A stretch of 64,000 bases of DNA from Cellulomonas sp. S1-8 (GTDB lineage Bacteria; Actinomycetota; Actinomycetes; Actinomycetales; Cellulomonadaceae). Positions 1 through 64,000 of the stretch are shown here, piece after piece. Location of the stretch: contig NZ_CP110806.1 of assembly GCF_026184235.1 (NCBI RefSeq), positions 3,596,001 through 3,660,000 on the forward strand, written 5' to 3'. The notes under the pieces are model-generated. The model saw only the letters and a list, made by a program, of their open reading frames with translations. It ran no database searches and was not told the origin of the DNA. Made by a program: the position numbers and the translations under genes. The stretch's first letter is position 1. Every line of letters begins with the position of its first letter.

Positions 1-765
1 GTCGTGCAGGTCCCGCTCGATCCGGCGCAGCTCGCCGGCCGCGTCGTCGACGGTCTGCCGCCGCGAGGCCGCGAGGTCCTGGACGCGCTGCTCCAGCAGC
101 TCCTGCCTGCCGGGCGACAGCAGCGCAGCGTCCACGTCGGCGCGCACCCGGCCCAGCGCGTCCCCGTACCGCCACCACGTCCCGCCCGCGAGCACCGCCC
201 CGGCGGCGAGGGCCAGGACCCCGGGCACCGCCAGGTCGACGGTCGCGGGCAGCACGATCGCGAGGACGACCGCCGCGATCGCGACCAGCGGCAGCAGCAC
301 GACGGCGGCGCTGATCAGCGCGCCTCCCGTGGCCGCGACGCCGAGCCAGCCGAGCAGCCGCCACGTGTCGGTCTGCTGCAACCGGCGCCAGCCGGGGCGC
401 AGCGGCTCGACGCCGGTGGCCATGAGCCCGACCGTGTCGGGGGTCGCGCCCAGCGCGGTGCCGGCCACGTGCAGCGCGTCCGTGTGGAGCCGACTGAACC
501 AGTCGGGTCGGGTGGGGTGCGGGTCGTCCGTCCGGAGCGAGAGCAGCGGCACCGGACGGCCGGTCGCCCCCTCCGCGAGCCGGCGGTGCGCCCGGGCCAC
601 GCCGTGCACGGCCGTCAGCACGGCCTGCAGCATCGGCAGCCCCACGGCCACGGCCACGAGCGCCAGGCTCACCACGGTCGCCACGACGAGCAGCGCGCAC
701 GGCGCCCAGAGCAGGACCAGGAGGACGGACCTGCCGGTGGCCGCCCAGGGAGCTCGTCGTCGCAT
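1..765 (-). CDS. Sensor histidine kinase, N-terminal part (cut by window start)
   Basis: Reading starts at the ATG at 765 and runs off the window at base 1 after 255 codons. The first third has hydrophobic stretches (about residues 14-45, then a long pair near 150-200) separated by a soluble loop, which fits a membrane sensor domain. The last visible residues, RRIERDLHD, match the H-box of HisKA_3 (NarL/DegS-type) kinases, so the phospho-acceptor would be His254. The ATPase domain lies outside the window. The partner response regulator is not seen; in this family it usually follows the kinase. The call rests on the H-box and the layout; the signal sensed is unknown. Confidence 0.75.
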   Translation of the reverse strand, partial: MRRRAPWAATGRSVLLVLLWAPCALLVVATVVSLALVAVAVGLPMLQAVLTAVHGVARAHRRLAEGATGRPVPLLSLRTDDPHPTRPDWFSRLHTDALHVAGTALGATPDTVGLMATGVEPLRPGWRRLQQTDTWRLLGWLGVAATGGALISAAVVLLPLVAIAAVVLAIVLPATVDLAVPGVLALAAGAVLAGGTWWRYGDALGRVRADVDAALLSPGRQELLEQRVQDLAASRRQTVDDAAGELRRIERDLHD

Positions 766-904
766 GCCACCATCCTGGCCGCCGCGGGGGGCGCTGTCGG
801 TGGTGCCAGGTCCACCATCGGTCGGGGTCCTGGCACTCCTGACCTGCACGGTGGTGCCGGGCCACCGTGGACGTCGAGAAGTCCCGCCACCTCAGGAGGC
901 CACC

Positions 905-3066
905 GTGCCCGTCCACCGACCCACCCCCACGTCGCGCCTCGCGGTCCGCGTGGCCCGCTGGAGCGCCACCCATCCGGCCCGCGCGATCGTCGGGTGGTTC
1001 ACCCTCGTCGTCGTGTGCGCCGCCCTGACCGTCCTGGTGCCGACGCAGGAGATCGAGGACGCCGACCACGAGATCGGGGGGTCGGGCCGCGCCGCCGCCT
1101 GGGTCGCGGAGGCCGGCCTGACCGAGGCCGACCACGAGCTCGTGCTGCTCGCGCCGGCGGGTGACGGCGGAGCGGCCGACCTCGACGCCGGTGCGCGTGG
1201 CGTCGTCGCAGCGCTCGCCGGGGAGCCGGGCGTGGCCCGCGTCGACGAGCCCGTGCGCGCCCCGGACGGATCCGCGGTGCTGGTCTCGGTCGAGCTCGAG
1301 GCCGGGGTCGACGACGTCACGGACCTGCAGCGCGCCGTCGCGGACGTCGCGGAGCAGCACCCGGGCTCACCGTCGACCAGGCCGGGGACGTCTCGCTCGA
1401 CGACGCGATCGACGAGCGCGTCGGCGAGGACCTCGTCTCCGCCGAGGTGGTCTCGCTGCCGGTGACGCTGGGCCTGATGCTGCTGGCGTTCGGCGCCCTC
1501 GTCGCGGCCGGGATCCCCGTCCTGCTCGCCGTGTCCAGCGTCGCCGCGACGCTGGGGATCTCCGCCGTGCTGTCCCACGTCGTCCCGGCGGACCCGACCG
1601 TCGCGAGCATGATCGTGCTCATCGGCATGGCGGTCGGCGTCGACTACACGCTCTTCTACCTCAAGCGCGAGCGCGAGGAACGTGCCCGGGGACGCACCAC
1701 GCTCGACGCCGTCGAGATCGCGGCCGAGACGTCCGGGCACGCGATCGTCGTGTCCGGGATCGCCGTGATCGTGTCCCTGGGCTCGCTGTACCTGCTGCAG
1801 CTCGCGACGTTCACGTCCCTGGCGACGGGCGCCGTCGTCGTCGTCGCGGTGTCGGTGGTGGGCTCGATCACCGTGCTGCCGGCGCTGCTGGTGGCGCTCG
1901 GACGCTGGGTCGACCGTCCGCGCGTGCCGCTGCTGTGGCGGCTGCAGCGCCGCATCGGCCCCGGCGGGATCAGCCGCCGGGTCCTGGCACCCGCAGTGCG
2001 CCACCCGCTGGCGGCCGTGCTCGTCGCGGGCGTCGCGTGCCTCGTCGTCGCGGCACCCGCCCTGGGCCTGCGGCTGCACGGGCCCGACCTCGGCACGCTC
2101 CCGCCCGACCTGCCCGAGGTGCGCACGCTCACCCGGGTCGCCGACACCTTCCCGTCGCAGGGCTCGACGCTGGACGTCGTGGTGCGCGGCCCGGTCGCCC
2201 AGTCCGAGGACGTCGTGGCGGCCCTGCGGTCCCTCGAGGTGACGGCGGTGGGCTCCGGCCGCTTCCAGGACCTCGGCGTCGCCGCGCTGACGTCGGCCGA
2301 CGACGGGCGCACCCACGTGCTGACGCTCGCGGTGCCGCTGGAAGGCGCCGACCCGGCCCTCGACGACGTGGTGCGGGACCTGCGGGACGACCTGGTGCCC
2401 GCCGCGCTCGAGGGCCTCGCCGTCGAGCACGCCGTCGGGGGTGCGCCCGCGTACGACCTCGACCACACCGAGCGGCAGTCGCAGCTGATGCCGTGGGTGA
2501 TCGGCATCGTGCTGCTGCTCACCTGGGTGACGATGGCGGTCGCGTTCCGCAGCACGTCCGTCGCCCTGCTCTCCACCGTGCTCAACCTGCTGTCGGTGGG
2601 CGTCGCCTTCGGGGTGCTGCGGATGGTCTTCCAGGAGGGGTGGCTGTCTGGTCCGCTGGGCTTCACCAGCCCGGGGTTCGTCATCGACTGGGTGCCGCTG
2701 TTCGTCATGGTGATCCTGGTCGGGCTGTCGATGGACTACCACGTCTTCGTGCTCAGCCGGGTGCGGGAACGCATCGGCCAGGGCGTGGCGACCCGGACCG
2801 CGGTGCGCGAGGGCATCGGGGACTCGGCCGGGGTGATCACGAGCGCCGCCGCGGTGATGGTGGCGGTGTTCGCGATCTTCGCGACGCTGAGCATGCTCGA
2901 GCTGAAGATGATGGGCGTGGCGCTGGCCGTGGCGGTCCTGGTCGACGCCACCGTCATCCGGCTGGTGCTGCTGCCGGGGCTGCTCACACTCCTCGGCGAC
3001 CGCGTGTGGCGTCGGAGCCTGCCCGCACCGGCCCCGGCCGAGCCCCGCCCCCTCGTCCCGGCCTAG
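905..3066 (+). pseudogene. MMPL/RND-family transporter, frameshifted
   Basis: A GTG at 905 follows an AGGAGG ribosome site at 893-898. The first frame encodes an N-terminal membrane helix (THPARAIVGWFTLVVVC) and the first soluble loop. Near 1361-1366 the homologous reading moves to another frame, which carries the remaining hydrophobic segments and MMPL signatures such as GMAVGVDYTLFYLKRERE and GLSMDYHVFVLSRVRE. Adding one base to the GGG run at 1363-1365 would give one protein of about 720 aa, a normal length for actinobacterial MMPL proteins. The family moves lipids or drugs with the proton gradient. The cause could be a true one-base deletion or an assembly error. Codon use is normal on both sides of the break. 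Confidence 0.8.
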
Positions 3067-3106
3067 CGCCACCCGCACCCCGCCCCACCCCGCCCTCCCC
3101 CGTCGC

Positions 3107-3141
3107 GAGTGAGCAGTCCAGCTCGACCGGATCGCTCTCTC
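3107..3141. terminator. Imperfect hairpin between convergent genes
   Basis: The arms at 3107-3119 and 3129-3141 pair with three mismatches. They lie between the end of the MMPL gene (plus) and the end of glutamate dehydrogenase (minus), so a two-way terminator role fits. The arms resemble a degraded form of the 19-base unit at 13041-13174. Confidence 0.45.
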
Positions 3142-3178
3142 GGCGGGGAGGGTCGGGGGGTGGGGGTGGGTTCTCGGG

Positions 3179-4534
<1,356 letters not shown>

Positions 4535-4630
4535 TCAGCGAGGACGGTGAGCGTCGAGCGTAGGCTCCCGGACGGGGCACCGGCGCCACGTCCGACCCGT
4601 GGTCGGTGCCCGGCCCGGCCCCGCACGCAC

Positions 4631-4677
4631 GACGAGGCCGCGGACACGCCCCCGTCCGGGGTGTCCGCGGCCTCGTC
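4631..4677 (-). terminator. Perfect 17-bp hairpin after the first GH6 gene
   Basis: The arms 4631-4647 and 4661-4677 are exact reverse complements with a 13-base loop. The hairpin lies about 90 bases downstream of the GH6 stop and before gdhA, so it probably ends the cellulase transcript. The rest of 4517-4767 shows no gene. Confidence 0.8.
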
Positions 4678-4767
4678 CTTCGGTGCGCCGGGCCAGGTCA
4701 GCGCCGGCCCGGCGCACCGGCGGGTGGGCGCGCCGTCACCGACGCGCCACCGACAGGCTCCTGCGCG

Positions 4768-6237
4768 TCACCACTTGGCGTTGCGCGCGAGCTCCAGAGC
4801 CATCGACTGCCACCAGGCGCCGGCCGACGGGCCGCCGTTGCAGGCACCGTCCGACTCACCGGGCAGCTTGACCCACAGCAGCGCGTCGAGCCCGCTGCCG
4901 TCGTTCACCTTGGTCGGACGCTCGCCGAGCGCTCGTCCGCTCGGGTTGCACCACTCGGAGCCGTTCGGGCCGTTGCCGTTGCGCGACGTGTCGATGATGA
5001 ACGTCTTGCCCCCGGTCAGGCGCGAGATCTCCTGGCCGTACGCCTTGGACTCCGCCGTCGTGCGGTAGTTCGACGTGTTGAGCGCGAAGCCGACCGCGTG
5101 GCTGAAGCCGATCCGCTGCAGGCGGTTGGCGGCCTCCGAGGCCGAGAGCCAGGCCGAGTGGCCGGCGTCGATGTAGACGCGGGCACCGGCGTCGGTCAGC
5201 GCCTCGGCGGCGTACTTGAGGAAGCCGACGCGGTCACCCTGGCCGGAGCAGTCACCCAGCTGGGCGAGCGCGTCGGGCTCGAGGACGACCCACGGGTTGC
5301 CCTGGATGCCCTGGGCGACCGTGTCGATCCAGCGGGCGTACTCGGACTCGGCGACCCCGCCGCCGGAGTGCGAGCCGCAGTCACGGCCGGGGATCGCGTA
5401 GACGACGAGCAGGGCGGTCGTGCCCGAGGCCTGCGCGGCACCGGTGATGTCCCGCACCTCCTGCTGGGCGTGCGCCGCGTCGTTCCAGTTGCCGACCCAG
5501 TAGGCCTGCGGCGTCAGCGCGATCTTCGCGAGCAGCGCCTTGTCGTTGCCGCCCGCGGCCTGCCAGGCGCGGTACGCCTGGTTGGTCGTGTCGATGTGGA
5601 ACCCGCCGGTGGGGACGGGCGTCGGCGTCACGGACGGCGTGGGGGTGGGGGTCGGCGTGGGGGTGGGCGTCGGCGTCGGGGTGGGCGTCGGCGTCGGGGT
5701 GGGCGTCGGGGTGGGCGTCGGCGTCGGGGTGGGCGTCGGCGTCGGCGTCACGGACGGCGTCGGCGTGGGGGTCGGCGTCGGGGTCGACGTCGGGCCGACG
5801 ACCGAGCCGGTGCACGTCGTGCCGTTGAGGGTGAAGCTCGTGGGCGTCGCGTTGCTGCCGCTCCACCCGCCGTTGAACCCGACCTGGACGGTCGCGCCGG
5901 TACCGACGGACCCGTTCCACGGCATGTTCGTGACGGTGACCTGCGAGCCGGAGGTGACGGCGTTGCCGTTCCACAGCTGCTGGATGGTCTGGCCGCTGGG
6001 GAACGCCCAGCGCAGCTCCCAGGACGACAGCGCGTCGCCCAGGTTCGTGACGGTGACAGCGGCACCGAAGCCGCCGGGCCACTGGCTCGTCACGGCGTAG
6101 TCGACGCGGCAGCCGGGGGCGGCCTGCGCCATGGTCGACGTGAGCGCGGTGACTCCTGCGGCCACGACCGCGCCGGCGGCGACAGCCGCGACGATCTTCC
6201 GTCTGGCGGTCGAGGCCACCTGCGTGCGGGGGGACAT
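4768..6237 (-). CDS. Secreted GH6 endoglucanase with CBM2 and Pro-Thr linker (CenA-like)
   Basis: The 489-aa protein starts MSPRTQVAS with a basic signal peptide (about residues 1-40, ending near AQA|APGC). Next come a family-2 cellulose-binding module (about 41-147, opening [17 protein letters not shown]), a Pro-Thr linker (about 150-200) and a GH6 catalytic domain to the C-terminus. GH6 motifs with the functional aspartates are present: [22 protein letters not shown] and [10 protein letters not shown]. The order and sequence closely follow Cellulomonas fimi CenA, an inverting endo-beta-1,4-glucanase. It should be exported and cut internal bonds in cellulose. The upstream region carries paired sites shared with the next GH6 gene. 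The exact linker length may be uncertain because it is repetitive. Confidence 0.95.
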
Positions 6238-6390
6238 GGACTCTCCTCGTGTCGGTCAGCCTGTAGCGCGTCGGGGATCGGCGAACGCCGTCGACGCGCC
6301 CGGGACGGGCGTCGTCGTCGACGCCTGTCCCGGACGACCCCCCGATCACACCTGAGGGCAGCGGGTGATGGCGAGCCGACGGCCGATCCC

Positions 6391-6432
6391 TAATCGTTTC
6401 GACATCACGCCCGATGCCGTCGAATCGCTTCC
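6391..6432. promoter_or_regulatory. Paired LacI-type operator-like sites upstream of first GH6
   Basis: Two boxes lie about 150 bases before the GH6 start: taatcgtttcga at 6391-6402 and tcgaatcgcttcc at 6420-6432. Both have the central CG with flanking A/T typical of LacI-family operators, the family that includes CelR/CebR cellulose regulators. The same two boxes recur with identical 29-base offset at 8111 and 8140 before the second GH6 gene. Repressor identity is an inference. Confidence 0.45.
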
Positions 6433-6488
6433 TTGGCGGTCGCGCTCCCACGCTCGGGGACGAGCGGGCCTCGACCGTCCAGCACTCC

Positions 6489-6527
6489 GGCATGCGTGGG
6501 CCGGGGCGCGCCCGGCCCACGCATGCC
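6489..6527 (-). terminator. Perfect 17-bp hairpin after the second GH6 gene
   Basis: The arms 6489-6505 and 6511-6527 are exact reverse complements with a five-base loop, and can extend further through a two-base bulge. It lies 18 bases past the stop of the second GH6 gene. Together with the operator-like pair it accounts for most of the 307-base gap 6238-6544. Confidence 0.85.
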
Positions 6528-6544
6528 TCGGAGTCACTCCCTCG

Positions 6545-7960
6545 TCACCACTTCGCGTTGCGCGCGAGCTCCAACGCCATCGCCTGCCACCAGGCGCCGG
6601 CGGACGGGCCGCCGTTGCACGTGCCGTCCGACTCGCCGGGCCGCTTGACCCACAGCAGCGCGTCGAGACCGCTGCCGTCGTTCACCTTGGTGGGACGCTC
6701 ACCCAGAGCACGGCCGCTCGGGTTGCACCACTCGCTACCCGTCGCGCCGTTGCCGTTGCGGGAGGTGTCGATGACGAACCGCTTGCCGCCGGTCAGCTGG
6801 GAGATCTGCTGGCCGTAGGCCTTGGCCTCCGCCGTCGTCCGGTAGTTCGACACGTTGAGCGAGAACCCGACCGCGTCGGTGAACCCGATCCGGTTGAGGC
6901 GGTTGGCAGCCTCGGACGCCGAGAGCCACGCCGAGTTGCCCGCGTCGATGTAGACACGCGCACCCTTGGCCGTCAACGACTTCGCGGCGTACTGCAGGAA
7001 GCCGACGCGGTCGCCCTGGCCGTTGCAGTCACCGAGCTGCGCGAGCGCATCGGGCTCGAGGATCACCCAGGGGTTGCCCTGGATTCCGGCCGCGACGGTG
7101 TCGATCCACCGCGCGTACTCGGACGTCGAGACACCGCCACCCGAGTACGAGCCGCAGTCACGACCCGGGATCGCGTAGACGACGATCTGCGCCGTCTTGC
7201 CGGCGGCGCGGGCGCGGCCGGTGTAGTCGCGCACCTGCTGCTGCGTGACGGCGGCCGTCGACCAGTCGCCGATCCACAGCGCCTGCGGCGTCTGCGCGAT
7301 CTTCGCGAGGAGCGCCTTGTCGTTGCCCGACGCGGCCTGCCAGGCGGCGTACGCGGCCGTCGTGGGGTCGACGTAGAAGTCACCGCTGGGCTGCGGCTGC
7401 TGCGTCGGCTGCTGCGTGGGCTGCTGCGTCGGCTGCTGCGTCGGCTGCTGCGTCGGCTGCTGGGTCGGCTGCTGCGTCGGCTGCTGGGTCGGCTGCTGCG
7501 TGGGCTGCTGCGTCGGCCCGGTCACCGAGCCCGTGCACGTCGTGCCGTTCAACGTGAAGGACGTCGGAGCACCGTTGCTCCCGCTCCACGAGCCGTTGAA
7601 GCCGACCTGCACGGTGGCGTTGGTGCCGAGGTTCCCGTTCCAGGCGACGTTCTTGACCGAGACCTGCGAGCCGGACGTCGTGACGGTGCCGTTCCAGAGC
7701 TGCTGGACGGACTGGCCGTTCGGGAAGGTCCAGCGCAGGTCCCACGACGACACGGCGTCGCCCAGGTTGGTGACGGTCACGCTGCCGCCGAAGCCGCCGG
7801 ACCACTGGCTGGTGACGGCGTAGGCGACGCGGCAGCCGGCGGCCGCCGTCGCGGCGGTGGCTGTGAGGGCGGTGACTCCGGCAGCGACGACCGCGCTCGC
7901 GGCGAGCGCCGCGACGATCCTGCGCCCGGTGGCGGGTGCCACCTTCGTACGTGGGGACAT
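6545..7960 (-). CDS. Secreted GH6 endoglucanase with CBM2 and PTQQ-repeat linker
   Basis: This 471-aa protein is a tandem duplicate of its downstream neighbour, with the same order: signal peptide (1 to about 38), CBM2 (GCRVAYAVTSQWSGGFG onward), linker and GH6 domain. GH6 active-site motifs [22 protein letters not shown] and WVKRPGESDG are intact. The linker differs: instead of Pro-Thr alternation it is about ten copies of a PTQQ tetrapeptide. Upstream sites and their spacing match those of the other copy, so the duplication included the promoter. The two enzymes should be co-regulated and act on cellulose outside the cell; different linkers may change reach or protease resistance. Confidence 0.95.
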   Translation of the reverse strand: MSPRTKVAPATGRRIVAALAASAVVAAGVTALTATAATAAAGCRVAYAVTSQWSGGFGGSVTVTNLGDAVSSWDLRWTFPNGQSVQQLWNGTVTTSGSQVSVKNVAWNGNLGTNATVQVGFNGSWSGSNGAPTSFTLNGTTCTGSVTGPTQQPTQQPTQQPTQQPTQQPTQQPTQQPTQQPTQQPTQQPQPSGDFYVDPTTAAYAAWQAASGNDKALLAKIAQTPQALWIGDWSTAAVTQQQVRDYTGRARAAGKTAQIVVYAIPGRDCGSYSGGGVSTSEYARWIDTVAAGIQGNPWVILEPDALAQLGDCNGQGDRVGFLQYAAKSLTAKGARVYIDAGNSAWLSASEAANRLNRIGFTDAVGFSLNVSNYRTTAEAKAYGQQISQLTGGKRFVIDTSRNGNGATGSEWCNPSGRALGERPTKVNDGSGLDALLWVKRPGESDGTCNGGPSAGAWWQAMALELARNAKW

Positions 7961-8110
7961 GGGCTCTCCTCGGTTCGGGGTCGGCGGGCGGGACGTCGGA
8001 GGGACGCGCGCCGTGCTGACCTACCCGGGGCATGGGCAGCGACGCCGTCCCCGGACGACTCGCTGATCACACCCGAGCGCGGTGCGTGATGCGACCGCAT
8101 CGGGATCACC

Positions 8111-8152
8111 TAAACGTTTGCGGTTGATGGCGCCCCACGTCGAACCGCTTCC
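8111..8152. promoter_or_regulatory. Paired LacI-type operator-like sites upstream of second GH6
   Basis: Boxes taaacgtttgcg (8111-8122) and tcgaaccgcttcc (8140-8152) stand about 150 bases before the start codon. The first contains the palindrome AAACGTTT. Positions, order and 29-base offset match the pair at 6391 and 6420. They probably bind the same LacI-type regulator. Confidence 0.5.
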
Positions 8153-8190
8153 GCCCGCAGCACGCTCCTCACCACGTCCGTTCGCGCCTC

Positions 8191-9243
8191 TCACGGACGC
8201 GGTGCCCCCGGCCCACGCAGGCCGCGGTGGTACTCCCGCGTCACCCGCTTCCACCGCGATCGCTCCGCCGCCGCCAGGCGGGCGTCGGAACGGCGCGCCT
8301 GGTACGCCGCCTCCCGCGCCAGCCGGCGCCAGCTCGTGAGCCGCCGCTCGGGCAGGTCGCCGTTCTCGACCGCCTCGCGCACCGCGCACCCCGGCTCCAC
8401 CTGGTGCGCGCAGTCGGCGAAGCGGCAGCGCTCCGCGAACCCGGCGACGTCGGCGAACGTCGTCGCGAGCGCGCCGGCCTCGGCGACCATCCCGACGCCG
8501 CGCACACCGGGGGTGTCCACGAGCACGGCACCGCCCGCGAGCGGGACCAGCTCCCGGTGGGTCGTCGTGTGCCGCCCGCGCCCGTCGGCGCGGCTACCGC
8601 CCGTCGCCATGACCTCACGTCCCGCGAGCGCGTTGACCAGGCTCGACTTGCCCGCACCCGACGGCCCGACCGCGACGAGTGCGACCCCCGGCGCCAGCAG
8701 CGCCCGCACCGGGTCGAGCCCCGCGCCGTCGAGGACGCTGACGGCGTGCACGTCGACACCGATCGCGACCTGGGCGACCTGCGCGGCCATGCCGTCGGGG
8801 TCGGGCACGAGGTCGGCCTTGGTGAGCACGACGACGGGCCGGGCGCCCGACCGCCAGGCCAGGGTGAGCAGCCGCTCCACGCGTCCCAGGTCGGGCTCGG
8901 GGTCCAGGTGCTCCACGACGAGCACGACGTCGACGTTCGCCGCGACGACCTGCTCGAGCGACGTGCGTCCCGCCGAGTCGCGCACCAGCGAGCTGCGCCG
9001 CTCGTGCACGGCGCTCGCCTGCCACAGGCTGCCGCGGCGCACGTCCACGACGTCGCCCACCGTCGGCGGCACGCGCGTGCCGTCGGGCAGCGGCAGCAGG
9101 CCGTCGCGCGGCAGGTCGACACGGTGCGCCGCGGCGCCCAGGTCGTCGTCGGGGACGACGAGCAGCGCGCCACGGTCCGCCCGCACGACGCGGGCGCGCA
9201 GCGGCGCGGCGTCGTCGGGTGGGAAGGCGGCGGGCTGGGTCAC
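8191..9243 (-). CDS. rsgA: Small ribosomal subunit biogenesis GTPase RsgA
   Basis: The 350-aa protein has the circularly permuted GTPase order of RsgA/YjeQ. An N-terminal OB-fold-like region comes first, then the G4 motif TKAD, the later P-loop GPSGAGKSSL and the G3 motif DTPG, and last a zinc-binding segment with Cys-Cys-His-Cys spacing (CRFADCAHQVEPGC). RsgA acts in late maturation of the 30S subunit. The ATG at 9243 opens MTQPAAFPPDD. It is a single gene; its downstream neighbour on the same strand is the second GH6 gene with its own promoter region. Confidence 0.95.
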   Translation of the reverse strand: MTQPAAFPPDDAAPLRARVVRADRGALLVVPDDDLGAAAHRVDLPRDGLLPLPDGTRVPPTVGDVVDVRRGSLWQASAVHERRSSLVRDSAGRTSLEQVVAANVDVVLVVEHLDPEPDLGRVERLLTLAWRSGARPVVVLTKADLVPDPDGMAAQVAQVAIGVDVHAVSVLDGAGLDPVRALLAPGVALVAVGPSGAGKSSLVNALAGREVMATGGSRADGRGRHTTTHRELVPLAGGAVLVDTPGVRGVGMVAEAGALATTFADVAGFAERCRFADCAHQVEPGCAVREAVENGDLPERRLTSWRRLAREAAYQARRSDARLAAAERSRWKRVTREYHRGLRGPGAPRP

Positions 9244-9320
9244 ACCTCGACGGTAGGTCGGCGGTCGGCGCGTGGCACCGGATTAATCGCGACCGGGACG
9301 CCGCCGCCGACGGCCCGCGG

Positions 9321-10121
9321 TCAGCCGTCCGGGTAGGCCGGCCCGCCTGGTACCCCGAACGCCTCCTCGAGCGAGCCGATGCCCTTCTCACGCAGGTGGG
9401 CGGTGAGCTCGCGGCCCACCCAGCGCAGGTGCCAGCCCTCCGGCGCGTACCCGGTGACGCCCGTGTTCTGCTCGGTGTACCGCACGACGAACCCGAACTC
9501 CCCCGCGTGCTCGGCGAGCCAGACGCCCTCGACGGTCCGGGCGAAGCACGTCTGGAAGCTGCAGCCCGGGTCGGAGCCGGACTCGATGTCCACCGCGAGG
9601 CCCGTCTGGTGCTCGGAGAACCCGGGGCGGGCCGAGTAGCGCTCGGCGTGCGCGAACCCGCGGCGGGCCTCGATGGCGCCCCGCGCCGACGCCTGCTCCG
9701 CGTACGACCGGTAGCCGCTGCCGACGACGAGCTGCGCGCCCGCGGCCTGCGCGGCACCGACCATGGCCGCCAGGTCTGCCTGCACCGCGGTCCGCACGAA
9801 GGCACCGCTGACGTCGACCAGGTCGGGGGGCTCGTAGCCCTCGGCGATCGGGCGCTGCTTGTTGACGATCACCCACGGGCTCGTCGGGTCGCTGGTGGAG
9901 TGCTGCGCGAGGTCGAACGTGGGTGTGGGCGTGGGCCGCGGGGCGAACGAGGGGACGGTGATCGCCTCGTCCCACGGCACCACCTCGGTGAGGCCCTGGA
10001 AGCGGGCCTGCTCGCCTGTGGACAGCTCGGTCCACAGTCCCGTGGCCGCACCGCCGACCGCGAGCACGGCGACGACCGCCAGGACGGCGAGCGCGACGGT
10101 GCGCCAAGGGCGAGGCCTCAT
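9321..10121 (-). CDS. M15 (VanY-like) D-alanyl-D-alanine carboxypeptidase, membrane-anchored
   Basis: This 266-aa protein begins with a basic stretch and one hydrophobic helix (about residues 7-30), followed by a Pro-Thr-rich segment, so it is likely anchored to or exported across the membrane. The M15B metallopeptidase core has SGYRSYAEQ, then the zinc-ligand motifs SEHQTGLAVDI (His and Asp) and GWHLRWVG (His). It should trim the terminal D-Ala from peptidoglycan stem peptides. It lies between rsgA and an RNase gene on the same strand and seems independently transcribed. No other vancomycin-resistance gene is nearby, so a role in ordinary wall turnover is the simplest view. Confidence 0.9.
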   Translation of the reverse strand: MRPRPWRTVALAVLAVVAVLAVGGAATGLWTELSTGEQARFQGLTEVVPWDEAITVPSFAPRPTPTPTFDLAQHSTSDPTSPWVIVNKQRPIAEGYEPPDLVDVSGAFVRTAVQADLAAMVGAAQAAGAQLVVGSGYRSYAEQASARGAIEARRGFAHAERYSARPGFSEHQTGLAVDIESGSDPGCSFQTCFARTVEGVWLAEHAGEFGFVVRYTEQNTGVTGYAPEGWHLRWVGRELTAHLREKGIGSLEEAFGVPGGPAYPDG

Positions 10122-10155
10122 GGACGCGATGGTAGGGCGAAAGCGGACGAATCGG

Positions 10156-11646
10156 TCAAGAGGCCACGAACGTCACCCGTCGGTGGGGCACGGACACCTC
10201 GTCCAGCCGAACGTCGAGCCGCTCCCCGAGGGGCAGCGGCCCCGTGCCCGTCACGGGCGCGACGACGGCGGGCTCGCGCAGCTGCAGCGCTCCCCGCACA
10301 CGTCCGTCGCGCGGCTCGTCGACGTCCACCACCACGCCGCTGAACGTCTGACCGACGCGGGGTGCCAGCACGACGGCCTCGACGAGGTCGAGCGCGCCGC
10401 GGTCGAACGCCGCGACGCGTCGACCCGTCCGGGTCATCGTGGCGGGGAGCTCCGGCAGCGCCGCGTGCACCCACGCGGGTACGTCGCGCCCGGCGACGGC
10501 CGCGAGGCACACCTCGGTGCCGTAGCGGTCGACGAGGCGCCGCAGCGGTGCGGTCACATGGGCGTACGGGGCACGGATCGCCGCGTGCTCGGCGTCGTCG
10601 CCGGCGGGCACCGCGAGGTCCCCGCCGAACGCGCGGTAGCCGGCGCCGCGGAACAGGGTCGTCGCCTCACGCAGGAACGCCGCGTGGGGACCCAGGTGCG
10701 AGTCGAGGCGCGCCAGCAGGTCGGCGTAGGGCAGGGCGGCGGGCCAGTCGATGTCGAGGGCGGCCGCGGTGCGGCGCAGCCGTGCGACGTCCCGGTCGTC
10801 GGCGGGCGGCAGCGTGCGCACGACACCCACGCCGGCGTCGAGCATGAGCCGCGCGGCGACGATGCCCGTGAGCAGGGAGATCTGCGCGTTCCAGCCCTCG
10901 ACGGGCAGCGTCGCGCGGAACCGCAGGTCGAACGTGCCGTCGGCGGCGCGCACGACCTCCTGCTCGGGCACGTCGAGGGACGCGCCCCCGCGCTCGCGCT
11001 CGCGCTCCTCACGGAGCCGGCCGACGTCGGCCAGCCCCCGCAGCAGGTCGTCGGCGGTCCCGGCGTCGAGGCGCTCCTGGACCTGCGCGTACGTGAGCTG
11101 CGCGCGGCTGCGGACGACGGCCCGCTCGACGTGCACGTCGACGGGCTCGCCGTCGGCGTCGAGGTCGATGCACCACAGGGCCGCAGGGCGCACCTGGTCG
11201 GCGAGGAGGCTGGCCGCGCCCTCGGAGAGCACGGTCGGGTGCAGCGGGACGCGCCCGTCGGGGCTGTAGCAGGTCATGCCGCGGCGGTGGGTCTCGGCGT
11301 CGAGGGTGCCGCCGGGCACGACGAACGCGGCGACGTCGGCGATCGCGTAGCGCACGCGCCAGCCGGTCCCGCGGCGCTCGACGTGGACGGCCTGGTCGAG
11401 GTCGGTCGACCCGGCGGGGTCGATCGTCACGAACGGCACGTCGGTGCGGTCGGTGCGCGTCCCGGGGGCGTGGGGCCCGTCGGGGGCGGTGCGGGCGGCG
11501 ACGTCGGCCTCGGCGAGCGCGTCGGGGGGGTAGGTCACGGGGAGCTCGACCTCGGCGCGCAGCGCCGCGAGCCCGGCGGTGACCGCGGCCGTCGTGTCGT
11601 CGGGGTCGGCGGTGGCGGCGGTCAGGCGGACGGGGCGGGCTGGCAC
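10156..11646 (-). CDS. RNB-domain exoribonuclease (RNase II/R-like)
   Basis: A GTG start at 11646 gives 496 aa. The catalytic RNB motif IDPAGSTDLDQAV is near residue 92, with the further RNB signatures RGMTCYSPDGRVPLHP, HAAIRAPYAHVTAPLRRL and LVDRYG. A short C-terminal S1-like barrel (QTFSGVVVDVDEPRDG) follows. N-terminal cold-shock domains of RNase R are missing, as in other short actinobacterial RNB proteins. It should degrade RNA 3' to 5'. Upstream is an AT-rich patch (11690-11718) shared with the divergent flavin reductase operon, the likely promoter area. The start was chosen at the beginning of the conserved domain; no strong ribosome site distinguishes other GTG codons. Confidence 0.85.
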   Translation of the reverse strand: MPARPVRLTAATADPDDTTAAVTAGLAALRAEVELPVTYPPDALAEADVAARTAPDGPHAPGTRTDRTDVPFVTIDPAGSTDLDQAVHVERRGTGWRVRYAIADVAAFVVPGGTLDAETHRRGMTCYSPDGRVPLHPTVLSEGAASLLADQVRPAALWCIDLDADGEPVDVHVERAVVRSRAQLTYAQVQERLDAGTADDLLRGLADVGRLREERERERGGASLDVPEQEVVRAADGTFDLRFRATLPVEGWNAQISLLTGIVAARLMLDAGVGVVRTLPPADDRDVARLRRTAAALDIDWPAALPYADLLARLDSHLGPHAAFLREATTLFRGAGYRAFGGDLAVPAGDDAEHAAIRAPYAHVTAPLRRLVDRYGTEVCLAAVAGRDVPAWVHAALPELPATMTRTGRRVAAFDRGALDLVEAVVLAPRVGQTFSGVVVDVDEPRDGRVRGALQLREPAVVAPVTGTGPLPLGERLDVRLDEVSVPHRRVTFVAS

Positions 11647-11912
11647 GGTCCGACTGTAAACGCAGGCGCGTCGTCTCACCCTGCGAGAAAGCAGACTGTT
11701 CTTATCCTCTTTTATCCTCGACGCACCTAACCTGCCGCAAGGACCACCCGCACCCGGGCACCCGCCCGGCCACCGACAGGAGACGCCCGTGAGCGCGACC
11801 GCACCGCACCGCCGCGGGCCCGCGCCGCGCGTGCGCCGCGGCGTCGACGCGCGCCGATGTCCGGCCCGCGCGCCCCCGCCACCCGCACCTCCCCGCACCC
11901 CGGAGCACCCTC

Positions 11913-12482
11913 ATGACCCGACACGATCCCGCCCCTGCCCGCATCGTCGCCCTCGTCGGCAACCCACGCGTCGGCTCGCGCACGCTCGACGCCGCCGCAA
12001 CCCTCGCCCGCACGCTCGCCGAGCACCTCGCCGCCCCCGCGCCCACGGTCGTGGACCTCGCGACCCTCGCGCCCGCGCTGCACGTGCGGCCGCGCACCCT
12101 CGAGCTCGACGCCGCCCTCGCGGCCGCCGCCGGTGCCGACGTCCTCGTCGTCGCCACACCCGTCCACAAGGCCTCGTTCACGGGCCTGCTCAAGTCCTTC
12201 CTCGACCTCTACGGCCCCGACGGCCTCGACGGCGTGGCCGCCGTCCCGCTCGTCGTCTCGGGGACGCCCGCGCACGCGCTCGTCGGCGAGGTGCACCTAC
12301 GCCCCGTGCTCGTCGAGCTGGGCGCGACCGTCCCCACGCGCGCGCTGACCCTGCACGACACCGAGCTCGCCGACGTCTCCCCCGCGCTCGAGCGCTGGTG
12401 GCAGCGCGCCGAACGTCCCCTGCGCCGCGCGGTCGGCGCTCCCGTGCACCGCGCCGAGGCCCTGCTGGAGGTGGCCCGATGA
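11913..12482 (+). CDS. NAD(P)H-dependent FMN reductase
   Basis: The 189-aa protein has the flavodoxin-like fold of the NADPH-dependent FMN reductase family (SsuE/MsuE-like). An N-terminal phosphate-binding loop, VGNPRVGSRT, is followed by PVHKASFTGLLKSFLDL, the usual flavin-contact helix. It should supply reduced FMN. Its stop overlaps the start of the next gene (ATGA), a flavin reductase, so they are translated together. Such pairs often serve monooxygenases of sulfur or aromatic metabolism, but no monooxygenase is nearby. The stretch from 11789 in another frame has a plausible start but no stop before this gene, so it is not called. Confidence 0.85.
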   Translation: MTRHDPAPARIVALVGNPRVGSRTLDAAATLARTLAEHLAAPAPTVVDLATLAPALHVRPRTLELDAALAAAAGADVLVVATPVHKASFTGLLKSFLDLYGPDGLDGVAAVPLVVSGTPAHALVGEVHLRPVLVELGATVPTRALTLHDTELADVSPALERWWQRAERPLRRAVGAPVHRAEALLEVAR

Positions 12483-13021
12483 CCACCAGCACCCACGACC
12501 TGGGCCACCTGGAGCGCGCGCTGGCCGACCACGACGAGCCCGCCCTGACCCCCGAGCAGTACAAGCAGGTGTTCCGACGGCACGCCGCCGGGGTCGCCGT
12601 CATCACGCTGCGCGACGCCGGCCGACCCGTCGGCTTCACCGCCACGTCCGTGATCTCGGTCTCCGCGGCACCGCCGCTGCTGGCGTTCTCGCTCGCGTCC
12701 GGGTCGTCGTCGTGGCCGGCGCTCTCCCGCGCCGCGACCGTCGCCGTGTCGTTCCTCGCCGAGGGTCAGGAGGACCTCTCGACGCGCTTCGCGACGTCGG
12801 GCATCGACCGGTTCGCGGCCGGAGGCTGGACGGCCCTGCCGACCGGGGAGCCAGTGGTCGACGGCGCGCAGGCCTGGGTCCGCGCGCGCATCGTGCAGCG
12901 CACCCCCGTCGGCGACAGCTACCTGGTCTCGCTGCGCGCGCTCGCCCACGGCGTGGCCGACGTCGGCCCGCTGATCTACCGCGACCGCGTCTACCACCGC
13001 CTGCCTACGGCCCGCGGCTGA
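12479..13021 (+). CDS. Flavin reductase-like domain protein
   Basis: This 180-aa protein carries the flavin reductase-like split-barrel domain (HpaC/RutF type): a core opening FRRHAAGVAVITL, then the FMN-site stretch GFTATSVISVSAAPPLLAFSLA and a C-terminal GPLIYRDRVYHRL. It should reduce FMN/FAD with NAD(P)H, or bind FMN as a partner of an oxygenase. It overlaps the FMN reductase stop by four bases, so the pair is one operon. It is followed by the multi-hairpin element at 13041-13174. Confidence 0.88.
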   Translation: MTTSTHDLGHLERALADHDEPALTPEQYKQVFRRHAAGVAVITLRDAGRPVGFTATSVISVSAAPPLLAFSLASGSSSWPALSRAATVAVSFLAEGQEDLSTRFATSGIDRFAAGGWTALPTGEPVVDGAQAWVRARIVQRTPVGDSYLVSLRALAHGVADVGPLIYRDRVYHRLPTARG

Positions 13022-13040
13022 CCGCCCGGCCCGCAGCCGG

Positions 13041-13174
13041 TGCTGGATTGCACTCTCACGCCCGGTGGGGTGCTGGATTGCACTCTCACACCCGGGGGCA
13101 GTGCTGGATTGCTCTCTCACCATTCCGTGAGAGAGCAATCCAGCACCCGCTCCCTCGTGAGAGAGCAATCCAGG
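13041..13174. repeat. Five copies of a 19-base unit forming hairpins between convergent genes
   Basis: The unit tgctggattgcactctcac occurs at 13041-13059 and 13071-13089. A variant with gctctctcac lies at 13102-13120. Its exact reverse complement is at 13127-13145, and another inverted copy at 13157-13174. The third and fourth make a perfect 19-bp stem with a six-base loop. The element sits between the flavin reductase (plus) and purL (minus), so it should stop transcription from both sides. Multiple alternative pairings are possible. A weak relative lies at 3107-3141. Confidence 0.8.
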
Positions 13175-13217
13175 CCCTGCACGGGGCGGCGGATCGCCCT
13201 CGTCGGGCGGGTGCCTG

Positions 13218-15617
13218 TCAGCCGAAGAGGCGCGGCAGCGTCGCCTCCCACACCTCGCGCGCCTCGGTCAGCGGCAGCGTGAACAGCCCGCGCACCTCGA
13301 CGGCGGCTGCGTGCACGTGGTCCTGGTCGTCGTCGGGCGTGCCCGCACCCGGCGTGCACGTCTCCGCCGTCTCGCCCAGCCGCAGCGCCGGGACGCCGCG
13401 CGCGGTGCACAGGTCGTGCAGCCGGACCTCCTCCGAGCGCGGCACCGCGACGATCGCACGGGCCTGCGACTCGGAGAACATCGCCTCGAACGGGGTCAGT
13501 CCGTCGCGCTCGCACAGCGCGTCGAGCGAGACCTGCACCCCGACGCCGAAGCGCAGGCACGACTCGACGAGCGCGAGCGCGAGCCCACCCTCGGACAGGT
13601 CGTGCGCGGCGTCGACGAGGTCGTCACGGGCCGCGGACACCAGCACCTGCGCGAGCCGGCGCTCGGCATCGAGGTCGACGCGGGGCGGCACGCCGCCGAG
13701 GTGGCGGTGCGCGACCTCGGCCCACGCGGACCCGTCGAGCTCGGCGCGCGTCGTCCCCAGCAGGTAGACGGCCTGGCCGGGCGCGGTCCAGCCGGACGGC
13801 ACCGCGTCGGCGACGTCGTCGAGCACGCCCAGCACGCCCACGACGGGGGTGGGGTGGATCGCCGAGTCGATCTGGCCGGGCTCGCCCGTGCCGTTGTACA
13901 GCGACACGTTGCCGCCGGTCACGGGCACCTCGAGCGTCTGGCAGGCGTCCGCCAGGCCGCGGATCGCCTCGACGAGCTGCCACATGGTGTCGGGGTGCTC
14001 GGGGCTGCCGAAGTTGAGGCAGTCCGTCACGGCCAGGGGCCGGGCGCCGACGGTGGCGACGTTGCGGTACGCCTCCGCGAGCGCGAGCTGCGCACCGGTG
14101 TACGGGTCGAGCTTGGCGTAGCGGCCGTTGGCGTCGGTCGCGAGGGCGACACCCAGGCCCGTCGTCTCGTCGACGCGCACGACGCCCGAGTCGTCGGGCT
14201 GCGCGAGCGCGGTGTTGCCCTGCACGAAGCGGTCGTACTGGTCGGTCACCCACGCGGGGGACGCGAGGTTCGGCGACGCGAGCAGCTGCAGGAGCGTCGC
14301 GCGCAGGTCGTCGGCGCTCGTCGGGCGGGCGTAGCGGGCCACGCCCTCGGGGGTGCTGATCGAGTCCGCGACGAGCGCGTCCTGCCACGCGGGACGCGCG
14401 TAGGGGCGGTCGTACACGGGGCCCTCGTGCGCGACCGTCCTGGGGTCGACGTCGACGATCCGGTGGCCGAAGTGGTCGATGGTCAGGCGACCGGTGCCCG
14501 TGACCTCACCGATCACGGCCGTCTCGACGTCCCACTTGCCGGTGATCGCCAGGAACTCGTCGAGCTTCTCCGGCCGGACCACGGCCATCATGCGCTCCTG
14601 CGACTCCGACATGAGGATCTCGCCGGCCGTGAGCGTGGGGTCGCGCAGCAGCACGTCCTCGAGGTCGACGTGCATGCCACCGTCACCGTTGGACGCCAGC
14701 TCGCTCGTCGCGCACGAGATGCCTGCAGCGCCCAGGTCCTGGATGCCCTCGACGACCCGCGCCGCGTACAGCTCGAGGCAGCACTCGATGAGCACCTTCT
14801 CCATGAACGGGTCGCCGACCTGCACGCTCGGGCGCTTGGACGGCTTGGTGTCGTCGAACGTCTCCGACGCCAGGATCGACGCCCCGCCGATGCCGTCGCC
14901 GCCCGTGCGCGCACCGAACAGCACGACCTTGTTGCCGACGCCCGACGCGTTGGCCAGGTGGATGTCCTCGTGCCGCAGGACGCCCAGGCACAGCGCGTTG
15001 ACCAGCGGGTTGCCCTGGTAGCAGGAGTCGAAGACGAGCTCGCCGCCGATGTTGGGCAGGCCCAGGCTGTTGCCGTAGCCGCCGACGCCCGCGACGACGC
15101 CGTGCACGACGCGCGCGGTGTCGGGGTGCGCGGGGTCACCGAACCGCAGCTGGTCCATGACGGCCACGGGGCGCGCGCCCATCGAGATGATGTCGCGCAC
15201 GATGCCGCCGACGCCCGTCGCGGCGCCCTGGTACGGCTCGACGTAGGACGGGTGGTTGTGCGACTCGACCTTGAACGTCACGGCCCAGCCGTCACCGATG
15301 TCGACGACGCCCGCGTTCTCCCCGATGCCGACGAGCAGGTGCTCGCGCATGGCCGGCGTGGTCTTCTCGCCGAACTGCCGCAGGTGCGTCTTCGACGACT
15401 TGTACGAGCAGTGCTCCGACCACATCACCGAGTACATGGCGAGCTCGGCCGCGGTGGGGCGGCGGCCGAGGATGTCGCGGATGCGCTGGTACTCGTCCGG
15501 CTTGAGGCCGAGCTCCGCGAACGGCTGCGCGAGGTCCGGCGTGGCGGCGGCGTTCTCGACCGTGTCGGACGTGTGCTGGGCGTGCGGGGCGTCGGGACGC
15601 GCAGGTGCGGTGGTCAT
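13218..15617 (-). CDS. purL: Phosphoribosylformylglycinamidine synthase, PurL subunit
   Basis: The 799-aa protein catalyses the ATP-dependent conversion of FGAR to FGAM in purine synthesis, with glutaminase partners PurQ and PurS. Family signatures include [35 protein letters not shown], the active-site [21 protein letters not shown] and the PurM-like C-terminal half. The start at 15617 follows a GAGGGA ribosome site; a longer in-frame extension upstream looks non-coding. The N-terminus has about 30 extra low-complexity residues before the conserved core. purQ and purS are not in the window. Confidence 0.96.
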
Positions 15618-15927
15618 CGGTTCCCTCGGTGGGGGCCGGGTCCCCGGGGGCGGCTCGCCCGCGCGGTCCCGCGCCGCAAGGTCGGCAGACGGCCCCAGCG
15701 TACCGGCGAGCGTGGGCTGTCCGTGCGGCCGTCCGCGCGGACGTCGGACGGGGGGACGACGCACCTCCGCCCGCGGACGTCGTGACTCTCACACCCTTCT
15801 CATCCGCTTTGCCCGTTCTGCACGATCTCCGCTCGATAACCTGCGTCTGCGCAGGTCAGCCCGGTGCCGCGATGTCGCCGCACCGGGCCGCGCCGCGCAC
15901 TCTTCCCCTGCCGACGAACGAGGTCCG
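15618..15927. other. Divergent intergenic region, purL and LAATG protein
   Basis: No open frame with coding character is visible in these 310 bases. The region must hold the promoters of purL (minus) and the sortase substrate (plus). A relatively AT-rich stretch around 15785-15845 contains gataac at 15835-15840, a possible -10 element for the plus gene. A -35 box at the usual spacing is not convincing. A purine riboswitch pattern was not seen. Confidence 0.3.
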
Positions 15928-16761
15928 ATGTCCGCGCGCCGTACCGCCGTGCTCTCCGCCACCACCGCCACGGTCCTGACCACGCTGGCGCTCGTCGGCG
16001 CGGCGACGGGAGCGAGTGCAGGCTCCGACGCGCCGACGCCCTACCGGGTGACCGGCACCGGGATCGAGCTGCCGGCGGGTGCGACGTTCGAGGTGCACGG
16101 GCACGTCAACGTCGTCGCCACCTCGGCGCTCGGCACGATGTCGCGCAACGTCCACATCGAGGGCCCGGGCTCCCGCTTCGGGGACCTGGCGGGCGCGTCG
16201 ACGCTCACCTGGGACCGCATCGACCTGCCCCCGGACGCGTGCATCACGTGGGTGCAGGTCGCCGGGTACGACGAGCACTTCGGCGAGGGCGGCCAGGAGC
16301 CGGTGTGCCGCACGGGTACGACACCGCCCGCCGCGGCACCGGAACCGTCGGCCGCGCCGTCGGCGGGCGTGACGCCGTCCGCCGTCCCGTCCGCGAGCGT
16401 CGTCCCGCCCGCGAGCGCCACCCCGTCGGCCGCCCCGCCGGTCGTGCCGGCACCGACGCCGTCCGCGGACGTCGCCGCCGCGCCGACGCCCGCGCCGACG
16501 GCCACGGTCGGCGCCGCGCCCACCGCGACCGCGGTCGCTGCGCCCGCGCCCACCCCGACCGAGCGGTCCGAGGTGCTCGCCGCGGGCGACGCGACCCCGA
16601 CGCCGTCACCGGCCACGCAGGTGCCGGCCGCCACCGCGGAGCGTTCCGACGTCCTCGCGGCGACGGGCGCCCGCACGGGTGCGCTGCTGGGCGGCGCGGC
16701 CCTTGCGCTGGCCCTCGGCACGACGCTCGTCGTCTGGCGCCGCCGCACCGCCCGCCCCTGA
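15928..16761 (+). CDS. Secreted wall-anchored protein with LAATG sortase signal
   Basis: The 277-aa protein has a signal peptide (about 1-31, ending ASA|GSD), then a small globular N-terminal domain of about 100 aa with two cysteines (DACITW and EPVCRTG). A long Ala-Pro-Thr-Ser-rich stalk follows (about 135-235). The C-terminus holds LAATG (residues 243-247), a hydrophobic helix and the basic tail RRRTARP. LAxTG is the motif of class E sortases of high-GC Gram-positives, so covalent attachment to peptidoglycan is expected. I do not recognise the globular domain. A GGT-rich site upstream of the ATG is weak. The gene stands alone between purL and a strong hairpin. Confidence 0.8.
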   Translation: MSARRTAVLSATTATVLTTLALVGAATGASAGSDAPTPYRVTGTGIELPAGATFEVHGHVNVVATSALGTMSRNVHIEGPGSRFGDLAGASTLTWDRIDLPPDACITWVQVAGYDEHFGEGGQEPVCRTGTTPPAAAPEPSAAPSAGVTPSAVPSASVVPPASATPSAAPPVVPAPTPSADVAAAPTPAPTATVGAAPTATAVAAPAPTPTERSEVLAAGDATPTPSPATQVPAATAERSDVLAATGARTGALLGGAALALALGTTLVVWRRRTARP

Positions 16762-16794
16762 CCACCCGCGCCCGGTGGACGGCCGGGCGCACGG

Positions 16795-16839
16795 AGTGTG
16801 AAGCGTTGTTGCCGCATCCCGGCAGCAACGCTTCACACT
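16795..16839. terminator. 20-bp hairpin after the LAATG protein
   Basis: The arms 16795-16814 and 16820-16839 pair over 20 bases with one G-T mismatch and a short loop, followed by TT on the plus strand. The convergent permease gene ends at 16898, so it can serve both directions. Confidence 0.85.
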
Positions 16840-16844
16840 TTCGG

Positions 16845-16880
16845 GCAGCGGCAGCGGCAGCGGCGGCGGCAGCGGCGGCG
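16845..16880. repeat. GGCAGC/GGC trinucleotide tract
   Basis: A 36-base tract of ggcagc and ggc units follows the hairpin and lies just before the stop codon region of the permease gene. It is outside any called CDS. Slippage-prone; no function is evident. Confidence 0.6.
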
Positions 16881-16897
16881 CGCGGCGCGGAGCAGGC

Positions 16898-19378
16898 TCA
16901 GTCGATCGTGAGGGCCTCGGCCGGTGAGACCCGTGCGGCGCGTCGTCCGGGCATGAGCGACGCGAGCACGCCGGCCAGCACGGCGGCACCGAGGATCTGG
17001 CCGAGGGACCCGACGGGGACGACCATGTGCATCGGCACCCGCGTCGCCTCCACCCCCAGCGCCATGACGCCGACCCACGCGTACGCGGTCCCCAGCCCGA
17101 CGCCCAGCACGGCCGCGACGGCCGCGACGAGACCGGCCTCGACGGCGAGCATCCCGCGCAGCTGCCGGACCGTCAGGCCGAGCGCACGCAGCACGGCCGA
17201 CTCCCGACGCCGCTCGACCACCGACAGCGCCATCGTGTTGGCGACGCCGACCACGGCGATCACGAGGGACAGGGTGAGCAGCGCGAGGACCCCGAGGAGC
17301 ATCAGGTCGAAGAGCTGCGTGTACATCGCGCGCTCCGGCGCACCGCCGCTCACGGCGACCCGGTCGTCGATCGACAGGACGGAGGAGATCGCCTGCTGCA
17401 CCTGCGCACCCGTCAGGTCCGACGCCAGCCGCACCTGGAGCTCCACGACGGGGGCCGCCGCGACGAGCACGGCGAGCTCGTCCGCACGCATCGTCACCGT
17501 GCCCGGGACGGTGTCCGGCGTGACGTCGACGACCACGGCGGCGCTGCCGTCGGCCCCGACCACCTGGACCGTGTCGCCCGCAGCCAGGCCCGCCGCGTCG
17601 CGGTGGACGAGGACGGTGCCCTCCCCCGGCTGCGCGACGGGGGCGCGCGCCAGGCGCTGCGCGGCCGCGGGATCCACGCCGCGGGCGAGGAGGCTCCGCG
17701 TCCCGCCGTCCGCGAGCGTCACCTTCACCCGGACCCCGCCGGTGACCTCGGTGGTGCCGACGACCTCCGGCAGGGCGTCGACCGCCCGGCGGGTGGCGAC
17801 GGCCAGGCCGGCGGGGTCCGACGTGGTGACGACGAGGTCGATCGGGCGGCTCGCGTCGATCTCGGCATCGACCGAGCTGCGTACGGAGGCCGTCGCGACG
17901 ACCATCGTCGTCACGAGGGTCACGCCGACGAGCAGGGCCGTCGCGGTGGCGGTCGTGCGGCGCCGGTTGCGCGCCGCGTTCCGGGCCGCGAGACGTGCTG
18001 CGACCGACGTGCCCGACACGACGGCCCCGAGGCCGCGCACGCACCCCGGCACCACGAGCGGGGCGACGACCAGCACGCCCAGGAACGAGACGACCACGGC
18101 GGGGATCGCGACCACGATGCCGCCGTCCTCGGCCGCCACCGTGGCACCGGCGACCCCGGCGGCGAGCAGCAGGAGCGCAACAGCCGTCCTGAGCCACCGC
18201 CGGGGGGTCCCCTCCGCGACGGCCTCGATGGGGCGCAGCGCCTCGACGGGGAGCGCCCGGGTCGCCTGCCGCGCGGCAGGCGACGCCGCGACGACGGTCA
18301 GCGCGACGCCGACGACGAAGCCGACGGCCGGCGCGGCGGGGGTGGCGACGATCCCGTCGGCCGTCATCCTCCACCTCGCGAGCACCTCCGCCCCGAGGAG
18401 TCCCAGCCCCACACCCACGCCGGACGCGACCGTGCCGAGCGCGACGGCCTCGCCCAGGACGAGCCGGTGCACCTGCCGCTTCCCCGCACCGATGCACCGC
18501 AGCAGGGCGAGCTCGTGGGTGCGCTGCGCGACGAGGACGTGGAAGGTGTTGGCGATCACGATCGCGGCGACGACGAGCGCCACCACGCAGAAGCCGAGCA
18601 GGCTGCCGGTGAGGACGGTCGCGCTGCCGGACAGCTGCGCGACGCGGCGCTCGGTCGCCTGCTCCCGCGTGAGCACGACGATGCCGGGTACGCCGTCGAG
18701 CGATGCCGCGACGCCCGCGGCGACCACGGCGGGCGGCTCCCCGTCCCCCCGCACGAGGATCTCGGAGGCGGGCGGGCGGGCGCCGGCCGCGGCCAGCCCG
18801 TCACCGGTCACGACGAGACGCGGCATGTCGACCACGACCCCGGGACCCGTGGTGGTCGTGATCCCCACGACGGTGAGCACCACGGGTGCGGAGCGGTAGA
18901 GCCGGAACGTCACGAGGTCGCCGACCTCCAGACCGAGGGAGCCCGCCGCCCAGGCATCGATCGTCGTCTCCGTGGGCCCCGCGGGCCAGGTCCCGCCCGC
19001 GAGCTCCTGCCACCGCACCGATGCGTCGAGGAGGGTGCTGACCTGCACCGTCGTGCGCGTGTCGCCCACGAGGACCGCGCCGAAGGCGGTCCGCTCGGCG
19101 TCGGCGGCGGCGACGTGCGCGGCCGCGCGCACGCTCGGCAGCACCGCCTCGAGCACGTCACCGTCGACCGGCGCGGCCTCGTCGGCGGCGCCGACCCAGA
19201 CGTCGGCGCGGGTCATGTTCGCGGTCAGCGACTGCTCCGTCGTCCGTACGAACGTCGCCGACAGCGCCAGCGTCCCCACCAGGAAGGCGACCGAGAGGAC
19301 GACGGCGCACGCCGTGGCGACCAGACGGGAGGCGTGCGCGCGCAGGCCGGCGAGCAGGACGGTCCTCACCGCCCGCAC
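16898..19378 (-). CDS. FtsX-type ABC transporter permease without an adjacent ATPase
   Basis: The 826-aa protein has the double FtsX layout of MacB/LolC-like permeases: an N-terminal helix, a large extracytoplasmic domain, three helices near residues 260-370, further central helices near 395-465, a second extracytoplasmic domain, and three C-terminal helices with RRRESAVLRALGLTVRQLRGML. The C-terminal LMPGRRAARVSPAEALTID is typical. Such permeases work with a LolD/MacB-type ATPase that moves substrates or signals at the membrane. No ATPase gene flanks it: upstream is a lipoprotein gene and downstream a convergent gene. It may use an ATPase encoded elsewhere. Substrate is unknown. Confidence 0.88.
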   Translation of the reverse strand: MRAVRTVLLAGLRAHASRLVATACAVVLSVAFLVGTLALSATFVRTTEQSLTANMTRADVWVGAADEAAPVDGDVLEAVLPSVRAAAHVAAADAERTAFGAVLVGDTRTTVQVSTLLDASVRWQELAGGTWPAGPTETTIDAWAAGSLGLEVGDLVTFRLYRSAPVVLTVVGITTTTGPGVVVDMPRLVVTGDGLAAAGARPPASEILVRGDGEPPAVVAAGVAASLDGVPGIVVLTREQATERRVAQLSGSATVLTGSLLGFCVVALVVAAIVIANTFHVLVAQRTHELALLRCIGAGKRQVHRLVLGEAVALGTVASGVGVGLGLLGAEVLARWRMTADGIVATPAAPAVGFVVGVALTVVAASPAARQATRALPVEALRPIEAVAEGTPRRWLRTAVALLLLAAGVAGATVAAEDGGIVVAIPAVVVSFLGVLVVAPLVVPGCVRGLGAVVSGTSVAARLAARNAARNRRRTTATATALLVGVTLVTTMVVATASVRSSVDAEIDASRPIDLVVTTSDPAGLAVATRRAVDALPEVVGTTEVTGGVRVKVTLADGGTRSLLARGVDPAAAQRLARAPVAQPGEGTVLVHRDAAGLAAGDTVQVVGADGSAAVVVDVTPDTVPGTVTMRADELAVLVAAAPVVELQVRLASDLTGAQVQQAISSVLSIDDRVAVSGGAPERAMYTQLFDLMLLGVLALLTLSLVIAVVGVANTMALSVVERRRESAVLRALGLTVRQLRGMLAVEAGLVAAVAAVLGVGLGTAYAWVGVMALGVEATRVPMHMVVPVGSLGQILGAAVLAGVLASLMPGRRAARVSPAEALTID

Positions 19379-19487
19379 ACCTCTCGCACGGCAGAGCGCG
19401 CAAGGCGCCCCACCGCCGCCCCCCGCAGCGCTGCCACGCCGTCACTCTATGGTGCCTCTGCGCAGGCGCGTCGCGGCTGTGACCTGG

Positions 19488-20297
19488 TCATACGTCCACG
19501 TCGGTGGGGTTGCAGCGGGTCAGGAGCATCGTCGCCGTGGACACCTCCGGGCGCCACGGCTCGACGTCCCACGACGCCTTGTCCGGTGCGCCGAGCACGT
19601 GGCACCACAGCTGCGCCTGCATGGACGCGGACGCGGCCTCCGGCACCGTCTGCGCGACCTGGGACACCAGCGCCTGCTGCGCGGCGAGGCTGCCGCGCCG
19701 CACCCAGCCGGCCGGGACCACGAGGAGCGAGGGTCCGCCGTCGGCCTCGCCCCACGTGGCCGACGCCACTGCGGCCACCCCGACGACGAACGTCGCCGAC
19801 CCCGTCGGCGCGTCGAGCGCGAGCACGCCACCGACGGGTCGCCAGGAACCCCGGGTGTCGTCGGCACCGGTCGCGGGCCCGAGCGCGGTGACGACCGTCC
19901 CGGCCTCGTCGTGCAGTGTGGCCGACCCGTCGGTCTGCACCTCGACGTGCCCGCCCCGCGGCGGCGCGACCCACGCCAGGGTGCCGGCGGGACCGACGAC
20001 GGTCGTGCGGGTCGCGCCGTCGGCCCCGTCCTCGAGCTGCAGGCCGGCACCGTCGACGGGGAGCAGCGCGCCCGCGTCGTGCCCGAGCGACGCCTGGTCG
20101 GCGAGGGGCGCACCCGTGTCCCGGACGATGCCGGCGCCCGGGGGTGCGACGAGCTGCGGAGCGCCGGGGGCCGGGGTCACGAGCGGCCGCGCCGACGTCA
20201 TGGCCGGACCGGGTCCCTCGTCCCCCGGCCCGCAGCCGGCGACGAGCAGGACGACGCCCGTCGCCACGACGACGCGCACCGCTCCCCGCACAGCCAC
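19488..20297 (-). CDS. DUF2599-like lipoprotein
   Basis: A GTG at 20297 gives 269 aa with a lipoprotein signal: a basic start, a hydrophobic stretch and the lipobox LVAGC (Cys22). The C-terminal third carries the DUF2599-type signature QLWCHVLGAPDKASWDVEPWRP and a final RCNP. The middle (about 60-180) is beta-rich with repeated Gly-Thr/Val stretches. It should sit on the outer face of the cytoplasmic membrane. DUF2599 has no established function. The gene ends 110 bases before the FtsX permease gene start on the same strand, so co-transcription is possible. Confidence 0.75.
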   Translation of the reverse strand: MAVRGAVRVVVATGVVLLVAGCGPGDEGPGPAMTSARPLVTPAPGAPQLVAPPGAGIVRDTGAPLADQASLGHDAGALLPVDGAGLQLEDGADGATRTTVVGPAGTLAWVAPPRGGHVEVQTDGSATLHDEAGTVVTALGPATGADDTRGSWRPVGGVLALDAPTGSATFVVGVAAVASATWGEADGGPSLLVVPAGWVRRGSLAAQQALVSQVAQTVPEAASASMQAQLWCHVLGAPDKASWDVEPWRPEVSTATMLLTRCNPTDVDV

Positions 20298-20407
20298 GCC
20301 GCGACGGTAGCCGCCGGACACCCCCGGGACGACCCGCTGGGGAGGACGTCCATGGACATCACCCGTGCCAAGTGGGACATTGCCTGCACCCGACGAAGGG
20401 ATGCGCC

Positions 20408-20578
20408 ATGCCCGACACCGAGCCCCGCGCCGAGGCCGAGGCCCCCGCCGCGGACTTCCGTCGGCTCCCCGAGCCGATCGCGCTCGAGGACACCGTGACC
20501 AGCCAGGACGTCGGGCACGTCCCGGACCCCGACGGTGGGCGCGACCCGAACCACGAGTGGATGCTCCGGCACGGCTGA
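20408..20578 (+). CDS. Small acidic hypothetical protein, 56 aa
   Basis: The ATG at 20408 follows GAAGGG and the frame ends at TGA 20578. The product is acidic and Pro-rich with no membrane segment; its C-terminus reads DPNHEWMLRHG. Third-position GC is high as in neighbouring genes, and the ribosome site is good, so it is probably real. No family is recognised. Confidence 0.55.
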   Translation: MPDTEPRAEAEAPAADFRRLPEPIALEDTVTSQDVGHVPDPDGGRDPNHEWMLRHG

Positions 20579-20636
20579 CCTCGCCGGGACGTCGCCCCCG
20601 CTCGCGACGGCGACGGCCGCGTGCTGTGCTGCGGGG

Positions 20637-21464
20637 GTGGACGGGTTCACGCGCGGAGGTCTGCGGTTCGACGTGCGGGACGTCGGCACTGCCGACGGCG
20701 CACCCGTCGCTGTGCTGCTGCACGGGTTCCCGCAGGACGGGTCCGCGTACGACGCGGTGGTGCCGCTGCTCCACGACGCCGGCGTGCGGACGCTGGTCCC
20801 GGACCAGCGCGGGTACAGCCCCGGTGCACGCCCGCGAGGCCGACGCGCGTACGTGGTGGGCGAGCTCGTCGCCGACGTCGTCACGCTGCTCGACGCCGCC
20901 GGGGTGGGGTCCGCGCACCTCGTCGGTCACGACTGGGGCGGCGCGGTCGCGTGGGCGGTGGCCGCACGTCGGCCCGACCGCGTCGCGTCGCTGACCGCGC
21001 TGGGCACGCCGCACCCCACGGCGCTGCGCGCAGGCCTGCCGCGCGGCCAGCTGCGCCGGTCCCGGTACGTCGGGACGTTCCAGCTGCCGGGGCTGCCGGA
21101 GCGCTCGCTCCTCGCGGACGACGGCGCCCGGCTGCGGGGCGCCCTGCGGCGCACCGGGCTGGAGCCGGACCTCGCGGACCGGTACGTCGCCCGCATGTGC
21201 GAGCCCGGCGCGCTGACCGCAGCCCTGGCCTGGTACCGCGCGCTCGGCGTGCCCCGCGCGCGCAGCGGGGACCGCACGGTGCGCGTCCCCACGACGTACG
21301 TCTCCGCCCGCCGCGACCCGTTCTTCGCACCCGCGTCGGTCGAGGCGACGGCCCGGCACGTCGACGCGCCGTTCACGCGCGTCGACCTCGACGCCGACCA
21401 CTGGCTGCCCGAGCACCGGCCCGCTGACGTGGCGGCGGCAGTCCTCGGTCAGGTGCGCGCGTGA
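20637..21464 (+). CDS. Alpha/beta hydrolase, epoxide hydrolase-like
   Basis: A GTG at 20637 gives 275 aa. The fold signatures are LLHGFPQDG (oxyanion loop), the nucleophile elbow GHDWGGAV and the C-terminal LDADHWLPEH with the catalytic His. An Asp, not Ser, sits at the nucleophile position (HDW), as in epoxide hydrolases and haloalkane dehalogenases. It probably hydrates an epoxide or a similar substrate; the real substrate is unknown. Its stop overlaps the next start (GTGA), so it is co-translated with a DNA repair gene, which has no obvious metabolic link. No strong ribosome site decides the start. Confidence 0.82.
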   Translation: MDGFTRGGLRFDVRDVGTADGAPVAVLLHGFPQDGSAYDAVVPLLHDAGVRTLVPDQRGYSPGARPRGRRAYVVGELVADVVTLLDAAGVGSAHLVGHDWGGAVAWAVAARRPDRVASLTALGTPHPTALRAGLPRGQLRRSRYVGTFQLPGLPERSLLADDGARLRGALRRTGLEPDLADRYVARMCEPGALTAALAWYRALGVPRARSGDRTVRVPTTYVSARRDPFFAPASVEATARHVDAPFTRVDLDADHWLPEHRPADVAAAVLGQVRA

Positions 21465-21907
21465 GGCTGTGGTCCCTGCACGCGTCGCTGCTGGACCGGC
21501 AGGGCCTCACGGCGTGCTGGCGCGAAGGGCTGCTCGCCCAGGCCGTGCTGGCGGGCGGCACTCGCGGCTACACGCAGCACCCGCAGCTCGTGCGGTTCCG
21601 CCGGCAGCCGGAGCCCCTGGTCGCGGTCGCGGCGTACCTGCACGCCGTCGCCGACGAGGCGCGCGCGCGGGGCTACCGCTTCGACGCCACGCGCGTCGGC
21701 ATCCCGGAGTCGGAGCGGACGCGCGCCACCCCGCGGATCGCCGTGACCGACGGACAGCTCGCGCTCGAGTGGCGGCACCTGCTGCGCAAGCTCGCCGTCC
21801 GCTCACCGGACCGGTACACCGCCGCGGTGCAGGTGGGGGGCCCGTCGCCGCACCCGCTGTTCGTCGTCGTGCCGGGGGACGTGGAGTCGTGGGAGCGGGA
21901 GAGCTGA
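21461..21907 (+). CDS. Pyrimidine dimer DNA glycosylase (T4 endonuclease V family)
   Basis: The 148-aa protein opens MRLWSLHASLLDRQGLTACW, followed by EGLLAQAVLAGGTRGYTQHPQL, both hallmarks of the actinobacterial endonuclease V-like pyrimidine-dimer glycosylase family. It should remove UV-induced dimers with a glycosylase/lyase step. A GTG start at 21461 overlaps the hydrolase stop by four bases. Its 3' end overlaps the convergent PPTase gene by about 105 bases. Confidence 0.82.
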   Translation: MRLWSLHASLLDRQGLTACWREGLLAQAVLAGGTRGYTQHPQLVRFRRQPEPLVAVAAYLHAVADEARARGYRFDATRVGIPESERTRATPRIAVTDGQLALEWRHLLRKLAVRSPDRYTAAVQVGGPSPHPLFVVVPGDVESWERES

Positions 21908-22600
21908 CGTCGTCGGACCGTCGCGCTGCTCGCCGAACAGCGGCGGGTGGTCCCTGTCCTGCGACCAACCGCCACGCCCCCGGCCCCGCCGCAGGAAGCG
22001 GACCCGGAGCACGGACCGCAGCTCCTCCTCGCGCAGGCCCTGCGCGCTGATGCTCAGCCGGAACCCCGACCCGCCGGAGGTCGTGAGGACGTCGCGTGCC
22101 GCGGCCGTGTCCACCTCCCGCAGGGGTGTGGACAGGCCGCGGCCCGTGCGTTTCACGACCGCTTCCTTCCGCGTCCACAGCGGGCTCAGGTCGTCGGCCC
22201 GCAGGAGCTCGTCCCGCAGATGACGCTCACCCGGCGCGGCGATGCTCTCGAACAGCCGGTCCTCGAACGGGACGCGCGACTGCACGTCGACGCCCACGGG
22301 CACCGGGGACAGCACGCACGCGCAGACGGACGCGTCGTGGGACAGGTTGAAGTGCCACCCGTCGACGCCGCGGAAGGCGGGTTTGCCGCGTTCCCCGCGG
22401 ACGACGTCGGGCAGCGGACCCCCGATCCGCCGCCACCACAGGTACTGGAGCAGCGCGAACGCGACGACGCTCGCGTCGCGGTCCGCCTTGCGGCGGTAGC
22501 GGCCCACCCGCTCCTGCCGCTCGACCGGCAGGCCGGCACGCAGCCGCCGGAGCTCCGGCTCGTCCAGGTCGTCCGAGCGCGCGATCGCGAGATCGATCAC
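21803..22600 (-). CDS. Sfp-type 4'-phosphopantetheinyl transferase
   Basis: A GTG at 22600 overlaps the stop of the ketosynthase gene (GTGA). The core has the Sfp signatures: FNLSHDASVCACVL, the magnesium-binding GVDVQ and WTRKEAVVKRTGRGLSTPL. It should load the phosphopantetheine arm onto the T/ACP domains of the cluster. It is the last gene of the biosynthetic operon. At 265 aa it is longer than usual (about 220-230); the last 40-50 residues (from GRGRGGWSQ) are low-complexity and antisense to the glycosylase gene. This tail may be an unselected read-through. Confidence 0.9.
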   Translation of the reverse strand: MIDLAIARSDDLDEPELRRLRAGLPVERQERVGRYRRKADRDASVVAFALLQYLWWRRIGGPLPDVVRGERGKPAFRGVDGWHFNLSHDASVCACVLSPVPVGVDVQSRVPFEDRLFESIAAPGERHLRDELLRADDLSPLWTRKEAVVKRTGRGLSTPLREVDTAAARDVLTTSGGSGFRLSISAQGLREEELRSVLRVRFLRRGRGRGGWSQDRDHPPLFGEQRDGPTTSALPLPRLHVPRHDDEQRVRRRAPHLHRGGVPVR

Positions 22601-23817
22601 CCCTCGGGGCGATCGAGGACGAGGCACGCGTTGTGCCCACCGAACCCGAGGGACAGCGAGACGGCACGGGAGAACTCCATGCTCCGGGCGGCACCGTGCA
22701 CGACGTCGACCTGGATGTCCTCGTCGAGCTCGGTGGTGCCCACTGTCGGTGGGACCACCTGCCGGCGCAGCGCCAGCACCGACGCGACCGCCTCGACTGC
22801 GCCGGCGGCAGCCAGGAGGTGCCCGGTCATGGACTTCGTCGACGACACGACGGCCTTGCCCCCGAGCATGCGGGTGATCGCCGCGGACTCGAGCCGGTCG
22901 TTCTTCACCGTGCTGGTGCCGTGCGCGTTCACGTAGAGCGTCTCGTCCTGGTTGCCGGCGTCGGCGAGCGCGTCGGCGATCGCGCGGTCGACCGACTCGC
23001 CGTGCAGGGCCGGGGCGGTCATGTGCGCGGCGTCGTTGGTCAGCCCGTAGCCCGAGACCTCGGCGAGGATCGTGGCGCCGCGGGCCCTCGCGTGGGACTC
23101 GCTCTCGAGCACGAGCGCGCCGGCGCCCTCCCCCATCACGAAGCCCGAGCGGTGCCTGTCGAACGGCAGGCACGCCCGGTCCGGGTCGGCCTCGGTGGTG
23201 AGCGCGCGCAGGTTCTGGAAGCCGGCCACGATCAGCTTCTGGGTGGCCGCCTCCCCGCCGCCGCAGACCATCGCGTCGGCGTACCCGTGCCGGATGGCGC
23301 GCATCGCCTCACCGATGCTCACCGCGCTCGCTGCGCAGGCGGCGCCGTGCGCGGCCGCCGGGCCCCGCGCGCCGGTGTCGATCGCGACCAGGCCCGACAG
23401 GAGGTTGCCGAGGAACTTGGGGACCGTCAGGGGCGAGACCTTCCCCGCGCCCCGCTCCTGCATGACCGCGTTCTCCTGCAGGAGGGTGCCGGTCCCGCCG
23501 AACCCGGTCGTCATGAAGACGCCGAGCCGGTACGGGTCGACGTCGTCGAGGATCCCCGACTGCTGGACGGCCTGGCGCGCGGCGATCATCCCGTACTGGC
23601 TGTAGGTGTCCATGCGGTGCGCGTCACGCTCGGAGAAGAACTCGCCGGCGTCGTAGTCCTTGACCGGGGCGTTCACCCGCACGGCCATGTCCGTGGTGTC
23701 GAAGTGGTCGATGGTGACGATGCCGTGCCGTCCGGCGAAGAGGTTGTCCTCGAACTCCGCGACGTTCTTCCCGATCGGGCTGATCACGCCCAGCCCTGTG
23801 ATGACGACCTTTTCCAT
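22597..23817 (-). CDS. FabF-like 3-oxoacyl-ACP synthase (cluster ketosynthase)
   Basis: The 406-aa stand-alone condensing enzyme of the KAS II type opens MEKVVITGLGVISPIG. The catalytic Cys is Cys161 in HGAACAASA; the two His are in NAHGTST and KSMTGHLLAAAG. It should extend an ACP-bound acyl chain with malonyl-ACP. Ribosome site GGGAGC precedes the ATG. It follows the free ACP after a 139-base gap with a hairpin. Within the cluster it may build or prime an acyl unit with that ACP, or support the AT-less modules. No chain-length factor partner is present, so it is not a typical type II aromatic PKS. Confidence 0.9.
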   Translation of the reverse strand: MEKVVITGLGVISPIGKNVAEFEDNLFAGRHGIVTIDHFDTTDMAVRVNAPVKDYDAGEFFSERDAHRMDTYSQYGMIAARQAVQQSGILDDVDPYRLGVFMTTGFGGTGTLLQENAVMQERGAGKVSPLTVPKFLGNLLSGLVAIDTGARGPAAAHGAACAASAVSIGEAMRAIRHGYADAMVCGGGEAATQKLIVAGFQNLRALTTEADPDRACLPFDRHRSGFVMGEGAGALVLESESHARARGATILAEVSGYGLTNDAAHMTAPALHGESVDRAIADALADAGNQDETLYVNAHGTSTVKNDRLESAAITRMLGGKAVVSSTKSMTGHLLAAAGAVEAVASVLALRRQVVPPTVGTTELDEDIQVDVVHGAARSMEFSRAVSLSLGFGGHNACLVLDRPEG

Positions 23818-23872
23818 GATGCTCCCGGGCTCGTTTCTTTCCGGTCGGTGTCGTGGCCGCGAGCAGCACCAC

Positions 23873-23911
23873 GCCGTCAGCAGCCACCGTGCACCGGCGA
23901 CTGCTGACGGC
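23873..23911 (-). terminator. 11-bp perfect hairpin inside the operon (ACP to KAS gap)
   Basis: The arms 23873-23883 and 23901-23911 are exact reverse complements with a 17-base loop. It lies between the free ACP gene and the FabF-like gene, the widest gap of the operon. It may be a partial terminator or RNA stabiliser that sets a higher level of upstream mRNA. No U-tract follows. Confidence 0.5.
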
Positions 23912-23956
23912 GATCGTCACGCTTCCCGCGGGATGCGGGTCGGCCCTGCTCGAAGG

Positions 23957-24193
23957 TCAGGCGTTGTGGAGCGCAGCGACCCTCTGGACGTGGTCGTAGA
24001 GGTCCTGCACGGTCGACAGGTTGTCGTCGATCTTCGTCGCGTTCTCGCCCACGCGGTCCTCGAGCTTGATCATCAGCTCGAAGACGCTGATCGAGTCGAC
24101 GCCGATCTCGTCCAGCTCGTCCGTCATCGCCAGGTCCTCGGCGGGCGTGGTGGCGAAGGGGGCGAGCGCTTCCTTGAACTCGGTCTCGTTCAT
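23957..24193 (-). CDS. Free acyl carrier protein
   Basis: The 78-aa acidic protein has the carrier motif DEIGVDSISVFEL, with Ser as the phosphopantetheine site. A clear AAGGAGA ribosome site precedes the ATG at 24193. It is 25 bases after the ABC ATPase gene. It likely carries the acyl chain handled by the neighbouring FabF-like enzyme and is activated by the Sfp-type transferase of the same operon. Confidence 0.92.
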   Translation of the reverse strand: MNETEFKEALAPFATTPAEDLAMTDELDEIGVDSISVFELMIKLEDRVGENATKIDDNLSTVQDLYDHVQRVAALHNA

Positions 24194-24218
24194 CGGTCTC
24201 TCCTTGGTCGTCGGGATG

Positions 24219-25001
24219 TCAGAAGCCCAGCTTCCTGAGCCAGTCCTGGAGGTCGTCCTCACGCTGCTGTGCCTGCTCCGCCTGCCACGGCCCCGCCTCG
24301 CGGGAGTCCACGAGCACGCCGTCGCGCAGGTAGATGACGCGCTCGCCGCGGGCGGCGACGGCCGGGTCGTGCGTGACCATCACGATCGTGGTCCCGCTGC
24401 GGTGCACGTCCGTGAGCGCGTCCATGACCTCGGCCGACATGCTGCTGTTCAGCGCGCCCGTCGGCTCGTCCGCGAACAGGACGGACGGCTCGCCCGCCAG
24501 CGCCCGGCAGATGGAGGCCCGCTGCAGCTGGCCGCCGGAGACCTGGGTGACGCCGTGGTCCTTGATGTGCGCGATGCCGAACCGCTCCATGAGCGCGTCC
24601 GCGCGGGCGATCGCGGCGTCCTTGTTCTCCTTGGACGCGGCCTTGAGCGCGGGCAGCAGGATGTTGTCCCGCACGTCGAGGTTGCCCAGGAAGTGCGCCT
24701 GCTGGAAGACGAAGCCCATCTGCGTGAGGCGGACGTTCGCCATCTCGGAGTCGCGCAGGGACGTCAGCTCGCGCCCTTCCAGCAGCACCGTGCCGCCCGT
24801 GGGCCGGTCCATCCCGCTGATGCTGTACAGCAGCGTCGACTTGCCCGAGCCCGAGGCGCCCATGATGACGAGGAACTCCCCCGCCCTCACGGACAGGTCG
24901 ATCCCGCGGAGCACCTCGGTCGGCGGCTCGGTCGAGAAGTACGTCTTGGTGAGTGCCTTCGACTCGAGCGTCACGTTCTGGTTCATGAGTTGTCCCATCA
25001 T
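24219..25001 (-). CDS. ABC transporter ATP-binding protein (LolD/MacB-like)
   Basis: The 260-aa ATPase has Walker A GASGSGKST, Q-loop FVFQQAHFLGN, signature VSGGQLQRA, Walker B VLFADEPTGAL and the switch His in VMVTHD. It starts with ATGATG, overlapping the permease stop (A-TGA-TG); a later ATG at 24986 is possible. It pairs with the FtsX-type permease directly upstream to form an export or self-protection system for the cluster product. Confidence 0.94.
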   Translation of the reverse strand: MMGQLMNQNVTLESKALTKTYFSTEPPTEVLRGIDLSVRAGEFLVIMGASGSGKSTLLYSISGMDRPTGGTVLLEGRELTSLRDSEMANVRLTQMGFVFQQAHFLGNLDVRDNILLPALKAASKENKDAAIARADALMERFGIAHIKDHGVTQVSGGQLQRASICRALAGEPSVLFADEPTGALNSSMSAEVMDALTDVHRSGTTIVMVTHDPAVAARGERVIYLRDGVLVDSREAGPWQAEQAQQREDDLQDWLRKLGF

Positions 25002-27409
25002 TCTCGGAGCCACTGGCTCTTGTCGGCGCCCCGGATACCGGCGGTGAGCAGGACGACGCCGAGATAGCCCGCCCCCACGAGGAGCAGCGGGTACAGCGCG
25101 TACACGAGCCACGGGTCAGGGATGAACGTCAGGTCCGAGATGTTCATCTGGAGCGCGGCGAGCAACCCGGTCGCCAGGGACTCGCCGCCCGTCGCGGCGA
25201 ACACGAGCCCGAGCACCGTGCCGGCGATCACCGTCACCAGCGTCTTGGTCCGGATCTGCCCGATGATCTCGCTCGCCGAGAACCCGATCGCGGTGAGCAC
25301 GCCCATCTTCGACCGGTCCCGGGTGAGCCGGAGGTTGAGGAACAGGCTCGTGACGAGGATCGCCACCCCGATCCCGAAGATCAGCGCCAGCCAGGCCGCG
25401 CTGCGGAACGCGTCGGTGGTCCCGGCGAAGGTCTGCTCCAGGTACTCCGCCATCGGGAAGACGACGGCGGTGGGGAACTGCTCCTCCAGCGCGCTCGCGA
25501 TGGTCACCGGGTCCTCACCGTCGACCACGTTCGCGTAGAAGATGTACGCGGACGCGCCCTGCGTGATCTCGCCCCGCATCTTGGCGGTCTTCCCACCGGC
25601 CGTGAGGTCCTGGTAGAGGCCGCTGACCTCGACCTCGGTCGAGGTGCCGTCGCGCTCGACGGTCATGGTGTCGCCGACGCCCACCCCGAACTCGGAGGCG
25701 TTCAGCGCCGACAGCGCGATCTGCCCGGCTTCCGGTGCGCCGCCCTCCGTGAACCGGATCGTCTCGCCGGAGTAGTCACCGACCTCGACGGGCAGGCTCA
25801 CCGTGCCCTCGGCGCCCTCGGTCCGGTACTGCACGCTCGCGTACGCCCGCAGGTCGGTGAGCCGCTCGTCGCTCTCCAGGGCGGCGGCCACCTCCTCGCG
25901 CAGGCCGTCGACCTCGTCCTGGAACTGCAGGTCGACACGCAGGTCGCGCTCGGGCGCACCCATGTAGGTGACGAACTGCGGGCTCTCGAACGTGCTGAGC
26001 AGGTTGGCCGGCACCGTGATCAGCACCGCCGTCAGGAAGAACACGACGGGCACGAGGATCCACTGCCGGCCCTCGGCCCGCAGGTCGAGGAGGGCGAGAC
26101 GCCTGTTGAGGGCCGTACCCCACGACGACGCCAGGCCGGTGCGCCGCACCCAGCGCGCCTGGCGCCGGGCGCGCCGGGCGGTCTGCTTCTCGTTCAGCGT
26201 GCTGCCGTGCACGAGGGCGTTGACGACCTCGATCTTCCTCACCTTGCGCAGCACCCTGCGGCAGATCGCGACCACGATCAGGAAGACGACCGCCAGCGCG
26301 ATCAGAGGCACCAGGAACGTCCACGGCCCCACCTGCGCCGCGGCGTAGTTCGCCTGCAGGCTCCGCGTCAGGTAGCTCGTCGCGAAGATCGCGAGGATGC
26401 CACCCACGACGCAGGCCACCAGGGCCATCGCGACGTACTTGGACAGGTACAGGCCGGAGATCGCACGGTCCGGGATGCCGATCGCCTTCATGGCGCCGAT
26501 CTCCTGGACCTCGTCCTCCAGCGTCCCCGTGATGACGAACCGCAGGTTGAGCAGCGCGACCACGATCAGCAGCAGGCTGACGAAGATCAGCGCCATGGCC
26601 GCCAGGCCGTCGCTGAACGTGTTGATGATCTGGATCTGCTGACCCGTGATCGCCGGGCCGTTCTTCGGCAGCGCCTCGTCGGACTCGTACGCGCCCTGCA
26701 GGCCGTTCGCCAGGCCGGCGTCCGTCAGCCGGTACTCGACGATGATCTCGGGCAGGCCCCCGGCCGCTCGGAGCTGCTCGAAGTCCTCGTCGGAGACCAG
26801 CACGCGCGTCGCGCTGTTCAACGACGCCGCCATCTGGGCGTCCTTCACGACGCCCTGGACCTCCAGGACGAACGGCCCCTCGTCGGTCACGACCGTCAGC
26901 GTGTCACCAGCCTGCAGGCCGAAGGCCTGCTGGTACTTGACCGGGACGTACACCTCGCCGCGCGCCGGTTCCGGTGCGTCGCCGTTCTCGTCGACGAGGT
27001 AGTCGAACTCGTCGTTCTGCGTCACGAAGAGGTTGTCGAACCGGCTCGAGCTCATGGAGCCGGACTCGCCCGTGGCCGGACGGTCCCAGCTCAGGGCGTT
27101 GCTCTCGTAGCCGACCATCTCGGTGACGAGCCACGCGTCGATCTCGTCGTGCTCGGCGGCGAACGCCTCGAGCGCCGAGCGGTCGTAGTCACCCTTGTGC
27201 ATCTGCAGGAAGTGCGGCGGCTGCGCCTGCGCAAAGAGGCCACCGACCGAACCCGCGAGCCGCTCGATCACCATCGACCCCGTCGCCATGAGGAAGGCGC
27301 TCAGGATCAGGATGGCGATCAGTGCGGCATTGATGCCCTTGTTCCTGACCAGATCGTTGTACGCATAGCGGAGATACAGGTGCTCCCTGTTTCTCGCTCG
27401 TTTCGTCAC
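24998..27409 (-). CDS. FtsX-type ABC permease of the cluster
   Basis: The GTG at 27409 overlaps the stop of the upstream gene (GTGA) and follows a GGAG site, so it is preferred over the in-frame TTG at 27421; product 803 aa. It has an N-terminal helix (LIAILILSAFLMATGS), a large extracytoplasmic domain, helices near 265-385, a middle helix near 450 and a second domain with three C-terminal helices, including RSKMGVLTAIGFSASEIIGQ. It is a fused two-half permease like the orphan one at 16898, but unlike that gene it is coupled to an ATPase. Likely role: export of the NRPS-PKS product or protection of the producer. Confidence 0.9.
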   Translation of the reverse strand: MTKRARNREHLYLRYAYNDLVRNKGINAALIAILILSAFLMATGSMVIERLAGSVGGLFAQAQPPHFLQMHKGDYDRSALEAFAAEHDEIDAWLVTEMVGYESNALSWDRPATGESGSMSSSRFDNLFVTQNDEFDYLVDENGDAPEPARGEVYVPVKYQQAFGLQAGDTLTVVTDEGPFVLEVQGVVKDAQMAASLNSATRVLVSDEDFEQLRAAGGLPEIIVEYRLTDAGLANGLQGAYESDEALPKNGPAITGQQIQIINTFSDGLAAMALIFVSLLLIVVALLNLRFVITGTLEDEVQEIGAMKAIGIPDRAISGLYLSKYVAMALVACVVGGILAIFATSYLTRSLQANYAAAQVGPWTFLVPLIALAVVFLIVVAICRRVLRKVRKIEVVNALVHGSTLNEKQTARRARRQARWVRRTGLASSWGTALNRRLALLDLRAEGRQWILVPVVFFLTAVLITVPANLLSTFESPQFVTYMGAPERDLRVDLQFQDEVDGLREEVAAALESDERLTDLRAYASVQYRTEGAEGTVSLPVEVGDYSGETIRFTEGGAPEAGQIALSALNASEFGVGVGDTMTVERDGTSTEVEVSGLYQDLTAGGKTAKMRGEITQGASAYIFYANVVDGEDPVTIASALEEQFPTAVVFPMAEYLEQTFAGTTDAFRSAAWLALIFGIGVAILVTSLFLNLRLTRDRSKMGVLTAIGFSASEIIGQIRTKTLVTVIAGTVLGLVFAATGGESLATGLLAALQMNISDLTFIPDPWLVYALYPLLLVGAGYLGVVLLTAGIRGADKSQWLRE

Positions 27410-27894
27410 GTAAAGCTCCAAACTCCTGGGATCTGCAGCGACATCCAGGTGAGGACGAGGTGGTAGATCACGTCGAGCACGATGTTAGCGGTCTCGACCC
27501 ACTCGATGCGGCCGGTCTCACGACGCTTCCGCACGATCTCCTGCGTGTGCGTCCACAGACCGCTGAGACCGTAGATATAAAGCGTGACCAGCACCCCGAC
27601 CCAGAAGTTCCCCTGGAACCAGATCGCCATCACGCCCATCACGCCGAGCCCCAGCTGGGCGAACCCGTACTTGATCTGGAACGGTCCGCTGGGCCAGTCG
27701 AGCTTGGCGGCGGTCCGCTCCGGGTACAGGACGTTGATGATGAAGCCGGCCACGGCGATGAATCCGTGCGACACCACGAACTGGTGCAGCAGCAGCGTCC
27801 TCATCACATACACCTGGTCGGACGGAAATCCTTGTATCGCCATCTGGATGAGCGCGGTCACCACCCCGCCACCGATGATTGCGACGATCCACAT
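27406..27894 (-). CDS. Small four-helix membrane protein (possibly DUF6790-like)
   Basis: The 162-aa protein has about four to five hydrophobic segments (residues 2-20, 38-57, 80-115, 135-155) with a basic loop RKRRETGR. Its length and layout recall the DUF6790-type membrane proteins, but I cannot confirm this. It starts one base after the MFS stop (TGA-G-ATG) and overlaps the ABC permease start. Its place among three transport genes points to a role in export or self-immunity. No catalytic motif is visible. Confidence 0.7.
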   Translation of the reverse strand: MWIVAIIGGGVVTALIQMAIQGFPSDQVYVMRTLLLHQFVVSHGFIAVAGFIINVLYPERTAAKLDWPSGPFQIKYGFAQLGLGVMGVMAIWFQGNFWVGVLVTLYIYGLSGLWTHTQEIVRKRRETGRIEWVETANIVLDVIYHLVLTWMSLQIPGVWSFT

Positions 27895-27895
27895 C

Positions 27896-29269
27896 TCAAT
27901 GCCTCTCTGATACTGCCGCTAGGCGGGCAAAATCGCTCTCGATCGTCCGGATGCTCTTCACCCGGTAGATCACAACAGCCATGACGACGAGCAGCAGCCC
28001 GACGATCACGAACATCAAGCCAATTCCCCGCGACTCCCCGACCCCGACGACCCGCCCGAGCGTCGGCGCGAGCGCCCCCTCGGGGACGAGCAGGGGGTTG
28101 AACACGTAGTCGGCCAGGAGCCCCGAGACCGCGTACGCCGCGATGTACCCCAGCTGCGAGATCAGGCCGACGAGGCCCCACACCCGCCCCTGCGTCGCGT
28201 TCGGGATCGCGGACCGGACCAGCACCTCGACGCTGGTGTTCAGCACCGGCAGGGTCATGAAAAAAATGAAGGCGAACCCGCCGATCAGCAGCACGTTCTG
28301 GGTGGTCCCCATCCCGGCGACGACGACGCCCCCCACGGCGAGCGCGGACGCCATGGAGGCGCGGTGCCGTGTCCCCATGCCCAGGACGCTGATGGCGATG
28401 CTCGCGACGATCATGCCGACGGCCGCGACGGACCGGACGACGCCGAGCGCCTCCTCGTCCGCGAGGTCGAGCACCATCGGGGTGAGCAGGGTCTGGAGGA
28501 AGCCCATGCAGAAGGTCACGAGCGTGACCAGCAGCATCATCGCGGTGACGGCCCGGTGCCGGGCGAGGAACGCCACCCCGAACCGGAAGTCCTCCCAGAA
28601 CCCCGTCGGCGTCGTCACCCCGTCGTCGTGGGACGACGCCCGCCCGCGTCCCGGCACGGTGCGCCAGACGAGCAGCATCACGCCGACCGTGACCACCATG
28701 GTCGCCAGGTCGATGGCGATGACGGTCTGGATGTCCGACGCCACCATGATCACGCCCGCGATCGCGGGCGAGACCAGGAACTGCGACGCCCCGGCGAGCT
28801 GGACCATCCCGCCGGCTCGCGCGTACTGCTCGGGCGTCAGCAGGTCGCTGACGGTCGCGCGGTACGCGGGATCCATGACGGACGTGAACACCGAGCTCAG
28901 CGCGACGCACGCGCAGATCACGGGGACGGATCCGTACCCGGTGCTCATCGCGATCAGCAGCAGCACCAGCCCGACCGCCGACAGCGTGTCGCCGAGGATC
29001 ATCAGGAGCCGCCGGTCGAACCGGTCGGCGAGCACGCCCGCGAACGGCGTGAGCAGCAGCCCGGGCAGGAACGCCGCGAGCGTCACGACCGCGACGGCGG
29101 TGCTCGACCTCGTCTCCTGGTAGACGTGCACGCCGAGCCCGAACGCGGTCAGCCCGTTGCCGATCCGCGCGATCATCTGCGCCATCCAGATGAGCAGGAA
29201 CGCCCGGAAACCGCGCTCGATCTCCGCGGGCGACCGGGTCGGCTGCGTCGTGTCCTGGGTCGTGCTCAC
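27896..29269 (-). CDS. MFS transporter (EntS/macrolide-efflux-like)
   Basis: The 457-aa protein has about twelve membrane segments and the MFS loop signature FAGVLADRFDRRLLMILGD between helices 2 and 3. FRAFLLIWMAQMIARIGNGLTAFGLG opens helix 1. The family exports siderophores and macrolides (EntS, DHA3-type). It is translationally coupled to the thioesterase upstream (GTGA). It is probably an exporter or resistance pump for the cluster product. Confidence 0.9.
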   Translation of the reverse strand: MSTTQDTTQPTRSPAEIERGFRAFLLIWMAQMIARIGNGLTAFGLGVHVYQETRSSTAVAVVTLAAFLPGLLLTPFAGVLADRFDRRLLMILGDTLSAVGLVLLLIAMSTGYGSVPVICACVALSSVFTSVMDPAYRATVSDLLTPEQYARAGGMVQLAGASQFLVSPAIAGVIMVASDIQTVIAIDLATMVVTVGVMLLVWRTVPGRGRASSHDDGVTTPTGFWEDFRFGVAFLARHRAVTAMMLLVTLVTFCMGFLQTLLTPMVLDLADEEALGVVRSVAAVGMIVASIAISVLGMGTRHRASMASALAVGGVVVAGMGTTQNVLLIGGFAFIFFMTLPVLNTSVEVLVRSAIPNATQGRVWGLVGLISQLGYIAAYAVSGLLADYVFNPLLVPEGALAPTLGRVVGVGESRGIGLMFVIVGLLLVVMAVVIYRVKSIRTIESDFARLAAVSERH

Positions 29270-30015
29270 GAGACCGCGACGCGGTTCAGCTCGTCGAGGA
29301 TCCTGCCCACCTGCGCCGGAGCGTCGAGCACGTACATGTGCCCCTGCTCCGCGAGCAGGTGGTGCCGGACCGGCGTGGCGAGGTAGGCCTGCCACGCCGC
29401 CGTGGAGCCCGCCGGCGTCTGGGAGTCCCGGCCGCCGAGGATCAGCTGCGTCGGGATGTCGAGCACCGTGACCGGACGGCGTCGCGCCTCGTCGAGGACG
29501 TGGTAGTCCGCGCGGAAGGCGGGGAAGAACATCGCCATGAGCTCGGCGTCCCGCACCACCTCCTCGGGGAACGTCCCGAACGACTGCAGGTGGCGGATCA
29601 GGTCCGCCTCCGGCAGCTCGGCGTGCCCCTGCACCGGGAGGTGCAGGGGTGCGGCCGAGGCCGACAGGACGAGGTCGCTCGGGCGGCGCCCGTCGAAGCC
29701 GGCGTCCGCGGCCATCGCGAGCAGCACGTGGTACGCCACGACGCTGCCCATGCTGTGCCCGAAGAACACCGCCCCCGGCCTCAGGACGTCACGCAGGTTC
29801 CCCAGGTACAGGTGGACGAGGTCGTCGAGCCGGTGCACCGGCGGCAGCGCGCTGGAGCCGTGCCCCGGAGGGTTCACGGTCCACACGTCCCAGTCCGCCT
29901 CGAGGGTCGCGATCAGCGGGTTGAACGACGCACCGAACCCTCCCAGGAACGGGAACATGACGATCTGCCGCCCGGCCTCCGACGGCCGGAGGTTCCACAG
30001 CACCGAGGAGCTCAC
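29266..30015 (-). CDS. Type II thioesterase
   Basis: The 249-aa alpha/beta hydrolase has the external thioesterase layout: FPFLGGFGASF near the N-terminus, nucleophile GHSMGSVVAYH, and the catalytic His in AEQGHMYVLD. Such enzymes clear mis-primed carrier domains in NRPS/PKS systems. Here it may also release the product, since the giant synthetase ends in a C domain and not in a thioesterase. GTGA coupling at both ends. Confidence 0.93.
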   Translation of the reverse strand: MSSSVLWNLRPSEAGRQIVMFPFLGGFGASFNPLIATLEADWDVWTVNPPGHGSSALPPVHRLDDLVHLYLGNLRDVLRPGAVFFGHSMGSVVAYHVLLAMAADAGFDGRRPSDLVLSASAAPLHLPVQGHAELPEADLIRHLQSFGTFPEEVVRDAELMAMFFPAFRADYHVLDEARRRPVTVLDIPTQLILGGRDSQTPAGSTAAWQAYLATPVRHHLLAEQGHMYVLDAPAQVGRILDELNRVAVS

Positions 30016-31067
30016 GCCGGCTCCGACGCCGTCGGCTGCTGCGCGGCGAGCTCCTTGCTGCGGTCGCCCTTGCCCGGGAACGGCGCGCCCACGCGCGTCG
30101 TGTACGCGTTCTCCAGGTACTCCGGGAAGGTGTGGACCGGCTCGAGCCTGCCGCCGCCCTGCGCCTTCAGCACGAAGTACAGGGCGAAGACCAGCGCCGT
30201 GAAGAGGCTGATCTGCACGACCTGCGTCTCCTTGGTGAAGAAGTACAGCCCGAAGTGGCTGCCCGACGCCGACACCCAGAACGGCAGGAGGAAGAAGAGC
30301 GTGTTGCCCTTCAGCCTGCTCATCAGCAGCGACATCCCGATGCCCAGCACGCACAGCTGCGCGGTGTACAGGGGCCACGCGGTCGCCAGCTCGAACGAGG
30401 CGAACACGTTGCCCGGGGCGACGAAGATGCCGATGCCGAGGCCCGTCAGGGCACCGGCCCGGACGCGGCTGCCCGTGGCGCGGTGCATGAGCGGCAGGAA
30501 GAACCCGAACCAGCCGATCGCGATCGCGATCATGCCGACTTCCATGTAGGACAGCTCGAGGAACCGCACCAGGCCGTCCACGAAGCCCATCGGCTCCGGC
30601 GGCACCTCGATGCCGAACAGCTGGCACACCCACCGCACCGCGAAGATGTACAGCAGCATGAGGCCCATGAGGACCGGGATCCAGACGAGGTCCTTCCTGC
30701 GGGGCACCCAGGTGCGGAGGTAGTTGGCCACCCCGCGCCAGCCGTCGTACCAGAACAGCACGACGAACGCGGCGATGGCCGGGCTGTGCAGCACGAGGAC
30801 CACGACGGGGCTCGTGGTCTCGAGCTCACCCAGGATCCCCGCCATGTACTCGTAGTCGGGCAGGTAGAGCGCCACGACGCCCCACAGCACACCGATGGTG
30901 AGCGTCACGTAGAGGGCGAGGTACTTGCCGTACCCCTTCAGGCCCAGCCTCCCCCTCGTGCCCGCCGACGGCGTCGCCGCGGGCTCGGCCGTCTCGGTCC
31001 GGACGCCCTCGGGCTCCGCGGTGGAGGACACAGCAGCTTCGGACACGGTCTTTCCTTCCGGACTCAT
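30012..31067 (-). CDS. Multi-pass membrane protein, degenerate CPBP-like
   Basis: The 351-aa protein has an N-terminal hydrophilic tail (about 50 aa) and at least eight membrane helices. The central stretch IGWFGFFLPLMHRATGSR and the following helix resemble the core of CPBP (Abi) intramembrane peptidases (usual EExxxR ... G-x-LLP). The expected Glu-Glu pair and the later His are not visible (I-A-I and VAP instead), so a peptidase activity is unlikely. CPBP-like proteins often serve as self-immunity or maturation factors for secreted toxins. The call is a weak structural resemblance; transport or protection in the cluster is inferred. ATGA overlap with the aminotransferase. Confidence 0.6.
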   Translation of the reverse strand: MSPEGKTVSEAAVSSTAEPEGVRTETAEPAATPSAGTRGRLGLKGYGKYLALYVTLTIGVLWGVVALYLPDYEYMAGILGELETTSPVVVLVLHSPAIAAFVVLFWYDGWRGVANYLRTWVPRRKDLVWIPVLMGLMLLYIFAVRWVCQLFGIEVPPEPMGFVDGLVRFLELSYMEVGMIAIAIGWFGFFLPLMHRATGSRVRAGALTGLGIGIFVAPGNVFASFELATAWPLYTAQLCVLGIGMSLLMSRLKGNTLFFLLPFWVSASGSHFGLYFFTKETQVVQISLFTALVFALYFVLKAQGGGRLEPVHTFPEYLENAYTTRVGAPFPGKGDRSKELAAQQPTASEPA

Positions 31068-32401
31068 GAGTAGATCTCGTCGATCTGGTGCTTGGCCTCG
31101 ACCAGGGCCTTCGGCGCCCGGTCGGCGAAGAACTCGACGTCGGCGTCGGACAGCGAGGCGTTCGCGTACATCCGCGAGATGCTCGACACGAGGACGCCGT
31201 GCCGCGCGAGGGCGGAGGTGACGACGATGTCCTTGCCCATCAGGTCGAAGTCGTACTGGGAGGGCGCCTCCAGCGGCGTCTCGCGGCAGTGGAACGAGGC
31301 CAGCCCTGCGGGGCCCTGCACGATCAGCGGCAGACCCACCCGCTCCGCCTCGGCGCGGAGGATCTCCTGGATCGCCACGACGCGCCCGCGCATGCCGGTC
31401 AGCGCCGCCTCGTCGTCGCGGCCGAGGATCTCGAACGTCGCCCGCACGGCGGCCGTGCCCAGCGAGTACCCGTTGAACGTGCCCGCGTGGACGACCCTCT
31501 TGCTCTCCAGCAGCTCCATGATCGAGCGCTTGCCGGTCAGCGCGGCGATCGGGACGCCGCCACCGGCGAGCGCCTTGCCGAAGGTGGCCAGGTCCGGCGT
31601 CACGCCCAACGCCTTCTGGGCGCCGCCGAGCCCCATCCGCATGCCGGTGATCACCTCGTCGAAGATGAGGACGACGCCGTACCGCGTGCACAGCTCGCGC
31701 ACCCGCTCCAGGTATCCCGGGGCGGGTTCGACCGAGCCGCCGTTGACGCACACCGGCTCGGTGAGCACGCAGGCGATCTCCTCACCGCGTTCGGCGAGCA
31801 ACGTCTCCAGGGCGTCCGCGTCGTTCCACGGCAGCATGAACGACTGGTCGGCCATGATGTCGGTGGCGCGTCCGGCGGTGCCCTTGAGGTCACCGCGGAA
31901 GTCCACCGGGACGGGGTCGGCGCGGTCGGGCACGCGGCCGCCCATGATGTTGTCGTAGCTGCCGTGGTAGTGGTTCTCGAACCGCACGAACCGGTTCCGC
32001 CCCGTGTACGCGCGCGCCAGGCGGAGCGCCGCCTGCAGGACCTCCGAGCCGGACACGGCGAACCGGACCATCTCCGCGCAGGGGATGTGCCGGTTCATGA
32101 GCTCGAGCGCGTCGGCGTCGAAGTCCGTGTGGCTGGCGCACAGCACGTCCCGCATCGCCGTCCCGAGCGCCTCGATGTACTCCTCGTGGGAATGCCCGAG
32201 GATCATCGCCCCGAATCGCGCGTACAGGTCGAGGTACTCGTTGCCGTCCATGTCGAAGAGACGACTGCCCCGGCCGCCCGTGAAGTGGATCGGCACCTCT
32301 TCCCAGGGCATGTTGAAGTTGTAGTGCACGCCGCCGGGCAGGACCTTCTTGACCCGGTCGTGGTAGGCGCGGTTCGACGTCGTGTCCAGGGTCGCCGTCA
32401 T
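31064..32401 (-). CDS. Class III PLP aminotransferase (GSA aminomutase-like, AMT)
   Basis: The 445-aa protein is a stand-alone class III aminotransferase. The PLP-binding Lys is Lys276 in ATFGKALAGGG; FDEVITGMRMG holds the Asp that contacts the pyridine nitrogen. It resembles glutamate-1-semialdehyde aminomutase and the AMT domains of iturin-type synthetases, which turn a beta-ketoacyl thioester into a beta-aminoacyl thioester. It follows the KS-ACP gene with an ATGA overlap. In a cluster without any ketoreductase, this is the most likely enzyme to process a beta-keto group. It may instead form a free amino acid building block. Confidence 0.88.
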   Translation of the reverse strand: MTATLDTTSNRAYHDRVKKVLPGGVHYNFNMPWEEVPIHFTGGRGSRLFDMDGNEYLDLYARFGAMILGHSHEEYIEALGTAMRDVLCASHTDFDADALELMNRHIPCAEMVRFAVSGSEVLQAALRLARAYTGRNRFVRFENHYHGSYDNIMGGRVPDRADPVPVDFRGDLKGTAGRATDIMADQSFMLPWNDADALETLLAERGEEIACVLTEPVCVNGGSVEPAPGYLERVRELCTRYGVVLIFDEVITGMRMGLGGAQKALGVTPDLATFGKALAGGGVPIAALTGKRSIMELLESKRVVHAGTFNGYSLGTAAVRATFEILGRDDEAALTGMRGRVVAIQEILRAEAERVGLPLIVQGPAGLASFHCRETPLEAPSQYDFDLMGKDIVVTSALARHGVLVSSISRMYANASLSDADVEFFADRAPKALVEAKHQIDEIYS

Positions 32402-34377
32402 GCGGCACGCTCCTCGGCGAGGTACGCGCTGATGTCGTCGACCGTCTTGAACTCGAAGAGCGCGACCGGGTTGATGTCCATGTCGAGCTCCTTGCGCAGG
32501 CGGTTCACGATCTTCAGCGCCTGGACCGAGGACACGCCGAGCTGCGCGAAGCCCTCGTCGTCCCCGACGTCGCCGGGGGCGATGGACAGCTCAGAGGCGA
32601 TCCCCTTGATGAGAACGGCCTTGATCTCGTCCTTCGTCATGTCAGTTCCTTTCGGTGGGTCAGCATCCAGCCAGTACGGCAGCCGGGAGAAGGGATACGG
32701 ATCGAGACGGAGGGTCGTCCCGGTCCCGTCAGGGAAGAACTCGGTCCAGTCGATCGCGCCGCCGTGGAGGAACCGCTCGGCGGCGGCCTCGAGCGTCCGC
32801 GGCGGTTCGCCCTTGGGACGGCGGTCGGGCTTGGCGACGTGGTTCATGCGGGTCTGCGTCACCGCACCGGTCGCCGGGTCGAGGACGGCGGTCGCCCGCC
32901 AGGCGTAGGCCGGGCGGAAACGGGCGAGCGTCATCGCGAGGTCGTACGGGTCGGCGCCGCCGGCGGTGTGCCGTTCGACCTCCGTGAGCATCTGGCGCAG
33001 CGCGTCCTGCGACGTCGCCGAGAGACAGACCACCGGCTCCGGCAGCGCACCGCGCGGGCGCCCGCCGTCGTCGGCCTCCTCGACCACGACGTGCACGTTC
33101 GTCCCGCCGAGACCGAGCGACGTGATGGCGCCGACCCGCGGCCGTCCGTCCACCCGTGGCCACGGCCGGGGTGACGTCATCACCTCGAACGGCGTCCGCT
33201 CAAGCCGGAGCAGCGGGTTGATCGTCGTGAGGTGCACGTTCGGCGCCATCTGCCCGTTCCTCAGGCTGAGCAGGAGCTTCGCGAGGCCGGCGCCGCCGGC
33301 GGCGCTCAGCAGGTGCCCGATGTTGGACTTGACGGAGCCGAGCCCGATCTTCGCGTCGCCGAAGTCCTCCTTGCGGTAGACCTTCGACAGCGCGTTCACC
33401 TCGATGGGGTCGCCGACCCGGGTGCCTGCGCCGTGCGTCTCGATGTAGCCGACCGCGGTGGGGTCCACGACGCCGTCCGCGTACGCGTCGCGGATCACGG
33501 CGCCCTGACCGCGCGGGTTGGGCGCCATGATGCTCAGCGACGAGCCGTCGTTGTTGATGGCGTGCGCCGCGATCCGTCCGTAGATCCTGCGGTTCCGCGC
33601 CCGCGCGACGTCCTGGCGCTCCAGGACGACCACGACCACGCCCTCGCCGATCAGCGTGCCGTCCGCCTCCTCGTCGAACACGCGCGTGTGCGGGTGCGAC
33701 GTCGTGATGCCGCCGGCGTTGCACAGCATCGTCGTGTAGGCGGCGCTGAGCAGGTTGACCCCGCCGACGACGGCGCCGTCGCACCCCCCGTTCCGGATGG
33801 AGTCGATGCCCTGCACCAGTGCCGAGAGGAACGACGAGCAGGCCGTGTCCACGGCCATGACCGGTCCGGTGAGGTCGAACTGGTGGGAGATCCGCGCGGC
33901 CAGCGCACCGTGGTACGTGTTCATGATCGTGCGCGGGGGCAGACCGGCCGGGCCGTGCTCGTCGAGGTAGCGGCAGACGAGGCCGTAGTAGGGGTTGCCG
34001 GTCATGGCCATGTGCACGGAGTAGCGCCGGCTGTCGCTCACGCCCGACTCGGCCAGACCGGCATCGCACAGGGCGTCGTACGCGACCTCCATGCCGACCC
34101 GGTGCTGCGGGTCCATGAACCTCGCCTCGTGCTCGTCGATGCCGAAGAACCCGGCGTCGAACAGCTCGATGCCCTCGACCTCGCCGATGACGTCGTCCCA
34201 CCACGGCGCGCGCGCGAGCGCACGACGGCGGGCGCTGACCGGAGCCGTGCGGACGACGCCGTCGATGAGGAGCTGCCAGAAGTCGTCCTGGGTGGCGGCG
34301 CCGGGCAGGCGCAGCGCCAGGCCGGTGATCACCACGGGCGTGGCCGACGCGGCGGCGGTGGCGGGGACAGCGGTCAT
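32398..34377 (-). CDS. KS-ACP polyketide synthase protein lacking an AT domain
   Basis: The 659-aa protein has a ketosynthase (about 17-440) with Cys180 in DTACSSFLS and His residues in ETHGAGT and KSNIGHLLSAAG. A linker of about 130 aa follows, then an ACP with GVSSVQALK (Ser617 expected). The linker keeps the KS-AT adapter and the post-AT motif (LHGGAIDWTEFF, LDPYPFSRLPYWL), but the acyltransferase between them is gone. It must be loaded in trans. ATGA overlaps join it to the giant synthetase upstream and to the aminotransferase downstream. It may make the beta-ketoacyl-ACP that the aminotransferase converts. Confidence 0.92.
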   Translation of the reverse strand: MTAVPATAAASATPVVITGLALRLPGAATQDDFWQLLIDGVVRTAPVSARRRALARAPWWDDVIGEVEGIELFDAGFFGIDEHEARFMDPQHRVGMEVAYDALCDAGLAESGVSDSRRYSVHMAMTGNPYYGLVCRYLDEHGPAGLPPRTIMNTYHGALAARISHQFDLTGPVMAVDTACSSFLSALVQGIDSIRNGGCDGAVVGGVNLLSAAYTTMLCNAGGITTSHPHTRVFDEEADGTLIGEGVVVVVLERQDVARARNRRIYGRIAAHAINNDGSSLSIMAPNPRGQGAVIRDAYADGVVDPTAVGYIETHGAGTRVGDPIEVNALSKVYRKEDFGDAKIGLGSVKSNIGHLLSAAGGAGLAKLLLSLRNGQMAPNVHLTTINPLLRLERTPFEVMTSPRPWPRVDGRPRVGAITSLGLGGTNVHVVVEEADDGGRPRGALPEPVVCLSATSQDALRQMLTEVERHTAGGADPYDLAMTLARFRPAYAWRATAVLDPATGAVTQTRMNHVAKPDRRPKGEPPRTLEAAAERFLHGGAIDWTEFFPDGTGTTLRLDPYPFSRLPYWLDADPPKGTDMTKDEIKAVLIKGIASELSIAPGDVGDDEGFAQLGVSSVQALKIVNRLRKELDMDINPVALFEFKTVDDISAYLAEERAA

Positions 34378-37300
34378 CGTGGGCCTCCGACCTGGTGCAG
34401 CACCCGGGCGTCGCTGATCCACTCGACGTGGAGGGCGTCGTCGTCGTGCCAGACGTTGATGTGGGTGCGCGCCAGGCCGGGTCCGCCGCTCGGCGAGACC
34501 TCCGGCATCTCGTCCGCGGGGATGTGGCCCTGGAAGTTGACGAGGGTCAGGTCGAGCTTCCCCAGGTCGTTCCAGTAGGCGGCTCGGAGCGCGTGGAGGT
34601 CCTCGGCGCGCAGCGGTCCGGCCTCGCCGAGGCCCTCGGGCTCGGCGGCCAGCGCGGAGACGAAGTTCAGGCCGGACCGCTGCGCCCGGGCGAGGCGGTC
34701 CGCCACCGCGGCCTGGTCGCCGTCGCCCGTCAGCAGCACGGGGACGACGTCGAGGAACTCGCCCACGCAGTCGGACCAGTCCTGCCCCGCCCAGCGACGC
34801 GAGCTGGTCACGAAGCCGATGGCGACCCGGTCCCCACCGCTGTGCCGGGCGAGCTGCGCGTGCAGGACGGCGAAGGCCGCGTCCAGCGGGTTCTCGCCGC
34901 CGACCAGCGGAAAGCTGTACCGCTGGACCGGGGCCCGGGACGCCGCGGGCTCCCCCGCGACGGCGTGCCCCGCCCGGAGGTTCGCCGCGAGCCAGTCGGC
35001 GTGGTCGAAGCCCTCGAGGCCTCCCCTCCAGTCCGGGGCGTCGGCGAGGGCCGCGAGGTACGCGCCGAACTGCCGCGGAGCGGGGAGCTCCACGCCCCGG
35101 GCGGCACGCACCGTCTCGTCCCGCAGGATCCCTGCGCTGAACCCGTCGAAGACGGCGTGGTGGAAGGCCCAGACCAGCCGCAGCTCGTCGTCGGAGACCC
35201 GGACCACCACGCACCGCCAGAGCAGGCCGTCGGTGAAGGGCTGCGCCTGCAGGGCGTGCGCCAGGTCACCGACGAGGGCGGCGACCTGGTCCCTGTCGAT
35301 CCGGCGGGCGTCCTGGACCGCGATCAGGCCGGACAGGTCACCGAAGGCGTCGGGGCCGACGATCTCGAAGGAGTCCCCCACGAGGCGGGCGCGGAGGGAC
35401 TCGTGGCGGACCACGGTCCGCCCGATGCCGTCCCGCAGGTCCTCGACGTCGACGCCCGTGACGGTCTGGATGAAGCCGCCGGTCTCGGTGCCGCTGGCGC
35501 GGTGCAACCGGGCCAGGGCACCGATGTCGAAGCCGTGCGCGGCGGGCTCGCCCGCGTAGGACTCCGCGACGCGGTGGGCGTCGTGGGCAGCCCAGGAGAC
35601 GATCCTGCGGAACTGGTCCGCGGAGACCGCGCGCCGCGGCTCCCCGCCGCGGTCCGCGGGCTCCGGCTGCGCGCCGGCCGGGGGCTCGGGCTGCAGGAAC
35701 GCGCGCAGAGCGTCCGCCGTCGGGTGCCGGTACAGGTCGCTCACCTGCAGCTCCGCACCGGACTCCCGGAGCCTGCGCACCACGGCGATCGCCTGGAGCG
35801 ACTGCCCGCCGGCGGCGAAGAAGTCAGCGGTCCCGGCCAGCTCCGGCGCCGCGAGGACCTCCCGGAAGACGGCCAGCACATCGCCCACCGGCCGGCTCCC
35901 GACCGCGTCCGGAGCCGTCCGGGCCCCGGCGGCACCCACGGGGGCGTCGATCCGGGCGGCCAGCCGTGCACGGTCGACCTTGCCGTGCGACGTCAGCGGG
36001 AACTCCGGCAGGACGATCACGCGCTGCGGGACCATGTACCGCGGCAGCCTCGTGGCGAGCTGGTCGCGCAGCCCGGCCTCGGTCGGCCCGTCCGTCGTCG
36101 GCTCCGCCCGGCAGAACCCGGTCAGCCGGCTGTCGTTGCCGTCCTTGGTGTGGACGACGACGGCGTCGGACACCCCGGGGCAGCCCTGGAGCGCGAGCTC
36201 GATCTCGGAGAGCTCGATCCGGTACCCGGCGTGCTTGACCTGCCGGTCGATGCGGTCGAGGTAGACGATGCGTCCGGCGTCGTCCAGCACCACGCGGTCG
36301 CCCGTGCGGTAGACGCGGCCGGCGACCCCGGCGAGGCCGTCCACGAACTTCTCGGCCGTCAGCCCGGGCCGCTGGTGGTAGCCGAGCGCGACGCTCGGGC
36401 CGCCCACGCAGAGCTCGCCGGGCACCCCGCGCGGGACGTCGGTGCCGTCCGGGTGAACGATGTAGAGGTCACGGTTCCGGGCGGGGCCACCGATCGGCAT
36501 CCGCGCGAAGTCCGGGTACTCGTCGACACGGAAGGACGTCGTGCAGACCGACGCCTCCGTGGGCCCGTACAGGTTCCAGAGCCTCCCGGCCCCCAGCACG
36601 TCGAAGGCGCGCTGTGCCGCCCACGGCTGCATCGCCTCGCCGCCGACGTACAGCGCGGACATCCCCGCGACCGCCTCGGGACGCTCCGCCATCAGCAGGT
36701 GGAACACCGCGGTGATGAGGATGCCTGCGTCGACCCGTTCCTCGCGGAGCAGGTCCGCCAGGAGGTTCATGTCCCTGGCGTGCTCGTGGCCGCCCATGAC
36801 GAGGGTCGCGCCGGCGAGGAGCGCGCTGTGGACGTCGAGCAGCGACGGGTCGAAGGTGCAGCCCGTCAGGTGCAGGACCCGCATCCCCGGGGCGTAGTCC
36901 ATGTAGCCGTTGTCCGAGCAGGTGCTCAGCACGCCGCCGTGGGTGACGAGGGTGCCCTTGGGCAGGCCCGTCGTGCCCGACGTGTAGATCATGACCAGGG
37001 GGCTGTCGGCCGTGACGTCCGACGGCGGTGCGTACGTCCCGGTCAGGTCCTGGGGACGGCGGGCGACGACGCCGGGCCGCTCCCACGCCTCCGGCGCCGT
37101 GGCCAGGACCACGGCGGCACCGCTGTCGGCCAGGATCCCGGCGACCCGCTCGTCGGGCAGGTCCACGTCGAGCGGGACCTCGATCGCGCCGCACTTCATG
37201 AGCGCGACGCGGGTGAGGACCTGCCACGGCCCGCGCTCCAGGAGGCAGAGCACGAAGTCACCGGTGCGGACCCCCGCGTCCTGGAGCCCTCCGGCCAGGT

Positions 37301-40300
37301 CGTCGGTGAGGCGGTCGAGGTCCGCGTAGCTCCACTCCTGCCCGTCCCAGCGCAGTGCGGGCAGGTCCGCGTGCTCGGCGAACGACTCCCGGATCCGGGT
37401 CAGCAGCGGCTCGGTGATCGCGGGCCCCGCGGCGGTCAGCTCGGCGCGCCGCCTCGCGTGCTCGTCCGGCGTCTCCAGCGGCAGCTCCGCGACGCGGCGT
37501 CCGGCGTCCTGCGTCATGGCGAGCAGCAGCAGGTCCAGCTGGGCACCGAGGCGCGCGATCGTGGCGTGGTCGAACATCTCGGTGCGGTACTCGATGTCCA
37601 CCACGAGGTCGTCCGTGCGCTCGGCGACGCTGAAGGAGAGCGCGTAGCGGCTCTTGACCCGGCCGTGCGGCAGCGGCTCCATCCGGACGCCGTCGAGCTC
37701 GAGCTCCTCGGTGCCGGTGCTGACGTAGTTGAGCAGGACGTCGAACAGCGGGTTCGCGTCACCGCCGGGCCGGATGCCGAGCCGGGCCAGCACCGCCTCG
37801 AACGGTGCGTCCTGGTGGCCGAGCACGGCCGCCACGCTGTCCTTCGCCGCCGCGACCGCGTCGCGCACCGTGCGGTCCGACAGGTCGGTGACGCGCAGCG
37901 GCAGGGTGTTCACGAACATCCCCACGGTGTGCTCGCTCCCGGGGACGTGCCGGCCGGACACGGCCGTGCCCAGCAGGAACTCCCGCTGGCCGCTGTACAG
38001 GCCGAGCACGCGGGTGAGGGCGGCGAGGAACACCATGTACGGCGTCGCGCCGCACTCCCGGGCCAGGTCGGTCACGGCCCGACGGCTCGCCGTGCAGGTC
38101 AGGCCGTGCCGGTCGCCGTCGAGCGTGGCGGGCTCCGGCGGGGTGCGGTCCGCCGGGAGCTGGAGCCGCGGGAGGTCGCCGCGCAACGCGGTGGCGAAGT
38201 ACTCCACGTCCGCATCGAGCCGGCCGGTCTCCGCCAGCCGGGCCAGCGCGGCGACGTGGTCGGCGTACGGCAGGGGCGCCGCGGCCGGGGACCGGCCACG
38301 CAGAGCGCGGGAGAGGTCGTCGGCGATGACGCCCAGGGAGGTCTGGTCCCCGACGATGTGGTGCAGGTCGAGCAGGAGGTAGTGCAGGTCGTCGCGGACG
38401 CTCAGGATCTCGACCCGCAGCAGCGGGGCGTCGGTGAGGTCGAACGGCCGCGGCCCGGCCGCGAGGCGGGCCTCGACCTCGGCAGCGGTGGCCGTGACGA
38501 CGCGGACCACGTCCGGCACCTCGGTGCGCACGCGCTGCACCAGCGTGCCGTCGTCGGCCAGGTGGAACGACGTGCGCAGCTGCTCGTGCCGCCCGACGAT
38601 CTGCCGGAACGCGTCCCGGAGCCGCTCGACGTCGAGCCGGCCGGTCACCCGGTACGCGATGGCGAGGTTGTACGCCGTGTCGTCGTCGCGGAGCGCGCAG
38701 ACGGCGTACATCCTGCGCTGCGCGGGCGACGCCGGCGTCTCGACGACCTCGGCAGGGGCGGGGCGTGCGGGGTCGGTCGACGGCGGGGTCGGCGTGGACG
38801 CCTGGGTCTGCGCCGCCCTGGCGGTCAGGAGGGTGCGGATCGCGGCGTAGCTCGCGTCGGTGAACATCTCGCCGACGGTGATCGCGACGCCCGTGCGCTT
38901 CTCGACGAGCGCGGTGAACCTCACCGCGGCCAGGGAGTCGCCGCCCGAGCGGAGGAAGTCCGCGTCGTCGGTGGGCTCGGAGCCGAGCACCTCGACCCAG
39001 GTCCCGCGCACGGCCTCGTGGTCGAGGCCGGTCGTGACCGCCGGAGGCTCGACGTCGGACGCGAGGCCCAGGTCGTCCCAGCGGATGTCGGAGAGGAAGG
39101 GACGCGGCTCGAACGCGTAGCCCGGCGCCGGGACGCGCCGGCCGTCCGCGCAGAACAGCGTCCTGTCGACGTCGGCACCGCGCACCCAGCGGGTCGCGAG
39201 CACCCGCCGCAGGACGTCGAGCGTGACCAGGCCACCCGTCTCGGCAGGGGTGATCACCTCCGGCACCGCCTGCAGCGCCCGCTCCGGCGCCGTCCCGGCC
39301 CTCAGGTGCCCCATCGCCTCGCCGGAGCTGATCTCCGCGGTCGCGACGCCGAGGGCGATGCGCAGCAGCCGGTCGTCCCCGACGCGTGCGTGCAGGCTGT
39401 CGGGCCCGGCGAAGCGGGCGATCGCCACCCGGACCACGAGCTGGGAGATGCGATCGATCGGGGGGTTGTCCGGCGTGCCGACGTCGGACAACGCCGCGCG
39501 CACCTGGGCACGCAGGCCGTCCTCGAAGACGCTGAGCACGAGGTTCAGCGCCCGGACGAACGGCTGACCGGCCGGGGAGGTGTCGTCCGGCAGGCCAGCC
39601 GGGAGCGTCAGCCGCACCCCGTCCGACGCGTCGATCGCGAGCGCGTGCGCTCCCGGCTCGATCCACTCGAGGGCTCCGCCGGGCACACGGATCGCGGCGG
39701 CGCGGTGCTCGAACTGCGCGCGGCCCCGGGCCAGGGTGGCCGAGACGTCGAGCGCCGGGCCGCCCGCACCGAGGAAGTCCGCCAGCGCGTCCTGCATCCG
39801 GCGCCGGGACCTCTCGGTGCGCGCCGAGACGGGGAAGAGGCACTCGCCGCCGTCGTCCCTGTCCGACGGCTCCGGGCGCACCGGGGCGGGCTCCAGGATG
39901 ACGTGCGCGTTGGTGCCGCCGATCCCGAAGGAGCTCACGGCGGCGAACGGCACGCCCCCGGCAGGGGCCGTCGCCCGGGTGGGCACGTAGATCGAGCCCG
40001 CGGCGTCGATGCCCCGGTTCATGGCCGTGAAGTTGGCCATCGGCGGGATGATGCCGCGGTGGACGACGCCGACGGCGCCGAAGAACCCGGCGACGCCCGC
40101 GGCCGCGTCGAGGTGGCCGACGTTGGCCTTGGCCGCGCCCAGCGCGACCGGGCGGCTCCCGCCGTAGACGTTGGCGAGCGCCTGGTACTCGATCGGGTCG
40201 CCGTGCACGGTGCCCGTACCGTGGGTCTCGACGTAGATGACGTCCTCGGCCTCGACGGCGGCGTCCGAGAGGGCGCTGCGGATGACCTGCTCCTGACCGC

Positions 40301-43300
40301 GCACGCTCGGAGCGGTGTAGCCGACCTTGGCGCGGCCGTCGTTGTTCGTCGCGCTGCCGGCGATCACCGCGTAGATGTGGTCGCCGTCGGCCAGGGCCGC
40401 GTCGAGCGGCTTGAGGAGGACGACGCCGACACCCTGGCCGCCGACCGTGCCGTTGGCGTCCTGCGAGAAGGGGCGGCACACGCCGTCGGCCGAGAAGATC
40501 ATCCCCTCGTGCCAGGTGTAGCCCTCGGTGCGCGGGAAGTTGAGCGCGACGCCGCCGGCGAGCGCCATGTCGGCCTCGCCCTGGCGCAGGCAGCTGACGG
40601 CCTGGTGGATGGCGACCAACGACGTCGAGCACGCCGTCTGCACGTTCACGGCGGGGCCGGTGAGGCCGAGCTTGTAGGCCACCTTCGTGGCGAGGAAGTC
40701 CTTCTCGTTCATCGTCATCGCCTCGAACGCCCCGATCGGGTCGTCCTTGCGCCGCAGGAACCGGGCCATCCAGGCGAAGTTCGTGCCGCTGCCGGCGAAG
40801 AGCGCGATGTCGCCCGGGAACTCGCCGGGCACGTAGCCGGCGTCCTCCAGCGCGTGCCAGGCGGTCTCGTGCAGGAGCCGCACCTGCGGGTCCATGGTCT
40901 CGGCCTCGTGCGCGGAGTACTCGAAGAAGTCCGCGTCGAAGGTGTCGGCAGCGACGTACCCGCGGGCGTTGACGTAGCGCGGGTCGTCGACGGTGGCCTC
41001 GTCGAACCCGGCGTCGAGCAGCTCGTCGCGCGTGAAGCGGGAGATGCTGTCGACGCCGGCGAAGCGGTTGTCCCAGTACTCGGCGACGGTCGCGGCGCCG
41101 GGCAGGACACCGGCCATGCCGATCACCGCGATCTTGCGGCCCGGGTCCTGGGCCTCGGCGTGCTGCCGCTGATCCGCCCACTCCGTGATCCCCATGATGT
41201 CGACCGCGGCGATGGTGCCGGTCTCGTCGGCAGCGGGGGGACCTGCCGCGGCGGGACCTGCCGCGGTGGGGCCTGCCGAGGAGTCCGCCCGACCGGGGCC
41301 GGTCGCCGGGACCGCCCGATGACCGAGCGCCTCGGCCAGGGCCCGCGGCGTCGGGTTCTCGAAGAGGCGGACGAGCGGGATGCTCCGCTCCAGCTCCTCG
41401 CCGAGACGGTTGTTGACCAGCATGAGCTTGTAGGAGCTCCCGCCGACGTCGAAGAAGTTGTCACCGGCCGAGACGCTCCGCCCGAGCACCTCGGCCCACA
41501 CGCCGAGGATCACCTCGAGCACGTCACCGGCAGGCGCGGTCGGCGCCGTGGCCGGTGCAGTGGTCGTCGGAGTGGTCGGCGCAGTCGGCGCCGCGGTCTG
41601 CCCCGCGGCCGCCTCCAGCGCCGCGCGGTCGACCTTCTTGTTGGGGAGCTTCGGCATCTCCGCGACCTGGCGGAGGCGGGCGGGGCGCATGTAGGCCGGG
41701 AGGGCCGCGTCGATCTGCGCGAGGACCGCCGCCGACCGGTCGGCGGCGTCCTGCGCCGTGTAGTGCAGCACCAGGTCGCCGTCGGACACCGTGGCGACGG
41801 CGTACGTCACGCCGTCGGCACGCATCGCGGTCTTCTCGATCTCGCCGAGCTCGATCCGGTTGCCGTTGACCTTGACCTGGTGGTCGAGGCGCCCGGACAG
41901 CACGATCTCGCCGTCGGGCCGCAGGTACCCGGCGTCGCCGGTCCGGTAGACGCGCACGCCGGGCAGCTCCCGCAGGGTGGTGAACGCCGCCGCCGTCTTC
42001 TCCGGGTCGTTGATGTAGCCGACGGCGAGCCCCTCGCCCGCGATGCACAGCTCGCCCGGTTCGCCGGCGGGCAGGATCGTCCCGTCCTCGCCGACGACGA
42101 TCACGGCGGCACCGGACACGGCGCTGCCGATCGTCACGTCGTCACCGGGCGCGAACTCCTTGACGGTCGCGGTCACCGTGGTCTCGGTCGGCCCGTACAT
42201 GTTGAAGACCCGTGCGCCGCTCTCCTGGAGCAGCAGCGCCAGCAGGTTCTCGGAGAAGTGCTCGCCCCCGCAGACCACCACCCGCAGCGCGGGCAGCTGG
42301 GCGCGGAACAGCCGGTTGCCGCAGAGCGCCGCCATCTTCGACACCGGCGCCTGGATGTGGGTCACGCCGTACGCCTCGACCCGCTGGGCGATCGCGGCGG
42401 CGTCCTTCTGGTCGTCCACCGGGCACATGTGGACCGCCGCACCCGAGGCCAGGGGCAGCAGGCTCTCGAAGGTGAAGATGTCGAACGTCGGGTCCGCCAG
42501 GCTGATGATCACGTCGCCCGGCGCGAAGATCCCGCGCGCGGCGTGGTCGTGCCACAGGTTCGTCACGCCACGGTGCTTGACCTGGATGCCCTTGGGCCGG
42601 CCCGTGGACCCTGAGGTGAACACCGCGTACGCCGGGACGTCCGGCCCGACGACGGGTCCGGCGGGGCGTCCGGCGGGGGCGGGTGCCGTGCGCGCCGTGC
42701 AGGTGGTGAGGTCGAACACCGTGCCGACGGCCGGCGCGGCCGCGAGACCCGGCTCCGCGAAGGCGAACCTCGGCGCCGCGTCGGCGAGGATCCGCTCCTG
42801 CCGCGCGACGGGCTGCTCGGGGTCGATCGGCAGGTAGGCGCCGCCGGCCTTGAGGATGGCCAGCTGCGCGACCAGCAGGTTCACGTCCCGCCGGGTGAAC
42901 AGCGCGACGTGCTCGCCGAGCCGCAGCCCGGCGTCGACCAGGCGCGCGGCCTGCGCGTTCGCCATGCCGTCCAGCTGCGCGAACGTGTAGCGATCACCGT
43001 TCCCGTCGATGACCGCGACGGCCGCCGGGTGCTCCGCCGCCCGCTGCGCGACGAGCTCGTGCACCGGCGTGAACGGGGCGGCGACGAGCCGGGCGCGGAT
43101 CGCGTCGGTCGGGGTGCCGAGCGGGATCCGGCCGATCGGGAGGTCGTCGTCCTGGCACGCGGCCACCAGGAGGGCCTCGAAGCACATGACCAGCCGCTCG
43201 ATCGTGGCCCGGTCGAACAGCCCGGCCGCGTAGTCGAGCTCGACCGCGAGGCCGTCGGCGGTCTCCGTGCAGGTGATGACGAGGTCCATGGCGACGCCCG

Positions 43301-46300
43301 CCGGCCTCACCTCGAGCTCGCGGGCCGCGATCCCGTCGATCGCGACGTCGTGCCGCTCGATGTTGTGGTAGTCGAACGACACGTCGCACAGCGGGTGCCG
43401 GCCGGGGACCCGCTCCAGGCCGAGCGCGTCGACGACCCGGTCGAACGGCACGTCCTGGTGCTGCAGGGCGTCGACCACCGCGCTGCGGCTCGCGTCGAGG
43501 TAGTCGCCGAACGACGTCGTCGGCTCCGGGCGGAGCCGGATCGGCATCATGTTGACGAACATGCCGACCATCTCCTGCGTCTCCGCGAGGGTCCGACCGG
43601 CCACCGGCGCGCCGATCACGAGGTCGTCGCGGCCGGTCGTGCGGGCGAGCGTCGCGCCCCAGGCGGACAGCAGGACCATGAACGGCGTGGCGTCGTGCGC
43701 CTCCGCGAGCACCCGCACGCTCCGCATGCGGGCAGGGTCCAGGTGCTGCTTCACGCGTCCGGCTGCCCCGTCCCGCGCGGCGCCGCGCGGCCGGTCCGTG
43801 GTGAGGAGCGCCGCCGTCGGCGCGTCCCGCAGGGTCTCCAGGAGCTGCGCCGCGGACTCGGCGACCAGCCGGGCACGGGTCTCGTCGTGGTGCACGACGA
43901 CGTCCTTGTAGTGCACGTCGAGCGGTTCGAGGTCGCCGGCGTACAGGGCGCCGAGATCGCGGGCGATGATCTCGGCGGAGACCGCGTCGGCGACGATGTG
44001 GTGGATGTCGAACAGCACGAGGCTGCCGCTGCTGCCGCCGTCGACCACCTCCATGCGGAACAGCGGGCCGGTGCCCAGGTCGAAGGGCCGCACGAAGCGG
44101 TCCATGAGCCCGTCGACGACGTCCTGGCCCACGTGTGCCGCGGTGGAGAAGACGAGCGGCAGCGGACCGGTCGTGCCGGGATCCGCGATCGCCTGCCGGA
44201 GCCCGCCGTCGCGCAGCGCGAAGGTGGTGCGCAGCGGCTCGTGCCGCGCGACCAGGCGGCCCACGGCGGTGCGCAGCGCGTCCGGGTCGAGCGTGCCGTC
44301 GAGCCACGTGGCGGACGCCATGTTGTAGACGAGCGCGGCGGGGTCGAGCTGCGCCGCGATGTACATCCGGACCTGCGCAGGGCTGAGCGGGTAGTCGTCC
44401 TGCGCGGGTGCGGGTGCCAGGCGGTGCACGCCCGCCGACGGCGCACCGTCCGCCGCGGCCCGCGCCGCCGGGGCGAACCGCTCCGCGAGCGCCGCGGGCG
44501 TCGTCGCCGCGAACACGTCCGCGACGGTGACGACCACCCCGAGCCGCGAGCTGAGCAGTGCGGCGAGCCCGGTCGCCTTGAGCGAGTCCCCGCCGAGCGC
44601 GAAGAAGTCGGCGTCGGCGGCGACCTCCGGGTACCCGAGCACGGCGACGAACGTCGCCTGCACCGCGGCGACGAGGTCGACGTCACCGCCGGCGGGACCG
44701 GCCACGTCGGCGGACGGGGAGGCAGGCAGGGGCCGGACGGCCGCGGCGCCGCCGGAGGCGACCCTGGTGGTCGTGGTGACGGGGTGGGGATGGCGGTCGA
44801 AGGAGTAGGTCGGCAGGGAGATGCGCCGGCCCGTGGTGTGGTGGGTCCAGTCCACGGGCAGCCCGGCGCTCCACAGGGTGCCGAGGGCGTTCAGCAGCCA
44901 CGCCTCGTCCGCATCCTTCTCCGCGGCGCGCTTCAGCACGTGGACGAACACGTGGTCGTGCCGCTTGCCGGGGTCGTGCGCCGCGAACGTCGAGAGGCTC
45001 GGACCCGGTCCGATCTCGACGCCGAACAGCGGCCCGTCCGCCAGCAGCGTCGCGAGGCTCGTGGCGAACCGGACCTCGCCGGTGATGTGGTCACCCCAGT
45101 ACGCCGGGTCCGTCATCTCGCCCGGCCCGACGACCTCGCCCGTGCGGTTCGAGATGATCGGCACCGCCGGGTCGCGCGTCGTGACGCCGGCGACGGCCTC
45201 CTCGAACGCCTTCGCGGCGTCGCTCATCATCGGCGTGTGGAAGGCGTGCGACGTCTGCAGCGGGATGCCCAGCAACCCGGCGTCGTCGAGCTGACGGACG
45301 ACGGCGTCGACCACCTCGCTCCGCATCCCGACCACGGACCGCATCGCGGAGTTGTCCAGCGACAGCCAGACCCCGTCCATCCCCGCGATCACGTCCCGGA
45401 CCTGTGCCGCGGGCGCGAGCACGGCGATCATCACGCCCGGCTCCTGGGCCTGCATGAGTCTGCCCCGCTCACGGACCAGCCGCACGGCGTCGCCGAGCTC
45501 CCACACGCCCGCGAGCGCCGCCGCGGTCAGCTCGCCGATGCTGTGCCCCACCAGCACGTCGGGGACGACGCCGAAGGCCTCCAGCACCTTCGCGGCCGCG
45601 AGCTGCGAGCCGAACAGCGCGAGCTGCGACCACTCGGTGCGGTGGATCCGCTTGTCGCCCTCGGGGCCGTACAGCACGTCGCGGAGCTGGGCCGCCTCGT
45701 CGTCGGCGAGGTGACCGATGACCTCGTCCATCCACCGGCGGAAGAGCACGCCCGACGGGCTGTCGCTCAGGTACAGCCCGCGCCCCATCGCGTGGTACTG
45801 GTTCCCCTGCCCGGAGAACAGCAGCGCCGTCCGCGCGCCGGACCGGGCCTGCGTGGCCGGGGCGGAGCGGAGCCGTTCCGCCCACCGCTCCGCGTCCCGG
45901 GGCTCGGCCGCCGACACCACCATGGTCTTGCGGTGCGTGAGCTGGGCGCGTCCCTGGCACAGCGTCCGGGCGGCGTCGCTCACGGACACGTCCGCGTGCG
46001 TCGCGATGTGCCGGACGACGGCGTCCGCCGTGCGGTCCAGCGCCTCCGGGCTGGCCGCGGAGAACTGCAGCACCTCGTACGCGTTGTCCTGGGTGGCGCC
46101 GGCCCGGGGGCCCTCTTCGACGATCATGTGCACGTTGGTCCCGCCGACGCCGAAGGAGTTGATGCCCGCGCGCAGAGCGCGGCCGCGCCAGGGCTCGCCC
46201 TGGCTGGTGACCCGGAACGGGGTGCTCCGGAAGTCGATGTGGGGGTTGGGGTCCGCGTAGTTGCGCGTGCCCGGCAGGTACCGGTGCTCGAGGCTGAGCG

Positions 46301-49300
46301 CGACCTTGCTCAGCCCCACCGACCCGGCGGCGGAGTCCGTGTGGCCCACGTTCCCCTTCACGGAGCCGAGCAGGACCTCGCCCGCGGGGACGCCCTCGAA
46401 GGCCCGTGCCAGCGACGCGACCTCGATCGGGTCGCCGAGCAGCGTCCCGGTGCCGTGCGCCTCGACGTAGCTGACGGTCGCCGGGTCGATCCCGGAGGAC
46501 TCGTAGGCGGCGCGGATCGTCTCGCACTGGCCGTCCTCGCTGGGCGCGGTGTACGAGAGCTTGCGACGCCCGTCGTTCCCCACGGCCGAGCCCTTGATGA
46601 CCCCGTAGACCCGGTCGCCGTCCCGAACGGCAGCGTCCACCGGCTTGAGCATCACCAGTGCCGCGCCGTTGGAGAACATGGTGCCCGCCGCGCGCGCGTC
46701 GAACGGCCGGCAGTGGCCGTCCGGGGAGAACATCATGCCGTCGGCATAGTGGTACCCACCGCCGTTGGGCAGCTCGAGGGTGACACCGCCCGCCACGGCC
46801 AGGTCGCACTCGCCGAGGCGGAGCGACTGCACGGCCAGGTGCACCGTCAGCAGCGACGTCGAGCAGCCCGTCAGTGCCGACATGGACGGCCCGGTCAGGT
46901 CGAACTGGTAGGACAGCCGCGTGCTGAGGAAGTGGTTCGTGGCCAGCGTGAAGTTCTGGTAGGCGTCGCCGTACCTGTCGGCGCCGATCACCTTGTCCTG
47001 GTACCAGGCGAAGTCGTCGTTGCCACCCGCGAACACACCGACCCGGCCGGGCAGCGCGGTCGGGTCGTAGCCTGCGTCCTCGCAGACCTGCCAGAAGGTC
47101 TCGTAGAGCAGGCGCAGCTGGGGCGAGGTGGCGTCGGCCTCGGCCGGCGGGATGCGGAACAGGGTGTGGTCGAACGCACCGACCCCGTCGAGGCGACCGG
47201 CGGCCTTGACGTACTGGGGGGCGGCGATGTCGCTCTCCGGGACGCCGAGCGCGCGCAGCTCGTCGTCGTCGTAGAACGTGATGCCCTCGGCACCGTCGCG
47301 CAGGTTCGACCAGAACTCGTGCACGCCGCTCGCGCCGGGCACCTGGATGCCGATGCCGATGACGGCGATGTCGCAGGGCACGGCGGCCGGGGCCGTGGGG
47401 GCCGCGGCGGTCTCGGCGGTCTCGCCGGTCCCGGCAGTCTCGGACGGCTCCTGGTGCGAGGGCTCCTCGAGATCCTCGAACAGCCCTGCCTGCGCCTCGA
47501 CCGTCGGGTGCTTGAGCAGCTCCGTGACCCGGACCTCGCGGCCGAACTCCTCCTTCAGCTCCAGCTGGAGGCTCATCAGGCTGAGCGAGCTGCCGCCCTG
47601 CTCGAAGAACGAGGCGCGCGGGTCGAGCGTGCTCGTGCCGAGCACCGTCCGCCAGAGCGCCGCGACGCGCTCGGTGACGGGGGTGCCGCCGGGCGCGGCG
47701 GTGCCGGTGCGTGCCGACGACCCGCGGGTGGCCTGCGCGTCCGGCGACGCCACCGCCTGGTCCCCCGGTGCGGGCAGCCCTGGCGCGGCGCCCGCCTGCG
47801 CCCGCATCGCCGCGAGCTGCTCCTTGAGCGCCCTGCGGTCCAGCTTGCCCGCCGTCGACGTGGGCAGCGCGTCGATCGCCAGCAGGACGGACGGGATCAT
47901 CTGCGGTTCGAGGGTGCGGGCCAGCGCGGCCCGCACGTCGGCCGTCGTCGGCTCGGTGCTCGCACCCGTCGAGGCCCGCGTCGTGTAGAAGCCCGCCAGG
48001 CGCGGCGGGACGACGCCGTCGTCGATCACGACCGCCGCCTCGACGACACCCTCGGTGCGCAGCAGCGCCTGCTCGATCTCGCCGAGCTCCATCCGCACGC
48101 CGCCGACCTTGACCTGGCGGTCGATGCGCCGGATGAACGCGAACCGGCCGTCCTCGCGCAGGTGACCGAGGTCGCCGGTGCGGTACATGCGCCGCATGTG
48201 CTCGGGGTCGCGGGCGTCGTCGAAGAACGGGTTCGCGACGAACTGCTGCGCGTTGAGCTCGTCCCGGTTCAGGTAGCCGACGCCGACACCGGCACCCGCG
48301 ATGCACACCTCGCCCGGCACGTCGACGCCGCACAGGGCGTCGGAGCGTGCCACGACGTAGACGCGGTAGTCGTTGAGCGGCGTGCCGATCGGGGCGATCC
48401 GGGCGGTGTCCGCGGAGGTGATGGTGGTGTGGGTCGCCCACATCGTGGCCTCGGTCGGGCCGTAGACGTTCTCCAGGGAGCAGGTCAACGGCAGGGCGCA
48501 GAACCGTTCGACGATGTCCGCCGTCAGCGCCTCGCCCCCGCTGAACACGTACGTCAGCGACGCGAGGGCGGCCGCACGGTCGCCCGACTCGGCGGCTCCC
48601 ACGAGAAGGCGCAGCATGGTGGGCGTGAAGTTCACGTGCGTCACGCCGGCGGTGCGGATCGCGTCGACCACCGCCAGGACGTCGCCCTCGTGGCCGGGCG
48701 GCAGGACGTGCAGGCGCCCGGCGCCGACCAGCCAGCCGTAGACCTCCGTGCCGAAGATGTCGAACGTGAAGGCCGTCTTCAGCAGGTAGACGTCGTGCGC
48801 CCGCAGCGGGAAGCGTCGTTCCAGGTCGAGGGCGGTGTTCTGGATGTTGGCGTGGGTGATGACGACGCCCTTGGGGACGCCCGTCGACCCGGAGGTGTAC
48901 TCGATGTAGAGGACGTCGTCCGGGGACACGTCGACGTCGGCGGGCCGCACGCCGATCTCGACCCGCTCGTCGTCGCGCAGGGCGACGAGCTCGTCGATCG
49001 TGTCGATGTCGAGGCGCATGACGCCGTCGGGGAACGCGGCGTCCGCATCCGACGTGGTCAGCACGACGGCGATGTCCGCGTCGCGGAAGATCTGCGCGAG
49101 CCGCTCGGCGGGCGTCCCCGCGGACAGCGGCACGTAGGCGGAGCCGGCCAGAGCGGTGCCGAAGACCCCGGCGAGCAGCTCCGCACCGCGCGGGAGCAGG
49201 ACGGCGACGCGCTTCTTCTCGCCGCCCGTGAGGTCGAGCAGGCGGCGCTGCACCACGACGGCCGCGTCGTGGGCCCAGGCGTTCGAGTACTCGCGGGAGG

Positions 49301-50720
49301 CGTCGGACCAGGCGATCCCTGCCGGGTCCGCCGTCGTCCTCGCGAGGAACAGGTCGCCGAGGTGCGTCGGGGTCCAGTCGTAGAAGTGGGTCTGCGAGAG
49401 CTCCGCCAGCAGGGCGGCGTCGGCGGCGGCCGACGACTCGCGGAGCGACGCCGCGGGCTCGTCCAGCGAGGTGGGGACCTGCTCGAGAAGGGTCACGTAG
49501 CGGTCCGCGAACCGCCGGATCTTCTGCTCGCTCAGGACCGGGTCCTTGTACTGGAAGACCAGCTCCGTGGCGCCGTCGACCTGCTCCAGGATGACGGTGA
49601 GCGTGCCGGGGAAGGGAACCGGATCTTGCCGCACCGCGCTGACGTCCTGCCGCACCGCGCCGTGCACGCCCTCGGGGTAGCTGAACGCGTCGTGGATGAA
49701 CGTCACGTCGAACACGCGGGCGAGGGCCGGGTGGTCGCCCAGCAGCCTCGTCACCGGGTGGTCGAGGTGCTTCCAGGAGCCCAGCACCGCCTTGTGGAGC
49801 CGGCCGAGCAGCTCCCGGACGGTCGCCGTCGCCGTCGCGTCGACGTGGACGGGCAGCGTCCGGATGAAGCAGCCGATGCTGCGCTCCATCTCGAGGGCCG
49901 GCCGGTCGGTGAACGGGATCGACACGGCGACGTCGTCGGTGTGCGCGTACCGGGCGAGCAGCAGGCCGAACACGCCCAGGTAGACGGTGTACTCGGAGAC
50001 CTCGGCGTCCCGGGCACAGGTCCGCAGCGCGTCGACCAGCCGGGCGTCCACGGGCACGCGGACCTCCCGTCCGACGACGTCGCCCGCGGTGGGGTCGAGC
50101 CAGTGCGACAGGTCCGGCGCCTCCTGGCGGGCGAGGCTCTGCTCCCAGAACTCCCGGTTGCGGGCGGCCTTGCGCTCGCTGGGCTGCTGGGTCTGCTTCT
50201 CCTGGTAGACGGCGAGTCCGGCGTCCTCCACGACGTCCGCGGCGAGGTCGTCGTCGCCGAGCGCGAGCTCCATGACCTGCTCGACCAGGTAGCTGACGGA
50301 CAGTCCGTCCGCGACGAGGTGGTGGCAGACGACGACGGCCTGGTCCTCGCCGTCGAACCGGGCGTGGACCACGCGGAACAGCGGCGCGGTCTCCAGGTCG
50401 AAGGGAGCGGACGTCGCCTCGGCCACGATCGCGTCGAAGGCGTCCTGGGCGCCGTCCTGCCCCCGCAGGTCGTGGGAGGTGACCGGCGTCTCGACCTCGT
50501 CGGCCGGCACGACGACGTACGAGACGCCGCCACGGAGGTTCCGCACGGCGCTGCGCAGCGCCGGCTGCGCAGCCATCACGCGCCGGACCGCACCGCCGAA
50601 CCGCTCGGGCAGGACCTGCGCGATCCGCAGGTGCACCGCGACGTGATAGTCCGACGCGTTCCGGACCTGGGCGTCGAAGTACATTCCGAGCTGCGACGAC
50701 GACATCGGGAGGACGTGCAT
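34374..50720 (-). CDS. Giant NRPS-PKS hybrid synthetase, 5448 aa
   Basis: Domains in order by motif: C1 (HHLVADG, His133-134); A1 (YTSGSTGVPKG at 608); T1 (Ser1044); KS1 (from 1117, Cys1286 in LTGCSTSLL); AT1 (GHSIGEL Ser1727, SHAFH = malonyl type); T2 (Ser2046); C2 (HHIVADA, 2240); A2 (FTSGSTGRPKG at 2701); T3 (Ser3095); KS2 (from 3196, Cys3364 in TACSTSL); decayed AT (about 3615-3900); T4 (Ser3929); C3 (HHIVGDQ, 4120); A3 (YTSGTTGLPKG at 4579); T5 (Ser4974); C4 (HHAVFDG, 5187). There is no KR, DH, ER, E, MT or TE domain. Expected backbone: aa-malonate-aa-malonate-aa, with C4 joining or releasing the chain. A-domain pockets (for example FDIFGTEVYG in A1, FDIFTFESL in A2, FDPSLLDVH in A3) do not match a specificity I can name with confidence. 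The ATG at 50720 follows GGGAG. Confidence 0.96.
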   Translation of the reverse strand: MHVLPMSSSQLGMYFDAQVRNASDYHVAVHLRIAQVLPERFGGAVRRVMAAQPALRSAVRNLRGGVSYVVVPADEVETPVTSHDLRGQDGAQDAFDAIVAEATSAPFDLETAPLFRVVHARFDGEDQAVVVCHHLVADGLSVSYLVEQVMELALGDDDLAADVVEDAGLAVYQEKQTQQPSERKAARNREFWEQSLARQEAPDLSHWLDPTAGDVVGREVRVPVDARLVDALRTCARDAEVSEYTVYLGVFGLLLARYAHTDDVAVSIPFTDRPALEMERSIGCFIRTLPVHVDATATATVRELLGRLHKAVLGSWKHLDHPVTRLLGDHPALARVFDVTFIHDAFSYPEGVHGAVRQDVSAVRQDPVPFPGTLTVILEQVDGATELVFQYKDPVLSEQKIRRFADRYVTLLEQVPTSLDEPAASLRESSAAADAALLAELSQTHFYDWTPTHLGDLFLARTTADPAGIAWSDASREYSNAWAHDAAVVVQRRLLDLTGGEKKRVAVLLPRGAELLAGVFGTALAGSAYVPLSAGTPAERLAQIFRDADIAVVLTTSDADAAFPDGVMRLDIDTIDELVALRDDERVEIGVRPADVDVSPDDVLYIEYTSGSTGVPKGVVITHANIQNTALDLERRFPLRAHDVYLLKTAFTFDIFGTEVYGWLVGAGRLHVLPPGHEGDVLAVVDAIRTAGVTHVNFTPTMLRLLVGAAESGDRAAALASLTYVFSGGEALTADIVERFCALPLTCSLENVYGPTEATMWATHTTITSADTARIAPIGTPLNDYRVYVVARSDALCGVDVPGEVCIAGAGVGVGYLNRDELNAQQFVANPFFDDARDPEHMRRMYRTGDLGHLREDGRFAFIRRIDRQVKVGGVRMELGEIEQALLRTEGVVEAAVVIDDGVVPPRLAGFYTTRASTGASTEPTTADVRAALARTLEPQMIPSVLLAIDALPTSTAGKLDRRALKEQLAAMRAQAGAAPGLPAPGDQAVASPDAQATRGSSARTGTAAPGGTPVTERVAALWRTVLGTSTLDPRASFFEQGGSSLSLMSLQLELKEEFGREVRVTELLKHPTVEAQAGLFEDLEEPSHQEPSETAGTGETAETAAAPTAPAAVPCDIAVIGIGIQVPGASGVHEFWSNLRDGAEGITFYDDDELRALGVPESDIAAPQYVKAAGRLDGVGAFDHTLFRIPPAEADATSPQLRLLYETFWQVCEDAGYDPTALPGRVGVFAGGNDDFAWYQDKVIGADRYGDAYQNFTLATNHFLSTRLSYQFDLTGPSMSALTGCSTSLLTVHLAVQSLRLGECDLAVAGGVTLELPNGGGYHYADGMMFSPDGHCRPFDARAAGTMFSNGAALVMLKPVDAAVRDGDRVYGVIKGSAVGNDGRRKLSYTAPSEDGQCETIRAAYESSGIDPATVSYVEAHGTGTLLGDPIEVASLARAFEGVPAGEVLLGSVKGNVGHTDSAAGSVGLSKVALSLEHRYLPGTRNYADPNPHIDFRSTPFRVTSQGEPWRGRALRAGINSFGVGGTNVHMIVEEGPRAGATQDNAYEVLQFSAASPEALDRTADAVVRHIATHADVSVSDAARTLCQGRAQLTHRKTMVVSAAEPRDAERWAERLRSAPATQARSGARTALLFSGQGNQYHAMGRGLYLSDSPSGVLFRRWMDEVIGHLADDEAAQLRDVLYGPEGDKRIHRTEWSQLALFGSQLAAAKVLEAFGVVPDVLVGHSIGELTAAALAGVWELGDAVRLVRERGRLMQAQEPGVMIAVLAPAAQVRDVIAGMDGVWLSLDNSAMRSVVGMRSEVVDAVVRQLDDAGLLGIPLQTSHAFHTPMMSDAAKAFEEAVAGVTTRDPAVPIISNRTGEVVGPGEMTDPAYWGDHITGEVRFATSLATLLADGPLFGVEIGPGPSLSTFAAHDPGKRHDHVFVHVLKRAAEKDADEAWLLNALGTLWSAGLPVDWTHHTTGRRISLPTYSFDRHPHPVTTTTRVASGGAAAVRPLPASPSADVAGPAGGDVDLVAAVQATFVAVLGYPEVAADADFFALGGDSLKATGLAALLSSRLGVVVTVADVFAATTPAALAERFAPAARAAADGAPSAGVHRLAPAPAQDDYPLSPAQVRMYIAAQLDPAALVYNMASATWLDGTLDPDALRTAVGRLVARHEPLRTTFALRDGGLRQAIADPGTTGPLPLVFSTAAHVGQDVVDGLMDRFVRPFDLGTGPLFRMEVVDGGSSGSLVLFDIHHIVADAVSAEIIARDLGALYAGDLEPLDVHYKDVVVHHDETRARLVAESAAQLLETLRDAPTAALLTTDRPRGAARDGAAGRVKQHLDPARMRSVRVLAEAHDATPFMVLLSAWGATLARTTGRDDLVIGAPVAGRTLAETQEMVGMFVNMMPIRLRPEPTTSFGDYLDASRSAVVDALQHQDVPFDRVVDALGLERVPGRHPLCDVSFDYHNIERHDVAIDGIAARELEVRPAGVAMDLVITCTETADGLAVELDYAAGLFDRATIERLVMCFEALLVAACQDDDLPIGRIPLGTPTDAIRARLVAAPFTPVHELVAQRAAEHPAAVAVIDGNGDRYTFAQLDGMANAQAARLVDAGLRLGEHVALFTRRDVNLLVAQLAILKAGGAYLPIDPEQPVARQERILADAAPRFAFAEPGLAAAPAVGTVFDLTTCTARTAPAPAGRPAGPVVGPDVPAYAVFTSGSTGRPKGIQVKHRGVTNLWHDHAARGIFAPGDVIISLADPTFDIFTFESLLPLASGAAVHMCPVDDQKDAAAIAQRVEAYGVTHIQAPVSKMAALCGNRLFRAQLPALRVVVCGGEHFSENLLALLLQESGARVFNMYGPTETTVTATVKEFAPGDDVTIGSAVSGAAVIVVGEDGTILPAGEPGELCIAGEGLAVGYINDPEKTAAAFTTLRELPGVRVYRTGDAGYLRPDGEIVLSGRLDHQVKVNGNRIELGEIEKTAMRADGVTYAVATVSDGDLVLHYTAQDAADRSAAVLAQIDAALPAYMRPARLRQVAEMPKLPNKKVDRAALEAAAGQTAAPTAPTTPTTTAPATAPTAPAGDVLEVILGVWAEVLGRSVSAGDNFFDVGGSSYKLMLVNNRLGEELERSIPLVRLFENPTPRALAEALGHRAVPATGPGRADSSAGPTAAGPAAAGPPAADETGTIAAVDIMGITEWADQRQHAEAQDPGRKIAVIGMAGVLPGAATVAEYWDNRFAGVDSISRFTRDELLDAGFDEATVDDPRYVNARGYVAADTFDADFFEYSAHEAETMDPQVRLLHETAWHALEDAGYVPGEFPGDIALFAGSGTNFAWMARFLRRKDDPIGAFEAMTMNEKDFLATKVAYKLGLTGPAVNVQTACSTSLVAIHQAVSCLRQGEADMALAGGVALNFPRTEGYTWHEGMIFSADGVCRPFSQDANGTVGGQGVGVVLLKPLDAALADGDHIYAVIAGSATNNDGRAKVGYTAPSVRGQEQVIRSALSDAAVEAEDVIYVETHGTGTVHGDPIEYQALANVYGGSRPVALGAAKANVGHLDAAAGVAGFFGAVGVVHRGIIPPMANFTAMNRGIDAAGSIYVPTRATAPAGGVPFAAVSSFGIGGTNAHVILEPAPVRPEPSDRDDGGECLFPVSARTERSRRRMQDALADFLGAGGPALDVSATLARGRAQFEHRAAAIRVPGGALEWIEPGAHALAIDASDGVRLTLPAGLPDDTSPAGQPFVRALNLVLSVFEDGLRAQVRAALSDVGTPDNPPIDRISQLVVRVAIARFAGPDSLHARVGDDRLLRIALGVATAEISSGEAMGHLRAGTAPERALQAVPEVITPAETGGLVTLDVLRRVLATRWVRGADVDRTLFCADGRRVPAPGYAFEPRPFLSDIRWDDLGLASDVEPPAVTTGLDHEAVRGTWVEVLGSEPTDDADFLRSGGDSLAAVRFTALVEKRTGVAITVGEMFTDASYAAIRTLLTARAAQTQASTPTPPSTDPARPAPAEVVETPASPAQRRMYAVCALRDDDTAYNLAIAYRVTGRLDVERLRDAFRQIVGRHEQLRTSFHLADDGTLVQRVRTEVPDVVRVVTATAAEVEARLAAGPRPFDLTDAPLLRVEILSVRDDLHYLLLDLHHIVGDQTSLGVIADDLSRALRGRSPAAAPLPYADHVAALARLAETGRLDADVEYFATALRGDLPRLQLPADRTPPEPATLDGDRHGLTCTASRRAVTDLARECGATPYMVFLAALTRVLGLYSGQREFLLGTAVSGRHVPGSEHTVGMFVNTLPLRVTDLSDRTVRDAVAAAKDSVAAVLGHQDAPFEAVLARLGIRPGGDANPLFDVLLNYVSTGTEELELDGVRMEPLPHGRVKSRYALSFSVAERTDDLVVDIEYRTEMFDHATIARLGAQLDLLLLAMTQDAGRRVAELPLETPDEHARRRAELTAAGPAITEPLLTRIRESFAEHADLPALRWDGQEWSYADLDRLTDDLAGGLQDAGVRTGDFVLCLLERGPWQVLTRVALMKCGAIEVPLDVDLPDERVAGILADSGAAVVLATAPEAWERPGVVARRPQDLTGTYAPPSDVTADSPLVMIYTSGTTGLPKGTLVTHGGVLSTCSDNGYMDYAPGMRVLHLTGCTFDPSLLDVHSALLAGATLVMGGHEHARDMNLLADLLREERVDAGILITAVFHLLMAERPEAVAGMSALYVGGEAMQPWAAQRAFDVLGAGRLWNLYGPTEASVCTTSFRVDEYPDFARMPIGGPARNRDLYIVHPDGTDVPRGVPGELCVGGPSVALGYHQRPGLTAEKFVDGLAGVAGRVYRTGDRVVLDDAGRIVYLDRIDRQVKHAGYRIELSEIELALQGCPGVSDAVVVHTKDGNDSRLTGFCRAEPTTDGPTEAGLRDQLATRLPRYMVPQRVIVLPEFPLTSHGKVDRARLAARIDAPVGAAGARTAPDAVGSRPVGDVLAVFREVLAAPELAGTADFFAAGGQSLQAIAVVRRLRESGAELQVSDLYRHPTADALRAFLQPEPPAGAQPEPADRGGEPRRAVSADQFRRIVSWAAHDAHRVAESYAGEPAAHGFDIGALARLHRASGTETGGFIQTVTGVDVEDLRDGIGRTVVRHESLRARLVGDSFEIVGPDAFGDLSGLIAVQDARRIDRDQVAALVGDLAHALQAQPFTDGLLWRCVVVRVSDDELRLVWAFHHAVFDGFSAGILRDETVRAARGVELPAPRQFGAYLAALADAPDWRGGLEGFDHADWLAANLRAGHAVAGEPAASRAPVQRYSFPLVGGENPLDAAFAVLHAQLARHSGGDRVAIGFVTSSRRWAGQDWSDCVGEFLDVVPVLLTGDGDQAAVADRLARAQRSGLNFVSALAAEPEGLGEAGPLRAEDLHALRAAYWNDLGKLDLTLVNFQGHIPADEMPEVSPSGGPGLARTHINVWHDDDALHVEWISDARVLHQVGGPR
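39021..39878 (-). other. Decayed acyltransferase region in the second PKS module
   Basis: Between KS2 and T4 (about residues 3615-3900) the KS-AT adapter (SARTERSRRRMQDAL) and the post-AT linker (RWVRGADVDRTLFCADG, PAPGYAFEPRPF) are kept. The AT core between them is shortened and has no GHSxG nucleophile; the place reads RVGDDRLLRIALGVATAEIS. The GQGxQ and HAFH motifs are also absent. The region is a vestige and should be inactive. Confidence 0.8.
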
Positions 50721-50723
50721 CTC

Positions 50724-50867
50724 TTATTGCTCCCTACGGCCGGCAGCCGCGTTCGGATCGATGGGGAGAACCAGGTGCGGGGTCCGGCCGAGAAGCGTCC
50801 GGTACGGCACGGAATCCCGAGACACGCCTGCCGGAGCCGCGGGCACGAAACGGTTCGGGGGGGTCAT
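50724..50867 (-). CDS. 47-aa ORF leading the biosynthetic operon
   Basis: An ATG at 50867 opens a frame that ends with TAA three bases before the ATG of the giant synthetase; the synthetase ribosome site lies in its last codons. The sequence starts MTPPNRFVPAAPAGVSRDS and ends AAAGRREQ. It has no MbtH signature and no membrane segment. It may be a small real protein or a leader whose translation couples to the synthetase. Ribosome site (AGGATGG) is fair. Confidence 0.4.
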   Translation of the reverse strand: MTPPNRFVPAAPAGVSRDSVPYRTLLGRTPHLVLPIDPNAAAGRREQ

Positions 50868-51159
50868 ATCGCCATCCTGAACGAGCGCCCGACAGCCCGG
50901 AAGACCCCCTCACCGCCGCAAAAAGGTGGTCGGCTGAGGGCTCTTGTCCGTGGACTACGCCCCGCCGTTCTGCTATGCGCCTCGATGCGCAGTTGAGTGA
51001 CAATTCATCTCGGCGTCGTGTGGCGTCTCCCGCGGTGATACCGGCTGTCTGGTAACTGCTCCTCGGGACGCATCAACCGTCGCTGGAGGACGCCCTCGAG
51101 ACTCGCCGCGAGGGCTGGCCAGGACGCGGGACGAGGGCGGGCGGGTCCGGCCCGAGCGC
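50868..51159. promoter_or_regulatory. Probable promoter region of the biosynthetic operon
   Basis: These 292 bases lie between the regulator and the operon on the same strand. On the minus strand ttgtca at 50999-51004 is a candidate -35, with cgcata about 18 bases later as a weak -10. A hairpin (ccctca at 50907-50912 with tgaggg at 50935-50940, inner stem with wobble) could attenuate the leader. A further hairpin (51092-51098 with 51109-51115) probably terminates the regulator transcript. All by eye. Confidence 0.4.
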
Positions 51160-51489
51160 TCAGCGGGAGGTCGCCGACACCAGCTTCCCGTCGGCGAGGT
51201 CTTCCTCTCGCAGGGTCAGCAGCTCCTGCATGCGACTGGCCACCCACTCCTGCTCGTCGAGGATGGGAGCGAGCCTGTCGAGCAGCATCATGCCGGCGTC
51301 CGTGACGCGGGCGACGCCGTCACTGGTGTCGACGACCTCGACCGCGCACGCCCGCGACAGGTCTTTCAGGTGCCGCCGGACGGCGGTCTCCGAATGGTGC
51401 TCGTTCCTGGCGACGCTGCCGATGCTGCCGTGCCTCGCCAACGCTCGAAGAAATTGCCAGTGCCGGGCGGTGATCTGGGGCTTCGCCAC
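51160..51489 (-). CDS. Stand-alone LysR-type winged-helix DNA-binding protein
   Basis: The 109-aa protein consists of a LysR/ModE-like N-terminal helix-turn-helix: TARHWQFLRALARHGSIGSVARNEHHSETAVRRHL, a wing (VVDTSDGVARVTDAG), and a linker helix. The effector domain of LysR regulators is absent. It lies directly upstream of and in the same direction as the biosynthetic operon, so a pathway regulator is likely. It could bind the operator as a dimer through its C-terminal helix, without a co-inducer domain. Truncation of a full LysR gene is the alternative; the frame ends cleanly. Confidence 0.7.
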   Translation of the reverse strand: MAKPQITARHWQFLRALARHGSIGSVARNEHHSETAVRRHLKDLSRACAVEVVDTSDGVARVTDAGMMLLDRLAPILDEQEWVASRMQELLTLREEDLADGKLVSATSR

Positions 51490-52154
51490 GTCCTGCGACC
51501 TCTCGTCTCGGATTGATCGTCAGGTTCTGACCGGAATGTCGAGCCAGAACGAGGGCTGTGCCGGGCATGCTCGATCTCGGACGACCGGTGTGACGTCAAC
51601 CGGCCCGTGATGCAGGCACATTCCGCTGGAGGGACTCGACCACGGTGGGGTCCACGACGACTTGATGGTGCGCCGCAGAGCTGATGTGGTCCGACAAGGG
51701 ACGCCGTGGGGGTCGCTCTCGCGGCGGGCGTCGGCGGGCCGCTCGACCCCGGGGACCGTCACGGCGGGCGCGACGACGTACGCCGTGACGTGACGCGCGA
51801 CAGAGCGACGTGGACGCGTGGACATACCGACCCCCTACGCACGCCGACGCCAGCGCCACCGTGCCTCGCGACCGGCCCCTGCGCGGTCGAGCAGGGCTCA
51901 CCCAAGGCCAGCGGCCTGCGGCCTGCCAGATGCGCCCGGATCGCGAGACGGCTACAGGCCGCGCAGTCACGGGCCCGCGCCGGGCTCATGACACGGCTGC
52001 GGAGGCGTCCTCCCAGGTCGCCTCGTTGCGTCCGCGTTACCGCGGTTCATGGACGTTTGTCCACAAAAGGGCCAAGAATGAGAAGACTCTCATAGTCTTG
52101 AATGCTGTGACCGCGCTGCTGCGCGCTCGGCGCTCGCGGGCCCGAGCCCACGGC
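51490..52154. other. 665-base gap without a supported gene
   Basis: Several overlapping frames stay open here in both directions but none has a ribosome site, a known motif or sensible amino-acid composition. The part next to 51490 must contain the regulator promoter. An AT-rich patch lies at 52045-52105. This stretch separates the biosynthetic locus from the RidA gene and may be a decayed region. Confidence 0.4.
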
Positions 52155-52637
52155 TCACGGTCGGGACGGCGCGCCCGTCGTCTCACGGACCTCGAACAGG
52201 CACTCCACGATGACGGGTAGCCCGCCGCGCAGCGAGACCGCCCCCAGCACCGACCGGGTGTGGATGCCGGCGTCGCCGAACACGTCGACGAACAGCGTCG
52301 ACAGGCCGTCCAGCGCCAGGTGGTGCTCCGCGTAGTCCTCGGTCGCGTTGACGAACCCCTGCACCCGCACCACGCGCACCACCGCGTCGAGCGAACCGAG
52401 GAAGTCGCGGACCGTCGCGAGCACCTCGAGCCCGGCAGACCGTGCGAGCCGCGCACCGTCGGCCGTCGTCAGGTCGCGGCCGAGCCTGCCGGGCGTGTGC
52501 GGCGCGCCCGGACCCTTGCCGGACACGAACAGCAACGCCCCGACCTGCACGCAGCTCGCGTACGTCGCCTGCGGGGAACCCGGGGTCGGCAGGTCGATCC
52601 CCAGCTCGGTCAGGCGTTGCTCCGCGGACCACGGCAT
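52155..52637 (-). CDS. RidA/YjgF family protein
   Basis: The 160-aa protein has the RidA layout: LPTPGSPQATYASCVQVGAL near the N-terminus, LFVSGKGP, NATEDYAEHHLALDGLS and the C-terminal LRGGLPVIVECLFEV. RidA proteins hydrolyse reactive enamines or imines released by PLP enzymes. The sequence is of the longer RidA subfamily (about 150-160 aa), whose substrate is unknown. The gene stands alone between the gap region and the toxin locus. Confidence 0.88.
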   Translation of the reverse strand: MPWSAEQRLTELGIDLPTPGSPQATYASCVQVGALLFVSGKGPGAPHTPGRLGRDLTTADGARLARSAGLEVLATVRDFLGSLDAVVRVVRVQGFVNATEDYAEHHLALDGLSTLFVDVFGDAGIHTRSVLGAVSLRGGLPVIVECLFEVRETTGAPSRP

Positions 52638-52740
52638 CGTGCGACCTCCCGACGTCGATGTGCCGGCGACGCTACCGACACGTGCGTGACGCCGGCGCTC
52701 CCGTCACTCCTCGGACAGCGGCATGACACCCCGCTCACCC

Positions 52741-52865
52741 GGTGACCGTCGGCGCGGTGATCGTCTGCCCTGCTGGCGGCCCACCGCCCCCGTCGGCCGT
52801 CACCAGACCCGTACCCGGGACGAACGAGTTGCGCGTCTCGGACTTCTTGCCCGCTACGAAGAACT
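52741..52865 (-). repeat. Degraded HINT-domain fragment with internal deletion
   Basis: Bases around 52757-52792 match the central part of the HINT repeats (compare 55165-55215), and 52803-52852 match the HINT start (compare 55376-55425). The sequence between is missing. It is the outermost remnant of the toxin-cassette array. Confidence 0.7.
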
Positions 52866-52926
52866 CGCCCTGACCTACCGCGGCGGCGCCGTCCTGGCCG
52901 CGATCTTCGCCTGGCTCCGCACACCC

Positions 52927-53643
52927 TCAGGGAGACTCGCCGTCGTCCTCGCCGGGCAGACGTTCCCAGCCGTCCGGCACGGGAACCGCTGCCCATCGCG
53001 CGTCGGGCAACCACGCGTCCCAGTCGGCGTCGAACGGCCAGCCTGCGTCCCTCGCGTGCTGCAGCAGCCGAGCGCCGACCACGCGGACGTGGCGGGCCTG
53101 CAGGTCGGTGACGTAGCCGCGGTCGACCATCCACGCGAGCTCGTCCTCGTCCTTGAAGCCCACCGTCCACGGGCCGCCGAGCGGGCTGCCTGCGGCGACC
53201 ACGTCGAGAGCCCAGTCCTGCGTGTCGAAGCCGACCGTGGACCGACGCCACGGTGACTCGAGGTTGCCGTACCAGTGGTCCGTCCACCGCTCGCCGTCGT
53301 GCCACCGCCACACCGACCACCGGTCACCGCGCCGGTGGACGCGCACCACCGTGTGCCCCTGCCAGACACGCTCGTCGTACGTGCCGTCCCACGCCGCAGG
53401 CAGGACGATCCGGCCGTTCGGCCCGGCACCTGTCCCCGCGCGCATGCGCACCCCCGAGCCGGGCCGGGTGGACACGACCATGACGTCGTCGTCGTCGAGC
53501 ACCACCGTGCCGGCGACGGCGTAGCCGACGGCGACCCCGTGCGGACGGCCGTGGTCCCGCACGCCGCGCAGCACGACGGGTGCGCCGCGCTCGAACGGGG
53601 GCGGTTCGGGCACGGGCGGGAGCGGAACCTCGTCGTGGACCAC
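52927..53643 (-). CDS. DUF402 domain protein
   Basis: A GTG at 53643 gives 238 aa. The C-terminal two-thirds matches the DUF402/FomD-like fold: WSVWRWHDGERWTDHWYGNLE, then TVGFDTQDWALDVVA and DEDELAWMVDRGY, with the acidic residues that bind metal in this family. Members hydrolyse nucleotides or phosphates. The frame is also open upstream through a HINT remnant as far as 53832, so a fused 301-aa product is possible. I prefer the GTG at 53643 because homology begins after it. It is probably unrelated to toxin function. Confidence 0.7.
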   Translation of the reverse strand: MVHDEVPLPPVPEPPPFERGAPVVLRGVRDHGRPHGVAVGYAVAGTVVLDDDDVMVVSTRPGSGVRMRAGTGAGPNGRIVLPAAWDGTYDERVWQGHTVVRVHRRGDRWSVWRWHDGERWTDHWYGNLESPWRRSTVGFDTQDWALDVVAAGSPLGGPWTVGFKDEDELAWMVDRGYVTDLQARHVRVVGARLLQHARDAGWPFDADWDAWLPDARWAAVPVPDGWERLPGEDDGESP

Positions 53644-54153
53644 CGGCCCACGGTACCGACGGGCCGGGTGTGTGGTCGGTGTCGACGGTGAGGGTGTGGA
53701 CGGTCGCGACGAGCCGACCAACGTCAACCCGACGAGGCCCTTGGCCCCGTACCCGGTGATCGTGGCAACCACGTGCGGGTGCGTGGTCGACCCATCGACG
53801 GCGACGGCGACGGCCGTGTCGCCCACGGCCAAGGGTCGATCGCCTTGACCGACCCTTCAGCCATCACCACACCGGTACCCGGCACGAATGAGTTCGTCTT
53901 GCACGTCTCGGACTTCTTGTTGTCCGCCGCCTTGCGCGCCTGGCCGTTCGCCCGCTTGGCGTCGTCGACCTCACGCGACGTGCGCGAGGCCACCGTGCGC
54001 GACTGGTTCGCCGCCGCCTTCGCCTGCTCCGCAGCGGTGTTCGCCTGCTTGATCGCCGCCGAGTCCGGCACGACCTTCGGGTTCCACCTCGGGATGTCCG
54101 CCAACGCCTTGCTCGCGGCCCTGAGCTTCGAATACCCCTCGACGAGCCGCTAA
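53644..54153 (-). pseudogene. Truncated HINT cassette remnant
   Basis: From 54153 downward the frame matches the RHS linker and HINT start (KLIEGYSKLKAASKAL-like, then DIPRWNPKVVPDSAAIKQ and SFVPGTGVVMAEGSVKAID). A net one-base loss near 53829-53836 shifts the frame after SVKAID. The HINT core is then deleted internally: LTLVGS is joined to the region that normally encodes HNLTVDTDHTY. No toxin follows; the sequence runs into DUF402. The upstream part ends at a stop near 54150. Confidence 0.8.
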
Positions 54154-54252
54154 CCCACACCGATCACGTTGATCGCGACCTTCGGGGGAAGTCATCGACA
54201 CATTCACGTCGATCAACCGGTCCCGACCGTCCCTCGCGCCCTGAACGATCCG

Positions 54253-54591
54253 TCAGGTGTAGGTCGAGATGTCATACAGGGCGACCTCGGCGTTCCCCCG
54301 CGCGTCCGGGTCACTCAGCAGGTCTGTCAGTATGGGAATGAGTAGCTGATCGTCGACTGCCCCATGTATCCGCGCCAGATGCCCAACAGCGAGAGCCGCG
54401 ACCGAGCGGACCGATCCATCTGGATCGTGCATCAGTCCCGCGAGCTGTTCCTCGACCCATACCCGGTCAGGATCGCGAAGAGCGATGGCGATAATCGCCT
54501 CGCGCAGCGTGAGGAGGTCTCGCTCCGCGAGAGACCGCGCCAGATCCACGCGCCCGAGGCCTCCCGGCTCGCAGTAAGTCCGCCGACTCAT
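54253..54591 (-). CDS. HEAT-repeat immunity protein
   Basis: The 112-aa protein starts with an ATG that overlaps the stop of the toxin gene (ATGA). It has helical repeats such as VRSVAALAVGHLARI and DPDARGNAEVALYDIS, typical of HEAT-like immunity proteins. It should bind and block the colicin D/E5-like toxin domain encoded directly upstream. The frame is intact. Confidence 0.75.
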   Translation of the reverse strand: MSRRTYCEPGGLGRVDLARSLAERDLLTLREAIIAIALRDPDRVWVEEQLAGLMHDPDGSVRSVAALAVGHLARIHGAVDDQLLIPILTDLLSDPDARGNAEVALYDISTYT

Positions 54592-55565
54592 CGCATCTTG
54601 CCCTTCCTGTTGACCAGACCTGCCTGTTGGAGAGCGTTCTGCATCTGGTGATTCAGTTCATTCCACTGTCGCACATGCCCGTGGAACTCTCCCTTTCCTG
54701 GGTGAGTCTCGTCGAAAACCACAAACTCTTCGTTCTCCTTGTCGACCCCCACGCGCCGTGTCGTGTTGGGGCCGATGCTCACCGACTCGTCAAGAACCCC
54801 TTGACCGTTCGTCGGGCCTGGCGCGGCGTTCCCTCGCTGCGTCGGCCCGCGCTTCGGGCTGGGAACAAAACTAGGGCTCCGCGCGGACGCGGGACACGAG
54901 TCGTTGAGATCCTGGGCATCACTGATCGCCTCCCGAGACCCCTTGCCTCCTGGCAGCCTGTCGTTGTGGGTGACGACGTCAGTGCGGCCCGCAGTGACGA
55001 CGGTGTACGTGTGGTCGGTGTCGACCGTCAGGTTGTGGACCGGCGCGACGACCGTGTCGTGCTCGACCGCTCCGATCGTGACGGGTATGCCGTCCGGGTC
55101 GACGAGCTGGTCCCCGACCTGCAGGTCCTTGGCCGGCACCCACTCGCCGCCGGCCGTGAGGAACAGGTGACCGTCGGTCGCAGTGATCGTCTCGCCCGCG
55201 GGCGGCCCACCACCCCCCGACCCGACCAAGGTCAGGCCGACGAGATCCTTCGCGCCGTGCCCGGTGATCGTGGCGACCACCTGCCGGTGCGTCCTGGACC
55301 CGTCCGCAGCGACCGCCACGACCGTGTCACCCACGGCCACGTCGTCGATCGCCTTGACCGACCCGTCGGCCATCACCACACCCGTGCCCGGGACGAACGA
55401 GTTGCACGTCTCGGACTTCTTGTTCTCCGCCGCCTTACGCGCCTGGTCATTCGCACGCTTGGCGTCATCGACCTTCCGCGACGTACGCGAGGCCACCGTG
55501 CGCGACTGGTTCGCCGTCGCCTTCCCCGCCGCCGCGCGCTGCGTGCACGCCCACGGGATCGACTC
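54588..55565 (-). pseudogene. Orphan HINT-toxin cassette (colicin D/E5-like RNase tail), RHS part deleted
   Basis: The frame is open from 55565 (after TAG) to TGA at 54588. It encodes a short RHS-linker remnant (TQRAAA), then a join to the coil before HINT, the full pretoxin HINT domain (Cys in SETCNSFVPGTG to VVTHND), and a tail ending EFHGHVRQWNELNHQM ... NALQQAGLVNRKGKMR. The tail resembles the C-terminal RNases of the colicin D/E5 (BECR-fold) group that cut tRNA. The RHS shell needed for delivery is missing and no signal is present, so it is a silent donor cassette. The frame itself is intact to its end, with the immunity gene coupled. Confidence 0.78.
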
Positions 55566-55682
55566 CTAACCAACGTCGGTGCATCGTCGGACACCGACCT
55601 GACGCGAGCAGTATCCCGAAACAATGCAGCACGACGCGATCAGAGATCTGATCAAATCATGCTCGTCGACGTTCGTGACGCC

Positions 55683-56142
55683 TCAGTCGATCTGATCAGT
55701 CTCCCACCACCGCAGGGGCGTCACGCCGTCATTGTCATAGACGTTGCCGTAGTACCACTCGGCGGAAGGGTGCGAACGGGTGAAATCGGCGAGAATCGCT
55801 TCGATTGCAGAGAACCCCGCAGCGACCGGCACCGTGTAGACGGTGAGCGAGGGCGTCTGACCATCTCGCCGACCACCCAATGCACTCATTCGGCGGAAAA
55901 GATCGTCTCCCTGGTCTGCGGGGGCAAAGACATGGATGGCGAGATTCCCCGCTGCTGACCGGCCGTGCTCGCCTCGCCTCATCAAGCTCGATCACGTCGT
56001 CGGCGGCGATACCCTGTGCGAGACCGGGTGAGGCGATCAGGCGCCACCTTCCCTCACCCATCTCTTCGACGAGGACTTCCTCGTCGACCCGCTCGCCAGA
56101 CGTCTTTTCGGCCGCCCAGATCCGCATCGTCGTTGCTGCCAT
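55683..56142 (-). pseudogene. DUF4265-like immunity gene, frameshifted
   Basis: The ATG at 56142 shares its A with the stop of the HNH fragment (TAATG). The first frame reads MRIWAAEKTSGERVDEEVLV ... RWRLIASPGLAQGIAADDVIELDE. The continuation NLAIHVFAPADQGDDLFRRM ... SAEWYYGNVYDNDGVTPLRWW lies in a different frame after about 55960-55985. Together they make a DUF4265-like protein of about 150 aa. The break makes it inactive unless it is a sequencing error. Confidence 0.7.
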
Positions 56143-56399
56143 TAATCCGTCCTTCCGTACGGGGCACCACAGCTGCCCCGCTCGACGCACGACATGCCAG
56201 GCTTGGGTCTGCCACGGTTACCTGCGCTGAGGTTGCACGCGGCACCTTCGAGGCAGACATTCTCAGGGCTCAGGTTCCCACCCTTCGAGGTAGGAACGTT
56301 GCGGTGTCCGAGGTGCATGTTGGCGGGGTTGGTCGACGTCTGGCCGCAGCGCCAGCACTCGTAGACCCCGTCATCGACCGCGTCGATGAGAATGTGATG
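56142..56399 (-). pseudogene. HNH-type nuclease toxin fragment
   Basis: In the frame that ends TAA at 56142 the residues read YECWRCGQTSTNPANMHLGH, then SKGGNLSPENVCLEGAACN. Two CxxC-like zinc pairs and the GH-x-N-V and N...C elements are those of HNH-superfamily toxin domains. The 5' part is cut: upstream sequence belongs to a different ORF in another frame. Direct coupling to the DUF4265-like gene marks a toxin-immunity pair. Confidence 0.65.
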
Positions 56400-56599
56400 C
56401 GCTGATCGCCGAGACGCAACAAGTCCCGGAACTCCGGCAACGAGGTCGGAATACTCTCACCCACTGCCTCCAGCACGTCGACCAGTCCGGATCGAACTTC
56501 CCTCGCCGTCTGCAGGCCGGCGCCGAGAAGTCGGTCGACCACCACGACCGGGTCCACACCGAGCGCCCACCACTCGACGTACGCGTCCGATGCGCCCAC
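56400..56599 (-). pseudogene. Unrecognised ORF fragment, probably an immunity remnant
   Basis: From GTG 56599 the frame reads SDAYVEWWALGVDPVVVVDRL and continues to LPEFRDLLRLGDQR, after which it runs out of frame into the HNH fragment. The helical, Val/Leu-rich composition suggests the C-terminal or middle part of a small protein. The family is not recognised. The bases 56640-56720 upstream are AT-rich compared with the window and hold no gene. Confidence 0.4.
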
Positions 56600-56792
56600 C
56601 CCTGGTCAGGACTCGCACGTCGTGAGCGAGGTCCCGTCGCGACCTCCGACAATTTGATAGTACAATTATCACCGTTTCCAAAATCTCTGGTCGGCAACGG
56701 AGACAACGTTCGTTCTGTCGCAAGAACGTAAAACGAGTTGAGCAGCAGAATGCTGGGTTCCCGCGATTTTGCCACCACCCTCGATGCGCGAC

Positions 56793-57293
56793 CTACTCCC
56801 CCTCAAGGATCGCTCGGGAGTGCTCTTTATCAAGGATTGCCAGGACGCTTTCGGCAGCCCGCCAAGCGTTGTAGCGGTCACGCTCCCTCGCGACAACGAC
56901 GAGAGCCCAGTACCCTTTAATTGCTTCCAGGCGGCAAGCCTCGCGCAGATTATTTTGACGAGGTTCGGGGCTTAGGGGCGCCGAGCTGGGTCCAACCATC
57001 CGTCCGAGAAGGTCGAGCGACGACGCAAGAGCTGCGGGCTGGATCGAGCCCTCGGTTACGGCTGCAATGATGACAGACACAGCAGCTGGAGAGCAATCGA
57101 ACAGGTGCCCCTGCGACTCGACCACGTTCTCGAGTCTCTCATAGGAACCGTCGTCTGACTCCTCGGTTGCGAAAAGAAGCATCTCGAGGTCCCTGGCTAC
57201 CGCCGCCGCCTCCGGGCCACTTCCGGACTCCGTCATGTCCCAGTGGATAAGCTTCAACTGGCGTTGCGCGACCGATGAACTCACCTTCCCCAC
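56793..57293 (-). CDS. Immunity protein for the deaminase-like toxin
   Basis: A GTG at 57293 after GGAGGAG gives 166 aa; a second GTG at 57284 is possible. The protein is acidic, helical and without membrane segments (GYWALVVVARERDRYNAWRA near the C-terminus). It overlaps the toxin fragment stop by 13 bases, the usual coupling of toxin-immunity pairs. Family not recognised. GC content is lower than in housekeeping genes, which suggests transfer. Confidence 0.6.
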   Translation of the reverse strand: MGKVSSSVAQRQLKLIHWDMTESGSGPEAAAVARDLEMLLFATEESDDGSYERLENVVESQGHLFDCSPAAVSVIIAAVTEGSIQPAALASSLDLLGRMVGPSSAPLSPEPRQNNLREACRLEAIKGYWALVVVARERDRYNAWRAAESVLAILDKEHSRAILEGE

Positions 57294-57646
57294 GCTCCTC
57301 CCGCCTGGCCAGGTGTGCCTGGCGGAAACAGACCTTGACCAAACTGTGGCTGGCATACCCTCGCGCAGACAGGTATGACCTGCCAGCTTTCGCTAGCCGA
57401 CCCCTTCGGCTGACGCCAACCCATCGGCTCGGTCAGCCGTGCGTTCGGCACGGCGGCTCGTGCGACCTCCTCTGCATGGCGTCCGCCGATCTCGGAGGCG
57501 AAGGACCCGACCTGTCCCGTTGCGTCGTCATATGCACCGACGAACACCGCGGGGCGCTCCTTGTAGCGATCCAGCCCTTGCATGGCACTCCCCATCCGCC
57601 GCCAAGCCACCATGCCGCATGAGGCCGTAGCACTCCCGGCATCCAC
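57281..57646 (-). pseudogene. Deaminase-like toxin fragment
   Basis: The frame ending at 57281 encodes VFVGAYDDATGQVGSFASE, the motif GGRHAEEVA, then MTEP-like LTEPMGWR and a Cys-rich end (PVCARVCQPQFGQGLFPPG). HAE plus a later Cys pair is the zinc-binding pattern of nucleic-acid deaminase toxins (YwqJ-like). The N-terminal part is missing: upstream sequence belongs to another immunity gene fused out of frame near 57610-57646. Confidence 0.62.
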
Positions 57647-57924
57647 ACCTCCTGCAACCGAGTGTCCAGGTCTGCGACACGCTGTCGCACGTCAGCGGTC
57701 TCGCCGTACGCGTGCAGCGGTGGGGACGTCAGAAACTCTTCGAGGACCGACCGAGGACTTGCGTCGTTCAACAGGCTGTACTCATCTCCGACATACCCTG
57801 CAAGGACGTCGTCGACAAAACGGCTCCACCGCGCCATCGCAAAGATCGGAAGAATGTCTGCAGCTCGCCCGAGAGCACTGCGGAAGAGCCCGTCACACGC
57901 GACTACATAATCGGGCGTCAACAT
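57433..57924 (-). pseudogene. Immunity-type gene whose 3' end was replaced by the next cassette
   Basis: An ATG at 57924 follows AGAGGAC (an in-frame ATG at 57969 is possible). The first about 105 residues (MLTPDYVVACDGLFRSALGR to VRQRVADLDTRLQEVWMPG) look like a normal small soluble protein. From about 57610 the frame continues as an antisensical read of the deaminase fragment, so the natural C-terminus is lost. It probably was the immunity gene of the toxin tail that ends at 57953. Confidence 0.5.
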
Positions 57925-57952
57925 TGCGTCCTCTTGGGCGCCCTCGTGGACG

Positions 57953-58123
57953 TCACTCTCGGAGTGCATCTTCGAAGTATCGCATCCCGCGCTCGGGCCG
58001 GAAGAACGTCGTCACCCAGCCGCTGGCCGATCTCACTCCGAATTTCCGGTCGTATCCGAACCGGAGCACAGCACCGTCCCGCGCACGGATTCCGTCCATG
58101 AAACCCAGGCTGGCGCATCACAT
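57953..58123 (-). pseudogene. Toxin tail fragment of unknown class
   Basis: The frame ending TGA at 57953 reads FMDGIRARDGAVLRFGYD, then GWVTTFFRPERGMRYFEDAL. The VTTFFRP...YF ending is of the kind seen at the C-terminus of polymorphic toxins. The upstream part is cut by a stop just before 58123. I cannot assign its activity. Confidence 0.45.
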
Positions 58124-58143
58124 GACGGCTCGGTGTCGGCTTC

Positions 58144-58245
58144 CTACACCATTATTGCCACATATGAACCGTCTCCGAACTTCAAGCTGTCCAGGACGCC
58201 AATCTCAAGTGCCGCTCCGCGACTGGGCGCACTCACCGCCCTCAT
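58144..58245 (-). CDS. 33-aa ORF between cassettes, probably a remnant
   Basis: ATG 58245 to TAG 58144 encodes a short peptide ending LKFGDGSYVAIMV. It has no clear ribosome site. It is likely the end of a lost gene. Nothing else is seen in 58124-58256. Confidence 0.2.
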   Translation of the reverse strand: MRAVSAPSRGAALEIGVLDSLKFGDGSYVAIMV

Positions 58246-58256
58246 TCTCCGGTCAA

Positions 58257-58901
58257 CTACAAGTCGCGATGTTCGCGAAGCACGACCTCGCAACGATCGA
58301 GTAGAAGCATGGACGCGACGACGTCGACACCGGCTGAAGCATCGTCGAACTCACCGTAGGTTCGAGCTACGCACCGGGCGCCCTCAAGGAGCATCGCTGC
58401 TGCTATTTCGAAAAGTTTCCGACGGTCACCTCCGACACTTCCGAGTGACACAGGTGTCTGATCGCCCGATCCAATCAAGACTGAATCCAGGGCCCGACTC
58501 GCGACCAACGCCTCCGCGATGTTCGAACGCGCTATCTCAACGTGGCCATAGACTCTGGCGCGACCGTCGCCTTCATCTTCATGCCACCAGCGTTTCTCCC
58601 CCGCAAGACCACTGAACGCGCTCACACCGGGAAGTTGCCATGGTCCACTCAACTGGAGACGGCGGGCAGCCAGACGATTCGATACGTCGACGGACCCCAA
58701 CCTTGCGATGAGGACCCATGACGAGGAAGCGAGTCTAGCTCCCACGTCAGCAACCACGGCCGCGAACTCTGCAGCGGCCGCACTGACTCCAGCTTCATGG
58801 TCGGCACCGGGCACATCGAACGACATGACGCCGTACGAGTCGCCAAGCGCAGCGGCCTGAAGCGCGGGCCAGGAGTCCAACGTCTCGCGAGTGATGCGCA
58901 T
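58257..58901 (-). CDS. Immunity protein of the GRSGA-type toxin cassette
   Basis: The ATG at 58901 lies four bases after the toxin stop (TAG at 58906). The 214-aa soluble protein opens MRITRETLDSWPALQAAALG and has repeated Ala/Val-rich helices and strands. It shows no membrane segment and no known motif. Its position makes it the cognate immunity gene. The frame is intact, so it could still protect against kin that carry the active toxin. Confidence 0.65.
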   Translation of the reverse strand: MRITRETLDSWPALQAAALGDSYGVMSFDVPGADHEAGVSAAAAEFAAVVADVGARLASSSWVLIARLGSVDVSNRLAARRLQLSGPWQLPGVSAFSGLAGEKRWWHEDEGDGRARVYGHVEIARSNIAEALVASRALDSVLIGSGDQTPVSLGSVGGDRRKLFEIAAAMLLEGARCVARTYGEFDDASAGVDVVASMLLLDRCEVVLREHRDL

Positions 58902-58905
58902 GGTG

Positions 58906-59993
58906 CTAGTAATCATAGTGCGCACCGTCCTCCGTGTTGAAATGCGGCCCTCGATTCTGCGTCGGGTCGTCGGGGAAGACATGGCCTCCTGCGTCGTCTC
59001 GAATTCGCGCGGTGCGCGTACCACCACCCGGTGCAGGAATATCGAACTCGTACAACCTCCCGGGCTGGACATTCCCCTTCTGTCGAGATTGGGGAGCGTG
59101 CGGGTCGGGCTCATGCTCGCGGGAACGCCAGAGTCGCGCTTTGCTTGATTCAGCGCCCCCGACCGTCCCGCCCCGACCGGGGACAGATTCGATGGACGCT
59201 TACCCTGAGCGGGGCATACCTCGGCGTCCTGCGCACCCTGAATCGTGTCGCGAAGGCCTTTCCTACGCGGCAAGTTGTCGTTATGGGTGACGACGTCAGT
59301 GCGGCCCGCAGTGACGACCGTGTACGTGTGGTCGGTGTCGACGGTGAGGTTGTGGACCGTGGCGACGACCGAGTCGTGGTCGATGGCGGCGATGGAGACG
59401 GGCGTGCCATCGGGGTCGACGAGCTGGTCCCCGACGTGCAGGTCCTTGGCCGGCACCCACTCGCCGTCGGCCGTGAGGAACAGGTGACCGTCGGTCGCAG
59501 TGATCGTCTCGTCCGCGGGCGGCCCACCACCCCCCGACCCGACCAAGGTCAGCCCGACGAGATCCTTCGCGCCGTGCCCGGTGATCGTGGCGACCACCTG
59601 CCGGTGCGTCCTGGACCCGTCCGCAGCGACCGCCACGACCGTGTCGCCCACGGCCACGTCGTCGATCGCCTTGACCGACCCGTCGGCCATCACCACACCC
59701 GTGCCCGGGACGAACGAGTTGCACGTCTCGGACTTCTTGTTCTCCGCCGCCTTGCGCGCCTGGTCGTTCGCACGCTTGGCGTCATCGACCTCGCGAGACG
59801 TACGCGAGGCCACCGTGCGCGACTGGTTCGCAGCCGCCCTCGCCTGCTCCGCAGCGGTGTTCGCCTGCTTGATCGCAGCCGAGTCCGGCACGACCTTCGG
59901 ATTCCACTTCGGGATGTCCGCCAACGCCTTGCTCGCGGCCTTGAGCTTCGAATACCCCTCGATCAGCCGCTTGCCACCGCGGACGCGGTCATG
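58906..59993 (-). pseudogene. Orphan HINT-toxin cassette (GRSGA-type nuclease), frameshifted
   Basis: From 59993 the reading matches the RHS linker (EGYSKLKAASKALADIPKWN), the coil, and a complete pretoxin HINT domain, then the toxin start GRSGALNQAKRDSGVP and LPNLDRRG. At 59074-59077 one G appears to be lost: in the next frame the reading continues NVQPGRLYEFDIPAPGGGTR, then IRDDAGGHVFPDDP, NRGPHFN and HYDY, followed by TAG at 58906. This tail is the widespread GRSGA...PHFN-type toxin domain (probable nuclease). The RHS shell is missing, so this is a donor cassette as well as frameshifted. Confidence 0.78.
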
Positions 59994-60240
59994 GTCTGCC
60001 GCGACCGTCGCGTTGTTGGACCGGGCGCCGAACGCTCAGAGGTTCGACGCCACACGTCCGGCGAGACCCATCATCGCGACACGGCCTGCGACGCGTTCAC
60101 CGATCAGCCAACTGAAACGAGATGAACTTGTCGTCACCAAGGCGCCGCCTCACGTCCCGTGGTGCCGAGCTTCCGACCGTGGAAGGATAGCGATCTCTCG
60201 GCTACCACACCGCCGGCGTTCGCTCGAATCACCCCGCGAA
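59994..60240. other. Junction region between the first cassette and the RHS immunity gene
   Basis: Homology to the RHS linker stops abruptly near 59993. The sequence that replaces it (ATVAADHDRVRGG in frame, with a stop further up) is not recognised and may be the end of another lost toxin. No gene is supported in these 247 bases. Confidence 0.35.
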
Positions 60241-60492
60241 CTAAGCCGAGATTCCGAGCGCGAATGGGACGGACCGGTAGAACTCGCGATAGGCAGGCTC
60301 TTCCTCGCTGTCGGCGATACGCTCCACGAGAACGACGAACTCCTCGATGTCGGAGGGCGTCATCTTCTGCAGCTCATGTGATATCGCCTCCATGCCCGCT
60401 ACAGCCACGTCCGGATCGACCTCCGAGTCGTCCGAGTTCTCCAGCAGGAGAAGTGCCGCGAGAACGCTCCTGACGAGTGGTTCAGAGTTCAT
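60241..60492 (-). CDS. Small acidic immunity protein for the RHS toxin
   Basis: The 83-aa acidic protein starts at ATG 60492, three bases after the RHS gene stop at 60496. It has two helical stretches (VRSVLAALLLLENSDDSE, SDIEEFVVLVERIAD). Position, size and charge fit a cognate immunity protein for the REase-type toxin tail. No family is recognised; Imm52, common with this toxin class, is longer. Confidence 0.6.
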   Translation of the reverse strand: MNSEPLVRSVLAALLLLENSDDSEVDPDVAVAGMEAISHELQKMTPSDIEEFVVLVERIADSEEEPAYREFYRSVPFALGISA

Positions 60493-60495
60493 TCT

Positions 60496-63400
60496 TCATC
60501 CCGCGATCCTGACGCTAATCGTCGACACCTTGGCGTAGTCCAAGAAGCGATTGGCCGCGGCGGCGGCTTCTGCTGTGGGCAACTCCCATACTGCCTGATA
60601 CCCGTTGTAGGCCGCCACCCCGGCCTGTCGCCGGGCCTGGTCCACCGCCTTGGCCGTGAACATCGGGTTCGTCTTGCGGTCGATGATCTCAAGACCGTCG
60701 AGTCCGTCGAAGCGCGCAGTCACCACGCTTCCGTCCGCGCCTGGCATCACGAGCTGGGGGGCCATGGAACGTCCTGTGGCGGCGTTCGAGCGCGCACCCG
60801 GTGCTCCGGACTGATAGTCGTAGGCACGGCGCGACATCGACGGCCGTCCGGAACGGAGGTCGCCCCCCTCATCAACCCATCGGCAGCTGTTGGCCACCTG
60901 GGCCCCGCCCATGGCGTCACGGACGCTGTCGTTGTGCGTGACGACCGGGGCGCCGGTGGTGGTGGCGACGGTGTACGTGTGGTCGGTGTCGACGGTGAGG
61001 TTGTGGACCGTTGCGACGACCGTGTCGTGCTCGACCGCTGCGATGGCGACCGGCGTCCCGTCGGGGTCGACGAGCTGGTCCCCGACCTGCAGGTCCTTGG
61101 CCGGCACCCACTCGCCGCCGGCCGTGAGGAACAGGTGACCGTCGGTCGCAGTGATCGTCTCGTCCGCGGGCGGCCCACCACCCCCCGACCCGACCAGCGT
61201 CAGGCCGACGAGATCCTTCGCGCCGTGCCCGGTGATCGTGGCGACCACCTGCCGGTGCGTCCTGGACCCGTCCGCAGCGACCGCCACGACCGTGTCACCC
61301 ACGGCCACGTCGTCGATCGCCTTGACCGACCCGTCAGCCATCACCACACCGGTACCCGGCACGAACGAGTTCGTGTTGCACGTCTCGGACTTCTTGTTGT
61401 CCGCCGCCTTGCGCGCCTGGTCGTTCGCACGCTTGGCGTCATCGACCTCCCGCGACGTACGCGAGGCCACCGTGCGCGACTGGTTCGCCGCCGCCCTGGC
61501 CTGCTCCGCAGCCGTGTTCGCCTGCTTGATCGCAGCCGCGTCCGGCACGACCTTCGGATTCCACTTCGGGATGTCCGCCAACGCCTTGCTCGCGGCCTTG
61601 AGCTTCGAATACCCCTCGATCAGCCGCTTGCCCACACCGATCGCCTTGATCGCGACCTTCGCAGCCTTGAACATCTTTCCCCACGGCACCGCGTTCAACG
61701 CCGTGGAGATGCACGCCCCGACATCGCCCTCACTGATGCACTTCTTCGCATCGGTGTACCCGATCAGGTCCAGCACCAGACCGACGATCTCGTCACCGAT
61801 CTGCGCGACGAACGCCTCAGCCTCCTGAACCGCCTTCTTCGCCGCCGCACGCTGCGTCACATACGGATCGGTCGCCGTCGGCTGCGGCGCCCCGCTCAGG
61901 TGGTGCGGGCGCGGCTCCCTCCCCGTGGGGTCCGTCATCGCTGTCGGACGGTTCGACGCGTACGCGTACGACGACACCGCCGTCACCTGCCCCGAGCCCA
62001 CCACCGGGTCCACCGAGTCGAACCGACCCGTCCCCGTGTCGTAGTTGCGCGCCCGCAGGTGGTACCTGCCCGACTGCGTGTCGTCGCGGTACCCACCGGT
62101 GAACTGCATCGGGTTGCCCGGCGCGTCCTCCGCGAGCCGCTGCCCACCGGCCTCCAGGTCGGTGCCCCGCGCCCCACCGAACGGGTCGTAGTCGTAGGCC
62201 CACTGCGCCTCACCGGCCGCCGACACCACCGCCGATGTGCCGCCCAGCCAGTCCCGCACGTAGTGCGAGAACTGCTCCCCGCCCTCGGCCAGACCCAGCG
62301 GCGACCCGTCCGGCGCGTACAGGAACGAGGTCGTCCCCTCCCCGTCCGTCCCGGTCCGCGTCTCCGTCGCGATCGTCGGCAGCCCGCCGTTCACGTCCCA
62401 CGCCCACGCCGTCGACCCGGTCGCCCCGGCCTCGTCCGTGCTCGTCGACGACAACCGCATCCCCGCCGCGTCGTACGCGTACGTCGTGGACGTCCCGTCC
62501 GACGTCGCCGAGGCGAGCGTGCGGTCCAGGTGGTACTCGTACGTCTCCTCACCGTCCGACGTCAGGTTGCCCTCGGCGTCGTAGGTGTACTCCCGCGTCC
62601 CGGCCTCGACGTCCGGGATCCCGGTGAGCGTCCCGGTGACGGTCGTCTGCTCGCGGGTGAGCTGGTCGCCCGCGTCGTACGTCGCCGTGGTCGTGGCCTT
62701 GCCCGTCGCCGTGGTGACCGCGTGCGACGTGCGGTTGCCGACCAGGTCGTAGCCGTAGTCGTACCGCTCGGCGGCCGGCGCCCCCGGCTCGCAGCTCTGT
62801 GCGCCGTAGCAGGCGGACGTCAGGCGGTGCGCCTTGTCGTACGCGTACGACGTCGCCTCGACGACCTCCGGCCCCCCGGCGTTGCGCGTCTCCGTGATGC
62901 GTAACGGGTTGCCGACCGCGTCCCGCACGACGTCGTGAGCCGAGACGACCTCGCCCCCGGCGCGGGTCGTCGCGACGCGCGTCATGCGTCCCGCCGGGTC
63001 GTACGAGCGCTCCTCCGTCAGCCCGGTGGCCCCCGGGAACGTGATCGACGTGAGCTGGTCGGCGACGTCCCACCCGAAGCCGTACGTCGCCGAGCGCCCC
63101 GCGCCCGCCGCCGTGAGCGACGTCAGGCGGTCCGCGACGTCGTACGACGCCGTGACCGTGGTGCCGTCCGGGTACGTCCGCTCGGTGAGGTTGTCCTGGT
63201 CGTCGTAGCCGTAGGTGAACGTCTCCACCGCACCGCCGACATCGGTGCGCGTCACCTCGGACAACCGCCCGGTGGTGTCGAACTCGTGCGACCGCACGCC
63301 GCGCGGGTCGGCCATCGAGACGAGCCGGTTCTTGGCGTCGTACCCGAACGTGAACAGCTCACCCTGCGTGCCGAGCTTGCGGCTCACCAGCCGGTCGAGC

Positions 63401-64000
63401 GTGTCGTACTGCAGTGCGACCGTCCGCGCGTCGCGGTTCGGGTCGAGCCGCGGGTCGCCCTCGACGACGCGCGCCGTGACGAGCTGCGTGAGGTTGGAGT
63501 TCGCGTCGTACACGTACTCCCGGCGCCGCCCGTTGGCGTCGGTCGACGCGACCGTGCGCCCGGCACGGTCGTACTCGAGCTTCGTCTCGTGCCCCAGCGG
63601 GTCACGACGCCCCGTGATCTGGCCGTTGGCGTCGTAGGTGTACCGCAGGACCTGCTGGTCGCCCGTGGCGTCGGGTCCGCGGACGGTGAGCAGCCGGTCG
63701 GCGGCGTCGTAGCCGTACTGCACGGCCGAGCCCGCCGCGTCCGTGGCGCTGACGAGCCGCCCGACCGCGTCGTACGCCGAGCGCGTGACGTTGCCCAGCG
63801 GGTCACGGACCTCGACCGGGTTGCCGGCCTGGTCGTAGGTGTACCGGGTCGTGAACGCGGCCGGGTCGGCCCCCTCGAGGTGACCGCGCGGCTCGGTGAT
63901 CGCGACCGGTCGGCCGTCGTCGTCGTACTCCCACGTGATGACGCCACCCGAGGCGGTGACCTGACGCGTCGGGTTGCCGACCTGGTCGTACTCGATCTGC
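60496..64000 (-). CDS. RHS-repeat polymorphic toxin with HINT and Tox-REase-5-like tail (5' cut)
   Basis: The gene enters from the window end; about 1168 residues are visible. First come many YD/RHS repeats (GYDAADRLLTV, YDANGQITGRRDPLGH and others), then the RHS core end LRARNYDTGTGRFDSVDPV. A helical linker (TQRAAAKKAVQEAEAF ... KALADIPKWNP), a coil, and the pretoxin HINT domain (SETCNTNSFVPGTG to VVTHND) follow. The tail has ARFDGLDGLEIIDRKTN and AVDQARRQAGVAAYNGYQ, matching the restriction-endonuclease-fold toxin (Tox-REase-5-like, D...D-x-K). The HINT should cleave to free the tail. The secretion signal is outside the window. Confidence 0.9.
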   Translation of the reverse strand, partial: QIEYDQVGNPTRQVTASGGVITWEYDDDGRPVAITEPRGHLEGADPAAFTTRYTYDQAGNPVEVRDPLGNVTRSAYDAVGRLVSATDAAGSAVQYGYDAADRLLTVRGPDATGDQQVLRYTYDANGQITGRRDPLGHETKLEYDRAGRTVASTDANGRRREYVYDANSNLTQLVTARVVEGDPRLDPNRDARTVALQYDTLDRLVSRKLGTQGELFTFGYDAKNRLVSMADPRGVRSHEFDTTGRLSEVTRTDVGGAVETFTYGYDDQDNLTERTYPDGTTVTASYDVADRLTSLTAAGAGRSATYGFGWDVADQLTSITFPGATGLTEERSYDPAGRMTRVATTRAGGEVVSAHDVVRDAVGNPLRITETRNAGGPEVVEATSYAYDKAHRLTSACYGAQSCEPGAPAAERYDYGYDLVGNRTSHAVTTATGKATTTATYDAGDQLTREQTTVTGTLTGIPDVEAGTREYTYDAEGNLTSDGEETYEYHLDRTLASATSDGTSTTYAYDAAGMRLSSTSTDEAGATGSTAWAWDVNGGLPTIATETRTGTDGEGTTSFLYAPDGSPLGLAEGGEQFSHYVRDWLGGTSAVVSAAGEAQWAYDYDPFGGARGTDLEAGGQRLAEDAPGNPMQFTGGYRDDTQSGRYHLRARNYDTGTGRFDSVDPVVGSGQVTAVSSYAYASNRPTAMTDPTGREPRPHHLSGAPQPTATDPYVTQRAAAKKAVQEAEAFVAQIGDEIVGLVLDLIGYTDAKKCISEGDVGACISTALNAVPWGKMFKAAKVAIKAIGVGKRLIEGYSKLKAASKALADIPKWNPKVVPDAAAIKQANTAAEQARAAANQSRTVASRTSREVDDAKRANDQARKAADNKKSETCNTNSFVPGTGVVMADGSVKAIDDVAVGDTVVAVAADGSRTHRQVVATITGHGAKDLVGLTLVGSGGGGPPADETITATDGHLFLTAGGEWVPAKDLQVGDQLVDPDGTPVAIAAVEHDTVVATVHNLTVDTDHTYTVATTTGAPVVTHNDSVRDAMGGAQVANSCRWVDEGGDLRSGRPSMSRRAYDYQSGAPGARSNAATGRSMAPQLVMPGADGSVVTARFDGLDGLEIIDRKTNPMFTAKAVDQARRQAGVAAYNGYQAVWELPTAEAAAAANRFLDYAKVSTISVRIAG
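60930..61640 (-). repeat. HINT-linker repeat, master copy
   Basis: This approximately 710-base segment of the RHS gene is repeated nearly unchanged at 59275-59993, in large part at 54960-55520, and as remnants at 53700-54150 and 52741-52865. All copies are on the same strand. Identity appears very high in the HINT core. Copies give the homology needed for cassette exchange. Confidence 0.9.

Follow-up and report, generated by a model that had tools for sequence, protein, structure and literature searches.

An intact acyltransferase, a probable acyltransferase remnant and a ketosynthase without one in a hybrid NRPS-PKS line of actinobacteria

How could a hybrid assembly line with three ketosynthases (KS) and a single intact acyltransferase (AT) load all of its carriers with malonate? 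The question is raised by a locus of Cellulomonas sp. S1-8 (contig NZ_CP110806.1), whose genome is complete, with 4.5 Mb on a single contig. The window, by which we mean the whole stretch of 64,000 nucleotides that was analyzed (positions 3,596,001 to 3,660,000), holds a hybrid NRPS-PKS cluster. Pfam matches and motifs gave the domain order C1-A1-T1-KS1-AT1-T2-C2-A2-T3-KS2-X-T4-C3-A3-T5-C4 for its giant protein, where X stands in the place of an AT in module two. The features are these:

34374-50720, minus strand: giant hybrid NRPS-PKS, 5448 aa (ORF call, Pfam, motifs)
46101-47369, minus strand: KS1, residues 1118-1540 (Pfam; Cys/His/His in 10/10 orthologs)
44916-45821, minus strand: AT1, intact, residues 1634-1935 (GHSIG, HAFH)
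44466-44678, minus strand: T2, carrier of module one (GGDSL)
39885-41135, minus strand: KS2, residues 3196-3612 (Pfam; Cys/His/His in 10/10 orthologs)
39066-39872, minus strand: KS-AT linker, X and post-AT linker, residues 3617-3885 (profile comparison, model)
39246-39650, minus strand: X core, putative AT remnant, residues 3691-3825 (catalytic Ser and His both missing)
38817-39023, minus strand: T4, carrier of module two, without a cis AT (GGDSL)
34377-35603, minus strand: C4, terminal condensation domain (HHAVFDG)
32398-34377, minus strand: KS-ACP protein, 659 aa (ORF call)
32659-34377, minus strand: KS3 with KS-AT and post-AT linkers, without an AT (Pfam, profiles)
32398-32640, minus strand: ACP3; its fusion to KS3 is unique to the window (its own ATG and an upstream AAAGG remain)
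31064-32401, minus strand: class III aminotransferase (Pfam, NCBIfam)
30015-31064, minus strand: putative membrane protein of some 340 aa, encoded between the aminotransferase and thioesterase genes (no Pfam match)
29266-30633, minus strand: thioesterase gene (TE domain at ORF residues 222-446; ORF start provisional)
23957-24262, minus strand: second discrete acyl carrier protein (domain match)
22597-23817, minus strand: FabF-like ketosynthase (domain match)

Beyond the thioesterase gene the cluster continues, in order, with an MFS transporter, a DUF6790 gene, an FtsX-type permease, an ABC ATPase, the discrete ACP and the FabF-like KS. The last two (22597-24262), at the cluster end, may supply an acyl starter; locus L021 too has a KS gene at the position of the FabF-like one. 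The membrane protein has a close relative in locus L019, also without a Pfam match, and L021 carries a 378-aa ORF without a Pfam match in the same place. Upstream of the cluster lie three pretoxin-HINT genes, one with RHS repeats (54588-63723, minus strand). We found no published account of this cluster in the open-licence literature, where the cluster-directed search covered Glycomyces only.

Orthologous clusters were found in two genomes of the window's own family (G165, G100), in an Actinomycetota MAG (G221, locus L019), in Glycomyces paridis (G222), in a Candidatus Stackebrandtia MAG (G223), in two further Glycomyces genomes (G224, G225) and in two more of the family of G. paridis (G229, G238). 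The scans behind this set gave a full X match in 1 of 81 genomes of the window's genus, a KS3 match at an E value of 2e-234 or better in 3 of 221 genomes of its family, and a KS2 match at 1e-200 or better in 6 of 354 genomes of the family of G. paridis; G221 was added via L019. With the window, these make up the ten orthologs referred to below.

Module one has its own AT. At a Pfam threshold of E up to 0.01, applied to both the giant protein and the KS-ACP protein, AT1 was the one Acyl_transf_1 domain of the giant protein (133.4 bits); the same search returned no such domain for the stretch from KS2 to T4 or for the KS-ACP protein. AT1 carries the motifs GHSIG (residue 1725) and HAFH (residue 1825), which we take to mark a malonyl-type enzyme. 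All ten orthologs retain GHSIG, and eight retain HAFH, which reads QAFH in G100 and NAFH in G229. In every one of the ten clusters, the giant protein has one AT for two KS domains.

Module two looks very different between KS2 and T4. X consists of about 135 residues and has no GxSxG nucleophile motif. Across the linker-X-linker region of the ten orthologs (window residues 3612-3899), the only Gx[SC]xG is the GTSLG of the G165 linker, while Hx[FSYT]H is absent altogether; the 18 invariant positions among the 140 of residues 3691-3830 include no Ser, His or Cys. The flanking linkers, on the other hand, match AT-flanking linkers, with hhalign E values of 3.2e-11 (a match that includes the first AT helices) and 9.7e-9. 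Set against a full AT in the profile comparison and an AlphaFold model, X keeps the N-terminal helices and the post-AT linker and has lost about 190 core columns. When module two was aligned to module one by BLAST, the KS and the part from the post-AT linker to the carrier aligned and the AT core did not, and a PDB sequence search with the region from the KS2 C terminus to T4 gave matches confined to the linker and carrier parts. The top Foldseek match of X is 4oqj (oxazolomycin OzmQ KS1), and the colibactin modules 8xbl (ClbC) and 8cjh (ClbK) rank among its best structural matches. Model and profiles together point to a reduced pseudo-AT that folds in part like an AT. An X profile found no similar domain among 932 six-frame ORFs of reference loci. 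In one other NRPS-PKS module, L067 (G499:C1:1063576-1064841), the AT has been truncated independently, with GRTG at the nucleophile motif and the histidine-motif part not seen; L067 carries a "cis" label among our references despite this. The initial annotation had described a complete malonyl-type AT1 and, in module two, a shrunken core that lacks the nucleophile Ser and lies between two preserved linkers. Both descriptions hold, and the structure prediction that it had named as a check gave no intact AT fold.

Did module two once have a working AT? In a KS tree of 64 rows, 10 of them KS2, the sister of KS2 was the KS of L116 and L120, loci from other genomes (support 99/96), whose modules have an intact AT with GHSTG and HAYHS. 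A search with KS2 in 354 genomes (E limit 1e-120) gave 17 non-orthologous loci (L108-L124), and in all of them an AT match, mostly starting at profile position 56-64, lies behind the KS. GHSxG was seen in 15, 13 of them by automatic pattern, the exceptions being L119 and L124; the automatic pattern for the second AT motif scored 0 of 17, the HAYHS of L116 and L120 having come from closer reading. KS1 and KS2 fall within a clade of hybrid lines (100/98) that is not purely cis, since it also contains four KS without an AT. The AT-bearing sister pair speaks against a place of KS2 in a trans-AT clade, where the AT-less references owe their label solely to the missing AT behind the KS and may not be true trans-AT domains. 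This phylogeny, another check called for at the outset, supports a cis-AT descent of KS2 and, given the intact AT beside its sister KS, suggests that AT2 was lost in situ. L125 (4474-19999) and L126, from genomes of the family of G. paridis, hold a mixed line in which an AT-less KS and a KS2-sister KS-AT module are encoded by adjacent genes.

X is present in module two of all ten orthologous clusters, and where it was measured in seven orthologs it has 130-135 residues and 36-79% identity to that of the window. The state is fixed in these ten clusters, which come from the window's family, that of Glycomyces and one MAG. Among the three closest genomes (G000, G165, G221), compared pairwise, dN/dS was 0.55-0.99 for X, 0.22-0.23 for KS1, 0.28-0.31 for KS2 and 0.34-0.71 for AT1; values overlapping those of X came from the second KS-AT linker (0.45-1.16), T4 (0.32-0.93) and disordered linkers (0.37-1.15). 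The dN of X was 0.13-0.15, compared with 0.04-0.11 for most enzyme domains (up to 0.14 for C4) and 0.18-0.46 for disordered linkers. The invariant fraction over the ten orthologs was 0.13 for X, 0.24-0.27 for the linker domains, 0.22 for T4 and 0.56-0.59 for KS, and 0 and 0.02 for two disordered neighboring linkers. Since X has a higher dN/dS than the KS domains, with values that overlap those of linkers, it appears weakly constrained, yet it is retained, and because all ten clusters share it, the sequences describe the loss of AT2 as an old state rather than decay caught in the act. The idea that a cis-AT system is at present turning into a shared-AT system therefore has to be given up. An AT-poor state peculiar to this one genome was likewise rejected, the state being common to ten clusters.

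The third KS tells a less simple story. Its Cys and both His are invariant in the ten orthologs. Its linkers match AT-flanking linkers (E 1.1e-7 and 5.7e-9; profile of 9 of 10 rows) with no AT between them, and the spacer between the linkers is longer in 7 of the 10 orthologs and shorter in the window, G221 and G165. This much of the proposal that the KS-ACP protein kept its linkers and lost an AT3 stands. Its cis-AT origin does not follow: in the tree KS3 sits on a long stem away from KS1 and KS2, which leaves an AT3 deletion as the third step of one series unproven. Elsewhere the two best matches of KS3 reach about 40%; one of these modules has an AT and the other lacks it. A structure prediction for KS3 (A5, 605 aa) had a pLDDT of 48.7 and was left out of the evidence. 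The KS-ACP protein, treated as one unit in the initial annotation, is peculiar to the window. In 9/9 orthologous relatives two ORFs encode the KS and the ACP; in the window two single bases are missing at the junction (32640-32670) relative to G165 and G221, which joins the frames. The fusion could be real, or it could come from an error in the sequence. KS, ACP and class III aminotransferase lie side by side in the cluster. The NCBIfam models closest to the aminotransferase were GntE and those for glutamate-1-semialdehyde aminomutases, none of which reached its cut-off.

Where could malonate for T4 and ACP3 come from? The complete genome encodes two PF00698 proteins. One is AT1; the other, a discrete AT at 2572400, is about 1.07 Mb away from the cluster and lies 1.5 kb before a 450-aa KS ORF, a context by which we regard it as FabD-like. 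The PF00698 search revealed no dedicated trans-AT gene in this genome. In the nine other genomes it gave 29 matches, 28 of them over the cut-off, with one AT per giant gene; G224 and G238 have AT1 and one other AT, six of the nine have more, and in the MAG G221 we saw AT1 and one PKS AT and did not see FabD. With two ATs in the genome, AT1 and the FabD-like enzyme are the only possible sources of malonate for T4 and ACP3, if both modules elongate. T2 and T4 both have GGDSL, kept in T4 of all ten orthologs. At 42% identity they form the most similar of ten T-T pairs (39% for the runner-up); ACP3 of the window shares 28% with T2 and 19% with T4. From these sequences we infer that AT1 serves T2 and probably T4, and that FabD serves ACP3 and possibly T4.

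The explanation that we think likely is that KS1 and KS2 derive from cis-AT modules of a three-KS hybrid line, that module two lost its AT catalytic core long ago, leaving the N-terminal AT helices and both linkers, and that AT1 or FabD makes good the supply. X would then probably be a spacer or scaffold that keeps KS2, the linker and T4 in register. T4 would receive its malonate either through AT1, acting in its own chain or on the partner chain of the dimer, or through FabD; for ACP3, which is a discrete protein in the relatives, FabD or AT1 would do the same. A beta-amino-acyl unit may then be made or extended, in the manner of mycosubtilin synthetase, by KS3 and ACP3 together with the aminotransferase next to them. 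More than a mere spacer, X might instead be a functional platform on which FabD or AT1 docks to act in trans, comparable to the AT-docking region that has been proposed in trans-AT synthases. Its steady length (eight measured copies of 130-135 residues) and its 18 of 140 invariant positions, compared with 0 of 26 and 1 of 60 in the two neighboring linkers, would fit such a role; a dN/dS well above the 0.22-0.31 of KS and overlapping that of linkers speaks of weak constraint, and we consider the platform unlikely. That the AT2 region is a recent, strain-specific, pseudogene-like decay is refuted by the orthologs: the constraint on X is indeed relaxed, but the same X is found in ten clusters.

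That module two, and KS3, might not elongate with malonate at all, with KS2 passing the chain on or T4 being skipped, is suggested by a module without an AT in a genome without a dedicated trans-AT. We find this improbable, as all ten orthologs preserve the Cys-His-His of both KS1 and KS2 and the T4 motif GGDSL, the KS3 residues are invariant too, and the constraint on KS2 is near that on KS1 (0.28-0.31 against 0.22-0.23 in three genome pairs). The chances are about even that two histories met here: AT2 as a decayed cis-AT, with AT1 serving T4, and KS3, ACP3 and aminotransferase as a beta-amination module recruited AT-less, fed by FabD and never accompanied by an AT in this line. The separate position and long stem of KS3 agree with this, as do the separate KS3 and ACP3 genes in the relatives and the distance of ACP3 from T2 and T4, which resemble each other more; against it, the KS3 linkers match AT-flanking ones, and a lost AT could also explain why seven of the ten orthologs have a larger spacer. 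The boldest reading has the single embedded AT malonylate the carriers of other modules, T4 in its own chain and ACP3 on another protein, without a discrete pathway AT. This we regard as doubtful. If true, it would describe a shared-AT line, neither cis-AT nor trans-AT, that has persisted in ten clusters of two or more actinobacterial families.

How does this line compare with known systems? A canonical cis-AT line has an AT in each elongating module; here one AT goes with two KS in 10/10 clusters, and none with KS3 in the window. A canonical trans-AT line has a discrete AT gene in its cluster, and here the discrete AT is about 1.07 Mb off. The line does resemble mixed AT-poor lines of the colibactin kind, in which a reduced AT without catalytic residues goes together with an intact AT in another module. 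Mixed cis/trans-AT lines are already known. Colibactin likewise comes from a hybrid NRPS-PKS, in which at least ClbI (8xjy) is an intact KS-AT module, and its ClbC and ClbK modules are AT-poor; in the structure comparison of the X region, the aligned span was 305 residues of 8xbl versus about 430 of 2qo3, which the AT-poor state of ClbC fits. The colibactin cluster encodes a discrete AT, ClbG, whereas a discrete AT was not found in the cluster here. FK228 (romidepsin) comes from an AT-poor hybrid line with no discrete AT in its cluster, supplied by FabD from fatty acid synthesis; unlike it, the present line has one intact AT within the same chain. The oxazolomycin synthase OzmQ is AT-less, whereas the present line also contains a cis-AT module.

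PMC5490422 draws ClbC as KS-AT-T and reports that a compound dependent on clbC, clbH and clbI was not significantly affected when clbG was inactivated. In mycosubtilin synthesis, according to PMC3039948, KS, ACP and aminotransferase work with the malonyl transacylase FenF, which acts on ACP2, and the aminotransferase sets the beta-amine. The adjacent KS, ACP and aminotransferase set here is like that of the mycosubtilin and iturin synthetases (MycA); the difference is that the three are separate genes here and that the cluster has no discrete malonyl transacylase gene. AT-poor modules fed from elsewhere are thus known in kind, from FenF of mycosubtilin, from FK228 with FabD and from colibactin. 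What the present line adds is a clean case of AT loss, with a sister module that has its AT intact, an AT remnant and ten orthologs, and with malonate from only two possible enzymes. It makes the service of foreign carriers by an embedded AT directly testable, and it bears on the origin of trans-AT synthases and on AT engineering.
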